DNA from: Cyanidiococcus yangmingshanensis
Taxonomy: Eukaryota > Rhodophyta > Bangiophyceae > Cyanidiales > Cyanidiaceae
Direction of reading: 5' to 3'
DNA length: 64,000 nucleotides
Assembly (NCBI GenBank): GCA_013995675.1
Contig: VWRR01000001.1
Span: 496,001-560,000 of the forward strand
This document shows positions 1 through 64,000 of this stretch, piece after piece; positions within the stretch are counted from its first letter, which is position 1, and every line of letters begins with the position of its first letter. Under the pieces are notes generated by a model. That model ran no database searches. It had not been told where the DNA came from and was given only the letters and a program-made list of their open reading frames with translations. Position numbers and translations under genes: made by a program.

Positions 1-1
1 G

Positions 2-187
2 AAACACCAAGAACACCCCATGGTGCGACACGAAGCAGCGGAGGCCATTGGTGCGGTAGGTACGCAAGAAGCATGCACTGTCCTAGAGCAATATTGTAAC
101 GATGCCGACGTTATCGTACGAGAGAGTTGCCTGGTTGCGTTGGATATCGCCGCAGACTATGCAATTCTAAATGACTTGAATCCGTAG
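2..187 (+). CDS. DOHH: Deoxyhypusine hydroxylase, C-terminal fragment (partial at window edge)
   Basis: The open frame entering from the left edge encodes about 61 residues and ends at TAG. It carries HPMVRHEAAEAIGAVG and later VIVRESCLVALD, which match the last HEAT-type repeats of deoxyhypusine hydroxylase; the His-Glu pair is one of the HE motifs that hold the di-iron centre in this family. DOHH hydroxylates deoxyhypusine in eIF5A, the last step of hypusine formation, in the cytosol. The N-terminal part lies outside the window, so the start and total length cannot be judged. Generic HEAT-repeat proteins are the alternative, but the HPMVRHEAAEA stretch is characteristic of DOHH. Confidence 0.88.
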   Translation, partial: KHQEHPMVRHEAAEAIGAVGTQEACTVLEQYCNDADVIVRESCLVALDIAADYAILNDLNP

Positions 188-1062
188 GATTGCCGCAGAG
201 GTGAATGGTGAACGCTCAAGCGGCCAGATGAACCTGGTGACACTCGTTTTCAGAATCAATTTCGTGCAGATGTAATTCCAGACGTCACCGGAATCAAGTC
301 AGCTCACACTGGAGCATGCTTTTGATGACGAGTGCTTGCCAAGTCTCATGATTTCGTTTCGGGATTTGCTCGCCAAGAAGGGCGTGGGCGCTTTGTGGCC
401 ATCGCTAGCTAGAATGCATCTGGACATTGGAGTCTGCGTACGAGTGTAGAAAATGTCGCCAAGGAGTGCCTCTTCAACAAACAGAAGCAGCGACGGATTT
501 TTAGGAAGCAATCGTTACTTTGTTGCTTGACCGTCAGTAGAATGGCAACAGGCATGTTGGGTTGTATTTTGCGCTGGGAGAGTCATTGGCCTCTGCATGA
601 AACAACGGGCGTGTGTCCGCTGCGAGCCAGGGTTCTGCACTAGACGCGCTTCGAGGGCGCTCTCTGCGGACTCATCGGCAAGCTAGAGATCAAGTGAAAA
701 GAGGATCAACGGTGGCTTCTTTTCAAGCCATGACCCTAGATACACGACGTTTCCACAACCTGAATGAAAGCGATCTGCCAATGATCTGATCTGGATTCAA
801 ATCACTGGCAAAGGGGAGACTTGGAGCGGGACATGCATACACCGGTCGTCCGTGTCTTGGTAGGGACCAATCTTTGTAGATCATTCGATAGCGCACTTGG
901 CGAGCTAGGCGCAGAGGAGGATCTCTTTATCGTCTCATGAAGATGGTTAGGAGCGATCATCAGGTACTTGAGGCGTACCCCTTCATCGTCTTTTACGTGA
1001 ATCGTGAATCGTCCCTTGACATTGAGTCAGACTCAAGTCGGTTTCGAGGTCAACCCCAAAAT
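188..1062. other. Convergent intergenic region
   Basis: The stretch lies between the 3' ends of DOHH and the SM protein gene. Only short frames with no recognisable motif occur. One perfect 8-bp inverted repeat (TGAAAAGA at 695-702 with TCTTTTCA at 718-725) could form a hairpin. No RNA gene was recognised. Confidence 0.5.
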
Positions 1063-3427
1063 CTAGAGTTTCGCCATCGACGCCAAGTATCGGTTAGGCG
1101 GGAGCAAACTCGTTCCACCCAAGACAATCTCTAGATCAAGGTAAGCGGCTAGCGCGTAGATTTGCTCAATTTCAAAGGCCGAGACCCCACCGATGATCAC
1201 GAACAGGAATCGGTCGTTTTGATACCTCTGAGCCGCTTGATATAAGCGATTTGGTAGCGACGACATATCCTCGGTCGGGGTCGTCAACTCGAATATCATG
1301 GCGTGTGGTGTTGACGCTTCGCGAGCATGGTCTCTTGACAGCGGGGTCCTTTGTTCAATACACCCGGCCGTGCTTGCGGTAGGCTCTGTGAAAGATTCTT
1401 CGGGGTTACCGTCGAGACTGGTCGATGCTTCGCATGGCTCTGGATTGCTCGTAGAGGTTGCATCGCCAGAAGCAACGATGTCTCGCCTGGTCGACTCCAT
1501 GGACAAGGATGCATTGTGTTCTTTGTCTGCATCCACGGTGCGCAACACCGACAGACGAGACTCGGAACAGATACGCCTGGTTGCCGTCGTCGTTAGTATC
1601 GCTGTCGAGGTCGTTCGGTTGCTCGCGGGCGACTGGATGACGCCAGCGACTCTGTGTGCTGCTCCCAAAACTGGTGTCGAAACTCCATCTCGTGTCGCTG
1701 ACCAAGTTGTAGGGTCCTTCATCATTTCAGCACGCGTTTTTGGGCACGGTGTTGGCGTCGTGTCGGTTGTCGCACTCGAGGACAACTCGAGCCAGTCGCC
1801 TTCCTGCTCCGATGCATTGCCTCTATCATCGCCTGGCACGCTCATCTCGTTCTTCTGATGCGTATCAAAGGCACCGATGTACTGCAGCAGAATTTGACTC
1901 AGCATTGTCTCCGGTAGGAGCAATGTCGCCAGAGATTCCCGAGCGAGTGCCCGTGCTCGACGCCGTCGCCGAACGCGTGCTGCTCGACCCGCCCACTTGG
2001 CTGCTCGAAGTCGTCGCTGGAAGACGTCAGTCAATGCCGCCAGGGTCTCATGCTCCGCAGTAGAAAGGTGCGAGATTTTTTGGATCAACTCGGGTAGCGC
2101 ATGCGGATCTCTGCAGCCAATGAAGAGCAGGAGTAGGCGGACCTTGTCGTGGAATCCGTAGGCATCAGACTGGAGAATCTCCTCCAATGCACGGCGTACG
2201 ACTGCAGTGCTCGTCCGCGTTTTGCCGTCACATTCAACGCCGGTGAGCATCTTTCTCTCGAGTGTCCATAAATAGGCGAGGTTCCGCGTCTCTTGCTGGG
2301 CCAGGCAGCGTTGCAGATGGAGTGCGTGCCATCGCAGACGATCGAGTTCTTCTCGCTGGCTCGAGTCGTCGGTATTCACGGCTTCCAGCTGCTGAACCAG
2401 TTTCGCTATGTCTGGTTCTTCATCGCCTGGAGCCGAGCTCGCATTGTTCTGTGGATGGTCTCTCGGCGGGAGATACGGACGGGCCAGGTTCCAGAGGAGC
2501 GCGACGGCCTCTGCGACGGGACATCCTCGCAGATGCTGCCAAACCGGATCCTGCTCCGAGGGCCATGCTACAAGCTCCGACTCCAGGAGCATTCCCCGAT
2601 AGGTATCTACATGGAGAAGCGGCATCAACGGGTCCACTGCGCGATCCATGAGCAACAGATGCAGCGCACCGCGCCTTGATGACGCTGACTGACTGAATAG
2701 CGGCAGCAAATGTGCCGATACGTACGTTTGGGCAGCTCGGGCAATAGAGGTTGCCTGCTCACTCGCTGCTGGGGAGGTATGAATCTGAATCCATGGAGGT
2801 TCGTTGGTAAAACTGCCAGCACCCATTCCATAGAGAAGGGTACCGATCTGATGGCCCAACTCCTCCATGAGTTGAAAGCGCACTGCACATGTCTCGGGTG
2901 CATCGTCTCCGTACAGAAGACCGAACACGTCGCCATCCTGTATCGAGCGTCACGAGTCGCTGCTCCAGGGGAATGAAATCGAGATGAATCGGTAGAACCA
3001 TCGAGCGACCTGTGGTATCGGACCACGGCATTGAACGTCGCGGAGGCAACGGAGCATTGGGGTAACGTGTCGCGAAGAACAAGACCGGCACAGGGGCGTT
3101 ACGTTTCGCCTCAATGCGAGCTACGTTGGCCATCCAGTCTCCTGTTGGTGCAAGCAGGTAGATGGTGGGCCGCTGTAGTTCATCGCCGCCCCTTCGACTG
3201 AGCTGGTCAACCAGACAGGTACTGGTCGAGGACAAGCTTCTCGATAGGACGTTACCTACAGCACTCGTGATGAGCTTATGCGTACGGGCATCGAGGACCA
3301 ACAGCCAACTCGCCGTGCCAAAATGCCGATGTTGCTCACCGATCAAGGCAAGTAGCAGACGCTGTACCCGTTGCACCATACAGAAAGGCTGGAGATCCTC
3401 CTCCAACCGGGTCGTCATCGAGAACAT
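1063..3427 (-). CDS. Sec1/Munc18 (SM) family vesicle-fusion protein, read in two frames
   Basis: SM proteins clasp SNAREs and drive membrane fusion. The N-terminal frame (down to about 2940) has the SM domain-1 pattern: WLLVLDARTHKLITSAVGNV, then TIYLLAPT, VLFFATRYPNAPL and LDFIPLEQRLVTLD. The C-terminal frame (from about 2940) has LLLMDRAVDPLMPLLHVDTY, the SM domain-2 signature, and ends with FVIIGGVSAFEIEQIYALA and VLGGTSLLPPNRYL, the family's C-terminal motif. The two frames join at about 2935-2950 by a +1 shift, with no residues obviously missing. A long low-complexity Ser/Thr-rich insert lies before the C-terminal motif. Whether this is the Sec1, Sly1, Vps45 or Vps33 type cannot be decided. 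The start is uncertain: ATG codons at 3478, 3427 and 3379 are in frame, and all overlap the tail of the upstream gene. Confidence 0.85.
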
Positions 3428-5022
3428 ATACGATGGGTTTCGTTTCCCAGTTCCAGACTGGTGCACTACCAAAGGCATCTAACGGAGCATGGTCGAATCC
3501 ATCGGATTCGGTGCTCGCTGGAGAGCGAGTTCCCTTCTCAGCGACATCAGCTGCACTGAAGGTCTCCAAATGCCCGGTACGGTGATCACTACGGGCATTG
3601 CGCCGCTTCCGCAGGAGACACCAGCACAGCAGCGCCGTTCCCACGGACAGCCAAGACGACAAGGATGACCACAATGGCGACCACGGTACCAACACTGACG
3701 CCGCTTGGGGAGGCGTTCACAGGACTGGTGGTCGGAAGTTGGACTTGGATTGCCAACGCGTTCGATGAACCACAGGAAATAGGTCCCAATTCGGTCAAAT
3801 TGCTCAAACGACCACTACAGACGAATCCATTGAGCGCCCCAATGAATGAACTGGTGGCACTAGCGTTAATGATCCCAGCATAGGTGGCGATCACGGAACC
3901 CTGACGCAGCTCCACCATCACCAGCGGTGGGTTCGATATCAACGCCTCCCGAACACCCGAGTCCGTCAAAAGCGCTTGTGTGACATTACTCCCGACGCCT
4001 TCCGTGAATTTGCTCAACATGAGGGCCGTGAAGTTCAGTGGAAAGATAACGCGACGAGAATCTGTTCCCTGAAAGGCAGGCAGAGGCGCAGTGCTTGCGC
4101 GAGCACTCTGCACACCGCCTGCAACTGGAAATGGTAGAGGTGTCGGGCCAGGCCCGCTGCTCGAAACGCTGGTCACCAGTATGTTGGCGTAACGAACACC
4201 AGGACATCGAGCATTGTAAAGCGCCCAGGTGCCACTCGTGAATGTGTGATCCTCAGCGTCGATAGCGGATGCGCCATTGATCCAGATACGAATTCGGGCC
4301 CCATCACAACGTACATGAAGCGCGACGAAATCTCCAAGCGGAAATGGTTGCGCATGAGCAGCGGTAGCAATGGTCTTCCAGTTTCCATCGGCGACGACTT
4401 GCAACTGTTGACTGGCGCTCGCACTGCTCCCGCTCGGATCGTTGCCATTACTCCATACAAAGCGATAGTAGTTCTTCGAGTCCTGGATTCGAAACATGAC
4501 GCCAACCATGCCGTTGACAGCCGCATTCAATCCCACGTAAAGGTTATAGTCAGCGAGCGAGGACGACCCTGGTCCGATGTATTCCAGAAACGTGCCCGCG
4601 TAGGGATCGCCGCCAGCGCCACTCGGCGTGAATATGTTCTTTGTCTGCTCAAGCACAGCACCGCTTTCGTAACGCATTCCATTCGCATCCACGTCGGTCT
4701 CAATCCAGTAGGAGGGCGCTCCAATGATACCCTGGTCTACTGCCTGCCAAACACTGCGATCAATCGGACAGATCGGCAGGGTGCATGAAGAAAAACTCGT
4801 CTCAAAAATAACATTCGACCCACTTGCTCGCACGCTCCGACAATCCATGACATCGCCTTGATCCAAAAAAACTCCAGCTGCTCCACAATTATTCGCGAAC
4901 AGGAGCAAGAGCACGAACCAGAGCACAAGGCCAGACCTGAAAGACAGCGAAAGCCTTAACTGTAGCCATTCTAAACAACCAACAACGAGCGAACCCTCTC
5001 GGTTCCGCACTCCACCTCCCAT
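3336..5022 (-). CDS. Secreted/type I membrane protein with LamG-like (concanavalin) domain, frame change in TM region
   Basis: The start ATG at 5022 opens a frame with an N-terminal hydrophobic segment (residues about 30-48, GLVLWFVLLLLFANN), a likely signal peptide or anchor. Residues about 60-290 look like a LamG/concanavalin-type jelly roll: VGVMFRIQDSKNYYRFVW, FVALHVRCDGARIRIWING and TSGTWALYN. Several NxT/NxS sites follow. A hydrophobic stretch (GTVVAIVVILVVLAV) near residue 455 starts a membrane span. The first frame then ends at 3589 with a poor tail, whereas the +1 frame continues the span as GTALLCWCLLRKRRNARS, a normal stop-transfer sequence, and a cytoplasmic tail to 3336. The frame change lies at about 3640-3665. 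The tail overlaps the SM gene start by tens of bases. The ligand and function are unknown. Confidence 0.7.
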
Positions 5023-5219
5023 GCGTTCTCAAAAATAATCAAAACCTCAATCAACCGAACAATGAAAGCAACGCGTTAAAAGATAGAGACCAGTTCAATG
5101 ACACAACAAACAATCATGTTCATTGAAGCGAAAATAGACAAGTGGCGCTTGGCTCGATGCGCTCGCGTGACACGAGAACGAACAGCCACCTGTCACAGAA
5201 TGGACGCGTCGTGCGCCCA

Positions 5220-5326
5220 CCGTCCAGCGGAATGGACTTTTTTTGGCCCCCGGGCGATCCGCGTGCCGATGCGCAGGGGGTGGCCCGCCACCAACGAGAC
5301 ACCGCTGGGCCTTGTTCGCTGGACGG
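5220..5326. other. Inverted-repeat-bounded GC-rich segment, possible structured RNA
   Basis: CCGTCCAGCG (5220-5229) pairs perfectly with CGCTGGACGG (5317-5326). Inside lie a hairpin GGTGG-CCCG-CCACC (about 5278-5291), a run of seven T flanked by GGAC and GG, and CCCCCGGGCG. It does not match an snRNA, RNase P or SRP consensus that I can recognise. It could be a small structured RNA or only a GC-rich palindrome. Confidence 0.3.
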
Positions 5327-5456
5327 CACGCCACGAATCGCCGATTGCGGCCATATCGATGCAGATGCGATGCGCAACCATCGATTGTATCTGTGATTGA
5401 GCTGAAGAGCGTACGAGCACGGGAATATCGCGATTGCTACGATTTGGGGGGCACGC

Positions 5457-5744
5457 GCCCTTGGATGATGATTTCTCGATCGTTGCGTTTGAGACAGTGC
5501 TGTCCTTGATGATTCATTTATGGACAGATTGAACGTGCATGGCAATCGCTGGGATCTGCGGTGCCCTTGGATGATGATTTCTCGATCGTTGCGTTTGAGA
5601 CAGTGCTGTCCTTGATGATTCATTTATGGACAGATTGAACGTGCATGGCAATCGCTGGGATCTGCGGTGCCCTTGGATGATGATTTCTCGATCGTTGCGT
5701 TTGAGACAGTGCTATTCTTGATGATTCATTTATGGACAGATTGG
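5457..5744. repeat. 106-bp tandem repeat, about 2.7 copies
   Basis: The unit beginning GCCCTTGGATGATGATTTCT recurs at 5457, 5563 and 5669, exactly 106 bp apart. The third copy stops after about 76 bp. Copies 1 and 2 are identical over the part inspected; copy 3 has two clustered substitutions (GTGCTATTCTTG for GTGCTGTCCTTG). The near identity suggests a recent duplication. The array ends 132 bp before the start codon of the COX7C-like gene. Confidence 0.95.
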
Positions 5745-5876
5745 GTTGTCTGGCGATGGTTAGGGCGCGTTCGTCCCCATCGCTTCCTGAATCCGTCTTG
5801 AAGGCTCGTGATTTTCGTGACCGACTGAGACGGAAACGTGTCTGGAGTTGGCAAGTGCTGAGCTGCGCCGTGGAAA

Positions 5877-6158
5877 ATGTCGACGACAAAGTTGTATACG
5901 AGTTTGCGCACAGTGTATTCTGGTGGACTAAGGGTGCTGATTCCACGTCGAAACTTGAGTGGCTCGCCAGTGAGTCGCAAAGCGGGGCACGACGAGCACA
6001 ACGGTCCGTACGCATACCTTCACGCTTCGCGGATGTACGACCTGAGTCACGCAAGTAAGTGGAAGTACGGTCTGGCTACGTTCACGTTTGTGGCAACAGG
6101 GCTTGGATTGCCGTTCTTCATGGTTTGGGTAACCCAGAAGAAGGCTGGGCTGATGTGA
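5877..6158 (+). CDS. Cytochrome c oxidase subunit 7C-like mitochondrial protein
   Basis: A 93-residue protein. The N-terminal half is rich in Arg, Ser and Thr with almost no acidic residues (TTKLYTSLRTVYSGGLRVLI), as in a mitochondrial presequence. The C-terminal half, KWKYGLATFTFV then GLGLPFFMVWVTQKK, follows the COX7C pattern of KW, a single membrane helix with a Gly-containing middle, then PFF-V and a basic end. COX7C is a small single-pass subunit of respiratory complex IV in the inner mitochondrial membrane. The start ATG at 5877 is the first in frame that gives a presequence. The gene is convergent with POLD4, about 100 bp away. Short subunits diverge quickly, so another single-pass inner-membrane protein remains possible. 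Confidence 0.7.
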   Translation: MSTTKLYTSLRTVYSGGLRVLIPRRNLSGSPVSRKAGHDEHNGPYAYLHASRMYDLSHASKWKYGLATFTFVATGLGLPFFMVWVTQKKAGLM

Positions 6159-6261
6159 GCGCAACAGACTGATCCAGACTCGTCCCGCACGGCCACGTTG
6201 TTGCTGCGCAGATGGTACAGCGGCAAGTGGCAGTTTGTGTTTTTGACGGACATGATCCTGT

Positions 6262-6909
6262 TTACAGGTTTCTTTGTGGAAAAGAAAATATGGGCTCAAG
6301 CAGTTCTATGGACGATGTTTGTGGCATAGAGCTGGTGAGCAGGTCCCGTACGCATGACGGCGGCTGGAGACCTAGTGCTTGCGCGCGCTCCCAGCGCCTC
6401 AACCGACTAACGCCCACACAGGGGCCATAGCGCATATCCAGATCAAATTGTCGTAAAGTATTTTCGATGAACTCGTTCGCACTCGAGTCAGTCAGGGATG
6501 TTGGGTATGCATGCCGGTTCGTTGCGGGCCCAACGATCGATACCAATGGTCTCGTCGCAGAACAAGACGCTTTCGTTGGTGTCGCCTTCCAGTCGTCGAG
6601 GTCAACGAGACGTGCACCCTCTGTCATCGCCGGTGGCCGCGGCGGCGTTGCAGCGCACCGCTTGCTCGCAGAAGCAGCGTCCCGTTCCTCAGGTTGTTTC
6701 GAGTATAAATCCAAACAGTCTTGACGCCCCAACGCAGCCCCAGTATCTGGCTGTACTGCCCTTCCAACTCCACGACTAGAGCGAGGGCGTTTCGGTGCAT
6801 TGACCGGGTCACTCACTCGTCGTTTCGCTTCACCTGCCCGGCTGCTGCGCTCTCCGTGCTTCCCAGAACGAGACCGGCCACTCGCCCCGGAACGCGTAAC
6901 GACTGGCAT
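6262..6909 (-). CDS. POLD4: DNA polymerase delta subunit 4 (p12 family)
   Basis: The 215-residue protein ends with the diagnostic family block: FDLDMRYGPCVGVSRLRRWE followed by RAQALGLQPP and a short hydrophobic tail. This is the POLD4/Cdm1 domain that stabilises replicative polymerase delta. The N-terminal two thirds are basic and Ser/Pro-rich without clear structure. The animal protein is only about 107 residues, so this one is extended. I see no clear PCNA-interacting (PIP) box near the N-terminus, which other family members carry as a basic motif. The frame is open to a TTG at 6915, but the first ATG is at 6909. It is divergent from eIF6. Confidence 0.88.
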   Translation of the reverse strand: MPVVTRSGASGRSRSGKHGERSSRAGEAKRRVSDPVNAPKRPRSSRGVGRAVQPDTGAALGRQDCLDLYSKQPEERDAASASKRCAATPPRPPAMTEGARLVDLDDWKATPTKASCSATRPLVSIVGPATNRHAYPTSLTDSSANEFIENTLRQFDLDMRYGPCVGVSRLRRWERAQALGLQPPSCVRDLLTSSMPQTSSIELLEPIFSFPQRNL

Positions 6910-7607
6910 AACCAAGGTATACGAAACCTTTGATGTTCACCCTCTCTCAAATAGTGTGTTTCGATTCAAACCAGAGTGGAGGAACTCCTCAAACCATATG
7001 CAAGCTCACTGTTTTCGGAAGACAACAGAAGCGTAGCCGTACGTAGCAAGGCGAGTATTGGCTGCGTGCCGTCGGCCATGCGTGCCACAGCGACCACGAT
7101 AACGATGGCCAAGACTCGGACAGTTAGAGAAAACAAGCTTCAATCCAAATTCCGTCAAGACAATGACATATAACCTTGTTCAAGCCAGCATGTCTGAGGA
7201 GCAAATCGGACTAGGTTCCATTCAGGAAAAGCTTGCACCCTTGGCATCCGTTCGGCCAATGATGTTGAGCATAGGCGCGCTCTCCGATGAACGATAGACA
7301 GCCAAGTCTCTGACGCTTCAGTGAGAGGCCCAGCAGTGTCTCTCTAAATATCATTCTTGTATGTTCCATATCCGAAAGAAGCTCATGATTGAAGCCGGAG
7401 ACGCTGCACATAGGCGACGTCTGGATATTTCTGGCTCGCAACTGCTCCAGGCCGGACGCAGGTAGGGCGCCCATCGGGAGGCGCGCACGTCCACTCCACA
7501 TGGTTGCCGAGTGCTGAGAAGAACGGTTGCGGCGGCAACAGACGTTCTTTGTGAAGCTTGGTTCACGTCGAAAGGTACTTGTTCACGCAGAGTCACACCT
7601 CAACTCG
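6910..7607. other. Divergent upstream region of POLD4 and eIF6
   Basis: About 700 bp shared by two divergent housekeeping genes. A 96-codon minus frame at 7211-7501 has no recognisable motif and is probably chance. No RNA gene was seen. Confidence 0.5.
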
Positions 7608-8354
7608 ATGGCTTTGCGAGTTCAGTTTGAGAATAACAACGACATTGGGTGTTTTGCTCGCCTCACGAACGCGTACTGTCTGGTCGCGGTCGGTGGCAGC
7701 GAGGCCTTCTATTCGGCGTTCGAAGCGGAGCTGGCTGATCATATTCCCGTGATCCATGCCTCTGTGGCCGGCTGCCGGATCATTGGACGTTTGTGTGTCG
7801 GGAACAAGAATGGTTTGCTGCTGCCGAATACCACGAACGACCAAGAGCTGATGCACATTCGCAACTCCTTGCCCGACAGCGTGGTCGTACAGCGAGTGGA
7901 GGAGCGTCTGTCGGCGTTGGGTAACTGCATCGCCTGCAACGATTACGCGGCACTAGTGCATACGGACCTGGACCGAGAGACTGAGGAAATTGTTGCTGAC
8001 ACGCTGCAGGTGGAAACGTTTCGTCAGACGCTTGCGGGCGAAGCGCTCGTCGGTAGCTACTGCTACTTTACGAACCAAGGAGGAATTCTGCACCCCATGT
8101 GTCGGATGGAGGATCTCGACGAGCTGAGTGGTCTCCTGCAGGTACCTCTCGTCGCTGGTACACTGAACCGAGGTAGTGAGGTGATCGGCTCCGGGATTGT
8201 GGCGAACGACTGGGTTGGTTTCTGTGGCTTTGTAACGACAGCCACGGAGCTCTCTGTCGTGGAGAGTATCTTAAAGTTACGAGCGTGGCAAGGTGATGAA
8301 GCGTTGGGCTCCGGCGACGCCCTCAAAACCTCGCTTATTGACGCCCTGGCCTAG
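7608..8354 (+). CDS. EIF6: Translation initiation factor eIF6 (Tif6)
   Basis: 248 residues, beginning exactly as the family does: [20 protein letters not shown]. It continues with [56 protein letters not shown] and the C-terminal [14 protein letters not shown]. eIF6 binds the joining face of the 60S subunit, prevents premature association with 40S, and is needed for nucleolar and cytoplasmic 60S maturation. The length equals the usual 245-248 residues. The frame is open upstream to a TTG at 7527, but the conserved start is the ATG at 7608. The gene is intact. Confidence 0.97.
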
Positions 8355-8374
8355 GAGTCAGGTTGGCTCCTAGG
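8350..8374. other. Perfect hairpin straddling the eIF6 stop codon
   Basis: CCTAGGAG (8350-8357) and CTCCTAGG (8367-8374) form an 8-bp stem with a 9-nt loop. The stem includes the TAG stop of eIF6 (8352-8354). It may be chance or may act in 3'-end formation. Confidence 0.45.
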
Positions 8375-9283
8375 AGCGCACACCGGGACGAACGACATTC
8401 GTCACAGCTTGGGAAAGTACGTGTTGCTGCTCAAGGCTAAAAAACCGAATGCGCTGCTCGTTGCATTGAATGTGCGTCGCCGAAAAACTCAGGGTGTGCG
8501 TCTGATTTCTCCATAACATCACATGCTATCGCGAACCATGACCACCTCGAGTATCATTTCGTCGATGAGATTCCTCTATCCGAAGACGGACCTTCGCGGC
8601 GAGAACAGCGCAACGCCTAGCAGACGAGCGACCAACCTAAGCAAGCAACGTCATGTATCGGCCGTTTCAGGAGACAAAAGTCTGGGGCATCACGACCCAG
8701 TGGACTCGAAATAGTTTGGAGGATCACTGAGGGCGACCTGCAGCAGAACGCAACCAGAAAAGTGACCCAAGTTGATGTGCTGAGCCTGTGAACAATGGTG
8801 GACTCGCTGCAGCAACCCGCTTCGATCAGAGACGCAAAGAAAAAGGCCCCTGCTGGGCGACAAGAAGCCAAGCGTCCTCGACGGAACCGCTTGCGGGCCC
8901 ACAGCGAGAACTTGGTAAACGCACAAACGCCCCGCGATAGGCAAGTGTCGTGGTTCGTAAGCCGCCGATTCAACCCTACAGCGACCGCACAAATAGATCA
9001 ACGTTAATACAGAATCCATGTTTGCCCTTGCAGCAAGCGATCGACACCCACACATACATCGATGCCTAAACATGCCTCATGGGTGTTGCCACGAGGAACC
9101 CAAAACCGCCAGAACGACGCGCGTCCACCGAAGCGAAAATCTTGGCGAAACCTGTTGGCTCTGTGAGGACTTTCCCCCTCGGTGAAGGTAGGTCGTATTC
9201 GCATGTTCTGCTCTGCACTGGAGGTAGTGGACGACTCGTCAGAAGGGTGTCTGTTGGTAACGCTCTGACTAGGAGCGTCGAGG
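8355..9283. other. Intergenic region between eIF6 and SWR1
   Basis: About 930 bp. Two overlapping minus frames (8617-8973 and 8690-9073) and a short plus frame have no recognisable motifs and no clear start context. Apart from the hairpin at its left edge I see nothing definite. Confidence 0.45.
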
Positions 9284-12200
9284 ATGGAGACATCCCCTCG
9301 TCTTCGTGGACAGCGCCGAGCAGACTATGCTGCGCTGGCAGGTCGCCGAAGCCAACTGCCTTCGATGTTGCCACGCTCGCCAGGCTGTCACGAAAATCAA
9401 GACGATCAGACCGGCGTCTCTGTTGCACTTGGCAAGCAGGATCGACCACGGGTACTAGAGGCACGTCCAAGGTCTGGTTTACAGGGCCACAGAAGCATCA
9501 GTCTGGTGGACGTGCTCCAGCAGGAGGCGCTCTATGTGGACGTGCTGGAAAGCCGACTTGGCGAACGTCTTCGTGAACTGGCCCGACGGGCAGCAGCCTC
9601 TAGAGATGAGCACCGTCGTCAAGCGCACCTATTGCAAGTGCGTGCCGAACGAGACCTGAAAAGGAGACGCGTTCGAGAACACGCCCCTAGTGTGCCTGCC
9701 AAACGTCTGGCGTCTGAGTCCCGCTCGCGAGCCACCGCTAGTCCAGGTGTTGCTGGTTCACCAGCTCGACAAGGTCTAGCCATGAGTGTCAGCGCCGATA
9801 GCATAGGTGCCGCAGATCGTGAAGCGACGACAGTGCCCGTCGATGAACGGATGTCTCAGGAGATGAAATATGGTCTCCCTGTCGGACAAGACGAGTCACC
9901 AAAACTGGAATGTCTTCAAGCATCGAGTCAACGACTCGAAGAGGCAGTATTGAGCGCTCACGACCCAGAATTAGATGCCCAACGAAGGATCGAGGATCAG
10001 ATTCTCCGGGAAGCAGCCGAAATTCAACAACGCAACCTCGAGTCGGCCAAAGCACGATTACCCAAACAACCCGAGCCGCCTCGTTCGAAAACTCATCAGG
10101 ATTACTTTCGCGAGAGCATCATCTGGCTGGCGACAGATTATCGAGAACAATTCAAATGGAAAGCAGCCGCTCGCTCTAGGATTCATCGAACACTAGCAAA
10201 GTATCACGAAGAACGGAGTATTCGGGAGGCCCGCGAGACGAACGCCCTCGAGGCGTCACGTCGTCGTTACGCGAGGCTATTGAGTCGAGAAGTTCGCAAG
10301 TTTTGGGAATCACTCTTTCGAATGATGTTCTCTCAACGACTGGAGGAGGACGAGCGAAAACAGAAGCAGCAACGGCAGACGCGGCTGGATGCACTGATTC
10401 AACAGACGGAGCAGTACGCACAGGCTCTGGCTGAGGAGCTGGCGCCGTTGGACGTCCAGGACGCGTCGCCCTCCCTATCCACCTCTGTTTTCGAGCAAGT
10501 AGAGGCGACTGGGACGGATACGCATCCCAGTTTACGGAAGGGTACCGCCGCCACGAACAGGGCAAACGCGTCCGAGCCAGCAACAGACACGAGCGACCCC
10601 GAACAGGAGGATGATCTACCCAACCGATGGCGGCAGGCAGGCAGTCTAGAGGTCCAAGAGGTGCTGCGGTCGCTGCATCCCAAATCGGAACCAGCCTTGT
10701 CCAAGGAGAGATGCACCGACGCAACACCATCAAACGCCAACGGATTTCGACAAGCTCCACAAGGGGCCACCCAGACGTTGTCTTCGACTGCACCCGTCGT
10801 GCTAGAGGCCGACTCCATTTCCCGGACGCCCCGAAAGGAAAGGTTAGAGGAGGATCTCATGCTGAGCATCGGCGAGCCACAACCCAGTGCAGAGCAGCCG
10901 ATTACAAACGCGCTTACGCAGACATCTTCGATATCGCTCACGAGAGAGATACCTAGCGCGAGTTCGCACCCACAGACCGCGAGTTCAGCCCAAGATACCG
11001 GCGTTCAGGTTGACACGAACCCGCTCTTTCGAGGCCACTTGCGTCCATACCAACAAGCTGGTTTGCAGTGGCTGATTGCGCTCTACGAAAAGGGTCTCAA
11101 TGGCATGCTTGCGGACGAGATGGGTCTCGGAAAAACCGTGCAGACCATCGCTCTCTTGGCCTGGCTGGCAGTTGCCAAGCAAGACTGGGGTCCGCACCTG
11201 GTCGTGGTACCCACCTCAGTGGTTATGAACTGGGATATCGAGTTCAAAAAGTTCGCTCCAGGGCTCAAAGTGCTCTGTTATTTTGGTAGTCCCCAGGAGC
11301 GTGCAACCAAACGCAGAGGCTGGACCAAGCCGAACGCCTACCACGTCTGTATCACCTCGTACCATATGGTGGTTCAAGATGCCACCATCTTTCGTCGTCA
11401 GCGCTGGAGCTACCTTGTGCTCGACGAGGCCCAACACATCAAGAACTTTCAGAGTCAGAAATGGCAGACGCTGCTGACGTTCCATTCGAGACATCGTCTG
11501 TTACTCACAGGGACGCCGCTCCAGAACACGCTCATTGAACTCTGGTCCCTTTTGCATTTTTTGATGCCTCAAGTCTTTCGCAGTCATAGTGAATTTAAGG
11601 AATGGTTTCAGGAACCTATCGAGACGCTCGTCGAGGCCGAAGCAGACGTCCACGACAGCCTTGTGCAGCGTCTGCATCGAGTCTTGCGACCATTCGTGCT
11701 TCGCAGACTGAAGCGGGATGTCGAACGGGGCCTGCCGCCCAAGACCGAACAAATCATCTGGTGTACCTTGAGCAAGCGACAGCGCGAGCTCTACGATGAT
11801 TTCCTCAGTCGGGCCTCGACACGCGAAAAGCTGACCAGCGGAAACTACCTCTCGGTGATGAATGTGCTCATCCAGCTACGCAAGGTATGCAACCATCCGG
11901 ATCTGTTTGCAGGGAGACCCATTCAGGAACCGTACGCTAGTCAGCAACCACTTGTACTCCACGTGCCTCGATGCGTTCGCTCGGAGGCGCTCTGTCTACG
12001 AGATGCTGCTGTACCGCTTCTGGTCGACGAGTCCCTAGACAAGCCAGATGCTGCTCGCATTCGAGCACTTTCGGCAGCGAGTCGACTGCTCTGGGAGACC
12101 GAGGCATCGGCGAGCCCTGCGAAAGCCGAGACTGCGCTTGGTCCTTGGTTTCGACTCCAGACAACCATAGACGCTGAGGAGCTCAAGGAACGACAAGCAC

Positions 12201-14743
12201 TGCGTCTGGTGTCGTGCACACGATTTGTTGCCGGACCACTAATTGGGTGCACGCAACGACGTCTGGCTCAGGTAGCGTTCCATCGTGTGCCTGTCATACA
12301 CCCAGGCGCTGTACTGGAGCGTCTCGTTGATGAGGTCATGGCCCCAGCGACCCGCTTTGCGATGGTTACGCAACGCGTCTGGGCACCAGTGCCTCAACTA
12401 GTCAGTATCGCCGCATTTCTCTACCAGCGACCGGCGAGACGAGCGCTTCCATCCAGCATGGAGTATCTGTTGCGTCTGTGCCGACCACTGGCCAGTCGTC
12501 AACAGCTGCTCTTCCCGGATGCTCAGCTCCTACAATGGGATTGTGGCAAACTGCAGCGACTCGCAGTCTTGTTACGAGACTTGGAGCGCCAGGGGCATCG
12601 AGTGCTCATCTTCACCCAGATGGCACGTATGCTGGATATTTTGGAACAGTTTCTGTGTCTGCATCGCTTCTCCTACATCCGGATGGACGGCAGCACGCGT
12701 ACCGACTGGCGTCTTCGCCTTTGCGAACGTTTCAATACCGATCCACGGTACTTGGTGTTTCTATCCACTACTCGCAGTGGCGGGGTTGGTCTGAATCTCA
12801 CCGGAGCCGACACTGTCCTCTTCTACGACTCGGACTGGAACCCCACCATTGATGCCCAAGCACAGGATCGTTGTCATCGCATCGGTCAGGAACGTCCCGT
12901 ACGTATCTACAGACTCGTGTCCGAAAGCACCGTTGAGGAGCATATTCTGCGTCGAGCAATGCAGAAACAGCGCCTCGAACGACTGGTCATCGCCCAAGGC
13001 CTTTTTACGACAGAGGTGCTGCAGCGCGTCCATCCTTTGGAGCTGGTAACAGACGCTGCCATGCGTCCAACACCGTATCCGAATGCTCACGGCGAGCTCG
13101 TCGAGTGCGGCCTCACCGAACAGGAGTACGAACGGCTGGAGAGCGTTGTACTCGAAGCCGACGACGAGGAAGAGCGGTTTATGCGAAAGGCAATGGAGTT
13201 GGCGGCCTCGGCGAATGCCACGCTCGATGAAGCTGACTTTGCAGAGACTCGTTCACCGGGTCCGAGTCTGGATGCTACGAACTGGTGCCCCGTTTGGCGT
13301 ACTGCTTGGCGGATCGCGGGAGCACTGGGCGGGCCCATGGCTGCGCTCGAGGAGGCTTGTGTATCACCAAAGCCCAGCTCGAATGGATGGAGTTCAAATA
13401 ACCCCGAACAAGTCATCTTGGGCGATATCAATCAGGACGCTGCCCCGCCACTAGTCTATCCTGCTGTACCTGCTCGAGGCATTTGGGAACAAAAAAACGA
13501 GCACGGGGGTCTCAACACCACACCGATGATGATGATCTATTGCCCGCCAGTTGAGACCCCCGAAGACCTCGTTCTCGACCCAGAGGCGGGCACTGAAGAC
13601 GCTACGTTTTTCATCCACGCGTATGCGCGAGTAGCTCGTTCGGCTGCGCCTACGCCTAGCCAGATGGCACGGCTGCAGGAGCTTCAGCAACTCGCTTCCG
13701 ACGCCCAGAGGAAGGATCCAACCAAGGCTGCCGAAACGATTCCTTCCGTAACCGCACCCAAGGCATCCAAAGCCGGCATGACGCGTGTTGCCTCTCGTCC
13801 TGTTGTTGTTGCGAACAAGTCGAACGCAATCTCTGAACCAGCCGGAATGTCAACCATCTCGCTTGGGCTCGAACGCAGAGCGCTTTTGAACCTTCAACCA
13901 TGGATGCGGAATCGACTCCAATGGACTGCTGAGGAGGATTTGACGCTCTTGCGGGCCTGGCAGTGCTACGGCGCTAACGGACGGCTCCTCGCTGATGTAT
14001 TGCAAGCACAACCAGGTGTCCGACTCGGGTTGCTTCCACATCGAAGCGGTAACGAGATTCAGGAGCGTCTGCAGCATCTGCTCGCGAACAAGATCACTGA
14101 ACCGGCAGCATGGTTTCGATGGCGAGGCTCCGTGCAAACAGCGACCTTGCCAAATATGCGAAAACACCATCAACGTTCGTTGCAGCTCGCTCAACGACGC
14201 GTGCTGGGTATGCGGGCTCGCTTAGATGCACGAAAGCTGCTTGCTGCTGCTGAGCCGGAGTCAAAGAAGGGCGCTACTTCATCCGAACAGGCGCTCGTGC
14301 CGCTACTGAACAAGCGCGGAACGAGAGCTACGCCAGACGCTCAAACAGATCCCCTGATGTTGAGTCGTTCACCGAATGAAGGTCGTCTACCTGAGGCGCC
14401 AGACGAGCACGACGCGGTGGTGGTGCGGTCGTCACCGAGCAGCAGCTCATTGGATCCCCGCTCACTGAGCACGCTGCAGCCATCATCCTCTGCGCACCAT
14501 CGACCAGGTGTGAAGCTTGAGGAAGAGCTTCGTCGAAGGCGACCGTTTCGTCGCCACCCGGCCACACTTGGTCGACTACGCGGGTTTGAGCGTCACGGAA
14601 ACCAAAGGCCAATCCGAATACCAGCAGTCTTCATGGGACGTCCCTGGAGTAGCGAATGGGGTTCTGGGTCAACCCGGAGGAGGCTTCTGGAGCCTCTCTC
14701 TGGCTTTGAAAAGCCTATGAAAAGAGCATCACGAGTGAAATGA
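9284..14743 (+). CDS. SWR1: SWR1/SRCAP/PIE1-type chromatin remodelling ATPase
   Basis: 1,819 residues in one frame. In order: an HSA domain (residues about 270-345, YFRESIIWLATDYREQFKWK); acidic and Ser-rich linkers; a SNF2 ATPase N-lobe from about 585 (HLRPYQQAGLQWL, Walker A DEMGLGKT near 610, DEAQ box near 712, LTGTPLQN); a long insert between the lobes (about 880-1080), typical of the INO80/SWR1 branch; the C-lobe (LIFTQMARMLDILEQF near 1108; DRCHRIGQERPVRIYRLVS near 1195); and a SANT/Myb domain near 1545 (QWTAEEDLTLLRAWQCYG). The stretch YFGSPQERATKRRGWTKPN is typical of SWR1 rather than INO80. The complex exchanges H2A for H2A.Z at +1 nucleosomes. It is the longest gene here and has no frame break or intron. 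Confidence 0.95.
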   Translation: METSPRLRGQRRADYAALAGRRSQLPSMLPRSPGCHENQDDQTGVSVALGKQDRPRVLEARPRSGLQGHRSISLVDVLQQEALYVDVLESRLGERLRELARRAAASRDEHRRQAHLLQVRAERDLKRRRVREHAPSVPAKRLASESRSRATASPGVAGSPARQGLAMSVSADSIGAADREATTVPVDERMSQEMKYGLPVGQDESPKLECLQASSQRLEEAVLSAHDPELDAQRRIEDQILREAAEIQQRNLESAKARLPKQPEPPRSKTHQDYFRESIIWLATDYREQFKWKAAARSRIHRTLAKYHEERSIREARETNALEASRRRYARLLSREVRKFWESLFRMMFSQRLEEDERKQKQQRQTRLDALIQQTEQYAQALAEELAPLDVQDASPSLSTSVFEQVEATGTDTHPSLRKGTAATNRANASEPATDTSDPEQEDDLPNRWRQAGSLEVQEVLRSLHPKSEPALSKERCTDATPSNANGFRQAPQGATQTLSSTAPVVLEADSISRTPRKERLEEDLMLSIGEPQPSAEQPITNALTQTSSISLTREIPSASSHPQTASSAQDTGVQVDTNPLFRGHLRPYQQAGLQWLIALYEKGLNGMLADEMGLGKTVQTIALLAWLAVAKQDWGPHLVVVPTSVVMNWDIEFKKFAPGLKVLCYFGSPQERATKRRGWTKPNAYHVCITSYHMVVQDATIFRRQRWSYLVLDEAQHIKNFQSQKWQTLLTFHSRHRLLLTGTPLQNTLIELWSLLHFLMPQVFRSHSEFKEWFQEPIETLVEAEADVHDSLVQRLHRVLRPFVLRRLKRDVERGLPPKTEQIIWCTLSKRQRELYDDFLSRASTREKLTSGNYLSVMNVLIQLRKVCNHPDLFAGRPIQEPYASQQPLVLHVPRCVRSEALCLRDAAVPLLVDESLDKPDAARIRALSAASRLLWETEASASPAKAETALGPWFRLQTTIDAEELKERQALRLVSCTRFVAGPLIGCTQRRLAQVAFHRVPVIHPGAVLERLVDEVMAPATRFAMVTQRVWAPVPQLVSIAAFLYQRPARRALPSSMEYLLRLCRPLASRQQLLFPDAQLLQWDCGKLQRLAVLLRDLERQGHRVLIFTQMARMLDILEQFLCLHRFSYIRMDGSTRTDWRLRLCERFNTDPRYLVFLSTTRSGGVGLNLTGADTVLFYDSDWNPTIDAQAQDRCHRIGQERPVRIYRLVSESTVEEHILRRAMQKQRLERLVIAQGLFTTEVLQRVHPLELVTDAAMRPTPYPNAHGELVECGLTEQEYERLESVVLEADDEEERFMRKAMELAASANATLDEADFAETRSPGPSLDATNWCPVWRTAWRIAGALGGPMAALEEACVSPKPSSNGWSSNNPEQVILGDINQDAAPPLVYPAVPARGIWEQKNEHGGLNTTPMMMIYCPPVETPEDLVLDPEAGTEDATFFIHAYARVARSAAPTPSQMARLQELQQLASDAQRKDPTKAAETIPSVTAPKASKAGMTRVASRPVVVANKSNAISEPAGMSTISLGLERRALLNLQPWMRNRLQWTAEEDLTLLRAWQCYGANGRLLADVLQAQPGVRLGLLPHRSGNEIQERLQHLLANKITEPAAWFRWRGSVQTATLPNMRKHHQRSLQLAQRRVLGMRARLDARKLLAAAEPESKKGATSSEQALVPLLNKRGTRATPDAQTDPLMLSRSPNEGRLPEAPDEHDAVVVRSSPSSSSLDPRSLSTLQPSSSAHHRPGVKLEEELRRRRPFRRHPATLGRLRGFERHGNQRPIRIPAVFMGRPWSSEWGSGSTRRRLLEPLSGFEKPMKRASRVK

Positions 14744-14957
14744 GTATGCTGCAGACCTCGTTATCATGCGCTCCCGAAGGCGAGACGCGCCATACCTGCG
14801 TCGATAACCAGAGAGGCCAGTCCCTAAACTGGTTTCCGAGAACTCTATTGCAACTTGATCCGTTGCGGATTGGCCATCTTGGCCCAATAGAGTAGACGCC
14901 TGCCACAGTCACTGAATGAGCCGCCGACTGGGCAAAGCGTTCTTGGTCTGACGTCGA
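14744..14957. other. Convergent gap between SWR1 and the TBC gene
   Basis: A 214-bp spacer between two 3' ends, with no recognisable element. Confidence 0.5.
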
Positions 14958-16307
14958 TCATAATCGACGAGCATCTGCAAAGACCGCTTTCCATAGATAG
15001 GCTTGACTCAAAAGGAGACTGATATCCTGCTCGGTCCAGTCTCGGGTCGGTAGGTTCTGAAGAAAGAGAACCAGTTCTGGAAATTGACGTTGTTGAAGCT
15101 CCGCCGAGAAACGCACCAACAGCGCGGCACATACATAGACATGAAATGCTGCAAAGGTTCCGCGTTCGCTAAGATAGGCATCCCAGAGCCGCAGCGTCAC
15201 TGGCAACGGAAACTCGCGCACAAGCAAGCAGTTCATCCAGCGGAAAGCGAACTGCATAAAGGCGACATTTTGCTCGGCAAGATGAGCACATAACGGGGCA
15301 TCAATGCGTTGCATGAGCCGTTCCAGATACTGCACTCTTCGCTGAATACCGGGCTGCGCAAAGACATACTGGTCCTGGAGCGCATCCAAGAGTGCACACA
15401 GACACCAGTAGGCATCTGCTTCCGCGTCCCGAAGCAACGGTTCAGCTTGCTCCGGTACAAGAGTCCGATCGAGCTGAAACTGCTCGGGCGCGTGGTCAGC
15501 ATAAAAGACGTACACCAGCGGTACCAAGATATCGTTCAGGCCTTGGACGTAGCCAGAGGCTGGATGTCGCACCGACCACAGATGGAGGATTCGAGTCATT
15601 GTGTCTTGAATGGCACTAGTGTGGAACAGGGGACACTCGGGTGCAGTTCGCGGTACATCCAGGTCGATCTGCCGCTTGCGAACCCAGTCCTCCGACGAGA
15701 GACGACCATCGAGCCGCGGACCCGATACGAGACCGAGATCCGCGACTGCCTGCCAGTACTGTTCTCTTTTTCTTCCCACACTCTTGAGTAGACGGGAAGG
15801 CTGCATTGGACAATAGTCGAGGAGCATTTTCCAGGCCATGGCTCGCAACGTGTCGGGCAAACCGCGCCAAGCGAGTCGCTGAAGCGCACTCCGGTCCACT
15901 GGAGCGAGACTGGTCAACAAACCAACCGAACGATTCCTGCTTGCTTCCCGAATGGCCTCCAGCTGCGTCCACAACGTAGTTTCCGCTTTATCGCTCCCGA
16001 TGCTTGCAGTTATCTCGGGTACAGTACCTGACGCTTTATCCCGAGGCGAAGCAGGGTCCTTGGTTTCTGCAGCGTCGCCTCTACTCGTCCGACTGCCGCT
16101 CAAGTTGAGCGCTGCAGCTCCTGGGCGTTCTATGCCAGCCTCGAACAAGTAGTGGAGAGCATGACTAGTTGGTCCGTCTGTGGATAAACCTCCTTGTTGG
16201 GCTTCCCATTCGCTGAACTGGGGCACAAGGTACCCGAGACACGCGGACGCTGGAAACCGCAACGCGCGAAGCGACCACCAAGTCGTCTCCGTAGCACCAG
16301 GTTCCAT
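14958..16307 (-). CDS. TBC-domain Rab GTPase-activating protein (Gyp1/TBC1D22 type)
   Basis: 449 residues. The TBC domain covers about residues 140-440: LAWRGLPDTLRAMAWKMLL opens it. The arginine finger is in IDLDVPRT (IxxDxxR) and the glutamine finger in GYVQGLND (YxQ), so both catalytic residues of the dual-finger mechanism are present and the GAP should be active. Later blocks FRWMNCLLVREFPL and RLWDAYLSE are also canonical. The arrangement, with a short preceding linker and the domain at the C-terminus, resembles Gyp1/TBC1D22, which acts on Golgi Rab1/Ypt1. The N-terminal 130 residues are low complexity. The start ATG at 16307 faces the LC8 gene across about 230 bp. The assignment to TBC is firm; the Rab substrate is inferred. 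Confidence 0.92.
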   Translation of the reverse strand: MEPGATETTWWSLRALRFPASACLGYLVPQFSEWEAQQGGLSTDGPTSHALHYLFEAGIERPGAAALNLSGSRTSRGDAAETKDPASPRDKASGTVPEITASIGSDKAETTLWTQLEAIREASRNRSVGLLTSLAPVDRSALQRLAWRGLPDTLRAMAWKMLLDYCPMQPSRLLKSVGRKREQYWQAVADLGLVSGPRLDGRLSSEDWVRKRQIDLDVPRTAPECPLFHTSAIQDTMTRILHLWSVRHPASGYVQGLNDILVPLVYVFYADHAPEQFQLDRTLVPEQAEPLLRDAEADAYWCLCALLDALQDQYVFAQPGIQRRVQYLERLMQRIDAPLCAHLAEQNVAFMQFAFRWMNCLLVREFPLPVTLRLWDAYLSERGTFAAFHVYVCAALLVRFSAELQQRQFPELVLFLQNLPTRDWTEQDISLLLSQAYLWKAVFADARRL

Positions 16308-16538
16308 CTTTCATACCAATCAGTTCGAGCAGTACGTCTTCCCGATCCGACAGTGTTTAGTGGAATGGAACCGGAGTCGAGTGCAGAAGCCCCACCCAGC
16401 GTGTGGGTACTCGCTGCTGCAGTTTGGCACCCGAGTCGCTGCCAGACCGCCAACGCGGCTCCTTGTCGCTGTTCGTAGACAGGACACCGTCTGCGCTTTG
16501 AAACGTTCTCTCTTGTTGATTTTGTGTTCTTTCACGGG

Positions 16539-16808
16539 ATGCAGGGGAGAAAATGTCTGATCAAGTCGGTGGATATGCCGGATGATCGACAGCAGTTCGC
16601 GGTCGAGACAGCGGCGACCGCCATCGAGAACCACCAGGTAGAGAAGGACGTGGCTGCAGCAATCAAGAAAGAGTTTGATGCCAAGTTCGGACCGACTTGG
16701 CACTGTATTGTTGGACGTAACTTTGGTTCGTACGTGACGCACGAAGCTGGATGTTTCATATACTTTTACTTGGACCAGATTGCGGTGCTTCTCTTCAAGT
16801 CTGGGTAG
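16539..16808 (+). CDS. DYNLL: Dynein light chain LC8 (DYNLL)
   Basis: 89 residues, exactly the usual LC8 length. It contains [38 protein letters not shown] and [19 protein letters not shown], ending LLFKSG, near-identical to LC8 in all eukaryotes. LC8 dimers bind short linear motifs in many partners, including dynein intermediate chain and nucleoporins. The start at 16539 gives MQGRKCLIK, aligned with the family start; the frame is open upstream to a GTG at 16524. It is divergent from the TBC gene. Red algae have no flagella, and some lack dynein motors, so a dynein-independent hub role is plausible here. Confidence 0.96.
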
Positions 16809-17594
16809 TCGAAACGTTTGCTGGATCACGCGGCGGTTGTGAGCCGTCCTAGACGCCTACCGACACACTTGTGGGGCCAGTTCTATGCCGAGTTCTCGAT
16901 TCTTTTTTGCAGTTGATCGCTTGCACAGCCAACTGGGGTTCAAAACGAAACAGGGTCTTTGACGCCCACGAACACTGGTTCACGCAAACGTTAAAGCGGC
17001 GATCGGTATGTTGACTTTCGACGCACGACCCATCCAAGCTTCCGATATTGCTCCAATAGAGTCGTCTCCGCTTGCGGTAGATCCGTTGGCTGGAACTAGG
17101 CACCATTGTGTCATGATTGTCCGACCAGCTAACTCTACGGTCAGTCGTATCTGCTGAAAGGAAGACTTTCTCGGATGGCGGAACGGTCTCGAAAGCGTAC
17201 CGCCATCGCTTTCTCTCTATCTGTCGATCTGTATGTCTGAATCACGTACAGTACATGACCCCAGGAAATACATTGCTGCCTACTGAGCGAATCAATTGTA
17301 TAGAGTCGATACGAATATCTTTCGTGAAACGCGTAGGTCGTAGAGTCGCGTCAGTCGTCTCGTGTGGCATTGTATAGAGAGGTACCCGAATCAACGGATA
17401 TCGTTTCGCGAACGTTTTCATTGCTGCTACAAACCAGTAATGACGACGACGACGACACGACATGTGGCACGAATGGCGTGAGTCGTTCCAGTCAAGCAGC
17501 GTGGCCCGACGTACACAGCGCTCAAACACGATGCCGTGTCGGAGAACACCGCTCTCATCGACGATTCTGGCTCGGAGCTTGTGCTTGAAGAATC
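16809..17594. other. Convergent intergenic region between LC8 and SF3B2
   Basis: About 790 bp between two 3' ends. Minus frames at 16849-17106 and 17242-17598 have no recognisable motif. A short GAC-repeat run lies near 17440-17460. Nothing else was identified. Confidence 0.45.
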
Positions 17595-18635
17595 TCACTT
17601 CACTCGGTTTCCGACAGTTGTTGCAAATCTAAAGACCGCATCTTCTGTTGATTGGGTTACGTCTATATCGCGGAGCAGGTCGGGAATCTTCGGTTCATCG
17701 GAGAGGTCCAGGTCCAACACCAGACCTTTGCGACACCAGCGCAAGTGCCCCTATATCCGATACCAATTCTGTCGACGGGTTCTGCATTTGACCCCAGCGC
17801 TGTTGCCTCGCTATCGAGTCGATCGTGCGAACAAGGCAGCCTGCTTGTCCCGGTTGAATGCTCCATCGGAAGGATGCCTCCTCCATGGCGGGATACGCTG
17901 GAGGCGACGGCCTACCTGTTCGCCGCCATCCCTCTCGCCAAGGGCATTCATGAATGGAACACGTTGCTGGGTCAGACCAGTTGAGGGCCTCAGCAAGTGC
18001 TGTTGAGATGACACCTGGACGAAATGAACAACCGCGGAGTGGATCAAACTCCGATAAAGCCGTGTACACATCACCGTGGTCTCGAAGACGACTCCATAAA
18101 CGCCAAGGCGTTGAACTCGAGTGCATGGACTCGTCAACGGGTCCGAAACGCTGCAACAGCTGCTGCTGTGCTTCGCGCACGAATGCTACAGTTCCACTCG
18201 GCAAGCCACGTTTGTTCTCCAGGTATTTACGCTTCGAAGCGCCAGTGCGATGGCACAGGTACTGTGAAGCGTTCACCCTTGATGCGCACCAAAGCGACTG
18301 GTTCTGGCGCTGCACAGTCCCACGGCTCTACCACCGAGGGCCATGGAGCGTGCAGCTTGAGGTCCGCCACTCGAGGACGAAGCGCTTTACGTTGCTTCCG
18401 GGAAACGCGTTGAGGTGCGGCTGACGTCTCTGACCAGTCAAGCGAGCGTAACCGTCGATTTCGCTGTTGTTGCGTTAAAGTCGGTGATGTTCGCTTCTCA
18501 GTATGCACGGGAACCGCCTCGTTCCAGTTGTTCGCCAAAGTCGTCATCCCAGCTCGAGGTGTCTGTTGCGTTGGCTCCAGTCCCGAGACGTTGCAGCGCT
18601 CGCTGCATATCTGAAGGGAGTGCTGCTTCACTCAT
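17595..18635 (-). CDS. SF3B2: Splicing factor SF3B2 (SF3b145/Cus1), reduced form, interrupted by +1 frame changes
   Basis: The U2 snRNP subunit SF3B2 is recognised by its DUF382 block: SRKQRKALRPRVADLK, VVEPWDCAAPEPVALVRIKG, FTVPVPSHWRF, then KRKYLENKRGL in a second frame. It continues with the PSP-type region (HGDVYTALSEFD, FRPGVISTALAEAL, PW followed by RPSPPAYPAMEEASF). HWRF and KRKYL, adjacent in all homologues, are separated by one surplus base (C at 18235 on the plus strand). The likely start (ATG at 18635, MSEAALPSDMQRALQRLG) is in a third frame that joins the body at about 18500, again by +1. A further +1 step may add an acidic tail (LVLDLDLSDEPKIPDLL) ending at 17595; otherwise it ends at 17695. 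At about 315-345 residues it is far shorter than the 600-900 residue homologues. Confidence 0.8.
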
Positions 18636-19112
18636 TACTCCTCTTCCAGATGCACCGACATTCGCGATAAAATCCTTTTTCGTACGAGCTCTTTATCGAA
18701 TCAAAAACCAAGTCCGTTGTTCCGCAGGCCAGTGAGCGCTTCACTGCCGGTGAAGCGTTGGTTGTGTCTTCAGGCACCCAGCTTTCAGGTTGTCGTCCGA
18801 AGGGCGATACCCTTAGTCTGAGCTCACTGGCGACGAACCCGCCATGACAGGTCAAGGTTATCTTTGAGTTCGTAGGGGACTGTCTCAACGTTCGAGCCTA
18901 ATAAACTCTAGTGAACCAACGTGGGCTTGGAGTATTTTTTTCTGAGGAGACCCTTGACTGCTGCGCTCGGAGCTGGGCGTCGCTCCCACCGCGACCGAGA
19001 GACAAGCCAAGCTGGGGTTTCCGAGACGGTTCGCCGTTCCCTGACCCAGGCGTGAGCGTAAGCTTCGAGATTCTTGCTCGTGCGTGGTGGAAACCAGCAG
19101 CAAACGAGAAAC
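18636..19112. other. Divergent upstream region of SF3B2 and NAA10
   Basis: About 480 bp between two divergent starts. Several short overlapping frames have no recognisable motif. Confidence 0.5.
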
Positions 19113-19653
19113 ATGGTGACGATTCGACGGGCGACACCAGCGGACCTCTTGGCGATGCAGCACTGCAACCTCCAGTGCTTGCCAGAAAACTATCAAATCA
19201 AGTACTATATGTATCACTTGTTATCGTGGCCTCACTTGCTCTACGTGGCGGAGGAGTCAGACGGAACTGTTGTGGGCTATGTACTCGCGAAAATGGAGGA
19301 GAGTGCTGGGACCAGCGACGCCAGCGCTGGTGTCAGTAGCTCGACAGGTTCGAACCAAGCGGCTCCAACTCGACATGGCCATATTACGTCCTTGGCAGTG
19401 AAACGTACACATCGGAAACTCGGTATTGCCAAGCGGACTTATGCAGATTGCTCACGAAACAATGCGAGAGGAGTACAAAGTGACCTACGTCTCGTTGCAT
19501 GTTCGCGTAAGCAACCAGGCTGCGCAACACCTATACAAGGACTCGCTAGGATACCAAATACATGCCACAGAGGTTCGCTATTATGCAGACGGAGAGGATG
19601 CATATGACATGCGTCTGTGGTTTGTCCCTTCTCGTTCGCGTAAGCATGACTAG
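19113..19653 (+). CDS. NAA10: N-terminal acetyltransferase NatA catalytic subunit (Naa10/Ard1), one-base frame break
   Basis: NAA10 acetylates nascent chain N-termini on the ribosome together with Naa15. The first frame gives [71 protein letters not shown]; the second gives [40 protein letters not shown] and [11 protein letters not shown]. Together these are collinear with animal and yeast Ard1 without a gap. The acetyl-CoA loop RTHRKLGIA is intact. The break is one extra A at 19437, between the codons for KR and LM. The total, 541 nt, is 180 codons plus one base. The start ATG at 19113 aligns with the family start. In a gene this conserved, an assembly insertion is the likeliest cause. Confidence 0.93.
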
Positions 19654-20342
19654 TTCATTATCGGAAGCGATAAGCTGACTGTATACTGGCGCTGAACGCG
19701 GTGCGAGTGACGTGCGGATAAACAGCAACAACGGTTGAACCAGTGACCCTGAACGTTGACAGGATTGTAAGCTGCCCATGGGTACGGTAGTATCGATGTC
19801 AGTTTGGATGATGGTTGTGCTCGAAGCGACCTACTTTGTTGCACGACATCGATACACGCTGTCGTGTATGGACGAGTCTTATTGTCTCTCAAGGTGGTCT
19901 GTTGACGCATAGCGATCAAGAACTTGCGGCTGGAATGATCTTGAACTCTCCTGGTATCTCTGTTGGTGTCTGTAAATGCGATATGTCGTATCGTATCGAA
20001 CCAAAGTGCCGGTCCAGTAAACCTGCTGAATACCGGCTCGTTGTTGTTGCCGTACCCCACCAGCGTCACAGGTGGGGCGGGGGTTCATAAGACGCGCGCT
20101 CCGAACGACATGCTCCTTTACAGAGGTGTCTCACTCGGTACTGCGAACAACTTTCGGAGGAGCTTTGGACGACGTTCGAGTGCGCTTCTATTCTTGCGGT
20201 TGTGCCAACGCAGAAAACTTGGGTGCTCAGACCGCTTCTAGGGACCGGAGCGCTGGACGAACGTACCAGAGACCAGGCTCAACGGTCACTGGTAGGAACG
20301 CACACTCGCCTCGTTCGTGGTCGCGCTCCATTAGAAACTAGA
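19654..20342. other. Intergenic region between NAA10 and the HEAT-repeat gene
   Basis: About 690 bp. Minus frame 19650-20069 and several short plus frames show no recognisable motif. A frame open from 20202 leads into the HEAT gene but has no ATG before 20343. Confidence 0.45.
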
Positions 20343-22026
20343 ATGGCGACCAAGGTCGAATCTGAACAGGTCGCGGAAAAGCTTGATAGTGTTCTGATCA
20401 CGTGGGAGAGGTTGCTCGAGTCTGGCGCGTTCGAACTCGCCCAGAAAGAGACGACTGCGTTGCGACGGCTCATATCGGCCAGTGTACCTCCCAAAACGGT
20501 AGAGAAGACTCCTGAGCTTGAGACGAACGCGGTCTGGCTGCGACACCAGGCTACGCTCTGGTATCGTTGGGTGCCGGTGCTCTGTCGGGCTGTGCGAAGC
20601 GAACAGGCAGGTTCCTGCTCCCTTCTCTGTTTTCTCTTTGAGGATGCGAGGCGATTCCTTTTCCCCTTATGCGGCTTGGCAAAACCCGTCCGCCATCCGA
20701 AGCCAGGACGTCTACCGGGGAGTTCAATCACTGCGGTGCGTCCTTCATGGCCGACCTTTGTGCCTGTTTCCGAACGATATCGGATGCATCTGGGACTCGT
20801 TTATGACACGCTCGGGACAGCTCTAGGAGTAGTACATACACCAGAGTCGCTGGATGTGGTAACCATAACGGGTGGCAAAGGAGTGGTAGACCATAGTACC
20901 TGGGTGTGCCAGCTCATGCGTTGTCTCGGCGTTGTGGTGCAGAACACACCCTCCCGATGCCTTCCTACGGAGCAACTGGGCACGCTCCAGCAGTTGATCT
21001 GGAAACAGTACGCCCTGTCCGTGGGACGGGAGGTAGAGACGCTCCGCGCTGCAGCGTTGTCGTGCCTGAAGACGATTCATACTCGTCTAGGTACGTTTCC
21101 ATCTTTGAGTCTGTTACTGGAGGATCACGAACGTTGGAACGATACTCATGTGGTTTCGTTTGTGGAAGCGATGTTGGCGCTACGGACGCATCTTCGCGAG
21201 TCCCGTCATCAACACGATAGAGAGGATGTTCAATCCGATGAGCTCGTTATGCAGATGATACATCATCACCTCGGATGTTCGTCCACATCATCGACCTTGC
21301 GACTGCAGTCAGCAAGATTGTTGCGACAAATGCTGCGCCTGCATCCGCAACTCGGGGAGACCCAACAAGCGCTCACGCTCAACTTGTTGCGGGATTCGTT
21401 CCACGCCGTTCGCGTTGTTGCTGTGGATTGCTTGACGCAACGCGATACCGGATTGGATACGCAGATGATGTTCGTCGAGTTCCAAACGCTAACGAGGGAC
21501 CCAACCGCTGCCATGCGGGCTGCGGCTTGCACTGCACTAGGACGAATACCGCTTGCGGATTCGGTCACTGAAGCTATGTTGGTGAATTCTGCTGACGCAT
21601 CCACGCCGACGATCGATACTGACCTGTCAGCGGACTCTTGAGCTGCTTGCTGAGCGACTCCGTGTGGACCCAAATACGCATGTGCGGGCGGCAGCGGCTG
21701 CAGCACTTGGAAATCTCTGCTCTAGAAATGGTCGCCTCTCGAGCGCGCTTCCGGAAAGCACGATCACTGCTGCGGTAGAGGAGCTGGAGCGAGCACCTTA
21801 CTCGAGCCACGCGAGTACATACTGCCGCCTTTTGGCGACAGTGACTCCGAACGAAACCCGACGTGTCCAAATGGTTTCAGTAATCGGTCGGATTTTGCAG
21901 GGTGCACGTCGCAAACAACTGCGATATCATGCGGCAACGGCACTGGCGAGGCATCTGCAACGAGCCGATGATACGGCCCTTTGGTCCCTAGTGAAGCACT
22001 CCCAGGACCACAATAAACGACTGTGA
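20343..22026 (+). CDS. HEAT-repeat protein, HEATR6-like, with a +1 frame change
   Basis: The first ATG in the long frame is at 20343. The protein is alpha-helical with repeated HEAT-like units: VETLRAAALSCLKTIHTRLG, LRLQSARLLRQMLRLHPQLG, FHAVRVVAVDCLTQRDTGLD, AAMRAAACTALGRIPLAD. In the second frame come HVRAAAAAALGNLC and KQLRYHAATALARHL. The frames join near 21630-21640, +1, giving TLELLAERLRVDPN after DTDLSA. The span length is 561 codons plus one base. The arrangement and spacing resemble HEATR6 (an N-terminal DUF4042 domain followed by HEAT units), a poorly characterised eukaryotic protein. The coding signal may continue past the TGA at 22024: the same frame reads on as HETPLLLDFVVALEQYDRCH to a TAG near 22168. 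The function is not known. Confidence 0.6.
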
Positions 22027-22221
22027 TGGACTCGCTCAGGACCAGCGGCGAAATCACCTTTGAAAGCGAGACATTCAGTGCGAGTCGAGCATGAAACCCC
22101 CTTGCTGCTTGATTTCGTCGTCGCCCTTGAGCAGTACGATCGATGTCATCTGGCTGCAACGATGAACTAGATCGCTCGCTCGCGTCAACTTTACAGGGGG
22201 TAACTGTGCCGTTCTTCTCCG

Positions 22222-22588
22222 ATGGCAGAGCGAGCCACGATCGTTCGTGATTTATGCAAAGATCGGGTCCTGGATTTGGATCGATCGAAAGCGCTCGTCG
22301 AAACGATGGAAGCCGATCAGATCGCAGTGAACTCAGCGAATCGACTGTAATGCAAAAGAGATCAGGAACGTTGTAGATTGGAAAGTGCTACCGAGCGTCC
22401 AGAAAGGCAGCATGAACCTGACGCTCGATGGTGCATTACAGAGGAGGGATGACTCTGGACAAGAAGCGTTCATGGCCCAGCAGGCGCATCCAGTGCACCC
22501 ATTTTGTTGGTCGCATGCACCATGCGAATCGAATGCGAGGGCATCCTTCTTCAAGGCAGCAAATGATCCAAGCAAAGTCAACAAGTAA
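22222..22588 (+). CDS. Possible small orphan protein read in two frames
   Basis: An ATG at 22222 opens a short frame (MAERATIVRDLCKDRVLDLD, then RSKALVETMEADQIAVNSA) that stops near 22350. The +1 frame continues as NAKEIRNVVDWKVLPSVQKG, SMNLTLDGALQRRDDSGQEA and ends at 22588. Both halves have protein-like composition and the total is 122 codons plus one base, the same pattern as the neighbouring broken genes. I do not recognise the product, and the gene itself is uncertain. Confidence 0.3.
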
Positions 22589-23213
22589 CCTTCACGTAGA
22601 TTTGTCTGGATGTCAACGAGTGCTCATACGACGACGTAGCAGGTCGATCGGAAGACACAGACTCTCGCACATGACTGGGACGAGCAGCAGACGCTCATGT
22701 CACGCTGCATCACATCTACCAGAGAAACGACCGATGCATCTGGGCGATTAAGGTCGAAATCAGGGACCGCTAGGGACGTCCATAGGAGTGCGCGTGGACT
22801 GAATATCAACCAGTGCTCCCATGTCTGTGATCTGAGTATACTCGTCCTGGTGACAAGAGGAATGGTGTCTGCTGTAGAGAACAGTGCTTTTCATCATGAA
22901 TCGGCGGTTGCGTACTTGGTTATACGGGGAGACGTCAGACGCGGCACATGTCCAGAATGAACATTTATAAATAACGATGTCTAACCATAACCCTATTCAA
23001 TCCATGTTTTCGTACACGTGTCCAGAATGAACATCAATGAACAAATACATCTAATGATGACCCTAATCAGAACATCTCTCGTTGGCATGGCGGATTTCGC
23101 GACGACGTCGACGCATGGGGCGGGCCGCTCCAACGATGGCACGGTCGTCGCTCACTCGCGGCGCAATACTCCCCTGGTTGGTTGGTTGGTAACGACTCGC
23201 TTGTTAGAGCACC
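22589..23213. other. Intergenic region upstream of the phosphate carrier
   Basis: About 625 bp with short meaningless frames, an imperfect direct repeat (22946-23065), and a GGTT run at about 23176-23190. No gene was recognised. Confidence 0.5.
22946..23065. repeat. Two-copy imperfect direct repeat, period about 70 bp
   Basis: ACATGTCCAGAATGAACAT (22946-22964) recurs as ACGTGTCCAGAATGAACAT (23016-23034). Each copy is followed by degenerate similar sequence (ACCATAACCCTATT versus GATGACCCTAAT). Confidence 0.6.
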
Positions 23214-24374
23214 ATGTTGGTACGTTTTGGACAGCTCGTGGCTTGGTCACAGACGCCCTTGCTTACACCAATGAATCATGAGTATGCACCTCTGAAAGAT
23301 GAGGGCAGCAGAGGATTTCATGGTCATCGACGACCGAGTTCGCTGCCCGGGGCAGTGTTCGGAAACGGCCCGTTGACTGGGCGACCAGCGCTAGTGGCGC
23401 TCTCTGCAGACGAGAACCCAACGCTGGTGACGTATTTAAAGTTCGCACTTGCAGGTGCTATCTGTTGCAGTGCAACACACTCTGCTGCCGTGCCGATCGA
23501 CGTGATCAAAACACGGCTCCAGCTCTCCGACAAGTATCATGGGATATCGCACGCTGCGCGCACCATCGTAAAAGAGGAGGGCGCGTTGGCGCTCCTCACG
23601 GGACTGAGCCCTACAGCGGTGGGGTACTTTTTACAGGGATGGTTCAAGTTTGGTCTGTACGAGTATTTTAAGCGGCTCTATGGAGGTCTGGCTGGTCCAG
23701 AGCGAGCGGAGAAGGCTCGGTTCGGTATCTGGTTGGCGGCGGGTGGCACAGCGGAGTTTTTCGCCGACTTGGCACTCTGTCCGTTAGAAGCGACGCGTAT
23801 TCGCCTGGTGAGTCAGCCCTCTTTTGCGAACTCATTGCCAGAGGCGTTCAGCAAGCTGTTGACGCAGGAGGGCTTCCGTGGCCTCTACGCCGGTCTGTTT
23901 CCCATTCTTCTGAAGCAGATTCCCTACACTATGGCCAAGTTTGCTGTCTTTGAGACCGCTTCGGAGTTGATCTACCAGGCGTTAGAGTCTGCTGGCAAGT
24001 CAAAGGCGGATCTACGAGATAGCACGAAACTTTTGATCTCGCTCAACTCGGGTATCTTTGCGGGCATCTGTGCTGCGATTGTCTCGCAGCCAGCAGATAC
24101 AGTCCTTTCGGTGATCAATAAGACCAAAGTCACAGGGAGTGTAGCCGAAGCGACGCTACGGATCATTCGTGAACTGGGCACTCGTGGCCTCTTCCGTGGT
24201 CTCGGGGCTCGTGCAATTATGGTTGGCAGTTTGACTGCTGGGCAGTTCTTCATCTACGATGGGTTGAAGCAGTTGCTCGGCGTTGCACCAGTGCACAAGA
24301 AGGAACAAATGCCGCTTGTCACCGCAACCGCTTCGTCGTCGTCGGTGACAGCGCCTGCCCAACAGTCACAATAA
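23214..24374 (+). CDS. PIC: Mitochondrial phosphate carrier (SLC25A3/PiC)
   Basis: A 386-residue mitochondrial carrier with three repeats. The signature motifs are PIDVIKTRLQ (repeat 1), PLEATRIRL (repeat 2) and PADTVLSVIN (repeat 3); the last is the form found in phosphate carriers. Also typical are YFLQGWFKFGLYEYFK and TAEFFADLALCPLEATRIR. PiC brings inorganic phosphate with a proton into the matrix for ATP synthesis. The core begins near residue 65 (NPTLVTYLKFALAGA); the N-terminal extension may be a presequence. The ATG at 23214 is the first; a second in-frame ATG at 23271 is also possible. The C-terminus ends in a Thr/Ser/Ala-rich tail. The gene is intact. Confidence 0.95.
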   Translation: MLVRFGQLVAWSQTPLLTPMNHEYAPLKDEGSRGFHGHRRPSSLPGAVFGNGPLTGRPALVALSADENPTLVTYLKFALAGAICCSATHSAAVPIDVIKTRLQLSDKYHGISHAARTIVKEEGALALLTGLSPTAVGYFLQGWFKFGLYEYFKRLYGGLAGPERAEKARFGIWLAAGGTAEFFADLALCPLEATRIRLVSQPSFANSLPEAFSKLLTQEGFRGLYAGLFPILLKQIPYTMAKFAVFETASELIYQALESAGKSKADLRDSTKLLISLNSGIFAGICAAIVSQPADTVLSVINKTKVTGSVAEATLRIIRELGTRGLFRGLGARAIMVGSLTAGQFFIYDGLKQLLGVAPVHKKEQMPLVTATASSSSVTAPAQQSQ

Positions 24375-24727
24375 GCGACTCGCGCTCCCGAGCCATGGAC
24401 GGTTGCATGAACATGAACCAATCATTCGAATAAGCCTCCACGGTTTGTCCTGCATGAGACCCGACTAGAGCGGTGCGCGAGTCCCGTCGGGCCTAGATGG
24501 TGCTTGTGCAAGGGTTGTTTGGGAGATGGTCAACTCAGCCGCTTTGTACTTTAATCGTCACGATAAACTCATCCGGTGTCGATCAGTTTCCCGACAAGCT
24601 TGATCTTTGCGCGTGCCAGAAAAGCGACTCGGTAGACAATCGTGTTGAGGCACCCAGGGGTAGCCCTCTGAAACGGCAACCGTGGCGTCGACCTGCACAT
24701 GATGCGTTCTGAGGAGCCATCTCACCA
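24375..24727. other. Gap between phosphate carrier and SBPase
   Basis: About 350 bp. A frame from 24497 ends with TGA at 24712 in the same frame as SBPase, 15 bp before its ATG. It has no clear transit-peptide character. Confidence 0.5.
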
Positions 24728-25684
24728 ATGACGCTGCGCTCCTTCCTGGAAACAGTGAAAGACCCTGATCTGCGACTGGTCCTCGGATCTATCGCGGACG
24801 CGTCTGCAGCTATCAGTGGTGTCCTTCGTAACCATGTAGGTGGCACGGTCGTCGCGTCGTCGCCAGTTCGAAACCGTTTCGGCGACGAGCAGCTAACAGA
24901 GGACCGGCAGGCCGACGCACTCGTTCGTCGGCACCTTTTGGCGACACCGTGCGTATCTTGTCTCTCATCGGAGGAAGATCCTAGTGAGCAACCGGGACCG
25001 GGGGGAACGTTTGCGGTTGCATATGATCCGCTTGACGGATCCTCTGTTCTTGATAGCAACTTTAGTGTCGGGTCGATCTTTGGTGTCTGGCGGACAGCGA
25101 AAGAGCTCATTGGCTGCCGTGGGCACGACCTTGTGGCCGCTGTTCTCACATTGTATGGGCCGCGACTCATACTGGTTGTGGCTGTGCACCAGTCCCAGCA
25201 GACTGTTGGTGATCATGGAGCGGTAGCCTTCCAGTTTGTCGAATCAAGCGCACCGCAATGGCACCAGATACGCCAATGGAGCCGCGATGCGCTCCGGAAC
25301 TCGAGGGCTTCGCTCTTTGCTCCAGGGAACCTGCGAGCAACGCAAGAAATCTCCGCCTACGATCAGCTCGTGCGTTATTGGATCGAGTCTCGTTATACAC
25401 TGCGGTACTCTGGAGCGATGGCAGCAGATGTATATCAGCTGCTCGCAAAAGAGCAAGGCATTTTTTGTAATCCAAGTCAGCCGGGCAAGGCGCGGTTACG
25501 GCTCGTCTACGAGGCTCTGCCATTAGCGTTTCTCGTTGAGGCTGTTGGCGGCAAGAGTTCGGACGGCAGCCGCGGATGCTCGAGCCTACTGGAGAGGTCC
25601 ATCACCGCTCTAACAGAGCGCACGCCGGTGGTCTTGGGGTCTCCATCCGAAGTAGACCACTATATCGATATCATGAATGCTTGA
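24728..25684 (+). CDS. SBPase: Sedoheptulose-1,7-bisphosphatase (FBPase/SBPase family)
   Basis: 318 residues. The metal-binding motif DPLDGSS lies at about residue 99 (VAYDPLDGSSVLDSNFSVGS). Features that match SBPase rather than FBPase are SIFGVWRTAKELIG, APGNLRATQEISAYDQLVRYW, RYTLRYSGAMAADVYQLLAKE, GIFCNP and GGKSSDGSRG near the end. The enzyme removes the C1 phosphate of sedoheptulose-1,7-bisphosphate in the Calvin cycle. The frame begins MTLRSFLETVKDPDLRLVLG, which already aligns with the mature enzyme, so no plastid transit peptide is encoded in this frame; an in-frame TGA lies just upstream. It is either a cytosolic isoform or the 5' part is missing or misread. A class I FBPase is the alternative. 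Confidence 0.88.
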   Translation: MTLRSFLETVKDPDLRLVLGSIADASAAISGVLRNHVGGTVVASSPVRNRFGDEQLTEDRQADALVRRHLLATPCVSCLSSEEDPSEQPGPGGTFAVAYDPLDGSSVLDSNFSVGSIFGVWRTAKELIGCRGHDLVAAVLTLYGPRLILVVAVHQSQQTVGDHGAVAFQFVESSAPQWHQIRQWSRDALRNSRASLFAPGNLRATQEISAYDQLVRYWIESRYTLRYSGAMAADVYQLLAKEQGIFCNPSQPGKARLRLVYEALPLAFLVEAVGGKSSDGSRGCSSLLERSITALTERTPVVLGSPSEVDHYIDIMNA

Positions 25685-26526
25685 ATGCCAACCACAATCG
25701 ATTCGTCTCGGTGGAGTGACCTTGACCGTCTGCGCCGCGGTGTGAGCACTGCGTCGCAAGCGAGACTCCCATGCGAAATCATTTCGCATTCGAAAAGCTC
25801 GGCTTGAGAAGGAACACGTAAAATAATGATGCATCTGATGCTGTGTAGGTCACATGGCAGCATAGCAGCGAACACATCGGATAAGGTGCAGGTTCATTAT
25901 CTTGAGATGGACAGGATTCCCTGCCAGCCGTGTCTGCGGCAGTACAATCCCTGTTGCAGGTCACCAGACAGCTTCCTCGAGGCTGCAGACGACTATCCCG
26001 GAAACGGATACCGGCCACTCGACGACTTTTTGAGGCCGGGTATGGGTGCACCCCAGAGTGGATCCTCCAACCGTCCTTGGGTCATCGCTGGCGATGCGCG
26101 GTCTACCCATTCGATTGTACAAGGAGCTGGACGATTTCTCGTCCGTGCATTAAGAGGAATCCTCTTGCGTATCCGAAACAAGAGGTTCTGTTACGACAAG
26201 GACGTGCAGCGCAGCGTGACGGCGTCAAGCGGAGAGCGCCTTGCGGAGGCGGCGCTTTCGCGACCCCAATGAGGAGCGCAAGCAGGGGCTCCAGACTGAC
26301 TCGGGTTCGTCCATCGCTTGTGCGACAAGGACGAAACATGTCGCCGCCCTTTTTTTTTGAGCACAAAAACGCACGGAACATCGCCAACAACGCTTCCTTG
26401 CCTTGACGAGTAGTGCTCTGAAGCGACGCCACCATTGTCTCTCGATGACAGGCCGGTACCGCTTCGAGATTCTCCACCCGCTGCCAAGCTGAGTAGCGTG
26501 TCGTCTGCAGTGCAGCAGACCCCTCG
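25685..26526. other. Intergenic region with coding-like fragments in several frames
   Basis: About 840 bp. Plus frames 25826-26272 and 25930-26406 overlap. A third plus frame has an ATG near 26097 (MRGLPIRLYKELDDFSSVH), and later segments in different frames look protein-like (KRNPLAYPKQEVLLRQGRAA; LRRRRFRDPNEERKQGLQTD). They could be pieces of one small broken basic protein, perhaps of the LYR type, but no family could be assigned. Confidence 0.3.
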
Positions 26527-28434
26527 TCATTCGTTTTGGGTGCGACGTAACGCACCATCGGCATCCTGGTCTGACGATAGTGCATGGCGCTTCTCTAGCC
26601 AGTGAATGTACCTAGTCTGATGTTGGCTGTGTTGAACGATATCGGGGAAGCGAAGGCCCAGCTGCAGATCGTCCAAGGACCAATGCTCTGTAGGCTGGCG
26701 ATCAGCCAGGCAATCGCTCAAGTCAAGGCTTGTTTGCCATTGATCACATGGCCCGACCGAAATGAATCCACACCACAGCGTCTGGCTCTTGTGGACAAAC
26801 GCGCATTCCAGAATGAGGCTCGTGTTTGCCGACCAGTCGTCCTCGAGTTCGGGTCTGCGCTCCAGTGTGAGGGCGATTCGGGCATGCTCTGGCCAGTCTA
26901 GCGGCATGAGGGTGCGTGTGGACGCTGCGCGACGAGCTGACCTTCGACTCGTTCCAAACATTTCCCCTGAACGCGTCTGATGTCGCCTAGTGAGATCGTC
27001 GCTGCATGCAGGCAACCACTGAATCCGCCAGCGAAAACCAACCAACGTCACCTGTCCCGGAATGCGAGTATAGACAAACGGTGGCACAAGGTCGCACGTG
27101 AGCGGCATCAGCACCTCCTCTCTGGACAGAGTGGGCAACTGCCCTGGGATGGAAGGAATGATCACCGTCTCGCGATGCTCGTCTGCGGGTTCGTCCTGCC
27201 GGTCAACCTGGATTTGATGAGCGCACTGTTTCCATTCTTGGTGCAGATACATCAGGGATTCGGCGCGATCATGGATCTTCGATGGTTGTTCGGGGTCTGG
27301 TCGAGCGGTCTCGTTGCGAAACGCCCCCAGGTGATCTTCGATTTCACGGACAAGACGAGTGAGTCGGTTTCGCATCTCCGTTTGCTGTTGTCTAAACGCT
27401 TGCAGTGATCGCATTCGGGTCTGAACTTGCTCGTCAACACGCTCTATCATTTCGTCCATGAAGGTTTGGATGCGCTGCGAGAGCACCTCCCGCTGTTCCA
27501 GGAGCATTCGCGAGGTATGCTCCTGGTGACGGAGACGAGTCTCACAGCGGCGAAGACGCTCCCGCAGTGGCCGCAGAGCCTGTTCGAGTTCGAGTGCAAG
27601 TACCTGGATCCGCTCGCTCGCCCTCTGTAATGGATGGTGTCGGTGCTCGCCTTCCGGGAGTGGAGAACAGCATTCTGCACAAACAAAACGATCACAAGCT
27701 TGACAAAAGTAGCGTACAATTTCGCTCGGATGGCTTTCGCATCGGAGAAACCGCGAGCTTGGTGTCGAGGCTACTGTCTCCAGGGACGCGATCGACTTTG
27801 TGGTTTGTGACTGGTTTTTGGGGCGTTCGCGCATGACCTGAAGCAAGTCACGAACACAGCGAACCAAAACGAGTTCATGGCGAGTAACAGCATGGCGACA
27901 ATGAGGACATGGAAGCGCTCTTGTCGAACGATGGCGCTGGAGCGACGGAGAGGTCCCGGACTCGTGCCACCAACGCGACGCACACTGTTCGCAAAATAGT
28001 ACGCCACAATAGGGACAGAGTAGTGGTTCGCGAGGAAGTTCCGTGCAGATGACGCAACTCAGAAAGTTTTCGAGCTGAGTGTTCCATAAACTTGAAGGAG
28101 GTCGAGGTGTTGTTGCCCGCCTGCTATCGACAGCGGCGAGTTGCTCAGCACAGCTGGCGCGGGGCAGGCTCGTCGCCCCCCCAGCGAGACGCTCGGGGTA
28201 CAAGGTCGTTTCTGACTCGACAGCAGACAGCGCCGCAATGTCTCCAGTACGACACAATCGGGCCAAGCGCCCAACAAGGTGCATCCAGTCTAGTGGTTCG
28301 GAGAGCTCGTCCCGCTCAAGCTCCTCACTATCGGAACTGAGCGGCGGACTCTGCAACCGCGTTGGGGTCGCCTCACTGAGACCAGCTTCTGCATCTGAGC
28401 TCTCCAGCGAAGATAGATCAGTACCACTGTCCAT
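26527..28434 (-). CDS. RING / B-box / coiled-coil E3 ligase, TRIM37-like
   Basis: 635 residues. A C3HC4-type RING at about 128-190 (CVICTELPREPLLCPYCGVL, FCEQCASRWWHE, LPCPHCRH) is followed by a B-box zinc finger at about 230-275 (CESHPSEIVRYFCQACDRFV, CAECC, HRHHPLQ). A long coiled coil then covers about 275-375 (LEQALRPLRERLRRCETRLR). The C-terminal part has alternating beta-like segments (VTLVGFRWRIQW, ARIALTLERR, LILECAFVHKSQTLWCGFIS, LGLRFP) compatible with a MATH/TRAF domain, which would give the TRIM37 architecture. The N-terminus is acidic and Ser-rich. RING proteins of this type transfer ubiquitin from an E2. The RING and B-box are firm; the MATH domain is inferred from spacing. Confidence 0.82.
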   Translation of the reverse strand: MDSGTDLSSLESSDAEAGLSEATPTRLQSPPLSSDSEELERDELSEPLDWMHLVGRLARLCRTGDIAALSAVESETTLYPERLAGGATSLPRASCAEQLAAVDSRRATTPRPPSSLWNTQLENFLSCVICTELPREPLLCPYCGVLFCEQCASRWWHESGTSPSLQRHRSTRALPCPHCRHAVTRHELVLVRCVRDLLQVMRERPKNQSQTTKSIASLETVASTPSSRFLRCESHPSEIVRYFCQACDRFVCAECCSPLPEGEHRHHPLQRASERIQVLALELEQALRPLRERLRRCETRLRHQEHTSRMLLEQREVLSQRIQTFMDEMIERVDEQVQTRMRSLQAFRQQQTEMRNRLTRLVREIEDHLGAFRNETARPDPEQPSKIHDRAESLMYLHQEWKQCAHQIQVDRQDEPADEHRETVIIPSIPGQLPTLSREEVLMPLTCDLVPPFVYTRIPGQVTLVGFRWRIQWLPACSDDLTRRHQTRSGEMFGTSRRSARRAASTRTLMPLDWPEHARIALTLERRPELEDDWSANTSLILECAFVHKSQTLWCGFISVGPCDQWQTSLDLSDCLADRQPTEHWSLDDLQLGLRFPDIVQHSQHQTRYIHWLEKRHALSSDQDADGALRRTQNE

Positions 28435-29410
28435 GAAATCTGCTGTATATCGTTCTGAGAACTTGCGGTTAGAACATTATCTACGAACGACAATACCTCG
28501 GTTGTAGGGGCGTTCGCAGGAGAAACTCGAACGGTGCTGTGGATCAGTCGCTGGCGCCAGACGCACCCGATCGACAAAGGCTCAACGCCACCCTGAGCGG
28601 AGCAAGTGGGAGCTTTGCCAAGGCAAGTAGGATAAAGAACCCTTCGTGCTCCAATGGAGTTGTAGAGGGTCATGAAAGTGCTGGGCAATAATTCGAGGTT
28701 GCTCTCCGAAGAGAGATACCGACGGGGTTTGACGGAACGGGGCGCGCTCTCCACTCCCAACAGGGTCGTACTGATGGGTTCTCGGAGACACGCTTCACCA
28801 ATCACTGGGTGTTTTTTAGGGTTTCACGACGCGATCGGTTGCGACTCGATGGCGCCAAATGGTCCATGACATGTACCTTTTTTGAACGCGAGCGCAATGC
28901 AGTGATGGCGAACGTCGGGCCCAGACACCGCAGCGGCGCACAGAAAGGACGATCATGGCGAGCCGTCATCAAACCGATGTCGATTGCCAGCCAGTCTATT
29001 GGTCGATCGAAGGCATGCCCATGAACGCCGCAGATGCCTGACCGTCGGAAACACTGAATGTGGCTCCTTGGAGATGGTCATTCAGCAGCATCCTGTGTCG
29101 GTAACGCTACGGTTCGCCCTCAGGGCAGTCAATTCAGCTCATGCACGATCGAATTTTAGAGCAACTCGTTATGAACGGGTCTTAGATTGTGCTTGCCCGC
29201 GTGTACGTTGTTTCGTGTCTGCGATACGCGTGATTGTGGACTGGTGTCGCCAGCTTGCCCAAGCATCCTTTGCTATGGAACCGCCACGCATTTTGTTCTG
29301 TGCAGTTCTCGACCCGAGTGCGTTCAGATTCGCTGCAGGGATGCTTGTTCTGGGTGCTGTGCCTATGCATGGAAGCAAAAGGATATGTTTCAGGTTGAAA
29401 AACGGAACTG
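28435..29410. other. Intergenic region between TRIM37-like gene and tRNA-Val
   Basis: About 975 bp. A 155-codon plus frame (28984-29451) runs through the tRNA and is not credible. No other gene was recognised. Confidence 0.45.
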
Positions 29411-29484
29411 TATCGGCGGCGCGACTCGAACGCGCGATCTTGTGCGTGTGAAGCACACGTCATAACCAACTAGACCACGCCGAC
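29411..29484 (-). tRNA. tRNA-Val (anticodon CAC)
   Basis: On the minus strand the acceptor stem GTCGGCG pairs with CGCCGAT (first pair G-T). The D arm contains AGTTGGTT. The anticodon stem TGTGC/GCACA encloses the loop TTCACAC, so the anticodon is CAC (codon GUG, Val). The T arm GCGCG-TTCGAGT-CGCGC contains the B-box TTCGA. The discriminator is A, no CCA is encoded, and there is no intron. The A and B boxes are the internal Pol III promoter. Confidence 0.95.
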
Positions 29485-29650
29485 GCATCGAATGGACATG
29501 GCAGAAAATCCGTATATAAAGGTCATTGCGCGTGGTCGTGCGAATGGATGGATGCGCGGCTGCGGGGCATCCCCTGGGCGGTTTTGGGTCTAGCCTGCTG
29601 GCCGACGCACTGACGTGTCTCGTCTCCGCTGAGTGGCAGCTGGTGACTCC

Positions 29651-30529
29651 ATGTCGACCGATTCTCGTGGCAAGACCGTTTCGACTTCTGTATCCTCTCT
29701 ATACTCGAAAGCAAAACAGCGGGTTTTGAACAAGTTTGGACGGCGTACACACTTGACACGGAACCCGAAAGTAGACTCGTTGAACGACATTCAGAGCGGC
29801 ATTCGGGCTGATGAGTCCAAGGTGGCTTCGCGAATTACGTCGTACCGACGATCGCTGCGAGACGCGATTCTTGCAGGTTTGGATCTTCAGTGTTTGTATC
29901 TTGCCATCTATAAGCGGAATGTAGGCGCACTCAAGTTCAACGTGGAGAGAAACGAGTACTCGAGGGAGCCGTCGGCAGCGCAAGTGCTCTTTATTCAAAA
30001 ACTGGAGAAAGAACTCTCGGAAATGGAAACTGTATTGAAAAGAGAGATTGACTCTTTTACGGCTCGCTTTAAGGACTATGCTGATCATCCGCTGACGAAC
30101 AAGACCTTGGAGGAGGCTGACGAGCTACGGCGGGTGGAGGCTCTCAAGGCGGAGTACAAGAAAGCAAGAACGTTGTATAGTGATCGTGCCATCGAGGTAG
30201 AGGCTGGGAGCAGCAACCAGGCCGCGCTGACGGACGCTTACCAGGACTACATGCGACAGAGCGACATGCTCTGCCAGGAGATGATACAGTATCAGGATCG
30301 CGTGGCGCGCGAGGTGGGCAACAAGGTCCGCGGTTTCTTCGAGGCTCAACAACGAATTTTCAACAGCTTGAGTGAGCAATACGGAAAGATTCTACCAATG
30401 GCTCGACAGCTGGAGTCGCTTCCGTTCCATAGTGGACTTCCTGGAGCCGCGGACGCTTCGCCAACAAGTCCATCGAATCGGAATGATTCTGCCCTTTCAA
30501 GCTCAGAGGCCATGAATCTCTTCGATTGA
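29651..30529 (+). CDS. BAR-domain protein
   Basis: 292 residues starting MSTDSRGKTVSTSVSSLYSK; the frame is open to a GTG at 29633, but the first ATG is at 29651. Residues about 55-260 form a long helical region with the character of a classical BAR dimer: DESKVASRITSYRRSLRDAI, LEKELSEMETVLKREIDSFT, LKAEYKKARTLYSDRAIEVE and VAREVGNKVRGFFEAQQRIF, followed by a short Ser/Pro-rich tail. BAR dimers sense or bend membranes in endocytosis and recycling. No SH3, PX or PH domain is encoded. The gene starts about 165 bp from the tRNA and runs away from it. The fold assignment is from pattern; other coiled-coil proteins are possible. Confidence 0.7.
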   Translation: MSTDSRGKTVSTSVSSLYSKAKQRVLNKFGRRTHLTRNPKVDSLNDIQSGIRADESKVASRITSYRRSLRDAILAGLDLQCLYLAIYKRNVGALKFNVERNEYSREPSAAQVLFIQKLEKELSEMETVLKREIDSFTARFKDYADHPLTNKTLEEADELRRVEALKAEYKKARTLYSDRAIEVEAGSSNQAALTDAYQDYMRQSDMLCQEMIQYQDRVAREVGNKVRGFFEAQQRIFNSLSEQYGKILPMARQLESLPFHSGLPGAADASPTSPSNRNDSALSSSEAMNLFD

Positions 30530-31711
30530 TTGGATCTCTAGGTGATCCGTTCACATCTTCACATCGGTGCATCATCGATCCAAACATGAGCCCTGCGGTA
30601 TTTGATGTCGAGAGAGAGAGCGGCCAGGGGAGCCAATACCGCAACGGATCGAGCCGGAGACGGTCTAGCAATCCACTGACCAACGGTGGCGCGAATGGAC
30701 GCACTCTGCTGCACGTGATTTCAGAACAGAGTTGGGTTTGGATGAGGTCTTAGTACTGGATGCTCATGCAAATGAATAGGAAGCGCGCTTTGGCCTCGAA
30801 AAAGTGCAACGTGATGGTCGATGGCTCGTCGGATCCCATTGGCGTTCACCTGCATCAAGTGTGGCGCACCCATGACGCAAGGACCTGCTCGCGAGCGCCG
30901 CGCTTGCAGCGCACTCGGGTTTGGCACGTTGGCTTCAACGGAACTCATCAAATCAGGTTCACGGAGCGTGTCGAAGGAACCGACTCAGGATCACCTTGTC
31001 CGCGTTGTTGATTCGAGAATGATTCCACCTGCATAAACGTTCGTTCAGGGCTAGTGCAGTGCCGCAGTCGTTGCGTCCATGAAACTCCCCGACGAAGCCC
31101 ATGTATCTGCATCGCTAATATCTGCGTTTTCAGAAATGCAGCCTCCTCCCTAATAATGACGAGTTGGATCGGCTCAACGCCAATTGTTCTTCATGGAAAA
31201 CTTCACCTCGTTCTGCACATGGGACTCGTTGCCTCGGAGAGGATGCCCCTCTCCGAATTGGTTTACCTAGCTTGAGCATAGCGGCGTCGCGGTCAACCAC
31301 TCGCTTTGCCATGTCTATGACGGCGTGAAAAGCGAATTGGATTCGCGGCACTAGACCGCACTTGCGAAGCAACCGACTTGCCCCATACGAAACAGATTTG
31401 CGACTCATCAAAACGTCAGCACATGATCGCCAACCTAACTTGGCCTCTATGCGTTGACAGCCAAAAGAGATAAACCTGTGACTTGGGGCGAGTCTGTGAA
31501 CGTGGTTGAGGCCACGCGCCTTGCTCGCGAATCGCAACCAAACCAATCGAGTTCGCGCACGGGAATGAGGGTTTCGCGTTTGACGCATCAACGTCAAGGA
31601 ATAGCATGAAACACTTGAGTACCAGGCTCCCGTACTGGTCTCTCGTTTCTTCGCATCGAGCATGCTTTTCTGTCATGCTGCATAGGCTGAACCACGCCCT
31701 ATTGCGACGAG
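30530..31711. other. Intergenic region with short coding-like fragments
   Basis: About 1.2 kb. On the plus strand, segments in three frames look protein-like: from the ATG at 30586 (MSPAVFDVERESGQGSQYRN), then LGLDEVLVLDAHANE near 30735, then IPLAFTCIKCGAPMTQ near 30836 with a CxxC. They may belong to a broken small gene, but no family is recognisable. The minus frame 31130-31663 has no motif. Confidence 0.3.
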
Positions 31712-32269
31712 TTATAACGAGGGCTCATCATTATTCGGAGACGATGCTGTACCAGCAGGCACGTCTGCAGCAGAGGATGCTGGATGCTCTTCTGCAAATT
31801 GCATGAGAAGCGCAGCGATCTCTTCGAAGCCAGCGACGAGGGCTTCATCGTACGCACTGCGTCCACGATCATTCAAAATGAAGGCACTCTCTCCCCGTGC
31901 TTGCAGTGCCTGCAGCAGCGCCTCCACACATCTCGTCTGGCCAGTCATGCTGGCCCAGTGCAACGGTGTGTTTCCGGCTGCGTTTCGAACAGCGGCACGA
32001 GCCCCGGCCTCGAGAAGCAACTGCACGAGGCGCACGTGACCGTTCGCGCTTGCCATATGCAACGCTGTGTTTCCCGTCTCTTGGTCTGCAGCATTCACAA
32101 ACGCAAGCCTCTCTACGTGATCAGGCCACATGCTCTCGCTGACGAGTTCCCGCACACCTGCTTCGTCGTCTGAGCGCGCATAGTCGCGGAGCTCTGCAGC
32201 GAGGTCTTCCCGTCGTAGAAGCGCTGCCGAGTTTGGTCGTGCTGTTTGTTGCTCTCCTTGGTCAAACAT
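31712..32269 (-). CDS. Ankyrin-repeat protein, Yar1-like
   Basis: 185 residues from the ATG at 32269 (the frame is open to a TTG at 32299). Two clear ankyrin repeats, NTALHMASANGHVRLVQLLL and NTPLHWASMTGQTRCVEALL, are followed by a degenerate third (GRSAYDEALVAGFEEIAALL) and an acidic, Ser/Pro-rich tail. An N-terminal helical region (LLRREDLAAELRDYARSDDE) precedes them. The layout of a small protein with few repeats and a charged tail resembles yeast Yar1, the chaperone of ribosomal protein Rps3, but ankyrin repeats alone do not prove function. It is divergent from the PsbP-domain gene across about 225 bp. Confidence 0.75.
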   Translation of the reverse strand: MFDQGEQQTARPNSAALLRREDLAAELRDYARSDDEAGVRELVSESMWPDHVERLAFVNAADQETGNTALHMASANGHVRLVQLLLEAGARAAVRNAAGNTPLHWASMTGQTRCVEALLQALQARGESAFILNDRGRSAYDEALVAGFEEIAALLMQFAEEHPASSAADVPAGTASSPNNDEPSL

Positions 32270-32494
32270 ACTTCGAACGTCACACCCTGGATCATACAAG
32301 GAACCAAGTCAACCAAAAATTCTCTTTCGAAGAGAACCAGACATCCTGGATAGGATGAGGCGGTGATAGGAACGGCTCACACCTGGGTCGGATCATCGAG
32401 GGCGTCTCGCCGGCCAGATTGTAGCCCAGCAGCGAGATCGATACGCTCCTACGGTTTCGTGCTGTCCAGGGATATCGCAGAGGATAGGTGCAGC

Positions 32495-33295
32495 ATGAAT
32501 GCTTTCTTATCCCCAATTCAAATACGACAGGATCTGGATAAAGTGTCCAAAGGTTGCAGATTGATCTCGGACAAGAATGGACGTTGTCCATGGCGCTTGA
32601 GCCGTCGCTCGTGCTCGTTGCACTTGATAGGGTCGTGTGCGCGACGCGAGTTTCTTGCTGCGCTTGTTGCTACCCTGCTGGGTGTCCGCACTTTATGGCC
32701 TCGAGGGGACCGCCACAAAGGCGGACGACTGGAAGCGGCTGAACTAGTGAAAGGAACGCTTCCTGCTTCTGGTGCTGACGAGTCGGCCAGCCCAGTTGCG
32801 GACACGGTTTACGACGCAACAAACGCGAGCACTGGTGTGCGCTTCCGCTACCCGAGCGGTTGGCGAGTTCGAACAAAGCCCATCAAGACGCATGCATTCG
32901 AGATTTTGGTCGTTTGTGACACGGAGCCGAGCACTTCAATTGGAGTTGTGAGCGACTCCGTGCGTATTGAACGCATCGAAAACTTTGGAACAGCGAGCGA
33001 TATCGGCGAGCGAGTTGTTGCGCTCGAACGAAAGAAGGATGGGGTGCTTTCTGCCGAACTCGTGCGAGCTACTCAGTACCCCGTCAAAGATAGGAATCCA
33101 CTGACCTATTATCTCTGCGAGTATCGCGTCAATTCGGCTCGTGGCGGTGAGCGTCACTACGCGGCCAAGGTGACGATCACAGGGAAACAGCTCTACGTTA
33201 TGACTGTACAGAGCAAAGAGAACCAATGGGGATTTTATGAGCCTCTTTTTAGGGACGTTTTAGAATCTTTTGAGATAGAGCCGGCGAAACTTTGA
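32495..33295 (+). CDS. PsbP-domain thylakoid lumen protein with Tat-type signal
   Basis: 266 residues starting MNAFLSPIQIRQD. The first 45 are basic and Ser-rich, fitting a plastid transit peptide. A twin-arginine motif followed by a hydrophobic core (CARREFLAALVATLLG, residues about 48-63) indicates lumen export by the Tat route, the usual route for PsbP proteins. The PsbP-like domain runs from about residue 110 to the end: GVRFRYPSGWRVRTKPIKTH, TSIGVVSDSVRIERIENFG, YLCEYRVNSARGGERHYAAK and WGFYEPLFRDVLESFEI. PsbP-domain proteins support photosystem assembly or stability. The oxygen-evolving PsbP itself is not typical of red algae, so a PPD-type assembly factor is more likely. Confidence 0.85.
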   Translation: MNAFLSPIQIRQDLDKVSKGCRLISDKNGRCPWRLSRRSCSLHLIGSCARREFLAALVATLLGVRTLWPRGDRHKGGRLEAAELVKGTLPASGADESASPVADTVYDATNASTGVRFRYPSGWRVRTKPIKTHAFEILVVCDTEPSTSIGVVSDSVRIERIENFGTASDIGERVVALERKKDGVLSAELVRATQYPVKDRNPLTYYLCEYRVNSARGGERHYAAKVTITGKQLYVMTVQSKENQWGFYEPLFRDVLESFEIEPAKL

Positions 33296-34569
33296 TTGGA
33301 AAGCTCGGCCAGTGACTACCCGCTCGCGGACAGTAGAGCGCTAGGGATACGGATACTTTGCCTCCAGATGATCCAGCACCAGCGCTACACCAAGATCAGC
33401 AACGCTGTCCTCGAAAATGCGAACCACGAGCGTTGGCGAAGCAGTCATAGGGAGCGAGATGTTTTCTCGGACGAATCTGGAACTGTAGAGATTGATGCAC
33501 TGCGGGTAGACTGCTGGCAGCCCAAATCGAGGGTTCAAACGAAACAGGCTGGAGCAACGACTCTCATCCGCTGCGCATTCTGTGAACGATTGATCTCCCG
33601 TCTAAGGATGCAGATCGAACTGGTGCACGTGCACATCGCCGTCACAAATGGTACGGGTTCTATTGGTCATGTGGCCGAGCGGATGTATGTGAACGCAGCG
33701 TGAACGTTGCAGTCATTAGGTCGATACATTCGGGTGATAAACAAACGGTCGCAGCCCAAATGAGGCCAATGCCCGACCCTGCTTGGTGCTGTCTCGGGGG
33801 CACGACGATACAGCGTCTCTTGATGACGTAGCGATCCTCGTATTGGGGACGTTCGGGCCTCAGCAACGCCCATGAAGAGGTTCGCTGCTTTCACAATGAC
33901 TACTGTGATCATGGACGCGACAGCAATGCCACTCGTGCTGATTGCCGACGAGTTAAAGAAAGATCCGAAGATGGGCGACGAAAAGAGACAGGTATCCTGA
34001 TGCGTGGCTGCGCAAGCGTTTGCGTCAACCGCAGCGTGGCATCCATAGGGTTTCAGAAAAAGGCCTTGGAAAGCGCCTCTGATGTTTTCTGAAATAGAAC
34101 GTCTCTCTAGATTTCCTACAGAGTATGTGTGCGAGTGCGAAACGGCATGCAGCGACATCCGCTGGCGAACAAATCCGCGATTTCGTGATGATGACTTCCA
34201 AAAAGTGTCCATGACCGAATGTCCAACGAATTTCTTGGTACTGCCAGTTTGACATGGTGCTGATTCGGATGCTGGGCAGCCCGAAAGACGAATGAGCGTT
34301 CGTTTACGCAAATACATTGATGTGCCTGCTTCAACTCTCGATATTTAAATCCGATGGATGCCTCTACATACAAGCAATCATCAATGTACGAGCACCCGAA
34401 TCACACGACCGATCTAGACAAGACGGTTAAGCAACAAACAAGACCCTGTTGACCAGCGCAGATCCTTATCCATTCACCCTTGGATGGACGCTGTGTTTCC
34501 AAGTCTGCCCCCGAAACTGCAACGAGCGGTCCCTTTCAGTGTCGCAGCCTCACCGAATCCTTCAGCGTA
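33296..34569. other. Intergenic region between PsbP-domain and O-methyltransferase genes
   Basis: About 1.27 kb. A 216-codon minus frame (33667-34317) contains a hydrophobic stretch (GIAVASMITVVIVKAANLFM). On the plus strand a 42-codon frame from the ATG at 33871 reads MKRFAAFTMTTVIMDATAM and on to a Lys-rich end. Neither is recognised. Confidence 0.35.
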
Positions 34570-35919
34570 TCACGATGGTGAGCGCCATGCGGGTGACGGT
34601 TGCGCAAAGACAGCGACCATAGGTGCCCGCAAAGGTCTCATTTCAGTGAGCTGGAAACCGCATCGCTGGAGAAGCACCTCAAACTCGAGCCGATCTCGCT
34701 CTCTGCTACCGAAAACCGTGAGCATCGTTTGGTCGACGAGAGCACGCATTCGCTCGAGCGGTGACCCTCTGGCGCACTGGTCAATGCTTGCTTCGAGGAT
34801 GATCAAATGAACGTTACGAACACGACCAATTGCTTCACGAATACTTTGACCGATTCGGACACATTCCTGAACGCGCCAGTCGTGCCAGATATTTCGCATA
34901 ATATACACGTCACCTTCTTGAGCTGGTGGTAGTCCCGTACCTTGGAGAAAATCACCAGCCGCGAACTGCACACGTCCATTCGTAACCATAGCAGCACGTT
35001 CGGGAGTGCTGTTCCAGAATTGTTTCGCATGCTCGACCACTGGCGGCATATCAAAAATGATGCCTTTCAACGCATAGGATCGGAGCAGGTGGAAGGTTAG
35101 CGATCCGTCGGCGCCTCCAATATCCACGACTCGAAGAAAGCGGCCCCAGTCGATATCTTGTAGGATTGAAGGCGTCGTTCCACTGTCCACGCCACGCATC
35201 GCTCCATGAAAATTATCCCAACGGTCTGGATGACGGGCCAGGTACTCCCAAAACGTCCCTTGGTGGACTCTCTCGAATGCAGTCGGTGATGGTTGATATG
35301 ACTCCTCTGCAGACGTGCCGATCTGGTCAGGCTCAAGGTCAGAACCTGACGAATCACGCATGCTCTCAAAAAGTACACTACTTGCCGGAAACACATCGAC
35401 ATAGAGGTGCACAATCATGGAGCGTGCGCTCTGAGGATGGTTCTCGCGTAGCATCGCCGAGAGCGCCGTGTTGCGCCACAACCGTTGTTCGTTTGCCACG
35501 CGCTTCAAGTCCTGTCCGTTAGGAGCGTAGGACTCAAAATATCCCCAGTTTTCGCAAGCTCGAAGGACCCGTGCAACTGCATTCGCATCCCGACAGTTGC
35601 ACTCTTTGGCGATCTCTTCTGCAGTGAGGCCGCCTCCGTGCTGTCCGATAATATCAGCAAAGCGAAACAGGGCTGCTACGCCCAAACAAGCGCTCAAGAA
35701 AAATAGCGCCCCGTCCTGATATACCCGTACCGGCGCTGGTTGTGGGCCCAACCCATAAACAGCACCGAGTTTAAAAAGAGGCCAAGGCGGTAGCGAGCGC
35801 GTACGTTCTAGCATCAGGCTCTGCTCGTAGGCTCGACCCTCAGGTGTGTCTGGCCTTTCTGCGTATGATCCGTGTTGGATTGTGAAGAGTGCTTTCACTT
35901 GTTCCCAGATGGCCGTCAT
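34570..35919 (-). CDS. SAM-dependent O-methyltransferase (COMT/ASMT-like, Methyltransf_2 family)
   Basis: 449 residues from the ATG at 35919 (the frame is open to a GTG at 35979). An N-terminal winged-helix dimerisation region (about 80-170: GLTAEEIAKECNCRDANAVA, RVLRACENWGYFE) is followed by the catalytic domain: FWEYLARHPDRWDNFHGAMR, the SAM-binding loop VVDIGGADGSL near 262-272, FDMPPVVEHA, GDFL, and the active-site region IMRNIWHDW near 342, whose His is the general base of this family. The gene encodes a plant/cyanobacterial-type small-molecule O-methyltransferase; the substrate cannot be inferred. The N-terminal 60 residues are extra relative to plant COMT (about 365 residues) and might include a targeting region. 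Confidence 0.88.
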   Translation of the reverse strand: MTAIWEQVKALFTIQHGSYAERPDTPEGRAYEQSLMLERTRSLPPWPLFKLGAVYGLGPQPAPVRVYQDGALFFLSACLGVAALFRFADIIGQHGGGLTAEEIAKECNCRDANAVARVLRACENWGYFESYAPNGQDLKRVANEQRLWRNTALSAMLRENHPQSARSMIVHLYVDVFPASSVLFESMRDSSGSDLEPDQIGTSAEESYQPSPTAFERVHQGTFWEYLARHPDRWDNFHGAMRGVDSGTTPSILQDIDWGRFLRVVDIGGADGSLTFHLLRSYALKGIIFDMPPVVEHAKQFWNSTPERAAMVTNGRVQFAAGDFLQGTGLPPAQEGDVYIMRNIWHDWRVQECVRIGQSIREAIGRVRNVHLIILEASIDQCARGSPLERMRALVDQTMLTVFGSRERDRLEFEVLLQRCGFQLTEMRPLRAPMVAVFAQPSPAWRSPS

Positions 35920-37507
35920 GGATAGACTGAGAGACAACGCTGGTAGGTTGCTGCCCGTCCGTCTTGCAGCGTCTATCACAACCGATCCAGAAGCAGTCTA
36001 TCAGGCATCGTCGCCATGGACGATTCGCTCGGTTGAGCACAGCCGGAAAGTCTGACCCCTTGTTTCCAAGTTTTACGATCTGCTCGGTCTCCTGTGCAGC
36101 GCATGGTATGCTTGGCGGTTTGCCGAGAGGCTCGGGAATCGGTCGGGCGATAAAGATACAGTGCATGGGTTCTTTGTATCATCCAAGGTTTCGATTGTGG
36201 TTGTTCGAAACATGTCGACACAGGTTGCTGTTTGGTGCGCAATACGCACGACCGGCAACTACATGGATGCGATGATCTGGGTCCCATGAAATACGCTGGA
36301 AAGCCAAGAGGGCAAAAACTGAAGCTGGTCCTGGCCTGCCGGCCAGCAATCCTGGTTGTCGTTGGGAAGCGCTCTATGCATACACGCACGACCATGTCGT
36401 CCTTCAGCTCGCCGAGCATTCCAAGTGATTTCATCGGATCCTGAACATGTCCTGGACTGCAAATGCAATCCTGGAGACCATGGTCGTGTGTCCTCGGTCA
36501 GCGTTGCGCGACACAAGCGCACTGAATGTGCATGGTTCGGTGCAACTGCCCGCTTGAAGAGCGTCGTCTATATTTGGTTTGATCGGTCCGGGCGGAGCAG
36601 CTCGACTGATCTGCCAGGGAGTTGGAGGCATTCTTGATGGCTCGTACGAGGAACGCTTGTTCTCAAGCCTTGTTTCGATGCGCATTGTTTATCGTTTACA
36701 TTCGATCGAGTCCGATGAAAATCAGAGAAATTGCCGGACAGACCCACGATCAGCTGGTGATTGTACCGCGATATCGGTGATCACCTTTGCGGCTCATGGA
36801 CGAGTGATCCGCATTGATCTGTTCCCAGCGGTCATCAGATGCTCCCTTCTCGTGCTTCGGGGCACTCACCGTCCACAGTACTTCCAATCGATGATTACTC
36901 ATGACATTCAGGTTTCCATTCGCGATCAGCAAGGCCCTCAGCGCTCACTACGTTGCCATCAACGGATATCTGCCTCCGTTCGGTTCATTCCGTGCCGGGA
37001 GCATTATCCTTTCGGTTGCGAAGAGCAGACTGATTGGGGACCGCTGGAGCCATCGAATCGAGACTCAATGAGTCGGGGCTGTTGTCTGGGATGCAGTCTG
37101 CAACTCATGAGGTAAGGGCAAATGCTTGTAGCGTTAACTACGCATTCCATCATCATATCAAGGCATTTCCCTGATAACGGGTTGCGAAGCTGCGAATGCG
37201 TTACAGGCGTTGCACTCATGAATACTGAACGAGCACTTGCAGTTGCGCGAACAAACCCAAATAGTTCCAAAAGCACAAGTCTGGAAAGGGATCGCGCCCC
37301 AGCGCATCAACCTGGAGATGCTTTGCTGAAAGACTCGCTGCTCGGCATTCTGCTTGATTCGTGTGAATCACGAGAACATTACCTACGATAGCGTGCGTTA
37401 TCCTGCCAGTGGCAAATTCGCCGCAACGGACTCGTCCATTGGGGCTCCAGTCGCGACGAGACTGGCCACCAAGTCGCTCCGATGACCATTTATCTCATGA
37501 GTGGCGC
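35920..37507. other. Largest unassigned intergenic region
   Basis: About 1.6 kb. Many overlapping short frames on both strands. Plus-strand pieces in different frames look coding-like, for example EALYAYTHDHVVLQLAEHSK ending near 36427, then MSWTANAILETMVV from about 36448, then IGPGGAARLICQGVGGILDG near 36580. No family was recognised and no RNA gene was seen. Confidence 0.35.
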
Positions 37508-38482
37508 TCACTGCAAGCCGCAACGAGATAGAAGCATGCTCCCTGATTGCTGCGCTCTTGGATGGGATCGAGTCTCGTTCCATGCAGCGAAGGTGCTACT
37601 TTGCACCTTTGATGAGGTGGTTCCGTCCGTACGCACTGGTTGCGCCTTCCCACCAGCAGTGGTATCCGTTGCGGGCACCTCTTGCTTTCGGTTATCTCGC
37701 TTTGCCGATTGTGTCGGAATCTGTGCCCGAGCTCGATTCGCCTCCGCCGATACTCGGTGAATCTCGGGAGCCTTCTCGAGGGGACACTGTAGCTCATCCT
37801 CGTCGTCCTCTTCAATCGCAGGTTCGCCCTCATCGTTAGAGCCAGAACGCTCAATTTCATCCAAAAGAATACGAAACACCTCCACGACATTTGTGCCGGT
37901 TCGGGCACTACACTCACAGAATGCGGCTCCGATAGATTCGGCGACTTGGATACCCTCCTCATAGTCGACCTCCCGATCCAACGACTCATCAATCTGATTA
38001 CCTACCAGAATCTTGGGGATCTGGTCACCCCCAAGCGTTGCAACCAGACGCTGATAGATGTATCGTATCATCTCGAAGGAACTTGCGTCTCGAACCGAGT
38101 ACAGCAGCACGTAACCGTCGATCCCAATAGTCACCTGGGCGCCCAACGAAGAGTACTCATCCTGACCTGCCGTGTCGACAATCTCGAGCGCGTAAACTTC
38201 ATCGTCATGGCCTCGAAGCGTTGCTTGATATGTATCCTCTATTGTTGGCAGATACGACTCAGGAAAGGTCCCCTCACAGAAGCGGATGGTCAACGCGGAC
38301 TTGCCAACGCCACGCGCACCCAGGACGGCAATTCGACGAATGCGCTGCGCTCCTGCGGCCGCCGCAGCGTACATACCAATACCCCCATAGTAGGACGTCG
38401 ACATGAGCGAGGCAGCACTCTCCGGCAGTGTGCTGTTCCGAGCGGGCCGCAAAGAAGAAGACTGATGCTCGCCCTCAGCCAT
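37508..38482 (-). CDS. RHEB: Rheb-type Ras-family GTPase with acidic C-terminal extension and CaaX-like end
   Basis: 324 residues from the ATG at 38482. The GTPase domain spans about residues 46-220: P-loop GARGVGKS, with Arg at the Ras Gly12 position as in Rheb; switch I YLPTIEDTY; DTAGQDEYS, the Rheb form of switch II; YVLLYSV; and ECSARTGTNV, equivalent to the SAK loop. The NKxD motif is NQID here, so the usual Lys is Gln. Rheb activates TORC1 on endomembranes. The extension (about 220-320) contains an acidic run (AIEEDDEDEL) and ends CGLQ. This fits a CaaX box with X=Q, suitable for farnesylation. Typical Rheb is about 185 residues, so the tail is long. It is divergent from the orphan at 39163. 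Confidence 0.88.
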   Translation of the reverse strand: MAEGEHQSSSLRPARNSTLPESAASLMSTSYYGGIGMYAAAAAGAQRIRRIAVLGARGVGKSALTIRFCEGTFPESYLPTIEDTYQATLRGHDDEVYALEIVDTAGQDEYSSLGAQVTIGIDGYVLLYSVRDASSFEMIRYIYQRLVATLGGDQIPKILVGNQIDESLDREVDYEEGIQVAESIGAAFCECSARTGTNVVEVFRILLDEIERSGSNDEGEPAIEEDDEDELQCPLEKAPEIHRVSAEANRARAQIPTQSAKRDNRKQEVPATDTTAGGKAQPVRTDGTTSSKVQSSTFAAWNETRSHPRAQQSGSMLLSRCGLQ

Positions 38483-39162
38483 TGATCGAAGTCGCTTCCG
38501 TGGCCAAGACCGAAAAATCGCCTAAAATTCTGACGCACTGCTAGCACACTCACCCTTTGTAAAGGAAGCGATAAAAGCAAGGAGCCCAACTCCAGTTTAA
38601 ACCAAAGGGCTATTGCCAAAACACCACTAGCGTTGGTTGCACCCCAGAATGATGAGTACGGATCGCCTCCTACTGCAGAGCGGTCCTCGAAGCCACCAAG
38701 ACGTCTGTGGTTTTCACTGAAATACAGTTGCAATTCCTAAGAATTCCTGTACTTTGGTAAACGAATCGGCTCTTTCGTAACGAGCCCTGGACAGATCCAT
38801 AAGAACGCTGCAGTCTGGGGAGCGCAACGTTTTTCCAGCGATCGACGCTATCGGAACGCCGTTCATCAACCGGCTCCGCGTTGCCCCAGCGAGTTTTGAA
38901 CAAGTTGGCAATCCCCGATGAAGGTCTGTTTTGATCTGTGCAATCAAGGTGATACATCTAGAGAAGGTGTATCGGAATAGGTTCTGAAGCGGGTGTCGCC
39001 TATGCCTCCTGTAAGGAGTGTGAACCGTCGGGCGCATCCGTCCGTTGGCAGCTCGGCAGTCAAGGCGATCTAGCTAGCAACGTTGCCGAAGAGGGCGTTT
39101 TACACTCGACGCAGTACGCTCTTCTGGGACTTTCTTTCGATGCTCTTCATCCTGAGGGAAGA
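38483..39162. other. Divergent upstream region of Rheb and the acidic orphan
   Basis: About 680 bp with short, motif-free minus frames. Nothing else was seen. Confidence 0.5.
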
Positions 39163-39981
39163 ATGGCTGCCGCTCCTCTGTTACTGGAGCGCAGTGCAGG
39201 TGGAGGAAGCAACGCGCTGCTACCGTGGCCGCCTCTAGATCGCCAACGACTACAGTTTGATCGAGGCGTATCGGACTGGATTCGGCAAGAAATGCTCAGC
39301 TTTTTTATGGAGGAATGGAACCAACTTGATGATCCGCTCTGTGGTCCTTGGATGGAGTCGCAGGGACAGAGACGAGAGGGATTGCGTGGGCGGACTGAAA
39401 TATATGTCGACGGGCGCTCGCGAGGAGCTCAGTCGTCGGCGCTGGTCGAGTCCGGGGCGCTTCACCCCGCTGGTCGCGAGCTCGAGCCTATATCGAACAG
39501 AATCATTCCACTAGAAATTGCGGCAACAGCAAATGAGAGGGAGGCGTTGATACGACATCACCGGGAGGTGCTTCGCGGCACCGAATCGAGCAAGGAGCCG
39601 TCTCCTCAGTCTGGTTTGGGTCTCTCAACGAGTCATCCAGGCAGCGCACACGCAAGCCATGTTGGGCGTCGAGGACGCATGCGACTCATGCTCGAGGCTG
39701 GCCCTCGGCAATCTCGAAAACAGCAGCCAGAAGGAATGTCTCTTGTGGCGACCCGAAGACCCTCCCGTCATCTGAATGCTCACCAGCGCTCATTCGATCG
39801 AGGAGAAGACGACGGAAACTCGCTCAGCGAAGAGGGCTCATCAAACGCAGACCTTGACGGCTCAGGGTCATCTGGGTCGAGCTCGGACTCGGACTGGGCG
39901 TTAGAAACAATTGATGATGATGAGGAATATGACGCTGATGTAGCGTTCGAAACCAACGCCGATAAAGAGGCAGTTTTTTGA
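39163..39981 (+). CDS. Unrecognised protein with Ser/acidic C-terminus
   Basis: 272 residues from the ATG at 39163. The N-terminal 60 residues look folded (RLQFDRGVSDWIRQEMLSFF, MEEWNQLDDPLCGPWM), followed by a linker and a helical segment (RIIPLEIAATANEREALIRH). The last 65 residues are low complexity, rich in Ser, Gly and Asp/Glu (SNADLDGSGSSGSSSDSDWA and a DDDEEYDAD run). The frame is clean with an in-context ATG and codon use like its neighbours, so it is probably real, but no family was recognised. The acidic tail suggests a nuclear or ribonucleoprotein-associated role; this is a guess. Confidence 0.6.
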   Translation: MAAAPLLLERSAGGGSNALLPWPPLDRQRLQFDRGVSDWIRQEMLSFFMEEWNQLDDPLCGPWMESQGQRREGLRGRTEIYVDGRSRGAQSSALVESGALHPAGRELEPISNRIIPLEIAATANEREALIRHHREVLRGTESSKEPSPQSGLGLSTSHPGSAHASHVGRRGRMRLMLEAGPRQSRKQQPEGMSLVATRRPSRHLNAHQRSFDRGEDDGNSLSEEGSSNADLDGSGSSGSSSDSDWALETIDDDEEYDADVAFETNADKEAVF

Positions 39982-40488
39982 AATGCATTTTTTATACTCG
40001 GGCAGACCCCAAGAAAAAGAAAAGCAGCCAAGACCGTCGTCTTCCGGAGTCTGTTCGTGGGAAACAGCATGGTTTCCGTGTAAAGAATGCACACCTGGTG
40101 GCGAGTCGTTCTCTAGGGAAGCGTTTTCGATCTTGATGCATTGAGAGCGCCTCAACTGGCACGTCTCAGCGAGCGTCTCTCATTTGCACGCTGGCGTGAC
40201 CGGACAAACGCACCTGGTGTTGTCGTGTCGTGAGCTTCGTATCTGAGGCGGGTTAGGCCACAGCAATGATAAAACGCGCCCCATCCATACTTTGGACGAA
40301 CACGGCCGTGAGATGGGCGCTTTCGGAATGATCATTTCGCTCGCAGCCATCACATCTTTACCTAAACCGAGGACGCAAACCGCATCGAAGCAAACGATCC
40401 TCTAGCGATGCAACAGCACCAGGAGACGAACCAGCAACTGGCCGTCCACTGAACACAAATCGAACGCTTATCTCAAAGCACGGAGCAC
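39982..40488. other. Convergent gap between acidic orphan and HflX
   Basis: About 500 bp between two 3' ends. Nothing recognised. Confidence 0.5.
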
Positions 40489-42411
40489 TCAAAGTCGATG
40501 TCGTCCGCGAGCTAGCCGTCGCCAATCGGTATCATCAAATGGCTCTGAGAAACGAGAATCAGACGAAGACAACTTGAGGTCGTCCGTGGCTACAACAGGC
40601 TCTCCTGGACAGAGAATTCCCCCCGCGCCACGAAGTTTGCCATGATAAGAAGCGAATGGGTCGCGTCGATGGGCGATCGAGGGTCGTTGCGACTCATCCT
40701 GTAGATGGAACCGCTCCAGCTGGTTTGCTAACCGATGTGGAACACGCACGCTCAAATAGATTCCGTGCGGCGTGTACTCCTGGTGATCACAGAGCCCGTG
40801 AGAGAGTATCTCCGAGGCGAGCGCCACCTCGGTGTACGGCAGGAAGCATTCCACAGGGACGTACATATCTCGAAGGGTGTCTTCGATACACTCGATGAGG
40901 CTGGGAAGACCCTCGCCAGTAAGCGCAGATATGGGTACCACCGGCGGATCCTGGCGAGACAGCATTGCGGCCTGATAGCGCACAGACTCCGCATGTTCGA
41001 TCAAATCCATCTTATTCCAAATGACGATACGCGGTTTGGCACGCAGTACGCCCAGTTCATCAAGGGTCTGCTCGACAACGGCTGCCTGTGCTCTCCAACT
41101 CGGACTCGAACGATCGATTACATGCAAGATGATATCTGCGTCAATGACGACCTCCAACGTGGCCCGGAAAGCAGCAATCAATTCCGTGGGAAGCTTCTGG
41201 ATAAAACCAACCGAGTCGGTAATGAGAACCTCAGGAGTAACGCAAAGCCCCGGAATTTCGGCACGGCGAGTCGTTGGATCCAAGGTACAGAAGAGCATCG
41301 GATCAGCGAAGACTCGCGCCCGGGTCATCGTATTCAGCAAGGTGCTTTTGCCACTAGACGTATATCCAGTGAGTGCCAATGATGGGAGATGCTGAGCAGC
41401 CCGCTGGCGCCGTCGTTGTTGTCGCTTCTGTCGGATCTGTTCGAGTTCTCGTCTTAGTCGTGCAATCCTCTGAGCGATCATTCTCCGATCAACCTCTATC
41501 TGGGTCTCTCCAGGTCCCCGAAAGGCGACTCCAAGACCGCCACTCTGTCGCTCCAAATGCTGCCACATGCGAGTGAGCCGCGGTAGGCGGTACTGCAGAA
41601 GAGCCAGCTCAATCTGCAATGCACCCTCTTTGCTCATAGCGTGTTGTGCGAAAATATCCAGAATCACTGCCGTGCGGTCCAGAACCTGGATTCCTGAACG
41701 TTCGCCACCGAACGCTTTCTCTAGGGCTCGTTGCTGCGATGGCGACAGTTGCTCGTCGAAGACGCAGGCGTTTGCCCCCACGCTCTGCATCATCGCCCGA
41801 ACTTGGCTCACTTTGCCGCTACCGATAAGGGTTCGGCTGTGAAACTGCATCAGTCGCTGCGCAGTGCGGCCGACCACTTGCATACCAGCCGTGGTACACA
41901 GTTCAGTCAGTTCATCCAGAGACTGTTCCAATGTGATGCGTTCGGTTTCAGCGCTATGGAGACGAGCGCTCTTGAGCTCTGCACCGACTAGGAAACAGCG
42001 AGCGCTCGCAGCGTCTCGTGAGTGCGCTCTCCAAGAGGGCTGCACTCGCTCAGGTGCTTCATCGTCAACGTTTTGGTGATACTGCGAGCCCTGCAACCAG
42101 AGGCGTCTGGTTCTCCTTCCGAGTCCGTCTCTTTGCGTCTGCGACTGCAACCAGTACGTTCCGTGAACCGGACCGGACCACACACCAAAACTTTTGTGCA
42201 CAGAGGCCGGAATCCACACTCCTGCAAACGACAGTGTCATCAAGGGCAGGTCGCCAGTCAGGGTGAAGCTGAACTGCGGAACCAGGGCTTCAACGACCAG
42301 CGAACAACTCGCTTCTATGGGCGTCGCCCCTCTACAGGACGAGCAAGTGCAGGGCGTTGGCTCTACGAGTCTGCGGGAATCCTGGGCTCGCGAGACCGTT
42401 ACGGAGATCAT
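40489..42411 (-). CDS. HFLX: HflX-type ribosome-associated GTPase, probably organellar
   Basis: 640 residues from the ATG at 42411. The HflX N-terminal domain (about 200-330) has IGSGKVSQVRAMMQSVGANA, VFDEQLSPSQQRALE, VLDRTAVILDIFAQHAMSKE and the Gly-rich FRGPGETQIEVDRR. The G domain follows: G1 GYTSSGKSTLLN near 350, G2 region LDPTTRR, G3 DSVGFIQKLP near 397, G4 NKMD near 465. HflX splits or rescues stalled 70S-type ribosomes in bacteria; eukaryotic copies are usually sent to plastids or mitochondria. The N-terminal about 150 residues, without acidic clusters, could hold a targeting peptide. A C-terminal 50-residue Ser/Asp-rich tail is extra. All GTP-binding motifs are intact. Confidence 0.93.
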   Translation of the reverse strand: MISVTVSRAQDSRRLVEPTPCTCSSCRGATPIEASCSLVVEALVPQFSFTLTGDLPLMTLSFAGVWIPASVHKSFGVWSGPVHGTYWLQSQTQRDGLGRRTRRLWLQGSQYHQNVDDEAPERVQPSWRAHSRDAASARCFLVGAELKSARLHSAETERITLEQSLDELTELCTTAGMQVVGRTAQRLMQFHSRTLIGSGKVSQVRAMMQSVGANACVFDEQLSPSQQRALEKAFGGERSGIQVLDRTAVILDIFAQHAMSKEGALQIELALLQYRLPRLTRMWQHLERQSGGLGVAFRGPGETQIEVDRRMIAQRIARLRRELEQIRQKRQQRRRQRAAQHLPSLALTGYTSSGKSTLLNTMTRARVFADPMLFCTLDPTTRRAEIPGLCVTPEVLITDSVGFIQKLPTELIAAFRATLEVVIDADIILHVIDRSSPSWRAQAAVVEQTLDELGVLRAKPRIVIWNKMDLIEHAESVRYQAAMLSRQDPPVVPISALTGEGLPSLIECIEDTLRDMYVPVECFLPYTEVALASEILSHGLCDHQEYTPHGIYLSVRVPHRLANQLERFHLQDESQRPSIAHRRDPFASYHGKLRGAGGILCPGEPVVATDDLKLSSSDSRFSEPFDDTDWRRLARGRHRL

Positions 42412-43674
42412 TGATCCTTATGTTTAGTAGGGAGTGGGTGAATGGATTTTGCTGGAAGCAGTCTATATATCTTTGAACAAGAAAAGAACGGTGGAAACCC
42501 ATGCTTGAGAATGTCGTTTGGGGGCCAGCGTCCGGCTTTATGAATCGTGTTTTCGCTTCGCAGGATAGGCAGTCGGACAGTGTCTCCAGGAAACCAAGAA
42601 GAGCAGAATAGGGTAAGGAAGAATGAGCGATTTCTGTCGGTCGCTGAGCGCAATAACAGACCTCATCGTAACGCGCGTTTACGAAAGCGAGCTCGGCTCA
42701 CGTCGATCGACGACAAGGCAGCCAAGAAGACGCTCTGAACCCTGCCGGTCTCGTTATGCCAACAGAGCTGAAGGCTTGATCCATAGAGACCAGTAGCCGC
42801 ACACGAGCAGCTTGGTTGCGCTCCGTCTAAAAACTGATAGAGAAAAAGGATTCCGCCTTCTGTTGTTCGTTTGTTCAGAAAACGGCATCGTCCGGCGTGT
42901 CGAAACGACGCTGCAGCCACTGCGGGATTCTATGCGATACGTGTGCTGCCGGAGACCGTAGAGCCAGACCCAGATTGTTTCATTGGCGGTCATGGAGAAC
43001 TCGAAAAGGGTCTTGTAAAAGCATTCGCGGCCAGGTGCTCGTGTCTCATCTCCAAAGTGTTCCCTGGCCAAGCTGTCCGGGTCGAGGTCTGCTCCATACT
43101 CGAGCGGTGCTGTCGGCGATGTGCGTACGCACACAATAGAGCATCCGTGGTGGCTCACGATATACATCATGGCTGCCATCATGATTGGAACTTTCAAGAG
43201 GCTTTGAGAAATGTAACAAACCCGACAGAGTCCTTATTCTAACTGGTTGTCTGTTTTTTTGCCTGTCGAGACGAATGCCAGGTTTGCAGGTTCATACAGG
43301 CGCACTCGCTGGAACTGGACGGAGGAGATCCGTGGAAATCGTCATTTTTCCCTACACATGCTTGCGTTTCGAAGCCATTTTGCTGTTCGGACGATAATTC
43401 GTCTGTGTGCAAGTGCACCCATGGCTGACAGACGCCGGTATGCTAGCCATTTGCTGCCTATTCTACTCAAGATTGCAAGGGCGTGTCCTGTTGGGGTCTC
43501 TGCCCTGGCATCGTCCCAGTTGCCCATTCGCGCCGTTTGCATCTCGATACCAAGGCACCAGATATGCTCTAAGAAGGGCAACAAAATCGCTTGTCCAGGC
43601 TTATAACCGCCGTGGCTTTACAGATTGATGAATCCTGAAAAATGTCTCCGGAGCATTTGTCTCTCGAATGTCTC
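42412..43674. other. Intergenic region between HflX and ZNF598
   Basis: About 1.26 kb. Overlapping frames on both strands (42754-43197 minus, 42871-43242 plus). A plus frame near 42897 contains CSHCGILCDTC, but it is open only from a GTG and has no further zinc motif. Nothing is assigned. Confidence 0.4.
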
Positions 43675-46455
43675 TTACTTGGCCGACGGCTGCACTGCAT
43701 GTTTCGCCGCCATGCTTCTCTGCTGTGTCTTGGCTACAAGACGTCGTTGTAAATCCCGTTCCTGCTCCCACGCAAATCCGTAGTGACCAATAAGCACACC
43801 GCGCTGGAGACGTTGCGCTTGACGCTCTCGGGCCAGTTGGGCAACATCAAGTACGCGGCCTCCTCGTCCGGGTTCAAACAGGGCTCCACCATCAAAGCGA
43901 GTCGTGGGTGCGCCACGATTCGACGTGGACAATCGAGCGTCCTGTTGACGCTGTTCCACCGCTGAGGGGGGATCGCTCAGACGCATCGTCGGAAAAGATT
44001 CTTCCAAAGTAGATACCGATCCGGGACTCGTTTCCGCGGTTGCGGAGCGCTTGGCGCCTGCCGCTTCAGGTCCCGCAGCAGCGGCTGACGAGGATGGTCG
44101 CGAACTCGGCTCTGTGGGCAGCGTTTGGCTGAGGCTCGGGAACGCCTCCGGTGCCAACATGGCTCGTGTTCGCGCACGGGCATCGGCTGGGAGCAACCGT
44201 GCACTCGAGTTCCGCACGACATTGGATAGCGTCCATGAAGATCGACTCGGTTCGATACCGGGAAACTGACTCGACTCTCCCGTTGATGCAGCATATTTTT
44301 TCGTCGCCGCAAGGAGGTATTGTCGCTGCTCTGCATCTGGTTGCAACACGCTCATTTCGAATAGGACATCCACCGTCGTAGATGGTGTGGTTCCACTTTC
44401 CGTCAAGAGATGTCCCAGCGCATGGACACATGCGTCCGCATCGATCTCTCTGCGCAAGAAGCGTTCACAATGGGAACGAAACAAGGTCCATGTCTCTTGT
44501 CCGTGCGGCGACTCTGCTCGTAGCAATGCCTTGAGGCGTTCCAAAAGAAGTGCGCCTCGACGCATCGCCTCCGCTTCGGACCGAGGAATGGTATGAGTAG
44601 CAGTTCCCAGGTCCAAAACACTCCTCGACACCGCTGAACGAGTCGAGCCAGCTTCGATCCGCGATTGCACATTCAACAGCGGCTGTGTTTCTCCATCGGA
44701 TTGATTCTCGCTCGTTGTCGTCCAAGAACTCGTTGTTCTTTGGTCTGCAGGCAGACCAGCGGCAGCTTGAGCTGTCATGCTCGAGCTTTGCTCTGGTCGA
44801 GGAGCCCCCGACTGACTGCTGTCCTCTCGTCGAGGAGGGTGCGCTGTATCCTCTACGGCACCACGAGGTCGGGTTTCCAATGTCTCTCTGGCCGTGGCTC
44901 GACTTCCACGCGGCAGAATCGTCCCTGGTGCATCGGCGTAGACGACGGTCGCACCAGAGAAGCCTCGCTGACGCGCCCGGGACCGGGCAGTCATCTCATG
45001 TTCGTCGCTCGCGATCAAGCGCCTCGGAAGTGACGTGTTGGAGACAGCATCTGCAATCGTCAGCGGATCTTCCTGTTGCAGCTCCTGAAACCGAAAAGTC
45101 CGACTCGATAGGTGTGCAGTCGTGGACGAGCTTCCATTCGACTCTGGGCATTGTCTTCGATAGTGTACCTGAAGATCTAGAAGTGTTGCGAAAGCCAGAC
45201 CCCGACAACTAGGTGCCTCGCAAACATAATGCGCTGTCCGATAGTGTTCCTCAAGCGCTGCAAAATTTCTATAGTATACGTACTGAATCCCTTCACGCTC
45301 GCAAAGCGTACACGACTCGTGCGTCTTGGTCAAATGCTCATACAGGTCATCATCATCGTAGAAGTGACGTTTGCAAAAACGACACGCTGCATGCTCTGAG
45401 CGCAAGTGATCGCGCAGCGTGATATCAGCGATGCCAGGTGAAGCACGTCGCTCTAGTGATGAGCGCACGGCGCGAGTGTGCGGCGCTCGTAAACGCAACG
45501 GATAGAGCACAAGCTCCGTCCAGTACTTCCGGCCAGACTCTATGCATACCTCGCAGAGCGTATGGTTCGGATGTTTGTGGCGCACGTGTTGGACAAGGTC
45601 TACCACACCCATTGTCGTGAAACCGCACGCTGCGCATGTTGGTATCTGGAGACGACACATTTGGTCCCATGCAGTTCTGTCAGTGTACCTCAGACCTGCG
45701 TTGGCATCCCACAAATCGGCCTTTTCAGTGCCAGTAGAATTAGCCGTTGAGGCGTTCGAGCGCTTGAATGCAGCTCCGGTATCAGCGGCCGACACAACGA
45801 TCATTTCTTCTAATTCTTGATTGCAGACTACGCAGCGGCGGTTGCCGTAGAGCGCTCGAGCCCGGTGCGCACAACGTAGACAGAGCCGATGATCACAAGG
45901 GCCAATGGCCCAGTCCTGAGCCGGCTCTCGGCATACCACACAAATCGAGTCCGGTTCGTGTTCTGGATCGAACATGGCCTCACGACTGTCGCGATTCTCG
46001 GTCGCTGCTCCAGGCACAGATTCAGGCACCTCATGCGGGTCAGATTCTATACTTGCCGCTGACGAGGTTGCAACACTATTACGAGCTCTCACGGTACGAC
46101 GTTCAGAGCCACATAGATCATCGGTACCGTTTGGTTTTGCCACAGAACTAGGCAACTGTTTTCGTGTCAGCGTTGCTGTCGGCTTGAGGCCCTTGGCAGC
46201 TCGCGGTTTCGAAGAAGTGTTCCTCGCGGTGTTCGCACTACCCCCTAGCCGGCTCTCCTGTCGCTGTTGTTGCGAGGGGCGTGGTCGCCGCTCTGGAAAA
46301 TTTGAATCGTTACCTAGACCTTCGGGACGGGGGTTGGGAGTCCGCGTACCTAGTGCGCCCGTTGGAACTGAGCCTCTACTGGAATCCTCCGCGTGGGCCT
46401 CGCGTCGTTCCGGATCAACAGAAGCGGTCGCGAACGATCGAAGACGCTTCCACAT
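43675..46455 (-). CDS. ZNF598: ZNF598/Hel2 E3 ubiquitin ligase (ribosome collision sensor)
   Basis: 926 residues from the ATG at 46455 (the frame is open to a TTG at 46491). A RING finger at about 169-215 (CVVCREPAQDWAIGPCDHRL, CLRCAHRARA, CVVCNQ) is followed by the characteristic C2H2 array at about 265-450: CAACGFTTMGVVDLVQHVRH, CEVC, FCKRHFYDDDDLYEHLTKTH, CTLCEREGIQYVYYRNFAAL, EEHYRTAHYVCEAPSCRGLA. This order is diagnostic for ZNF598/Hel2, which ubiquitinates small-subunit proteins on collided ribosomes and starts quality control. The rest is low complexity with one helical block near 700 (LLERLKALLRAES...FRSHCERFLRREID) found in the family. The gene is intact and divergent from LSM14, another mRNA-fate gene. 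Confidence 0.95.
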   Translation of the reverse strand: MWKRLRSFATASVDPERREAHAEDSSRGSVPTGALGTRTPNPRPEGLGNDSNFPERRPRPSQQQRQESRLGGSANTARNTSSKPRAAKGLKPTATLTRKQLPSSVAKPNGTDDLCGSERRTVRARNSVATSSAASIESDPHEVPESVPGAATENRDSREAMFDPEHEPDSICVVCREPAQDWAIGPCDHRLCLRCAHRARALYGNRRCVVCNQELEEMIVVSAADTGAAFKRSNASTANSTGTEKADLWDANAGLRYTDRTAWDQMCRLQIPTCAACGFTTMGVVDLVQHVRHKHPNHTLCEVCIESGRKYWTELVLYPLRLRAPHTRAVRSSLERRASPGIADITLRDHLRSEHAACRFCKRHFYDDDDLYEHLTKTHESCTLCEREGIQYVYYRNFAALEEHYRTAHYVCEAPSCRGLAFATLLDLQVHYRRQCPESNGSSSTTAHLSSRTFRFQELQQEDPLTIADAVSNTSLPRRLIASDEHEMTARSRARQRGFSGATVVYADAPGTILPRGSRATARETLETRPRGAVEDTAHPPRREDSSQSGAPRPEQSSSMTAQAAAGLPADQRTTSSWTTTSENQSDGETQPLLNVQSRIEAGSTRSAVSRSVLDLGTATHTIPRSEAEAMRRGALLLERLKALLRAESPHGQETWTLFRSHCERFLRREIDADACVHALGHLLTESGTTPSTTVDVLFEMSVLQPDAEQRQYLLAATKKYAASTGESSQFPGIEPSRSSWTLSNVVRNSSARLLPADARARTRAMLAPEAFPSLSQTLPTEPSSRPSSSAAAAGPEAAGAKRSATAETSPGSVSTLEESFPTMRLSDPPSAVEQRQQDARLSTSNRGAPTTRFDGGALFEPGRGGRVLDVAQLARERQAQRLQRGVLIGHYGFAWEQERDLQRRLVAKTQQRSMAAKHAVQPSAK

Positions 46456-47434
46456 GCCCCTAGTGTGTCTAACGTAGTACCTCCAAATCAAACGCGCCTA
46501 TCCAGTTTTTCTCTAGTTCCCTCAAGTCTCGATCGACCGAAGCTCTACGGCTTTCACGTCGACGACAATAACGCTTCAAGGCACTCCAAAACGGCTCCAA
46601 CTCAAAATATTCTTTTTGTACCGGTAGTACGTCCCAAGAAACGCGTCAGTCAGTGGCCCACCGTGATTCGTTTCAGCTTAGCACGTACCAGGAGTGGTCT
46701 TCTCGTCCGAACAACGACCAGCTCAAATATTTCTCTGCTTGTATACGGATACTCTTCCCTACGGCATCGTATCGCGCGCTGGCCGAGAGCCGAAACCGCT
46801 CACGATGCGCGAGTGGCCACGCGACTCCAAAAGACCATACTTGTCCCTAGAACTGCCATTATATCCCAGACCTGCATGAAGCCGTTCGAAGCGCTCCGTG
46901 ACGGCGACCTCAGAAGCGCATCTCCGGTCATCGGGCTCTGGGCTGGGCACCGAGTAAGCGTCTCGCCGGTCCCGGGAGACGAGCCAAAAATGCGAGTCGC
47001 ATACACACCTTAATTCGGGACGTACCGACTCGATTGATCAAGATGCCCTGCTCTTGGGATGCGGGATGCATATTGGCGCCCGCGATACTGAAAGACGTAC
47101 ACCCAACTATCTCCATCCAATCTGATTCATTTTCGAACAAGTATGCATAAAGTGAACTGTCCAGAAAAGGGACGGATCGACGCAGTTCGCGAGCGATGTC
47201 TCCCCTGCGTCTGCTGGCGCAGAACAGACGCTCCGCAGCGCCGCGCGCCGTCTCGTACACGCATGGCGCCAGCGCGCGGTGCCACCGTGCGTGCGCGTCA
47301 GACGCCCCCGTTTGTGTTTCTACGCGTTGCTCAAGTCGTTTTCACGTGACTACAGAAGGGCTAGTTCGTTGTCTCGGAGAGTTTTGTTGGACTGGAAAAG
47401 CAGTACATAGACGTGCGTGCTGTCTCTTTACGTT
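46456..47434. other. Divergent upstream region of ZNF598 and LSM14
   Basis: About 980 bp. A frame antisense to ZNF598 (46393-47013) extends into it without motifs. A GC-rich patch lies around 47240-47310. No RNA gene was recognised. Confidence 0.45.
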
Positions 47435-49072
47435 ATGAACGGGCAAGGTGAGGGGAGTGCGATCGGTGCGCCGCCGCTTGGCCCGCCGCAGTTCGTCGGG
47501 TCGAGGATCTCGCTTCTCTCGAAGATGAACGTACGCTATGAAGGTATACTATACAGCATCAACCCTCAAGATAGCACAGTGCAATTGCAGAATGTGCGGT
47601 GTTATGGGACGGAGGATCGAATTCGGCCGGACCGTGGTCCGCCGATACCGCCGTCAAACGATGTGTACGATTTTATTGTGTTTCGAGGTGTCGATATCCA
47701 AGACCTCAAAGTGGTTGTGCCTGCACCGATGGTGTCTCCTCCTCCACCTCCACACCAAGTGTATCCGGCTGGAACAGGATCAGGTGTGCCTCCGTCAGCG
47801 TTGATAGGGACGCCCAGTTTGCCGCCTTACAGCAACAACGCTGCACCGCCAGCGGTGCACCTCGGCATGGGAAACTACATGTGGCCTGGAGGCGGTCCAG
47901 TGCAGATGCCGCCGCCGCCGCCTTACGCGTATGCCCAGCATCGTTCGGATCCGAGTTCTTTCGGCCAAGAGTTTGCGCAACGCGGAGGCTACCGTTCTGA
48001 TTTGCCTCCTGTGCAGCCGGGATCCCACAACAACACCGGAGCATCGTTGCCAATGTTGTCTGAATCACTGCCCAGTATGCCGAGTCGTTTGGCGACAGTT
48101 CCACCTCCAGTCCCGATGAATCGTATGGATAGCACCACACTCGTGGTGCAGAACGGAGAAACAGCGAATACGTATGTAGATAAGGATCTTGTTTCGACCA
48201 GGCCATCACAATCAGAGTCTGCAGCTGCCGCGGTGTCACGGAAGCCCAACGACACGGAAATGATTAGCTCAGCACAAGCCGAAGAAAATTATCGGAGACA
48301 GGAGGGATATCGGAGTGTCAGGCGGGGCGAGACAACGACAGATGGCACTTTTTCGAATGGCACCGTGACCGGAACAGAACAAGCGCCGGCCAGCCGTTCT
48401 CGTGGTGATCGCACAACGTCGCACTCGTCGGCTAGATCAGCATCCGAAGGCACGCGAACTCAAAAAGAGGCCTGGCGAAACGCGAGCACGAGAGGCCGAG
48501 GTACTGCATCTTTGGGTCGCAAGGGTGCGCCATCTGGTGGTGGTCCTGCACCGCTACAAAACGATGCTGGAAGCGAGATGAAAACGACGACGTCGCATCG
48601 TTCACGATGGAAACCTTCTGAATTAGAGGAGTTCGATTTCGAATCCATACATGAGAAGCTGCAGAAATCGTTGCTTATCGAAGAGGATCTCTTGAATAAG
48701 ATACGTGAGCAGCCGAAGAAATACGACAAAAACAGATCATTTTTCGATTCTCTCGGAGAGGACCCGACAAGCCAGGAGCTTTCTGCGAGAGATCGACCCC
48801 AGATTGCAACCAAGAATGGCGCTCAGCACGGCCAGGGCTCCGCCGAAAACCCGCCTTCAGCGTATCAGAGGAATGTCGAAACATTTGGGGAAGCTGCTGT
48901 TCGTTTCCGACGGCACCGCGGCCGAATGAGTGGGCACCCTCGACAGAATCAAGCTCGCGGTCAAGGACGTTCATCGAACAAGCGCCAAATGCCGCCCAGA
49001 GACAACGAACGCGGACAAGGAAACCACCAAAATGTGGGAAGGAGTGACTCCAGACCAGCAACAACTGCATGA
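47435..49072 (+). CDS. LSM14: LSM14/Scd6/RAP55-type P-body protein
   Basis: 545 residues from the ATG at 47435 (MNGQGEGSAIG; the frame is open to a GTG at 47417). The N-terminal LSm14 domain spans about residues 15-95: FVGSRISLLSKMNVRYEGIL, YSINPQDSTVQLQNVRCYGT, EDRI then VYDFIVFRGVDIQDLKV. A long Pro/Ser-rich linker follows. The FDF motif lies near 399 (EFDFESIHEKLQKSLLIEED) and the TFG-type box near 479 (NVETFGEAAVRFRRHRGRM), followed by an Arg/Gly/Gln-rich end. LSM14/Scd6 proteins bind DDX6/Dhh1 and eIF4E-related factors and repress translation in P-bodies. Domain order and length fit the family. Confidence 0.94.
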   Translation: MNGQGEGSAIGAPPLGPPQFVGSRISLLSKMNVRYEGILYSINPQDSTVQLQNVRCYGTEDRIRPDRGPPIPPSNDVYDFIVFRGVDIQDLKVVVPAPMVSPPPPPHQVYPAGTGSGVPPSALIGTPSLPPYSNNAAPPAVHLGMGNYMWPGGGPVQMPPPPPYAYAQHRSDPSSFGQEFAQRGGYRSDLPPVQPGSHNNTGASLPMLSESLPSMPSRLATVPPPVPMNRMDSTTLVVQNGETANTYVDKDLVSTRPSQSESAAAAVSRKPNDTEMISSAQAEENYRRQEGYRSVRRGETTTDGTFSNGTVTGTEQAPASRSRGDRTTSHSSARSASEGTRTQKEAWRNASTRGRGTASLGRKGAPSGGGPAPLQNDAGSEMKTTTSHRSRWKPSELEEFDFESIHEKLQKSLLIEEDLLNKIREQPKKYDKNRSFFDSLGEDPTSQELSARDRPQIATKNGAQHGQGSAENPPSAYQRNVETFGEAAVRFRRHRGRMSGHPRQNQARGQGRSSNKRQMPPRDNERGQGNHQNVGRSDSRPATTA

Positions 49073-49179
49073 TGTTTGTGGAAAGGATAACGGATTGGTC
49101 TTTCCAAAAAGCCACCTCTTGAATATTTGAATCAATCTCTCTTGACCTACCGATAATCAACGGTGAATGCATCGCACGA

Positions 49180-49200
49180 GGTGGTGGTGGTGGTGGTGGT
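49180..49200. repeat. (GGT)7 microsatellite
   Basis: Seven perfect GGT units in 21 bp, in non-coding sequence 108 bp after the LSM14 stop codon. Confidence 0.97.
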
Positions 49201-49328
49201 CAAAACCAACTCGACGATGCCAACTCGTTTGGAGCGGTTCATTTTCTGTCGATCAGACAGGCGATCAGCTGGCTTGGGAAGCTCACTCACAGCAACGATG
49301 GGTTTCCGGCCCTGATTCTTGATCTATC

Positions 49329-49709
49329 ATGGGGGCTGTTATGGCTCAACGAGCCATCTGTTGGTCGGAAGGAGCTGCACGGATGTTTCGCTCAGTAAGA
49401 GGGGCGTGTTGGCACACCATATGCGTGAGGCTGCTCTCACGATGCAATGGAACGAGCGCTTTTCCCACATTCTGTATCAGCGAGACACGATCGACCGGCA
49501 TCGTTCCTATGCCACGAAGGTTCTCTCTGACGCGAACGATGATCAGCCAGATCGTCGCGACGGAGCATGTTTTCGCGCATCCAACAGATGTGGTTGGCAA
49601 ACAAGCGATCGATGATCCTGGTGCAAGGCGTTATTGCTCTAGCGCGTCTACGTCAGCAGGCAACGGGTCCGTCACGCTGAAAGATGCTGTTGAAGCCTGG
49701 ATCGATTGA
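49329..49709 (+). CDS. Questionable small protein with presequence-like N-terminus
   Basis: 126 codons from the ATG at 49329. The N-terminus is Arg-rich without acidic clusters (MFRSVRGACWHTICVRLLSR) and the C-terminal half is protein-like (ISQIVATEHVFAHPTDVVGK, then NGSVTLKDAVEAWID). The overlapping frame 49319-49615 also looks plausible in its first half (MREAALTMQWNERFSHILYQ, RDTIDRHRSYATKVLSDAND). A +1 step from that frame into this one near 49550 would join the two better halves. No family was recognised. Confidence 0.25.
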   Translation: MGAVMAQRAICWSEGAARMFRSVRGACWHTICVRLLSRCNGTSAFPTFCISETRSTGIVPMPRRFSLTRTMISQIVATEHVFAHPTDVVGKQAIDDPGARRYCSSASTSAGNGSVTLKDAVEAWID

Positions 49710-49860
49710 ACTCGACGGCCGGATTTGGCGGCCTCAACACAGACGCCTACAGAGATCGAAATCAAAGTCCCGACGACCATGATGGGCTTCATGCTGAGAT
49801 GCATCGGCCCTGAGCGCGAAACTTGATCAATGGTCTTCGTCATGTCATCGGTGCTATCGT

Positions 49861-50805
49861 TTACGACGATCCGTTCATGACGTCCTGTAAGGAGCTCAGA
49901 AAGGGAGGCTCCAGCATGTCGCGAGGTTCAATCGTTGCGCTCGCTCCGAACACATATCGGATACTCTCTACGGAGATGCTAAACGAGAGCATACTCAGTG
50001 CAAGTACCGCATTTCGAGCCCTGCAGAACGCTTTAGCATCGCTCGTGGTCAAGGCTGGAACCAACGGCACTTTGACCCCTCTGCTCTGTGGAAGTTGCTC
50101 CTGATTGGGTTCGGCGCTATCCGACTCGTCTGTGCTCCAATAGATCCAGATATAGCCGTTGACCCCAAGAACAGCACAGAGCCGGGGATATCCGAGTGAG
50201 GCAAACGCACGGCTGGTGCGGTGGATAAGACCAGGCGGCACCGCAACGAATAGACCTAGCTGTTGCAGCTTGCCGAGCTTGTCTTCGAGGCGGGTATGCA
50301 GCATGATAGTACCATCTGCCTTGACCTCCTGCACTTCTGCCGCAATCAAGTCATGCTCAGCGTAAAAAGAACGCATGTTGAGCTCATCCTCTCGGGTGCG
50401 ACGGCGTTGTACAGCGCCCGGTAAACGAATCGCAAACAAGGTCAACACTGCATCCTGCCGGGCTTGAATATCGACTTTCCAACGACGCGAGGCAGGAAGC
50501 ACCTGAACGATCCGACCAACAACAACGTCGCCTACGTTGGGAATGTAGCGTCCACGCCACGAACGCACTGTGACAAGCTTGTTGATGCGCTCTACAGCAC
50601 CGGCCAGCGTCGCCCGCAACACAGTTGGGTCGTCATTCAGGGTCCAAGAGATCCCATGACCGCGGAGTGTGTTTTGCTCCGGTGCGTGGATGGCGTCGCC
50701 TGGTAAAACCAGCGCCGAAGCGGGCAGAATTGCGGGCACTGAACGCTCCAGATTCAGTGGCGGATGAAAACGCTTACAAGAAGACGACTCCGAATCGACT
50801 TCCAT
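49861..50805 (-). CDS. RRP4: Exosome subunit Rrp4 (EXOSC2)
   Basis: 314 residues from the ATG at 50805 (the frame is open to a GTG at 50814). The N-terminal domain has VLPGDAIHA and RGHGISW. The S1 domain is RYIPNVGDVVVGRIVQVLPA with WKVDIQARQDAVLTLFAIRL. RRTREDELNMRSFYAEHDLI and AAEVQEVKADGTIMLHTR follow. The KH-type domain has the GxNG loop (GVNGYIWIYW, about 213-222). Rrp4 is one of three cap proteins that thread RNA into the 3'-5' exosome in nucleus and cytoplasm. The domain order is complete and the length is usual. Confidence 0.95.
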   Translation of the reverse strand: MEVDSESSSCKRFHPPLNLERSVPAILPASALVLPGDAIHAPEQNTLRGHGISWTLNDDPTVLRATLAGAVERINKLVTVRSWRGRYIPNVGDVVVGRIVQVLPASRRWKVDIQARQDAVLTLFAIRLPGAVQRRRTREDELNMRSFYAEHDLIAAEVQEVKADGTIMLHTRLEDKLGKLQQLGLFVAVPPGLIHRTSRAFASLGYPRLCAVLGVNGYIWIYWSTDESDSAEPNQEQLPQSRGVKVPLVPALTTSDAKAFCRARNAVLALSMLSFSISVESIRYVFGASATIEPRDMLEPPFLSSLQDVMNGSS

Positions 50806-51800
50806 GGCCTCCACCCCACGCGAACTATGAAGATCGAGCTGCAGTTATCCGGAATCGTATGCTTGGACCAAGTCCAGCGTTATGCTGCCACGGACCGAGG
50901 TATTCGTGTGAGCGACTCGCTGGAGACGAACGTCCGCCCTTGAACAAAACCCCAACTAGGGTCTCAATCGTCTCGAGTCGACGGACACAGACTCGTTGCT
51001 CACCTGTCGGTAAAGGGCCTCACCTACAGGACCAGAATTGAGATCATTCGCCGAACGATTGCCGAAACGCTCAGTGCGAAAACGAAGCACGTCAAGGCGC
51101 GTTCGAAATAGGCACGACCAACACCGCTGCACTCATCTGGTTGCGATCCAGCGCGATTCGAAACTCAGTCATGGACCGTATGTTGGTTTCAGGTTCGAAC
51201 TCGAGTATGTTGCTGGGGCACGGTGAGGGAGTCCAATGCTTCGATACTCTAGCGTTTGACTAGATCGACTTGAGAGATGGTTGCACGTGCGGAATGGGTT
51301 TGTTTTTACCCTGAACTTGCGCTAGAGAAGCAACCGAGAGAGAGGCTCTCGCGGTCCGCACTTTTAGATGAACGTTCTCGGCGGCAAACGACTCTGATCT
51401 CAGGTCGTGAGCGCACCTTTCCAAGCGCTTCATACACGCCCGCGATAGCCATCGATATCAGATAAGCACACACGACTTGCTTAGGAAAGTCGAAGGTGCT
51501 TGGCCACAGAGTCGTCGGTGCAGCACGCGCCTGATATATGTCTTGGCCGAACCATACGGTAGGACGTTCATCAAACGCAGTTCATTACGAGGTGCAGTGC
51601 ATCTGCTACGATGGGGAGTCAGTTTTCGGTTGGTGGTGAAGCCGACACGATAACCACGCTTTCCAGCCGTGAATTTCGTGTTTCCGTACTTGCCCGCAGA
51701 GTGATCGACGCCCTCCTATCCAAATACTAGGCAGAAGCGTGAACATATCTTGTTGCGGTTCATACAAATCAGTGCAATTTCCGAGGAGTATATTCATCAC
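50806..51800. other. Intergenic region between RRP4 and the plastid-type orphan
   Basis: About 995 bp. The frame antisense to RRP4 (50625-51041) and short frames at 51038-51226 and 51606-51800 lack motifs. Nothing recognised. Confidence 0.45.
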
Positions 51801-53387
51801 TCAGGCGGACTCGATGCTCTGGAGCGTGATTCGCTGAAACCTGCTCTCGACTTGCGGCTCAGGTGACTGAATATCTGGTGAGCAGAGAATATCCTCAGCA
51901 TCCTCTAAAAGGTCTCCTGCTTCAAAGTGGATTCGCCGGAGAGCATCGTAAAGGTAGCGGAACATGCGGCTCAAGGCAATGTAGGCGTTCGAGCTTGCCT
52001 GCGCCAAAGATGCGGCCAACCCACCGACTCTCGCCGTTGTCTCTACCGGGTCCGGTGGCTCTCTAAGGAGCCGCTCCTCGCCGGTGCGATCCCGCTCCAG
52101 AGCAATCTGACCCAACCAGTGCAACTCGGCTGGCAAACGTGCTCGATATGTTTCTCGAGTTCGCAAGAAGCTTCGAATCTGAAGGAGCGCGTGTACAACC
52201 TTTTGGTTGACGTTGCGGGGGTCCTGCAGACGGCGCATCTCCCAAGCCGCTGATGCTGCATAGACCACGAGCCATATGGCAACCAGGTTCGCTGACGACG
52301 CATCCTTCAGCGTCGATTCCACCAACGACTCTAGCTGTTCTGCTGGCACCTTTAACATCTCTTCCAAAAGTTCTTGCACCGTTCGTTCCGCTTCATTCAA
52401 CGCCCTCATCAAGGGTGCGTCAATGATGCGGACACTCTGTTGAGCTCGAAACGCAAGCAACGTCAACCGATCTCGTTCGGTTGTCTGACCTCGATGCTCT
52501 GCCGCAAGACGCAGCGCGCTCAGGCCATAAAAGAAGCGGTTGTCAAAATAATGCCGGTTTGCAGCAATGGCGGCCACACCGGCTTTGGTAAGACCCTGCA
52601 GCGCTACCTGTTGAAGAGGAGCGTAAGCCTGAGTTTGCGGTTGTGATTTTCGCACTCCCTCTAACTGTTCAAGATCTTCGTCCCGCAGAAGCGCCTCCTC
52701 AGCAAAGGCGAACAGTTGGCGAAAGCGGTAGGTCATTGGCGCCCGTTGCTTAATCACATCTGCATCGGCCAACTGTAACGCTTGCATAACTTGGGAGAGC
52801 TCCTGATTAGAGCGCAGGCTCACCCCAGAAAGAAGTTCTTGCACGGCCTTTTCAGTGCGCGGTTGTTGAACATGAAGCGTATGCCGCTCGTCAGCGTCTG
52901 TCGCGTCAGACGCGGCGGAGACTTCAGCAGCCACCGCACGGTCCCTATCGTCTCTATGAGCGTGCCCATTTCCCGACATATCTTTGGATTCGCCCAGGCT
53001 TTGCTCTTGGTTCACAGCCGTTAAAGTCACATCATCACCAACATCGTCCGGCGACTTGGGCCCAGTTTCGTGAGTAACTCGAGACCCAAGTTGCTCCTGC
53101 TCTGTTGGCCTGGAAACAGGCTGCCGTTGCGATGTAGGTTCAAACCCACCGCCTCCATCAGACTTGCGTTTCGCTCGGTTCGAACGCTTCTTCGCAAGCG
53201 CGACCAGTCGCACCGCCCTGGTCGGGTCGCTCGCGTACTTTACGGGTCTGTCGCCTGGCACCAGAGAGCTGCCCTGCGGCCAAGCCGAGTTGCACCGAGC
53301 AAACTGGCCGCAAAAGTGAGCTTTTCGTCGCCATGCGACGGGTCCAGCACCGATAAACAAGACGGGAAGACTCATAAAACAAAGCAT
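51801..53387 (-). CDS. Unrecognised, probably plastid-targeted helical protein
   Basis: 528 residues from the ATG at 53387. The N-terminal 70 residues (MLCFMSLPVLFIGAGPVAWR, then RKAHFCGQFARCNSAWPQ) are hydrophobic then basic, with almost no acidic residues, compatible with a plastid transit peptide. A disordered acidic/Gln-rich linker covers about 75-190. From about 200 to 520 the protein is almost wholly helical (SNQELSQVMQALQLADADVI, YRFRQLFAFAEEALLRDEDL, HYFDNRFFYGLSALRLAAEH), with a moderately hydrophobic segment (ANLVAIWLVVYAASAAWEMR) near 380. I cannot assign a family. The single clean frame and length make it a confident gene with unknown function. Confidence 0.75.
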   Translation of the reverse strand: MLCFMSLPVLFIGAGPVAWRRKAHFCGQFARCNSAWPQGSSLVPGDRPVKYASDPTRAVRLVALAKKRSNRAKRKSDGGGGFEPTSQRQPVSRPTEQEQLGSRVTHETGPKSPDDVGDDVTLTAVNQEQSLGESKDMSGNGHAHRDDRDRAVAAEVSAASDATDADERHTLHVQQPRTEKAVQELLSGVSLRSNQELSQVMQALQLADADVIKQRAPMTYRFRQLFAFAEEALLRDEDLEQLEGVRKSQPQTQAYAPLQQVALQGLTKAGVAAIAANRHYFDNRFFYGLSALRLAAEHRGQTTERDRLTLLAFRAQQSVRIIDAPLMRALNEAERTVQELLEEMLKVPAEQLESLVESTLKDASSANLVAIWLVVYAASAAWEMRRLQDPRNVNQKVVHALLQIRSFLRTRETYRARLPAELHWLGQIALERDRTGEERLLREPPDPVETTARVGGLAASLAQASSNAYIALSRMFRYLYDALRRIHFEAGDLLEDAEDILCSPDIQSPEPQVESRFQRITLQSIESA

Positions 53388-54683
53388 ACCCTCCTGTCCT
53401 CACCAAAAACGAAACTCCGGCTGCGAACACACAATCGGATACAGGTTCACGTGACGAACGACGCCGCGGCAGGCCAGGGCGGGTCGCTGGCCAGCCTTGG
53501 CCCGCAGATCGCTGGGATCCACCCAGCGAGTGATGCGCGACTCAACAGTGATGGAAGATGACTCGATTGGCCGTATACTGATCCATCAATAGAGACAAAG
53601 AAGATCTTCAAGTTCTTTCTGGCAAAAAAAGTCTCAGAGTGTGGCATGCGTCAGGAAGCGCGCTTTCTTTCGAACAGAGGCATGAGCGAGCCATTCTGGT
53701 CTCACCGCTCGCAGCGGGCCAATTCTGACCTAGTCGTTGGCGGTGGCAACCCTGCCAACGCGGACGCTATACCTTTTCCTTGTCTCTTTTCAGCGCGCAG
53801 ATTTCAAATTCGGATTTGCGCCTCGTTGATGGGTTCATCACAGCGTCGTTGGAAATCATGGCGAATTTATTCGAAGCTCGTACCATACACAAACCTTCAA
53901 ATCTCTGGTACGACCGGTTAAAGCTAAGAGCTAGACTTCGTATGCATCCTCGACCGCTCGTACAGCGCTGCGTGCTCGCCGATGCACGCAAGCCCTTCTT
54001 CCGTTGTCGATGTGCACGGCCAATATGAGCAGAAGTTTCAAGAATTTTTCTTCCTGCATTGAGTCTACGTAACGCACAGCACTGGGGAACCTACGAGTCT
54101 GGAACGCTACGGGCACTGACTGCGCCACGGCAAACGGTTGTCTCCTTCCGCATGATGAAACGAAAGGCTTTGAGCGGTGAGGCATCACGCATTCGAAACC
54201 AAGCATGTATACGCATTTTGCCTCTACTACCTCTATGCAAACTGGATGCATGGGCCACATTCGGGTTGGACGGAGCGTAGAGTCAGTGTCGCAGGACGAG
54301 TACGGTCTTCCAAACTGTATCGCTCTGTAGATGTTGCCGTTACCGATGATGACGATGATCGGGAATAACGCCCAATATATACAGCTTTTAACGTTTGCAA
54401 GAACAAAGAAAGAGGACCTACGCCCAAACGGTCTCAATGTTTTTGGCCGCGGCTCCAGCGACCCGGAACATCGATGCATCCTAGGCGACACTCCTTTTGA
54501 GCGGATTCTCATCGCCACAAGTTCCGCTTGAGGAGGGCAGCTGCGGACGCTCGCGTCTATGAGTGTGGATTCATAGACTGTTGCCCGTCCAGAAACGACG
54601 TATCCCATCTGTACGTACGTCCTCAGCCACGCCATAAACCGTCCTACCTGTATCAAGCGGAGGCAGTGCAGGAAGCCCGTTGT
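53388..54683. other. Intergenic region between plastid-type orphan and mitochondrial L11
   Basis: About 1.3 kb. A 241-codon minus frame (53931-54656) and shorter plus frames (53646-53921, 53780-54028, 54059-54280) overlap one another. None has a recognisable motif, so none is called as a gene. Confidence 0.35.
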
Positions 54684-55232
54684 CTATTCATCAACCGGGG
54701 TCACGAGTTCAGGTCGGGGCCCAGAGCTTTGGCCAGCGGGCGCCAGCGCGCGGTCGTCGACAATACGAATGCCCATGCTACGCGCCGTGCCTATAATGCT
54801 CTTGCATAGAGACTCCAGACTCGTGTAGCGCAGGTTTGCGTCCTGCTGCTTGATTTGCGCCAACTCGTAGACAGCAGATAACGTCACTGGCTCGCCTACG
54901 AAGGTTCGCCCGGGGTTCGAGCTACCTTTTTCCACTCCAGCAAGACGGCGGAGGAAAAACGAGACTGGTGGTTTGCGTGTTTCAAAAACAAAACTTCGAT
55001 CAGTGTACGCAGTGATGAGCGTGGGAATCGGGACCCCCTCCTCTATCGCTGCCGTCGACTGGTTGAACTCCTTACAGAACTGCATAATGTTCAAACCGAC
55101 TTGACCAAGACGCGGACCGATCGGCGGACCTGGTGCCGCTTTTCCAGCGGGAAGCAGCATTTTTAACCGCTGCCGTACGGCTTTCGCTCCAGTCGAGAGC
55201 GCCGTCTTTGCCTTCCCACCAGAGGCGCTCAT
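54684..55232 (-). CDS. MRPL11: Mitochondrial ribosomal protein L11
   Basis: 182 residues from the ATG at 55232 (MSASGGKAKTALSTG; the frame is open to a TTG at 55313). The L11 core is clear: KMLLPAGKAAPGPPIGPRLG, QVGLNIMQFCKEFNQ, VPIPTLITAYTDRSFVFETR, KPPVSFFLRRLAGVEKGSSN and IIGTARSMGIRIVDD. L11 binds the GTPase-associated centre of 23S-type rRNA. Red-algal plastids normally encode their own L11, so this nuclear bacterial-type copy is most likely mitochondrial; that is inference. It is divergent from proteasome alpha4, with about 200 bp shared. Confidence 0.93.
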   Translation of the reverse strand: MSASGGKAKTALSTGAKAVRQRLKMLLPAGKAAPGPPIGPRLGQVGLNIMQFCKEFNQSTAAIEEGVPIPTLITAYTDRSFVFETRKPPVSFFLRRLAGVEKGSSNPGRTFVGEPVTLSAVYELAQIKQQDANLRYTSLESLCKSIIGTARSMGIRIVDDRALAPAGQSSGPRPELVTPVDE

Positions 55233-55434
55233 CGAGGCCGCGTGACGTGCACCGGAACATAAACTCTGACTCGGACGGGAAAGCGACGCTTCAGGAGGTG
55301 CCCATGCGCACAACCACGAACGTACCTAATTGGGATCAAAGCTGTATGAAATGGTCAGACTTGCAGCGTTGGCCGCTCACTCCATCAGCGCGTCACTTGT
55401 GCTCTCAACCTCTGCATTCTTGAACGTGACAATC

Positions 55435-56283
55435 ATGTCGCGCTACGATCGGGCGATCACAGTGTTCTCCCCAGATGGTCACCTATTTCAAGTGGAGTAC
55501 GCGCTGGAAGCCGTGAAGAAAGGAACTGCTGCGGTCGCAGTGCGAAGTCCGGAAGCGATCATCCTCGCTGTCGAGCGCAAGGCAACGGCGAAACTACAGG
55601 ACCCGCGCACTGTTCGCAAGATCGTCAAACTGGACCAACATCTGCTGATGACCTTTGCAGGCCTCACGGCAGATGCGCGTATCTTGATCAACAGAGCACG
55701 AGTAGAGTGTCAATCGTACCGCCTCACGGTAGAGGATGCGCCCTCTGTTGAGTACATCGCCAAGTATATTGCCCAGATTCAGCAGCGCTATACGCAGTCG
55801 GGTGGCGTGCGTCCCTTTGGCATCTCGACGCTCGTCGCGGGTTTCGACGCAGACGGTAAGCCCAGATTGTTCCAAACGGAACCTGCTGGTACGTATTTGG
55901 AATGGAAGGCAGCTGCAATTGGTCGCAACGCCAAAATCATGCTTGAGAAGTTGGAGAAGCATTACCGGGAAGCGGGCGCGTCTGGAACTACACCGACACC
56001 AGATTCAGCAGCAGCGACGCCCGCGACGGAACATGCTGCTGATGTTGTTGTTGTCGATTCCGAGGCAGCGGCCTTGCGATTAGCGCTATTGGCGCTTTTG
56101 GAGGTTGTGGAAAGCAGTAGCAAGAATATAGAGGTGGCCCTTGTCCGGAGAGATGGCAGCATTGAGACGCTCTCGGACGACTTGGTGATGCAACAAGTAA
56201 CCCAAATCGAGGAAGAAAAGAAGGCGGCAGAGGAAGCCAGGAACCAACGAAGAACGGACGTAGATGCCGACGCGGCAACCTGA
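55435..56283 (+). CDS. PSMA7: 20S proteasome alpha4 subunit (PSMA7/Pre6 type)
   Basis: 282 residues. The conserved start is the ATG at 55435 ([20 protein letters not shown], then [11 protein letters not shown]), which carries the alpha-subunit signature; an in-frame ATG at 55351 would add a 28-residue hydrophobic extension and is not favoured. [60 protein letters not shown] and [20 protein letters not shown] match alpha4. After residue about 180 there is an Ala/Thr-rich insert ([20 protein letters not shown]) absent from typical alpha4 (about 248 residues). The C-terminus is charged and helical. The protein is a structural ring subunit of the 26S proteasome. Confidence 0.95.
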
Positions 56284-56879
56284 GACTAACCCGTCCAGTT
56301 CGCCAAGCCGCAAGCGCTCAGCTGGCCGACCTCGTAAGTGACTTGGCATGGCCCTCTGAACCAGATCCGGTTTCGACCTTGCTCCACATTTTCTGTCTCG
56401 CGCTGCAAGCGAATGCACGGATAGTGATGGTCGACATTCGAACTCATCGCTCGACGACTAGACTGCGCGCTGGACTCTGATCCCAGTCTTAAAGTGACTT
56501 TCTGTATATCGTTCGAAACATACAGATGTCGTATAATCAAGTTGAACTCGGGTGGATCTGCTGCGATCAGTGACCGAATCTTCACCTAGTTCGGAGCCTG
56601 GATCAAGTGCAGTGCTGATGCCTAGAGCAGCTCCGCGTCTCGATGGATCGTAAAGCAGATCTGATTTCGTTTTTGATACCGAGATTCTCAGAACGGAGCG
56701 CATAGATGGACGCGAACACTGAAGCGCTCAAGATCTTTCATTTGTTCTCGTCGTCGGAGAGGAATCTTATGATTCGGGGGGCACGATTGACGACAATGCC
56801 CTTGCCAGTGCTCGCTGAAACGCACCGCAATCTGGTGAACTTGGTCGATGACGGCTCGAGACCTTGGTCTAGACAAGGG
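56284..56879. other. Convergent gap between proteasome alpha4 and MnmA
   Basis: About 600 bp. A plus frame from the ATG at 56706 (MDANTEALKIFHLFSSSERN) runs to 56930, overlapping the 3' end of MnmA. It has no known motif and was not called. Confidence 0.45.
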
Positions 56880-58172
56880 CTAGGCGTCTTTTACAACCAG
56901 CGATGTCGATCGCGCCGCGCAGTTCGTTAGCCACGGCGGTGCGTTTTCAAGTTCTCGAATCAGGCGCCGGACAGTTCCGCCCCCAATGCACAAGTCGTTA
57001 TGGTAGAGAACGACAGCCTGGCCTGGAGCGGTTACAGGAGCGCTGGGCTTTGAACCTGGAACAATCACTTGAATGAGCTGAATGCTTTGAAGGTTGGCCT
57101 CAAGGTGCGTTTGCGCGGCATCGCCTGGTGACGCTGATTCGGCCTGATTACATAAGCGCACAATGCATGGACTAGGGGTTTGTCGGTACCAAGCCTGAAA
57201 ATGCAAGCCGCGCCGGATACAGTCGCTTGTGGACCGGGCCTGCTCACGATCGATCCATGCCCTCCACAGATCAAAGGGCTCGACTTCGTAGCCCCAACAG
57301 AACAAGGCTGGATTTGAGCGACCAGCACAGACATAGAGCACACCGGACTGTGGGTCCTTGTCGCATACGTAGAAGGCGTGCGGCAGACCACCCAGGCGAA
57401 CTCGCTGGCCCAGCGTAAGGTACGGCGAAACGAATCCCAGCAGACGACCAGTATCGACGTCGATGGCTCTCCATGCAGCACTCGTCGGTAAAAATTCATC
57501 GAGCAACGACGTGATCGATCCCCTGCGACCGACAAAACAAATCCCGCGACTGGATGCCCGATTCGCGTTGGGCAGCCCTAGCTCTCGAGCCAGGGCCCGT
57601 ACATCTTTTTTGGTCCAATGACCGAGCGGGAATCGTAGTCTCGTTAACGCATCGGGCGCAACACTCGCCAGGAAATACGTCTGGTCTTTGTCACGGTCGA
57701 AAGCGCGAAACAGTTGTCCGTTTTGACAACGAGCGTAGTGTCCAGTCGCCAGCAAATTCGTTTGGCGAGCCGCATGTCGAAGCAGGACCCCAAATTTGAT
57801 GTAGCGATTACAAGCCAGATCCGGATTCGGGGTCAAACCGTTGCGGTATCCCTCGACAAAATGCGGCATGAAAACCTCGTTCCAGTACTCTGGTCGCAGG
57901 TCAATCTCCTGAAAATCGTCGAGTTTCAGATAGCCTGCTACTTGCTGGGCTGCCAACCGATCATCGCGATAAGCGCAGTCCTCCTTCTCGTCACCAGTCC
58001 CCCAAGAGCGCAGGAAGACTCCGCGCACGCGCAAACCTTCCTGTTTCAAAAGCCACGCACTGATTGCCGAGTCAACACCCCCCGACAACGCCACCGTGAT
58101 TTCGCTCCCCTTTGAATGCAGTTGTTGATGAACGAGTCGCTCCTGCAGAATCTTTCTCGCAATTCGATGCAT
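56880..58172 (-). CDS. MNMA: tRNA 2-thiouridylase MnmA/TRMU
   Basis: 430 residues from the ATG at 58172 (the frame is open to a TTG at 58178). The PP-loop ATPase motif SGGVDSA lies near residue 30. The two catalytic cysteines are in NPDLACNRYIKFG (near 115-120) and SSRGICFVG (near 208-213). GHYARCQNGQLFRAFDRDKD, QTYFLASV and LGLPNANR are also typical. The enzyme installs the 2-thio group on the wobble uridine of mitochondrial (and possibly plastid) tRNA-Lys, -Glu and -Gln. The C-terminal beta-barrel is recognisable but contains an insert. The N-terminal extension is too short to show targeting clearly. The gene is intact and divergent from FabI. Confidence 0.94.
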   Translation of the reverse strand: MHRIARKILQERLVHQQLHSKGSEITVALSGGVDSAISAWLLKQEGLRVRGVFLRSWGTGDEKEDCAYRDDRLAAQQVAGYLKLDDFQEIDLRPEYWNEVFMPHFVEGYRNGLTPNPDLACNRYIKFGVLLRHAARQTNLLATGHYARCQNGQLFRAFDRDKDQTYFLASVAPDALTRLRFPLGHWTKKDVRALARELGLPNANRASSRGICFVGRRGSITSLLDEFLPTSAAWRAIDVDTGRLLGFVSPYLTLGQRVRLGGLPHAFYVCDKDPQSGVLYVCAGRSNPALFCWGYEVEPFDLWRAWIDREQARSTSDCIRRGLHFQAWYRQTPSPCIVRLCNQAESASPGDAAQTHLEANLQSIQLIQVIVPGSKPSAPVTAPGQAVVLYHNDLCIGGGTVRRLIRELENAPPWLTNCAARSTSLVVKDA

Positions 58173-59047
58173 ATTCAAAATTCGATGAGTCTACCGATAT
58201 AGAGACAACTCACGTTGCGTCGACAATTCCTCAATGTGCTACAACACTACCCCCAAGCCGAAATTCTAGCGATCAGCAAATCGAGTGGTTTACGCATACA
58301 CCACCTCAACGCGAGCGTCTCAAACCGCGCTGAATGCAGAACGTGACCACTTGACGAGTAAAGCACGAGTGCTCCTGCAAAATCACCGTGCCAGACTCAA
58401 TACTATCGTTCCTGAGGGCTCTTCGAAGAACAAGCTCGGTGCGCGACAGCACCTCAGCACGTCCACCGCGCTCTCCCTGGTCCCGTGGCCCACTCCGTAC
58501 ACACCCGGCATGCGCGTCGCTCGTTCAAAAGCGTGCGCAGTCCAAAGTCGAATCAACCAAACTCCTCAAAATAGTGATTGCTCAGAAACAGAAGTTTACG
58601 CCCAGTTGAATGCAAAGGTGAGCGCCAACGATCATGTTATGAGACACTCCGGCCGGTCAAAGCGACGCTGGCTTTGACACCGACTGGGTGTACCCGCCGA
58701 CGCTCGCTCGTCTCTGTCGTGCGCTCTGGACCAGTCCACAGAACAATGAAAGCGCCCTCGACGACTCAACTCGTCTCGCTTGCGTAAGGTTCGGTTTCAG
58801 ACCAGCAGCTTGGATCGTCGACCGCTAATTGTCGTTCCAGTAGCAGAGGCGTCCTTCGAAAGCCGGCATTCGTTGGTGATATAGCCACGGCTCGTCGGCC
58901 TGGCGCCGGGCGTCTCTCGGCTGTCGTCGCCGCAGCCAATACTGGACGCACTCGCTCTGTCCAGGAGTGGGCGTGCTCTCGTCCAACTCGGTTGAGGCAG
59001 TTGCAACAGTAGAAACATTTCTCTCACGTCCGATAAACTTTTTCTGA
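58173..59047. other. Divergent upstream region of MnmA and FabI
   Basis: About 875 bp with several overlapping short frames on both strands and no recognisable motif or RNA gene. Confidence 0.5.
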
Positions 59048-60067
59048 ATGGCATTTCTCGTTCCTTGGAAGAGCATTGGTTTCGAGGTTCGGGCGCCGAG
59101 GGCGCTACGCACGGCTCCGTCGACTGGTTGGACCCGGCGCTGGGTACCCTCTCCGCGACTGGTGCCGACTAGACCTGCAGTTTCGTGGCGGTCTCTCGTC
59201 TCTACTGCCTCACCTGATCAAGTGGTCGGTGCCGAGCCGACGGTTCCACTGATTGATCTGCGCGGGAAACGTGCGCTGATAACGGGTATTGCGAACCAGC
59301 GCTCGATCGCCTATGGTGTTGCGCAACAGCTGAGACGTGCTGGCGCTGAGCTCGGCATCACGTACCTGCCAGTGAACGAGCGCGCTGAAAGTAAAGTATC
59401 CAAACTGGTTGAGCCATTGGGGGCAAGTTTTTTGCACGCTTGTGACGTGCAGTCGCGCTCGGACCTCGAGGGCCTCTTTGAGACAATCAAACAGAAATGG
59501 GGTGGTCTCGATATCCTAGTACACTGCCTGGCGTTTGCGAATCGCGAAGACCTCGAGGGTGACTTTAGTCGAACGTCTCGAAATGGGTTCAATGTTGCGC
59601 TCAATGTGAGCACTTATTCCTTCATCGAGATGTGCGGATTGGCGAAACCGCTCTTCCGCAACGGAGGTTCTGTTGTTACGCTGAGCTACCTCGGCGCAGA
59701 GCGAGTCGTCCCGAACTACAACGTGATGGGCGTTGCCAAGGCCGGTCTAGAATGTGCGGTGCGATACTTGGCGGCGGAGCTCGGTCCGGATTGTGGAGTT
59801 CGCGTGAATGGCGTCTCAGCTGGGCCAATTCGGACGCTAGCCTCATCGGCGATCTCTGGGATCACAACGATGATTCGCAATGTGGAACAGAACGCCCCAC
59901 TTCGTCGCACGGTCACTCAGGAAGAGGTAGGGAAAGCGGCAACTTTCTTGCTCAGCGATGCTGCATCAGGGATCACTGGACAGATACTGTATGTGGACTC
60001 TGGTTACGCGATCATGGGGTCTCCGTCTTTTGCGTCACCGCGAGACGGCAACGTTGCAAACTCGTGA
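59048..60067 (+). CDS. FABI: Enoyl-[acyl-carrier-protein] reductase FabI, plastid
   Basis: 339 residues from the ATG at 59048. The first 65 are Arg/Pro/Ser-rich (FEVRAPRALRTAPSTGWTRR), a plausible transit peptide. Then comes the FabI core: ALITGIANQRSIAYGVAQQL for NADH binding, GGLDILVHCLAFANREDLEG, NGFNVALNVSTYSFIEM, and the active site YNVMGVAKAGLE (Tyr near 224, Lys seven residues on). VNGVSAGPIRTLASSAI and DSGYAIMG close the fold. FabI catalyses the last step of each type II fatty-acid elongation cycle in plastids. It belongs to the divergent short-chain reductases, the usual plant and red-algal form. All active-site residues are present. Confidence 0.97.
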   Translation: MAFLVPWKSIGFEVRAPRALRTAPSTGWTRRWVPSPRLVPTRPAVSWRSLVSTASPDQVVGAEPTVPLIDLRGKRALITGIANQRSIAYGVAQQLRRAGAELGITYLPVNERAESKVSKLVEPLGASFLHACDVQSRSDLEGLFETIKQKWGGLDILVHCLAFANREDLEGDFSRTSRNGFNVALNVSTYSFIEMCGLAKPLFRNGGSVVTLSYLGAERVVPNYNVMGVAKAGLECAVRYLAAELGPDCGVRVNGVSAGPIRTLASSAISGITTMIRNVEQNAPLRRTVTQEEVGKAATFLLSDAASGITGQILYVDSGYAIMGSPSFASPRDGNVANS

Positions 60068-60260
60068 ATGACTCGCTGTGAACTTGGCGGGCACCACAGA
60101 AAGGGTCTCGGGGCGCTCCTAATTAGGGAGAAACTCCCGGACGGATGGCATTCGCAGAAGAGCGATCCGAACATATTGAAGAGGAGCGACACGTTCATAC
60201 CCACGGAATGATAATCGAGTTTCTCCATCGGATGAAGTCGCCATCGTAACCGAGTTCACC
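60068..60260. other. Convergent gap after FabI
   Basis: About 190 bp between two 3' ends, with no recognisable element. Confidence 0.5.
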
Positions 60261-61199
60261 TTACCGGGATGCACTCCGTTGCTGTACTTGGCCAGGGGTC
60301 TCTAGCTCGAGGCGGCTGCATACCGCGAGCAAGCGATCTGCATCGATAAGCATGGCCACTGGGGCGAGTTCGCCAGTCGTCGTGAAGACGGTCTCTGGAG
60401 ATAGGAACTCGGTCTCCGTAGCGTTTTGATAAAGCAATTGATCTGCTAGGGAAGGGAAGAACCATTGGTTACCCAACCGCCCGTTGCGGTGAGCGCGTTG
60501 CCGAGGTTGCGAAGACGACGGACTCGTTCCTCTGTAGCTTGACGGATCACCGGACTTGCGTCGACGACGCTGATCTGGGGAATCTTCCTGCTCGGGGCGC
60601 TTTTCAGCAAAGCCAATGTGCACGTACCGGCGCGCGATCCGTTCAAAGAGAGGACCTCCTTCCTGAGCACTCTCCGCGGAACAAGCCGCGGCTTGGTCTT
60701 GGATGGCCATCCGCCACATCCAAGGCAAAAGCGCAACTGGAAAGTTCAAGCAGAGCGTCCCACTGATCAACCAAGCGGTGTCTTCGAGAGGAAACCCCGT
60801 CCGCGGAAGCAAGTCTCGACAAGACGCATACGGTAGACAGGATATCACGGCAATAGGAAACTCCTCGAGCAAGACGAGCGTGCTGACCAGTTTGTGTTTG
60901 ATCATGAGCTGGGTCAGCGCGCTCGCGTGACGCCCATAGGGTCGAAGCATTGCAGACGTCTCTTCCCGGTAAACATCAGTGAGAGGCTCAAAGGTAACTG
61001 CTGCTTGCAGCACATCTATTGTGTCGTTCGTGGCGTCGACAGCTTCGGCGTCGCTCGAGTGCCCACCGCGATGCTCTTTCGAGTCGCTGAACGGAGCCGG
61101 GCGCTGGGCTCGAAGTACCCCCAAGGTGTTCAAGCGTCGTCGTCGTAGACTCGGTCTCGAAGGTGCTCGAGCAGACAAGCGCCTCTTATTCGTTCTCAT
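60261..61199 (-). CDS. Unrecognised protein with two hydrophobic segments
   Basis: 312 residues from the ATG at 61199 (MRTNKRRLSARAPSRPSLRR); the frame is open to a GTG at 61217. The first 40 residues are strongly basic, which could be organelle targeting or nuclear localisation. Hydrophobic stretches occur at about 105-130 (LVSTLVLLEEFPIAVISCLP) and 143-165 (TAWLISGTLCLNFPVALLPW), possible membrane helices. A basic, Ser/Pro-rich segment follows (residues about 200-240), then FFPSLADQLLYQNATETEFL and a short C-terminal domain-like region. No family was recognised. Confidence 0.65.
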   Translation of the reverse strand: MRTNKRRLSARAPSRPSLRRRRLNTLGVLRAQRPAPFSDSKEHRGGHSSDAEAVDATNDTIDVLQAAVTFEPLTDVYREETSAMLRPYGRHASALTQLMIKHKLVSTLVLLEEFPIAVISCLPYASCRDLLPRTGFPLEDTAWLISGTLCLNFPVALLPWMWRMAIQDQAAACSAESAQEGGPLFERIARRYVHIGFAEKRPEQEDSPDQRRRRKSGDPSSYRGTSPSSSQPRQRAHRNGRLGNQWFFPSLADQLLYQNATETEFLSPETVFTTTGELAPVAMLIDADRLLAVCSRLELETPGQVQQRSASR

Positions 61200-62026
61200 C
61201 GCTGCGGAACGTTGCACTGAAAGGGGTTCAAACGCCCTTGAAAGAGAGGGCGCTGGATAGATTACCGCAGGCCGAGTGCGTTCTGTTTGAATGAAGGTGC
61301 GCGATGAGCGACTGGAACTGGCACACGTTTGGGCGTATGCGTTCGCCCTTCCCTACCTATGCGGCTCGTGCATGCTTTTAATTGTCGAAGGAAGCAGGAC
61401 CCTTGTTGAGAAAGATCCGCAATATGAAAAAGCACATATTTCACAAACGCCCAGGAACCGTCAACGTTTCATTGAGGCATCAACGTTGGTGCGGAAACGT
61501 CGACGGGCTCAGGCCTCGTCCAACAGGCCCGCCTAGAGCTTTTTCAGAGCGCCTTGAGTCATTGTCCTGTTCTCCTAGCTCATGCATCAAGAGGGAGGAG
61601 GCATTCGCAAGTATGGGATGCCAAATGCGGTTGTATCTGGCACCAAGTTCCAAGCTATGTCGATCACTTGACAACCACGATACCGGCATGACCGTCGTCG
61701 TCAACGCGTCCGGGTTCGTTTAGCAGCCCTGGCTTGAACAAAGTCTACCCGCTGTATACGCGAAAGCGTATGTGAATGGTTTGTCACCGGCTTTGGTGCA
61801 CTGGCCGCAAAAACAATGCAATCTGTCTTCTTGCATCTTGGAGCTGTCTCGACTCGATTTTTGAGCACGTCCGCCGTATAGCAGGGTGTCGTGCTGCTTC
61901 GATCCGCACTCTACGCAATGGCTGCCCAGTGGAACCTGTCTCTAATCGATTGCCCAGCGGCTCTGTTCGAAACAACACCCACTAGTTGGCCGTTCCAAAC
62001 GAGATATCCACTCCTGATTTTGCGTC
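61200..62026. other. Intergenic region between orphan and bZIP gene
   Basis: About 830 bp. Plus frames 61291-61536 and 61382-61723 have no motif. Nothing recognised. Confidence 0.5.
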
Positions 62027-63235
62027 TCAGGAAGACGCGGGCTTGGGTTTGCCTTTCGGTTTGATGGTAGCGCCTCCGGCGCCAATCTCATCGACATTTG
62101 CGAGCCCCATCAGGTCTGCGGTATCTTGCTCAACCTTGCGCAGCTGTGCGATACGATCTCGTTGCTGTTGGATGAGTGTCACAAGCTGCATTTTTTCTCG
62201 CTCTTGACGCTCTAACTGGGCTTTGAAGTGCCTAATCAGTTCAGACATTTCTCGTTTCAAGGTCAGAACTTCAATTTGCGCCTGTGCATTCTGCTCGCTT
62301 AACACTCGGTTGCGAGCTTCCAGGTCGTTCACCACAGCCCGACGACGCTCCCTCGACGCTGCAGCGGCTTGCCGATTGCGCTCGGCGCGAAGGCCCTCAG
62401 GAACACGTTCATTTGAGGCACTGGAAAATCGATCAATGCGCTCGTTTTCGAACGCATGGCTATCATCCATCGATGCACCTGCGGCAATACTAGGTGCAAT
62501 GACGGGCGTGCCTGGCGACCACTGCCTCGGTTCAGCCCGTCGTTCTGTCCTAGGCGACGCAAACGTTAACGTAGGCTCGTTTGTTACAGGCATCCCCATG
62601 ACGGGCTCGTATGCTGGCGGTCGCGCGCTCAAGCGTTCAGCGTTCGTCTCTGCTCGGTCCTGATCAGCTGTTGCACGGGTTACCGTACCTGCTCCGATAG
62701 CATCATCGACAGGTGATCGCGTCCGTGGTCGTTTGGCTGCGCTCGAAGGTCGATCGGCAGCCTGGTTGCCCCCAAATGAACCTTCCTGCCGCAAGAGGCG
62801 TAGCAGCGGGTCCTCTTCATCGGCAAGCCCAACAGAAGTGTTTTGCATCAGAAGCGTTGGCGAGCCCAGCAGCTCAGTTGTCGTTGGCAAACTGCGCAAT
62901 TCGGTGAGTGGAAACGGCAAGTTAAAGTCCGAGCCATTCAAGTTAAACGAGGTCGGCGGCGACAGCGGCTGGGTAAAGTTTGCAAAAGAGTATCGTTGAC
63001 GCTGCGCTGCCGCCGCCGCCGCCACGGTTGCCACAGACGCCAGCTGCACCAGTGCAGAGCTTGAACTTCCAAAACTGTCGGCACTGCCCGGCGCCAGGTC
63101 GTCCAACGCGAGTCGCTCACTCGCAACCGCCTCCCTCTTGGGCGTCTGTGTAGCGCCGTCCGGTGAAGTCTGCGCTGCAGGCGTTGGGTTCGTGCCGGCC
63201 CCAGGAGCCTGTTCCGAGCTGCCTTGAGCACTCAT
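62027..63235 (-). CDS. bZIP transcription factor
   Basis: 402 residues from the ATG at 63235 (MSAQGSSEQAPGAG); the frame is open to a TTG at 63409. The basic region near 283 is ERNRQAAAASRERRRAVVND, which has the invariant Asn-x7-Arg. It is followed by a leucine zipper, with leucines spaced seven apart in LEARNRVLSEQNAQAQIEVL and TLKREMSELIRHFKAQLERQ, and a further coiled coil to about 375. The N-terminal 270 residues are Ser/Ala/Pro-rich, typical of activation regions. The family binds palindromic ACGT- or TGAC-type sites as a dimer. The Ala run in the basic region and lack of other domains prevent assignment to a subgroup. Its target genes are unknown. Confidence 0.93.
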   Translation of the reverse strand: MSAQGSSEQAPGAGTNPTPAAQTSPDGATQTPKREAVASERLALDDLAPGSADSFGSSSSALVQLASVATVAAAAAAQRQRYSFANFTQPLSPPTSFNLNGSDFNLPFPLTELRSLPTTTELLGSPTLLMQNTSVGLADEEDPLLRLLRQEGSFGGNQAADRPSSAAKRPRTRSPVDDAIGAGTVTRATADQDRAETNAERLSARPPAYEPVMGMPVTNEPTLTFASPRTERRAEPRQWSPGTPVIAPSIAAGASMDDSHAFENERIDRFSSASNERVPEGLRAERNRQAAAASRERRRAVVNDLEARNRVLSEQNAQAQIEVLTLKREMSELIRHFKAQLERQEREKMQLVTLIQQQRDRIAQLRKVEQDTADLMGLANVDEIGAGGATIKPKGKPKPASS

Positions 63236-63850
63236 AGACTCGGGCGGACAAACCCCGGACACCGCCCCAGCAGAAGGCGTTCTCGCAGTGCCCCCGTAGT
63301 GCACGGAAACGAGGGCAAAGTGTCTACGTATCAAACAAAGTTGCACAGACCCCTGTCCGTGATCAAGCTCAGAGACTGACACTTGCGAGCACACGAAAAT
63401 ACACAGCAAATGTTTGGCTCAACGTCTTGCGCCGCTTGAGCTGCCTAGCCTTGGTCTTGCGCTCGGCTTTTTGACCACCGATGGCAAGCGCAGCGAAACG
63501 GATCGTGGCAGCACCCGCTGGCGAATCATCGTCGTGCGTGGCCCTGCGCGTTTTCCCAGTGCAATCGGATCGACAGCACCCACGCGGGTGCTGTCTCGGT
63601 GATCTGTCACGTGACTCGTTCCATCGAACGGATGAGACACGTGGCGTCGGTGTCCCTCTGGAAAAAGGCTCGCTTGACGGTGCGGCGGCCGGCGATCCAC
63701 ACCCGGCGGGACGGCCTGTTGGTGCGAAGCGCGCATCATGGCCGGCTCGGGTGGTTGCCCCGGTGACGAGTCTCGTCGCTCGGAGGAGCGCTTGGGAACT
63801 CTCATCATCCGCTCGTCTTATAGAGCCCTCTGCTTTCGAGAGGCAGGATC
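63236..63850. other. Upstream region of the bZIP gene
   Basis: About 615 bp. Overlapping plus (63481-63876) and minus (63369-63869) frames are GC-rich and motif-free, so they were not called. Confidence 0.4.
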
Positions 63851-64000
63851 TCAGTGCGCTTCGCGGCAAATCCTAGGTTCGTACCGCAACGCCTCCGAGC
63901 GGAATCGACCTTCCAGATCGGCGACGGTGTCTGTTCGAGCACGACGCGTGCCCGGGATCATATCATCGGGAAAACGCAGGCCGAACGGGCGCGGAGCACA
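63851..64000 (-). CDS. Possible C-terminal end of a gene entering from the right edge
   Basis: A minus frame is open from the window edge to TGA at 63851-63853 and encodes 49 residues (FGLRFPDDMIPGTRRARTDT, VADLEGRFRSEALRYEPRI). The composition is protein-like and the orientation is plausible, but no family was recognised and the length is small. Confidence 0.3.
   Translation of the reverse strand, partial: CAPRPFGLRFPDDMIPGTRRARTDTVADLEGRFRSEALRYEPRICREAH

Follow-up and report, generated by a model that had tools for sequence, protein, structure and literature searches.

Five genes in the first 22 kb of the window, which is the whole 64-kb stretch of DNA analysed, each appear to carry one surplus base that is probably absent from the organism's DNA. 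The surplus bases are very probably single-base insertion errors that incomplete polishing left behind in a long-read draft assembly; the frame breaks are present in the sequence but look ordinary, and they point to no new way of gene reading. The original prediction preferred surplus assembly bases over programmed frameshifting, and every test run supports this choice, while the assembly error itself is something that we infer; "systematic" is too strong a word for the insertions, as surplus bases are seen in genes at five sites only.

Frame breaks in five genes

The window comes from the nucleus of a photosynthetic eukaryote with few introns, probably a red alga of the Cyanidiococcus or Cyanidioschyzon type. 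Pfam matches in its long open frames include plastid-type functions (PsbP and FabI), and the genes examined show no sign of introns; GC and intron content are similar in Porphyridium. The GC content of the window is 55.1%, and a hand-made gene list puts ~30 genes in 64 kb, one per ~2.1 kb, separated by ~0.72 kb on average. GC, gene spacing and the absence of seen introns fit Cyanidiococcus-like red algae: the published values of Cyanidiococcus yangmingshanensis (genome of 12.0 Mb, GC 54.6%, 36 introns, 930 bp between genes on average) come closer to the window than do the values of Cyanidioschyzon merolae (genome of 16.5 Mb, GC 55.0%, 1,890 bp between genes on average) or Cyanidium, with a GC content of 65.7% (PMC9812998). 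An Rfam search of the window returns no match, no relatives of the locus are found in viral_contigs, and a single tRNA gene was detected, tRNA-Val (CAC) at 29410-29484 on the minus strand. The features considered below are as follows.

1066-3426, minus strand: SM (Sec1/Munc18-like) gene, net +1 frame change at ~2941 (Pfam Sec1 in both frames, PDB, codon HMM)
3340-5028, minus strand: LamG / 3-keto-disaccharide-hydrolase-like gene with a C-terminal transmembrane segment, probable net +1 break at ~3645
9269-14743, plus strand: intact SRCAP/SWR1-type SNF2 helicase gene of 1,824 codons, used as a control (Pfam HSA, SNF2 and Helicase_C in one frame)
17660-18546, minus strand: SF3B2 (Cus1) gene, net +1 break at ~18235, 3' end approximate (DUF382 and PSP frames, human alignment)
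19113-19653, plus strand: NAA10 (ARD1) gene, one surplus base at 19437 (GNAT profile in successive frames, human match)
20091-22026, plus strand: HEATR6-like HEAT-repeat gene, net +1 break at ~21633 (HEAT repeats in both frames, three-frame translation)
22222-22350, plus strand: small orphan reading frame, frame break unsupported

NAA10 is the cleanest case of a frame break. The GNAT profile is matched from position 5 to 79 in frame 19062 and from 80 to 116 in frame 19063, with exactly base 19437 left over between positions 79 and 80 of the profile. Once joined, the protein matches human NAA10 with E = 8.6e-55, so that the +1 step proposed for this gene is confirmed. A Ser/Ala/Gly-rich extra loop of ~20 residues (19290-19375, plus strand), well upstream of the join, is the only large difference from the human protein.

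In SF3B2, the DUF382 match stops at 18236 in one frame and a weak PSP match (E = 0.0073) lies in the next, with the chain resuming one base further on. The joined protein aligns with human SF3B2 free of gaps at the join (HWRFKRKYL vs HWCFKRKYL), and the joined reading PVPSHWRFKRKYLENKRG has the same length as human PVPRHWCFKRKYLQGKRG. The domains and the alignment bear out the break predicted at ~18235; the second site proposed in this gene, at 18500, does not require a shift because the final frame is opened by an ATG at ~18546, upstream of the conserved part, and a third site is unsupported. SF3B2 is very short here, at ~280 codons vs 895 residues in human, which fits a reduced spliceosome.

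A single surplus base with homology continuous on both sides is thus found in both NAA10 and SF3B2. Removal of the base at the RNA level, whether by a cryptic intron or by editing, would restore the frame, but homology reaches both sides of one base in NAA10 and runs gap-free in SF3B2, leaving no intron room. No non-coding segment separates the coding pieces of either gene, and introns are excluded at these joins because only one base lies between the aligned NAA10 pieces and the SF3B2 alignment to human is gap-free. To our knowledge, editing that deletes one base from a nuclear mRNA is without precedent in red algae, and removal at the RNA level has next to no probability.

The remaining three breaks are net values, as homology in the SM, LamG-like and HEATR6-like genes fits one surplus base and two missing bases equally. 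In the SM gene, whose PDB matches are syntaxin-binding proteins, the Pfam Sec1 match is divided between minus-strand frames 2762-3478 and 1063-2946, and a codon-usage HMM that makes no use of homology switches frame at 2940/2941, in agreement with the +1 step expected at ~2940. The HEAT repeats of the HEATR6-like gene resume in the +1 frame past ~21633, and repeats in both frames uphold the break predicted there.

The LamG-like gene probably has a net +1 break at ~3645, to judge from codon statistics and a transmembrane segment. Pfam PF06439 is matched upstream of the break, the codon-usage HMM changes frame at ~3645 with homology left aside, and a transmembrane helix followed by RKRR appears only when the frames are joined; no homology is found past the join, and the claimed +1 step is to this extent only partly upheld. 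When joined, the LamG-like gene runs tens of bases into the start of the SM gene, which lies on the same strand (3340-3430, minus strand), and a further HMM switch at 3406/3407 is the boundary between these two adjacent genes. A tandem array (5457-5743; 106-base unit, 2.7 copies, 98% matches) adjoins the LamG-like gene.

The orphan at 22222, which had been thought to display the same +1 pattern, has no Pfam match in any plus-strand frame, and its translation shows nothing that requires a shift; the claim is unsupported.

Further breaks, direction and clustering

The codon-usage HMM, which is blind to pieces under ~100 codons and for this reason missed the breaks in SF3B2, NAA10 and the HEATR6-like tail, finds no -1 break, no break in either direction right of 23 kb and none besides those listed. 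Within this range the absence of -1 cases among recognised genes, as first noted, holds. A six-frame Pfam scan of the gaps recovers a dynein light chain, DNA polymerase delta subunit 4, COX7C, a weak VASt match and a HEAT fragment. The DNA polymerase subunit sits in a single open frame, and the COX7C and VASt matches were not located on follow-up. The HEAT fragment is the only gap domain fragment that resembles a broken gene; it comes from a gene that the window's left edge truncates and was rejected as a hidden break.

Intact genes stand amid the broken ones, namely eIF6, the SRCAP/SWR1-type helicase (PDB SRCAP match, E = 6e-231), RabGAP-TBC and the dynein light chain. The broken genes are unrelated to each other, and SF3B2 and NAA10 serve core functions. 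Right of 23 kb, 16 Pfam-supported genes are intact, which together with the lack of HMM breaks agrees with the expectation that identifiable genes on this side are whole. A proteasome alpha-type-7-like subunit (55330-56280, plus strand), which appeared truncated by Pfam alone, contains an insert of ~25 residues and has an intact C-terminal part.

A net +1 change is given by homology in four genes (SM, SF3B2, NAA10 and HEATR6-like) and by codon statistics in the LamG-like gene. All five breaks thus go in the +1 direction, with a two-sided p = 0.0625 under equal odds (p = 0.125 for the four homology-backed sites alone), and the direction is not significant by itself. PacBio raw reads contain 8.0% insertions and 3.2% deletions (PMC7671305), and five out of five in the +1 direction is ordinary because raw errors of this kind favour insertions. 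The claim that all breaks are +1 is weak, as it is based on these five sites at p = 0.0625, and two of the sites originally listed fail. As to location, recognised coding sequence has five breaks in ~15.1 kb on the left vs none in 20.8 kb on the right, a clustering with a probability of ~0.013 for a boundary that was set after the sites were known. The idea of a local effect is supported insofar as all breaks lie in the first 22 kb, and is weakened by this post hoc boundary. Neither the direction nor the clustering requires a special cause.

Stops, codons and motifs at the joins

As a null for the distance to the next stop in the old frame, one base was inserted at each codon position of intact genes. 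Random insertion places this stop at a mean of 31.8 and a median of 21 codons, and within one codon in ~8% of cases; the observed distances are 60, 18, 3, 57 and 3 codons, with a mean of 28.2. The two distributions do not differ (KS p = 0.82), a comparison that has little power with five sites. At three of the five joins the old frame stays open for 18-60 codons, in accordance with the early view that most breaks lack a nearby in-frame stop, and this excludes a stop at every shift site. Codons at the joins are common, each occurring 87-304 times among 9,465 codons, and no unused sense codon is found in that set; shifting at rare or unused codons is excluded by these counts.

No obvious slippery motif is shared, as had been suspected. 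The longest k-mer common to two join regions is the octamer AGCGGACT (NAA10 and HEATR6-like), which is equalled or beaten in 22% of random draws (P = 0.22) and is read in one frame at the first of these joins and in another at the second. Its core GCGGACT occurs 8 times in the window vs 11.7 expected, and also lies within the intact ZNF598 gene; AGCGGACT is accordingly rejected as a slippery motif. Long homopolymers are absent at the joins.

Were the bases real, with ribosomes stepping +1 over them by programmed or tolerated frameshifting, core genes would need non-triplet decoding at sense codons, which would be remarkable. The +1 direction of all five breaks speaks for such decoding, as does the position of the SF3B2 and HEATR6-like breaks within three codons of a stop, but the other three joins run on through the old frame, the join codons are common and no common motif stands in a common frame. 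We know of no case of +1 frameshifting in red algal nuclear genes, and this reading is very unlikely. Still less probable is its extension to a red-alga-like nuclear genome that tolerates +1 indels, where ribosomes would pass single surplus bases in core genes at sense codons and with no fixed motif.

Origin of the surplus bases and comparison with known systems

The surplus bases are most likely sequencing or assembly errors, as the breaks are placed as random insertion would place them, with no preference seen for stops, codons or motifs. Real one-base insertion mutations in the strain or culture, with the genes left defective or substituted by copies at other loci, would look the same as error in a genome sequence taken without its reads, and some tens of indels across the whole genome do separate resequenced strains of C. 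merolae (PMC7291098). Five insertions in ~20 kb would however amount to thousands across the genome, far beyond these strain differences (PMC7291098). SF3B2 and NAA10 are moreover core genes, and the sequence past the break is still well conserved, so that real mutation is an improbable source of the bases.

Insertion errors fit an assembly of the type made for the C. merolae Soos strain, for which PacBio P4-C2 reads, Canu and three Quiver rounds are described, with no short-read correction described (PMC6629376); that the window comes from the Soos assembly is a guess. Multi-exon genes were called at 9.4% in Soos vs 0.5% in the finished 10D genome (PMC6629376), as expected where gene finders bridge frame errors. 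The Soos strain was later placed in Cyanidiococcus, and earlier cyanidiophycean genomes have inaccurate gene models (PMC9812998). Two observations count against random insertion error: in some published long-read assemblies the errors that persist are for the most part homopolymer deletions (PMC12007338), which is evidence against because the direction is opposite, and the left clustering is slightly above expectation (p ~0.013, post hoc). A literature search on PacBio single-base insertions found nothing. Gene models taken from the assembly may contain false introns, split genes and apparent pseudogenes, and call for caution before evolutionary conclusions are drawn.

Among known systems, antizyme-type programmed +1 frameshifting takes place at TCC TGA. 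The HEATR6-like join region contains TCT TGA and is superficially alike, but this is a single case here and the other joins have no TCC TGA-like site. A slippery motif held in common and in one reading frame is likewise not seen, AGCGGACT being confined to two joins. The +1/+2 frameshifting of Euplotes (PMC10235951) resembles the window in the number of unrelated nuclear genes that depend on a +1 step; the Euplotes shifts occur at internal stops, whereas here the old-frame stop does not stand directly at each site and three of five joins are well removed from one. Perkinsus mitochondria (PMC9550989) also take forward steps within conserved genes, but do so at unused codons and in conserved places, whereas the codons at the present joins are common and all sense codons are in use. 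The residual indels of long-read drafts (PMC12007338) differ in that the bacterial cases are mostly false deletions, where the window has insertions only and no long homopolymers; they are like the breaks described here in being scattered single-base indels that split conserved genes and carry no functional motif.
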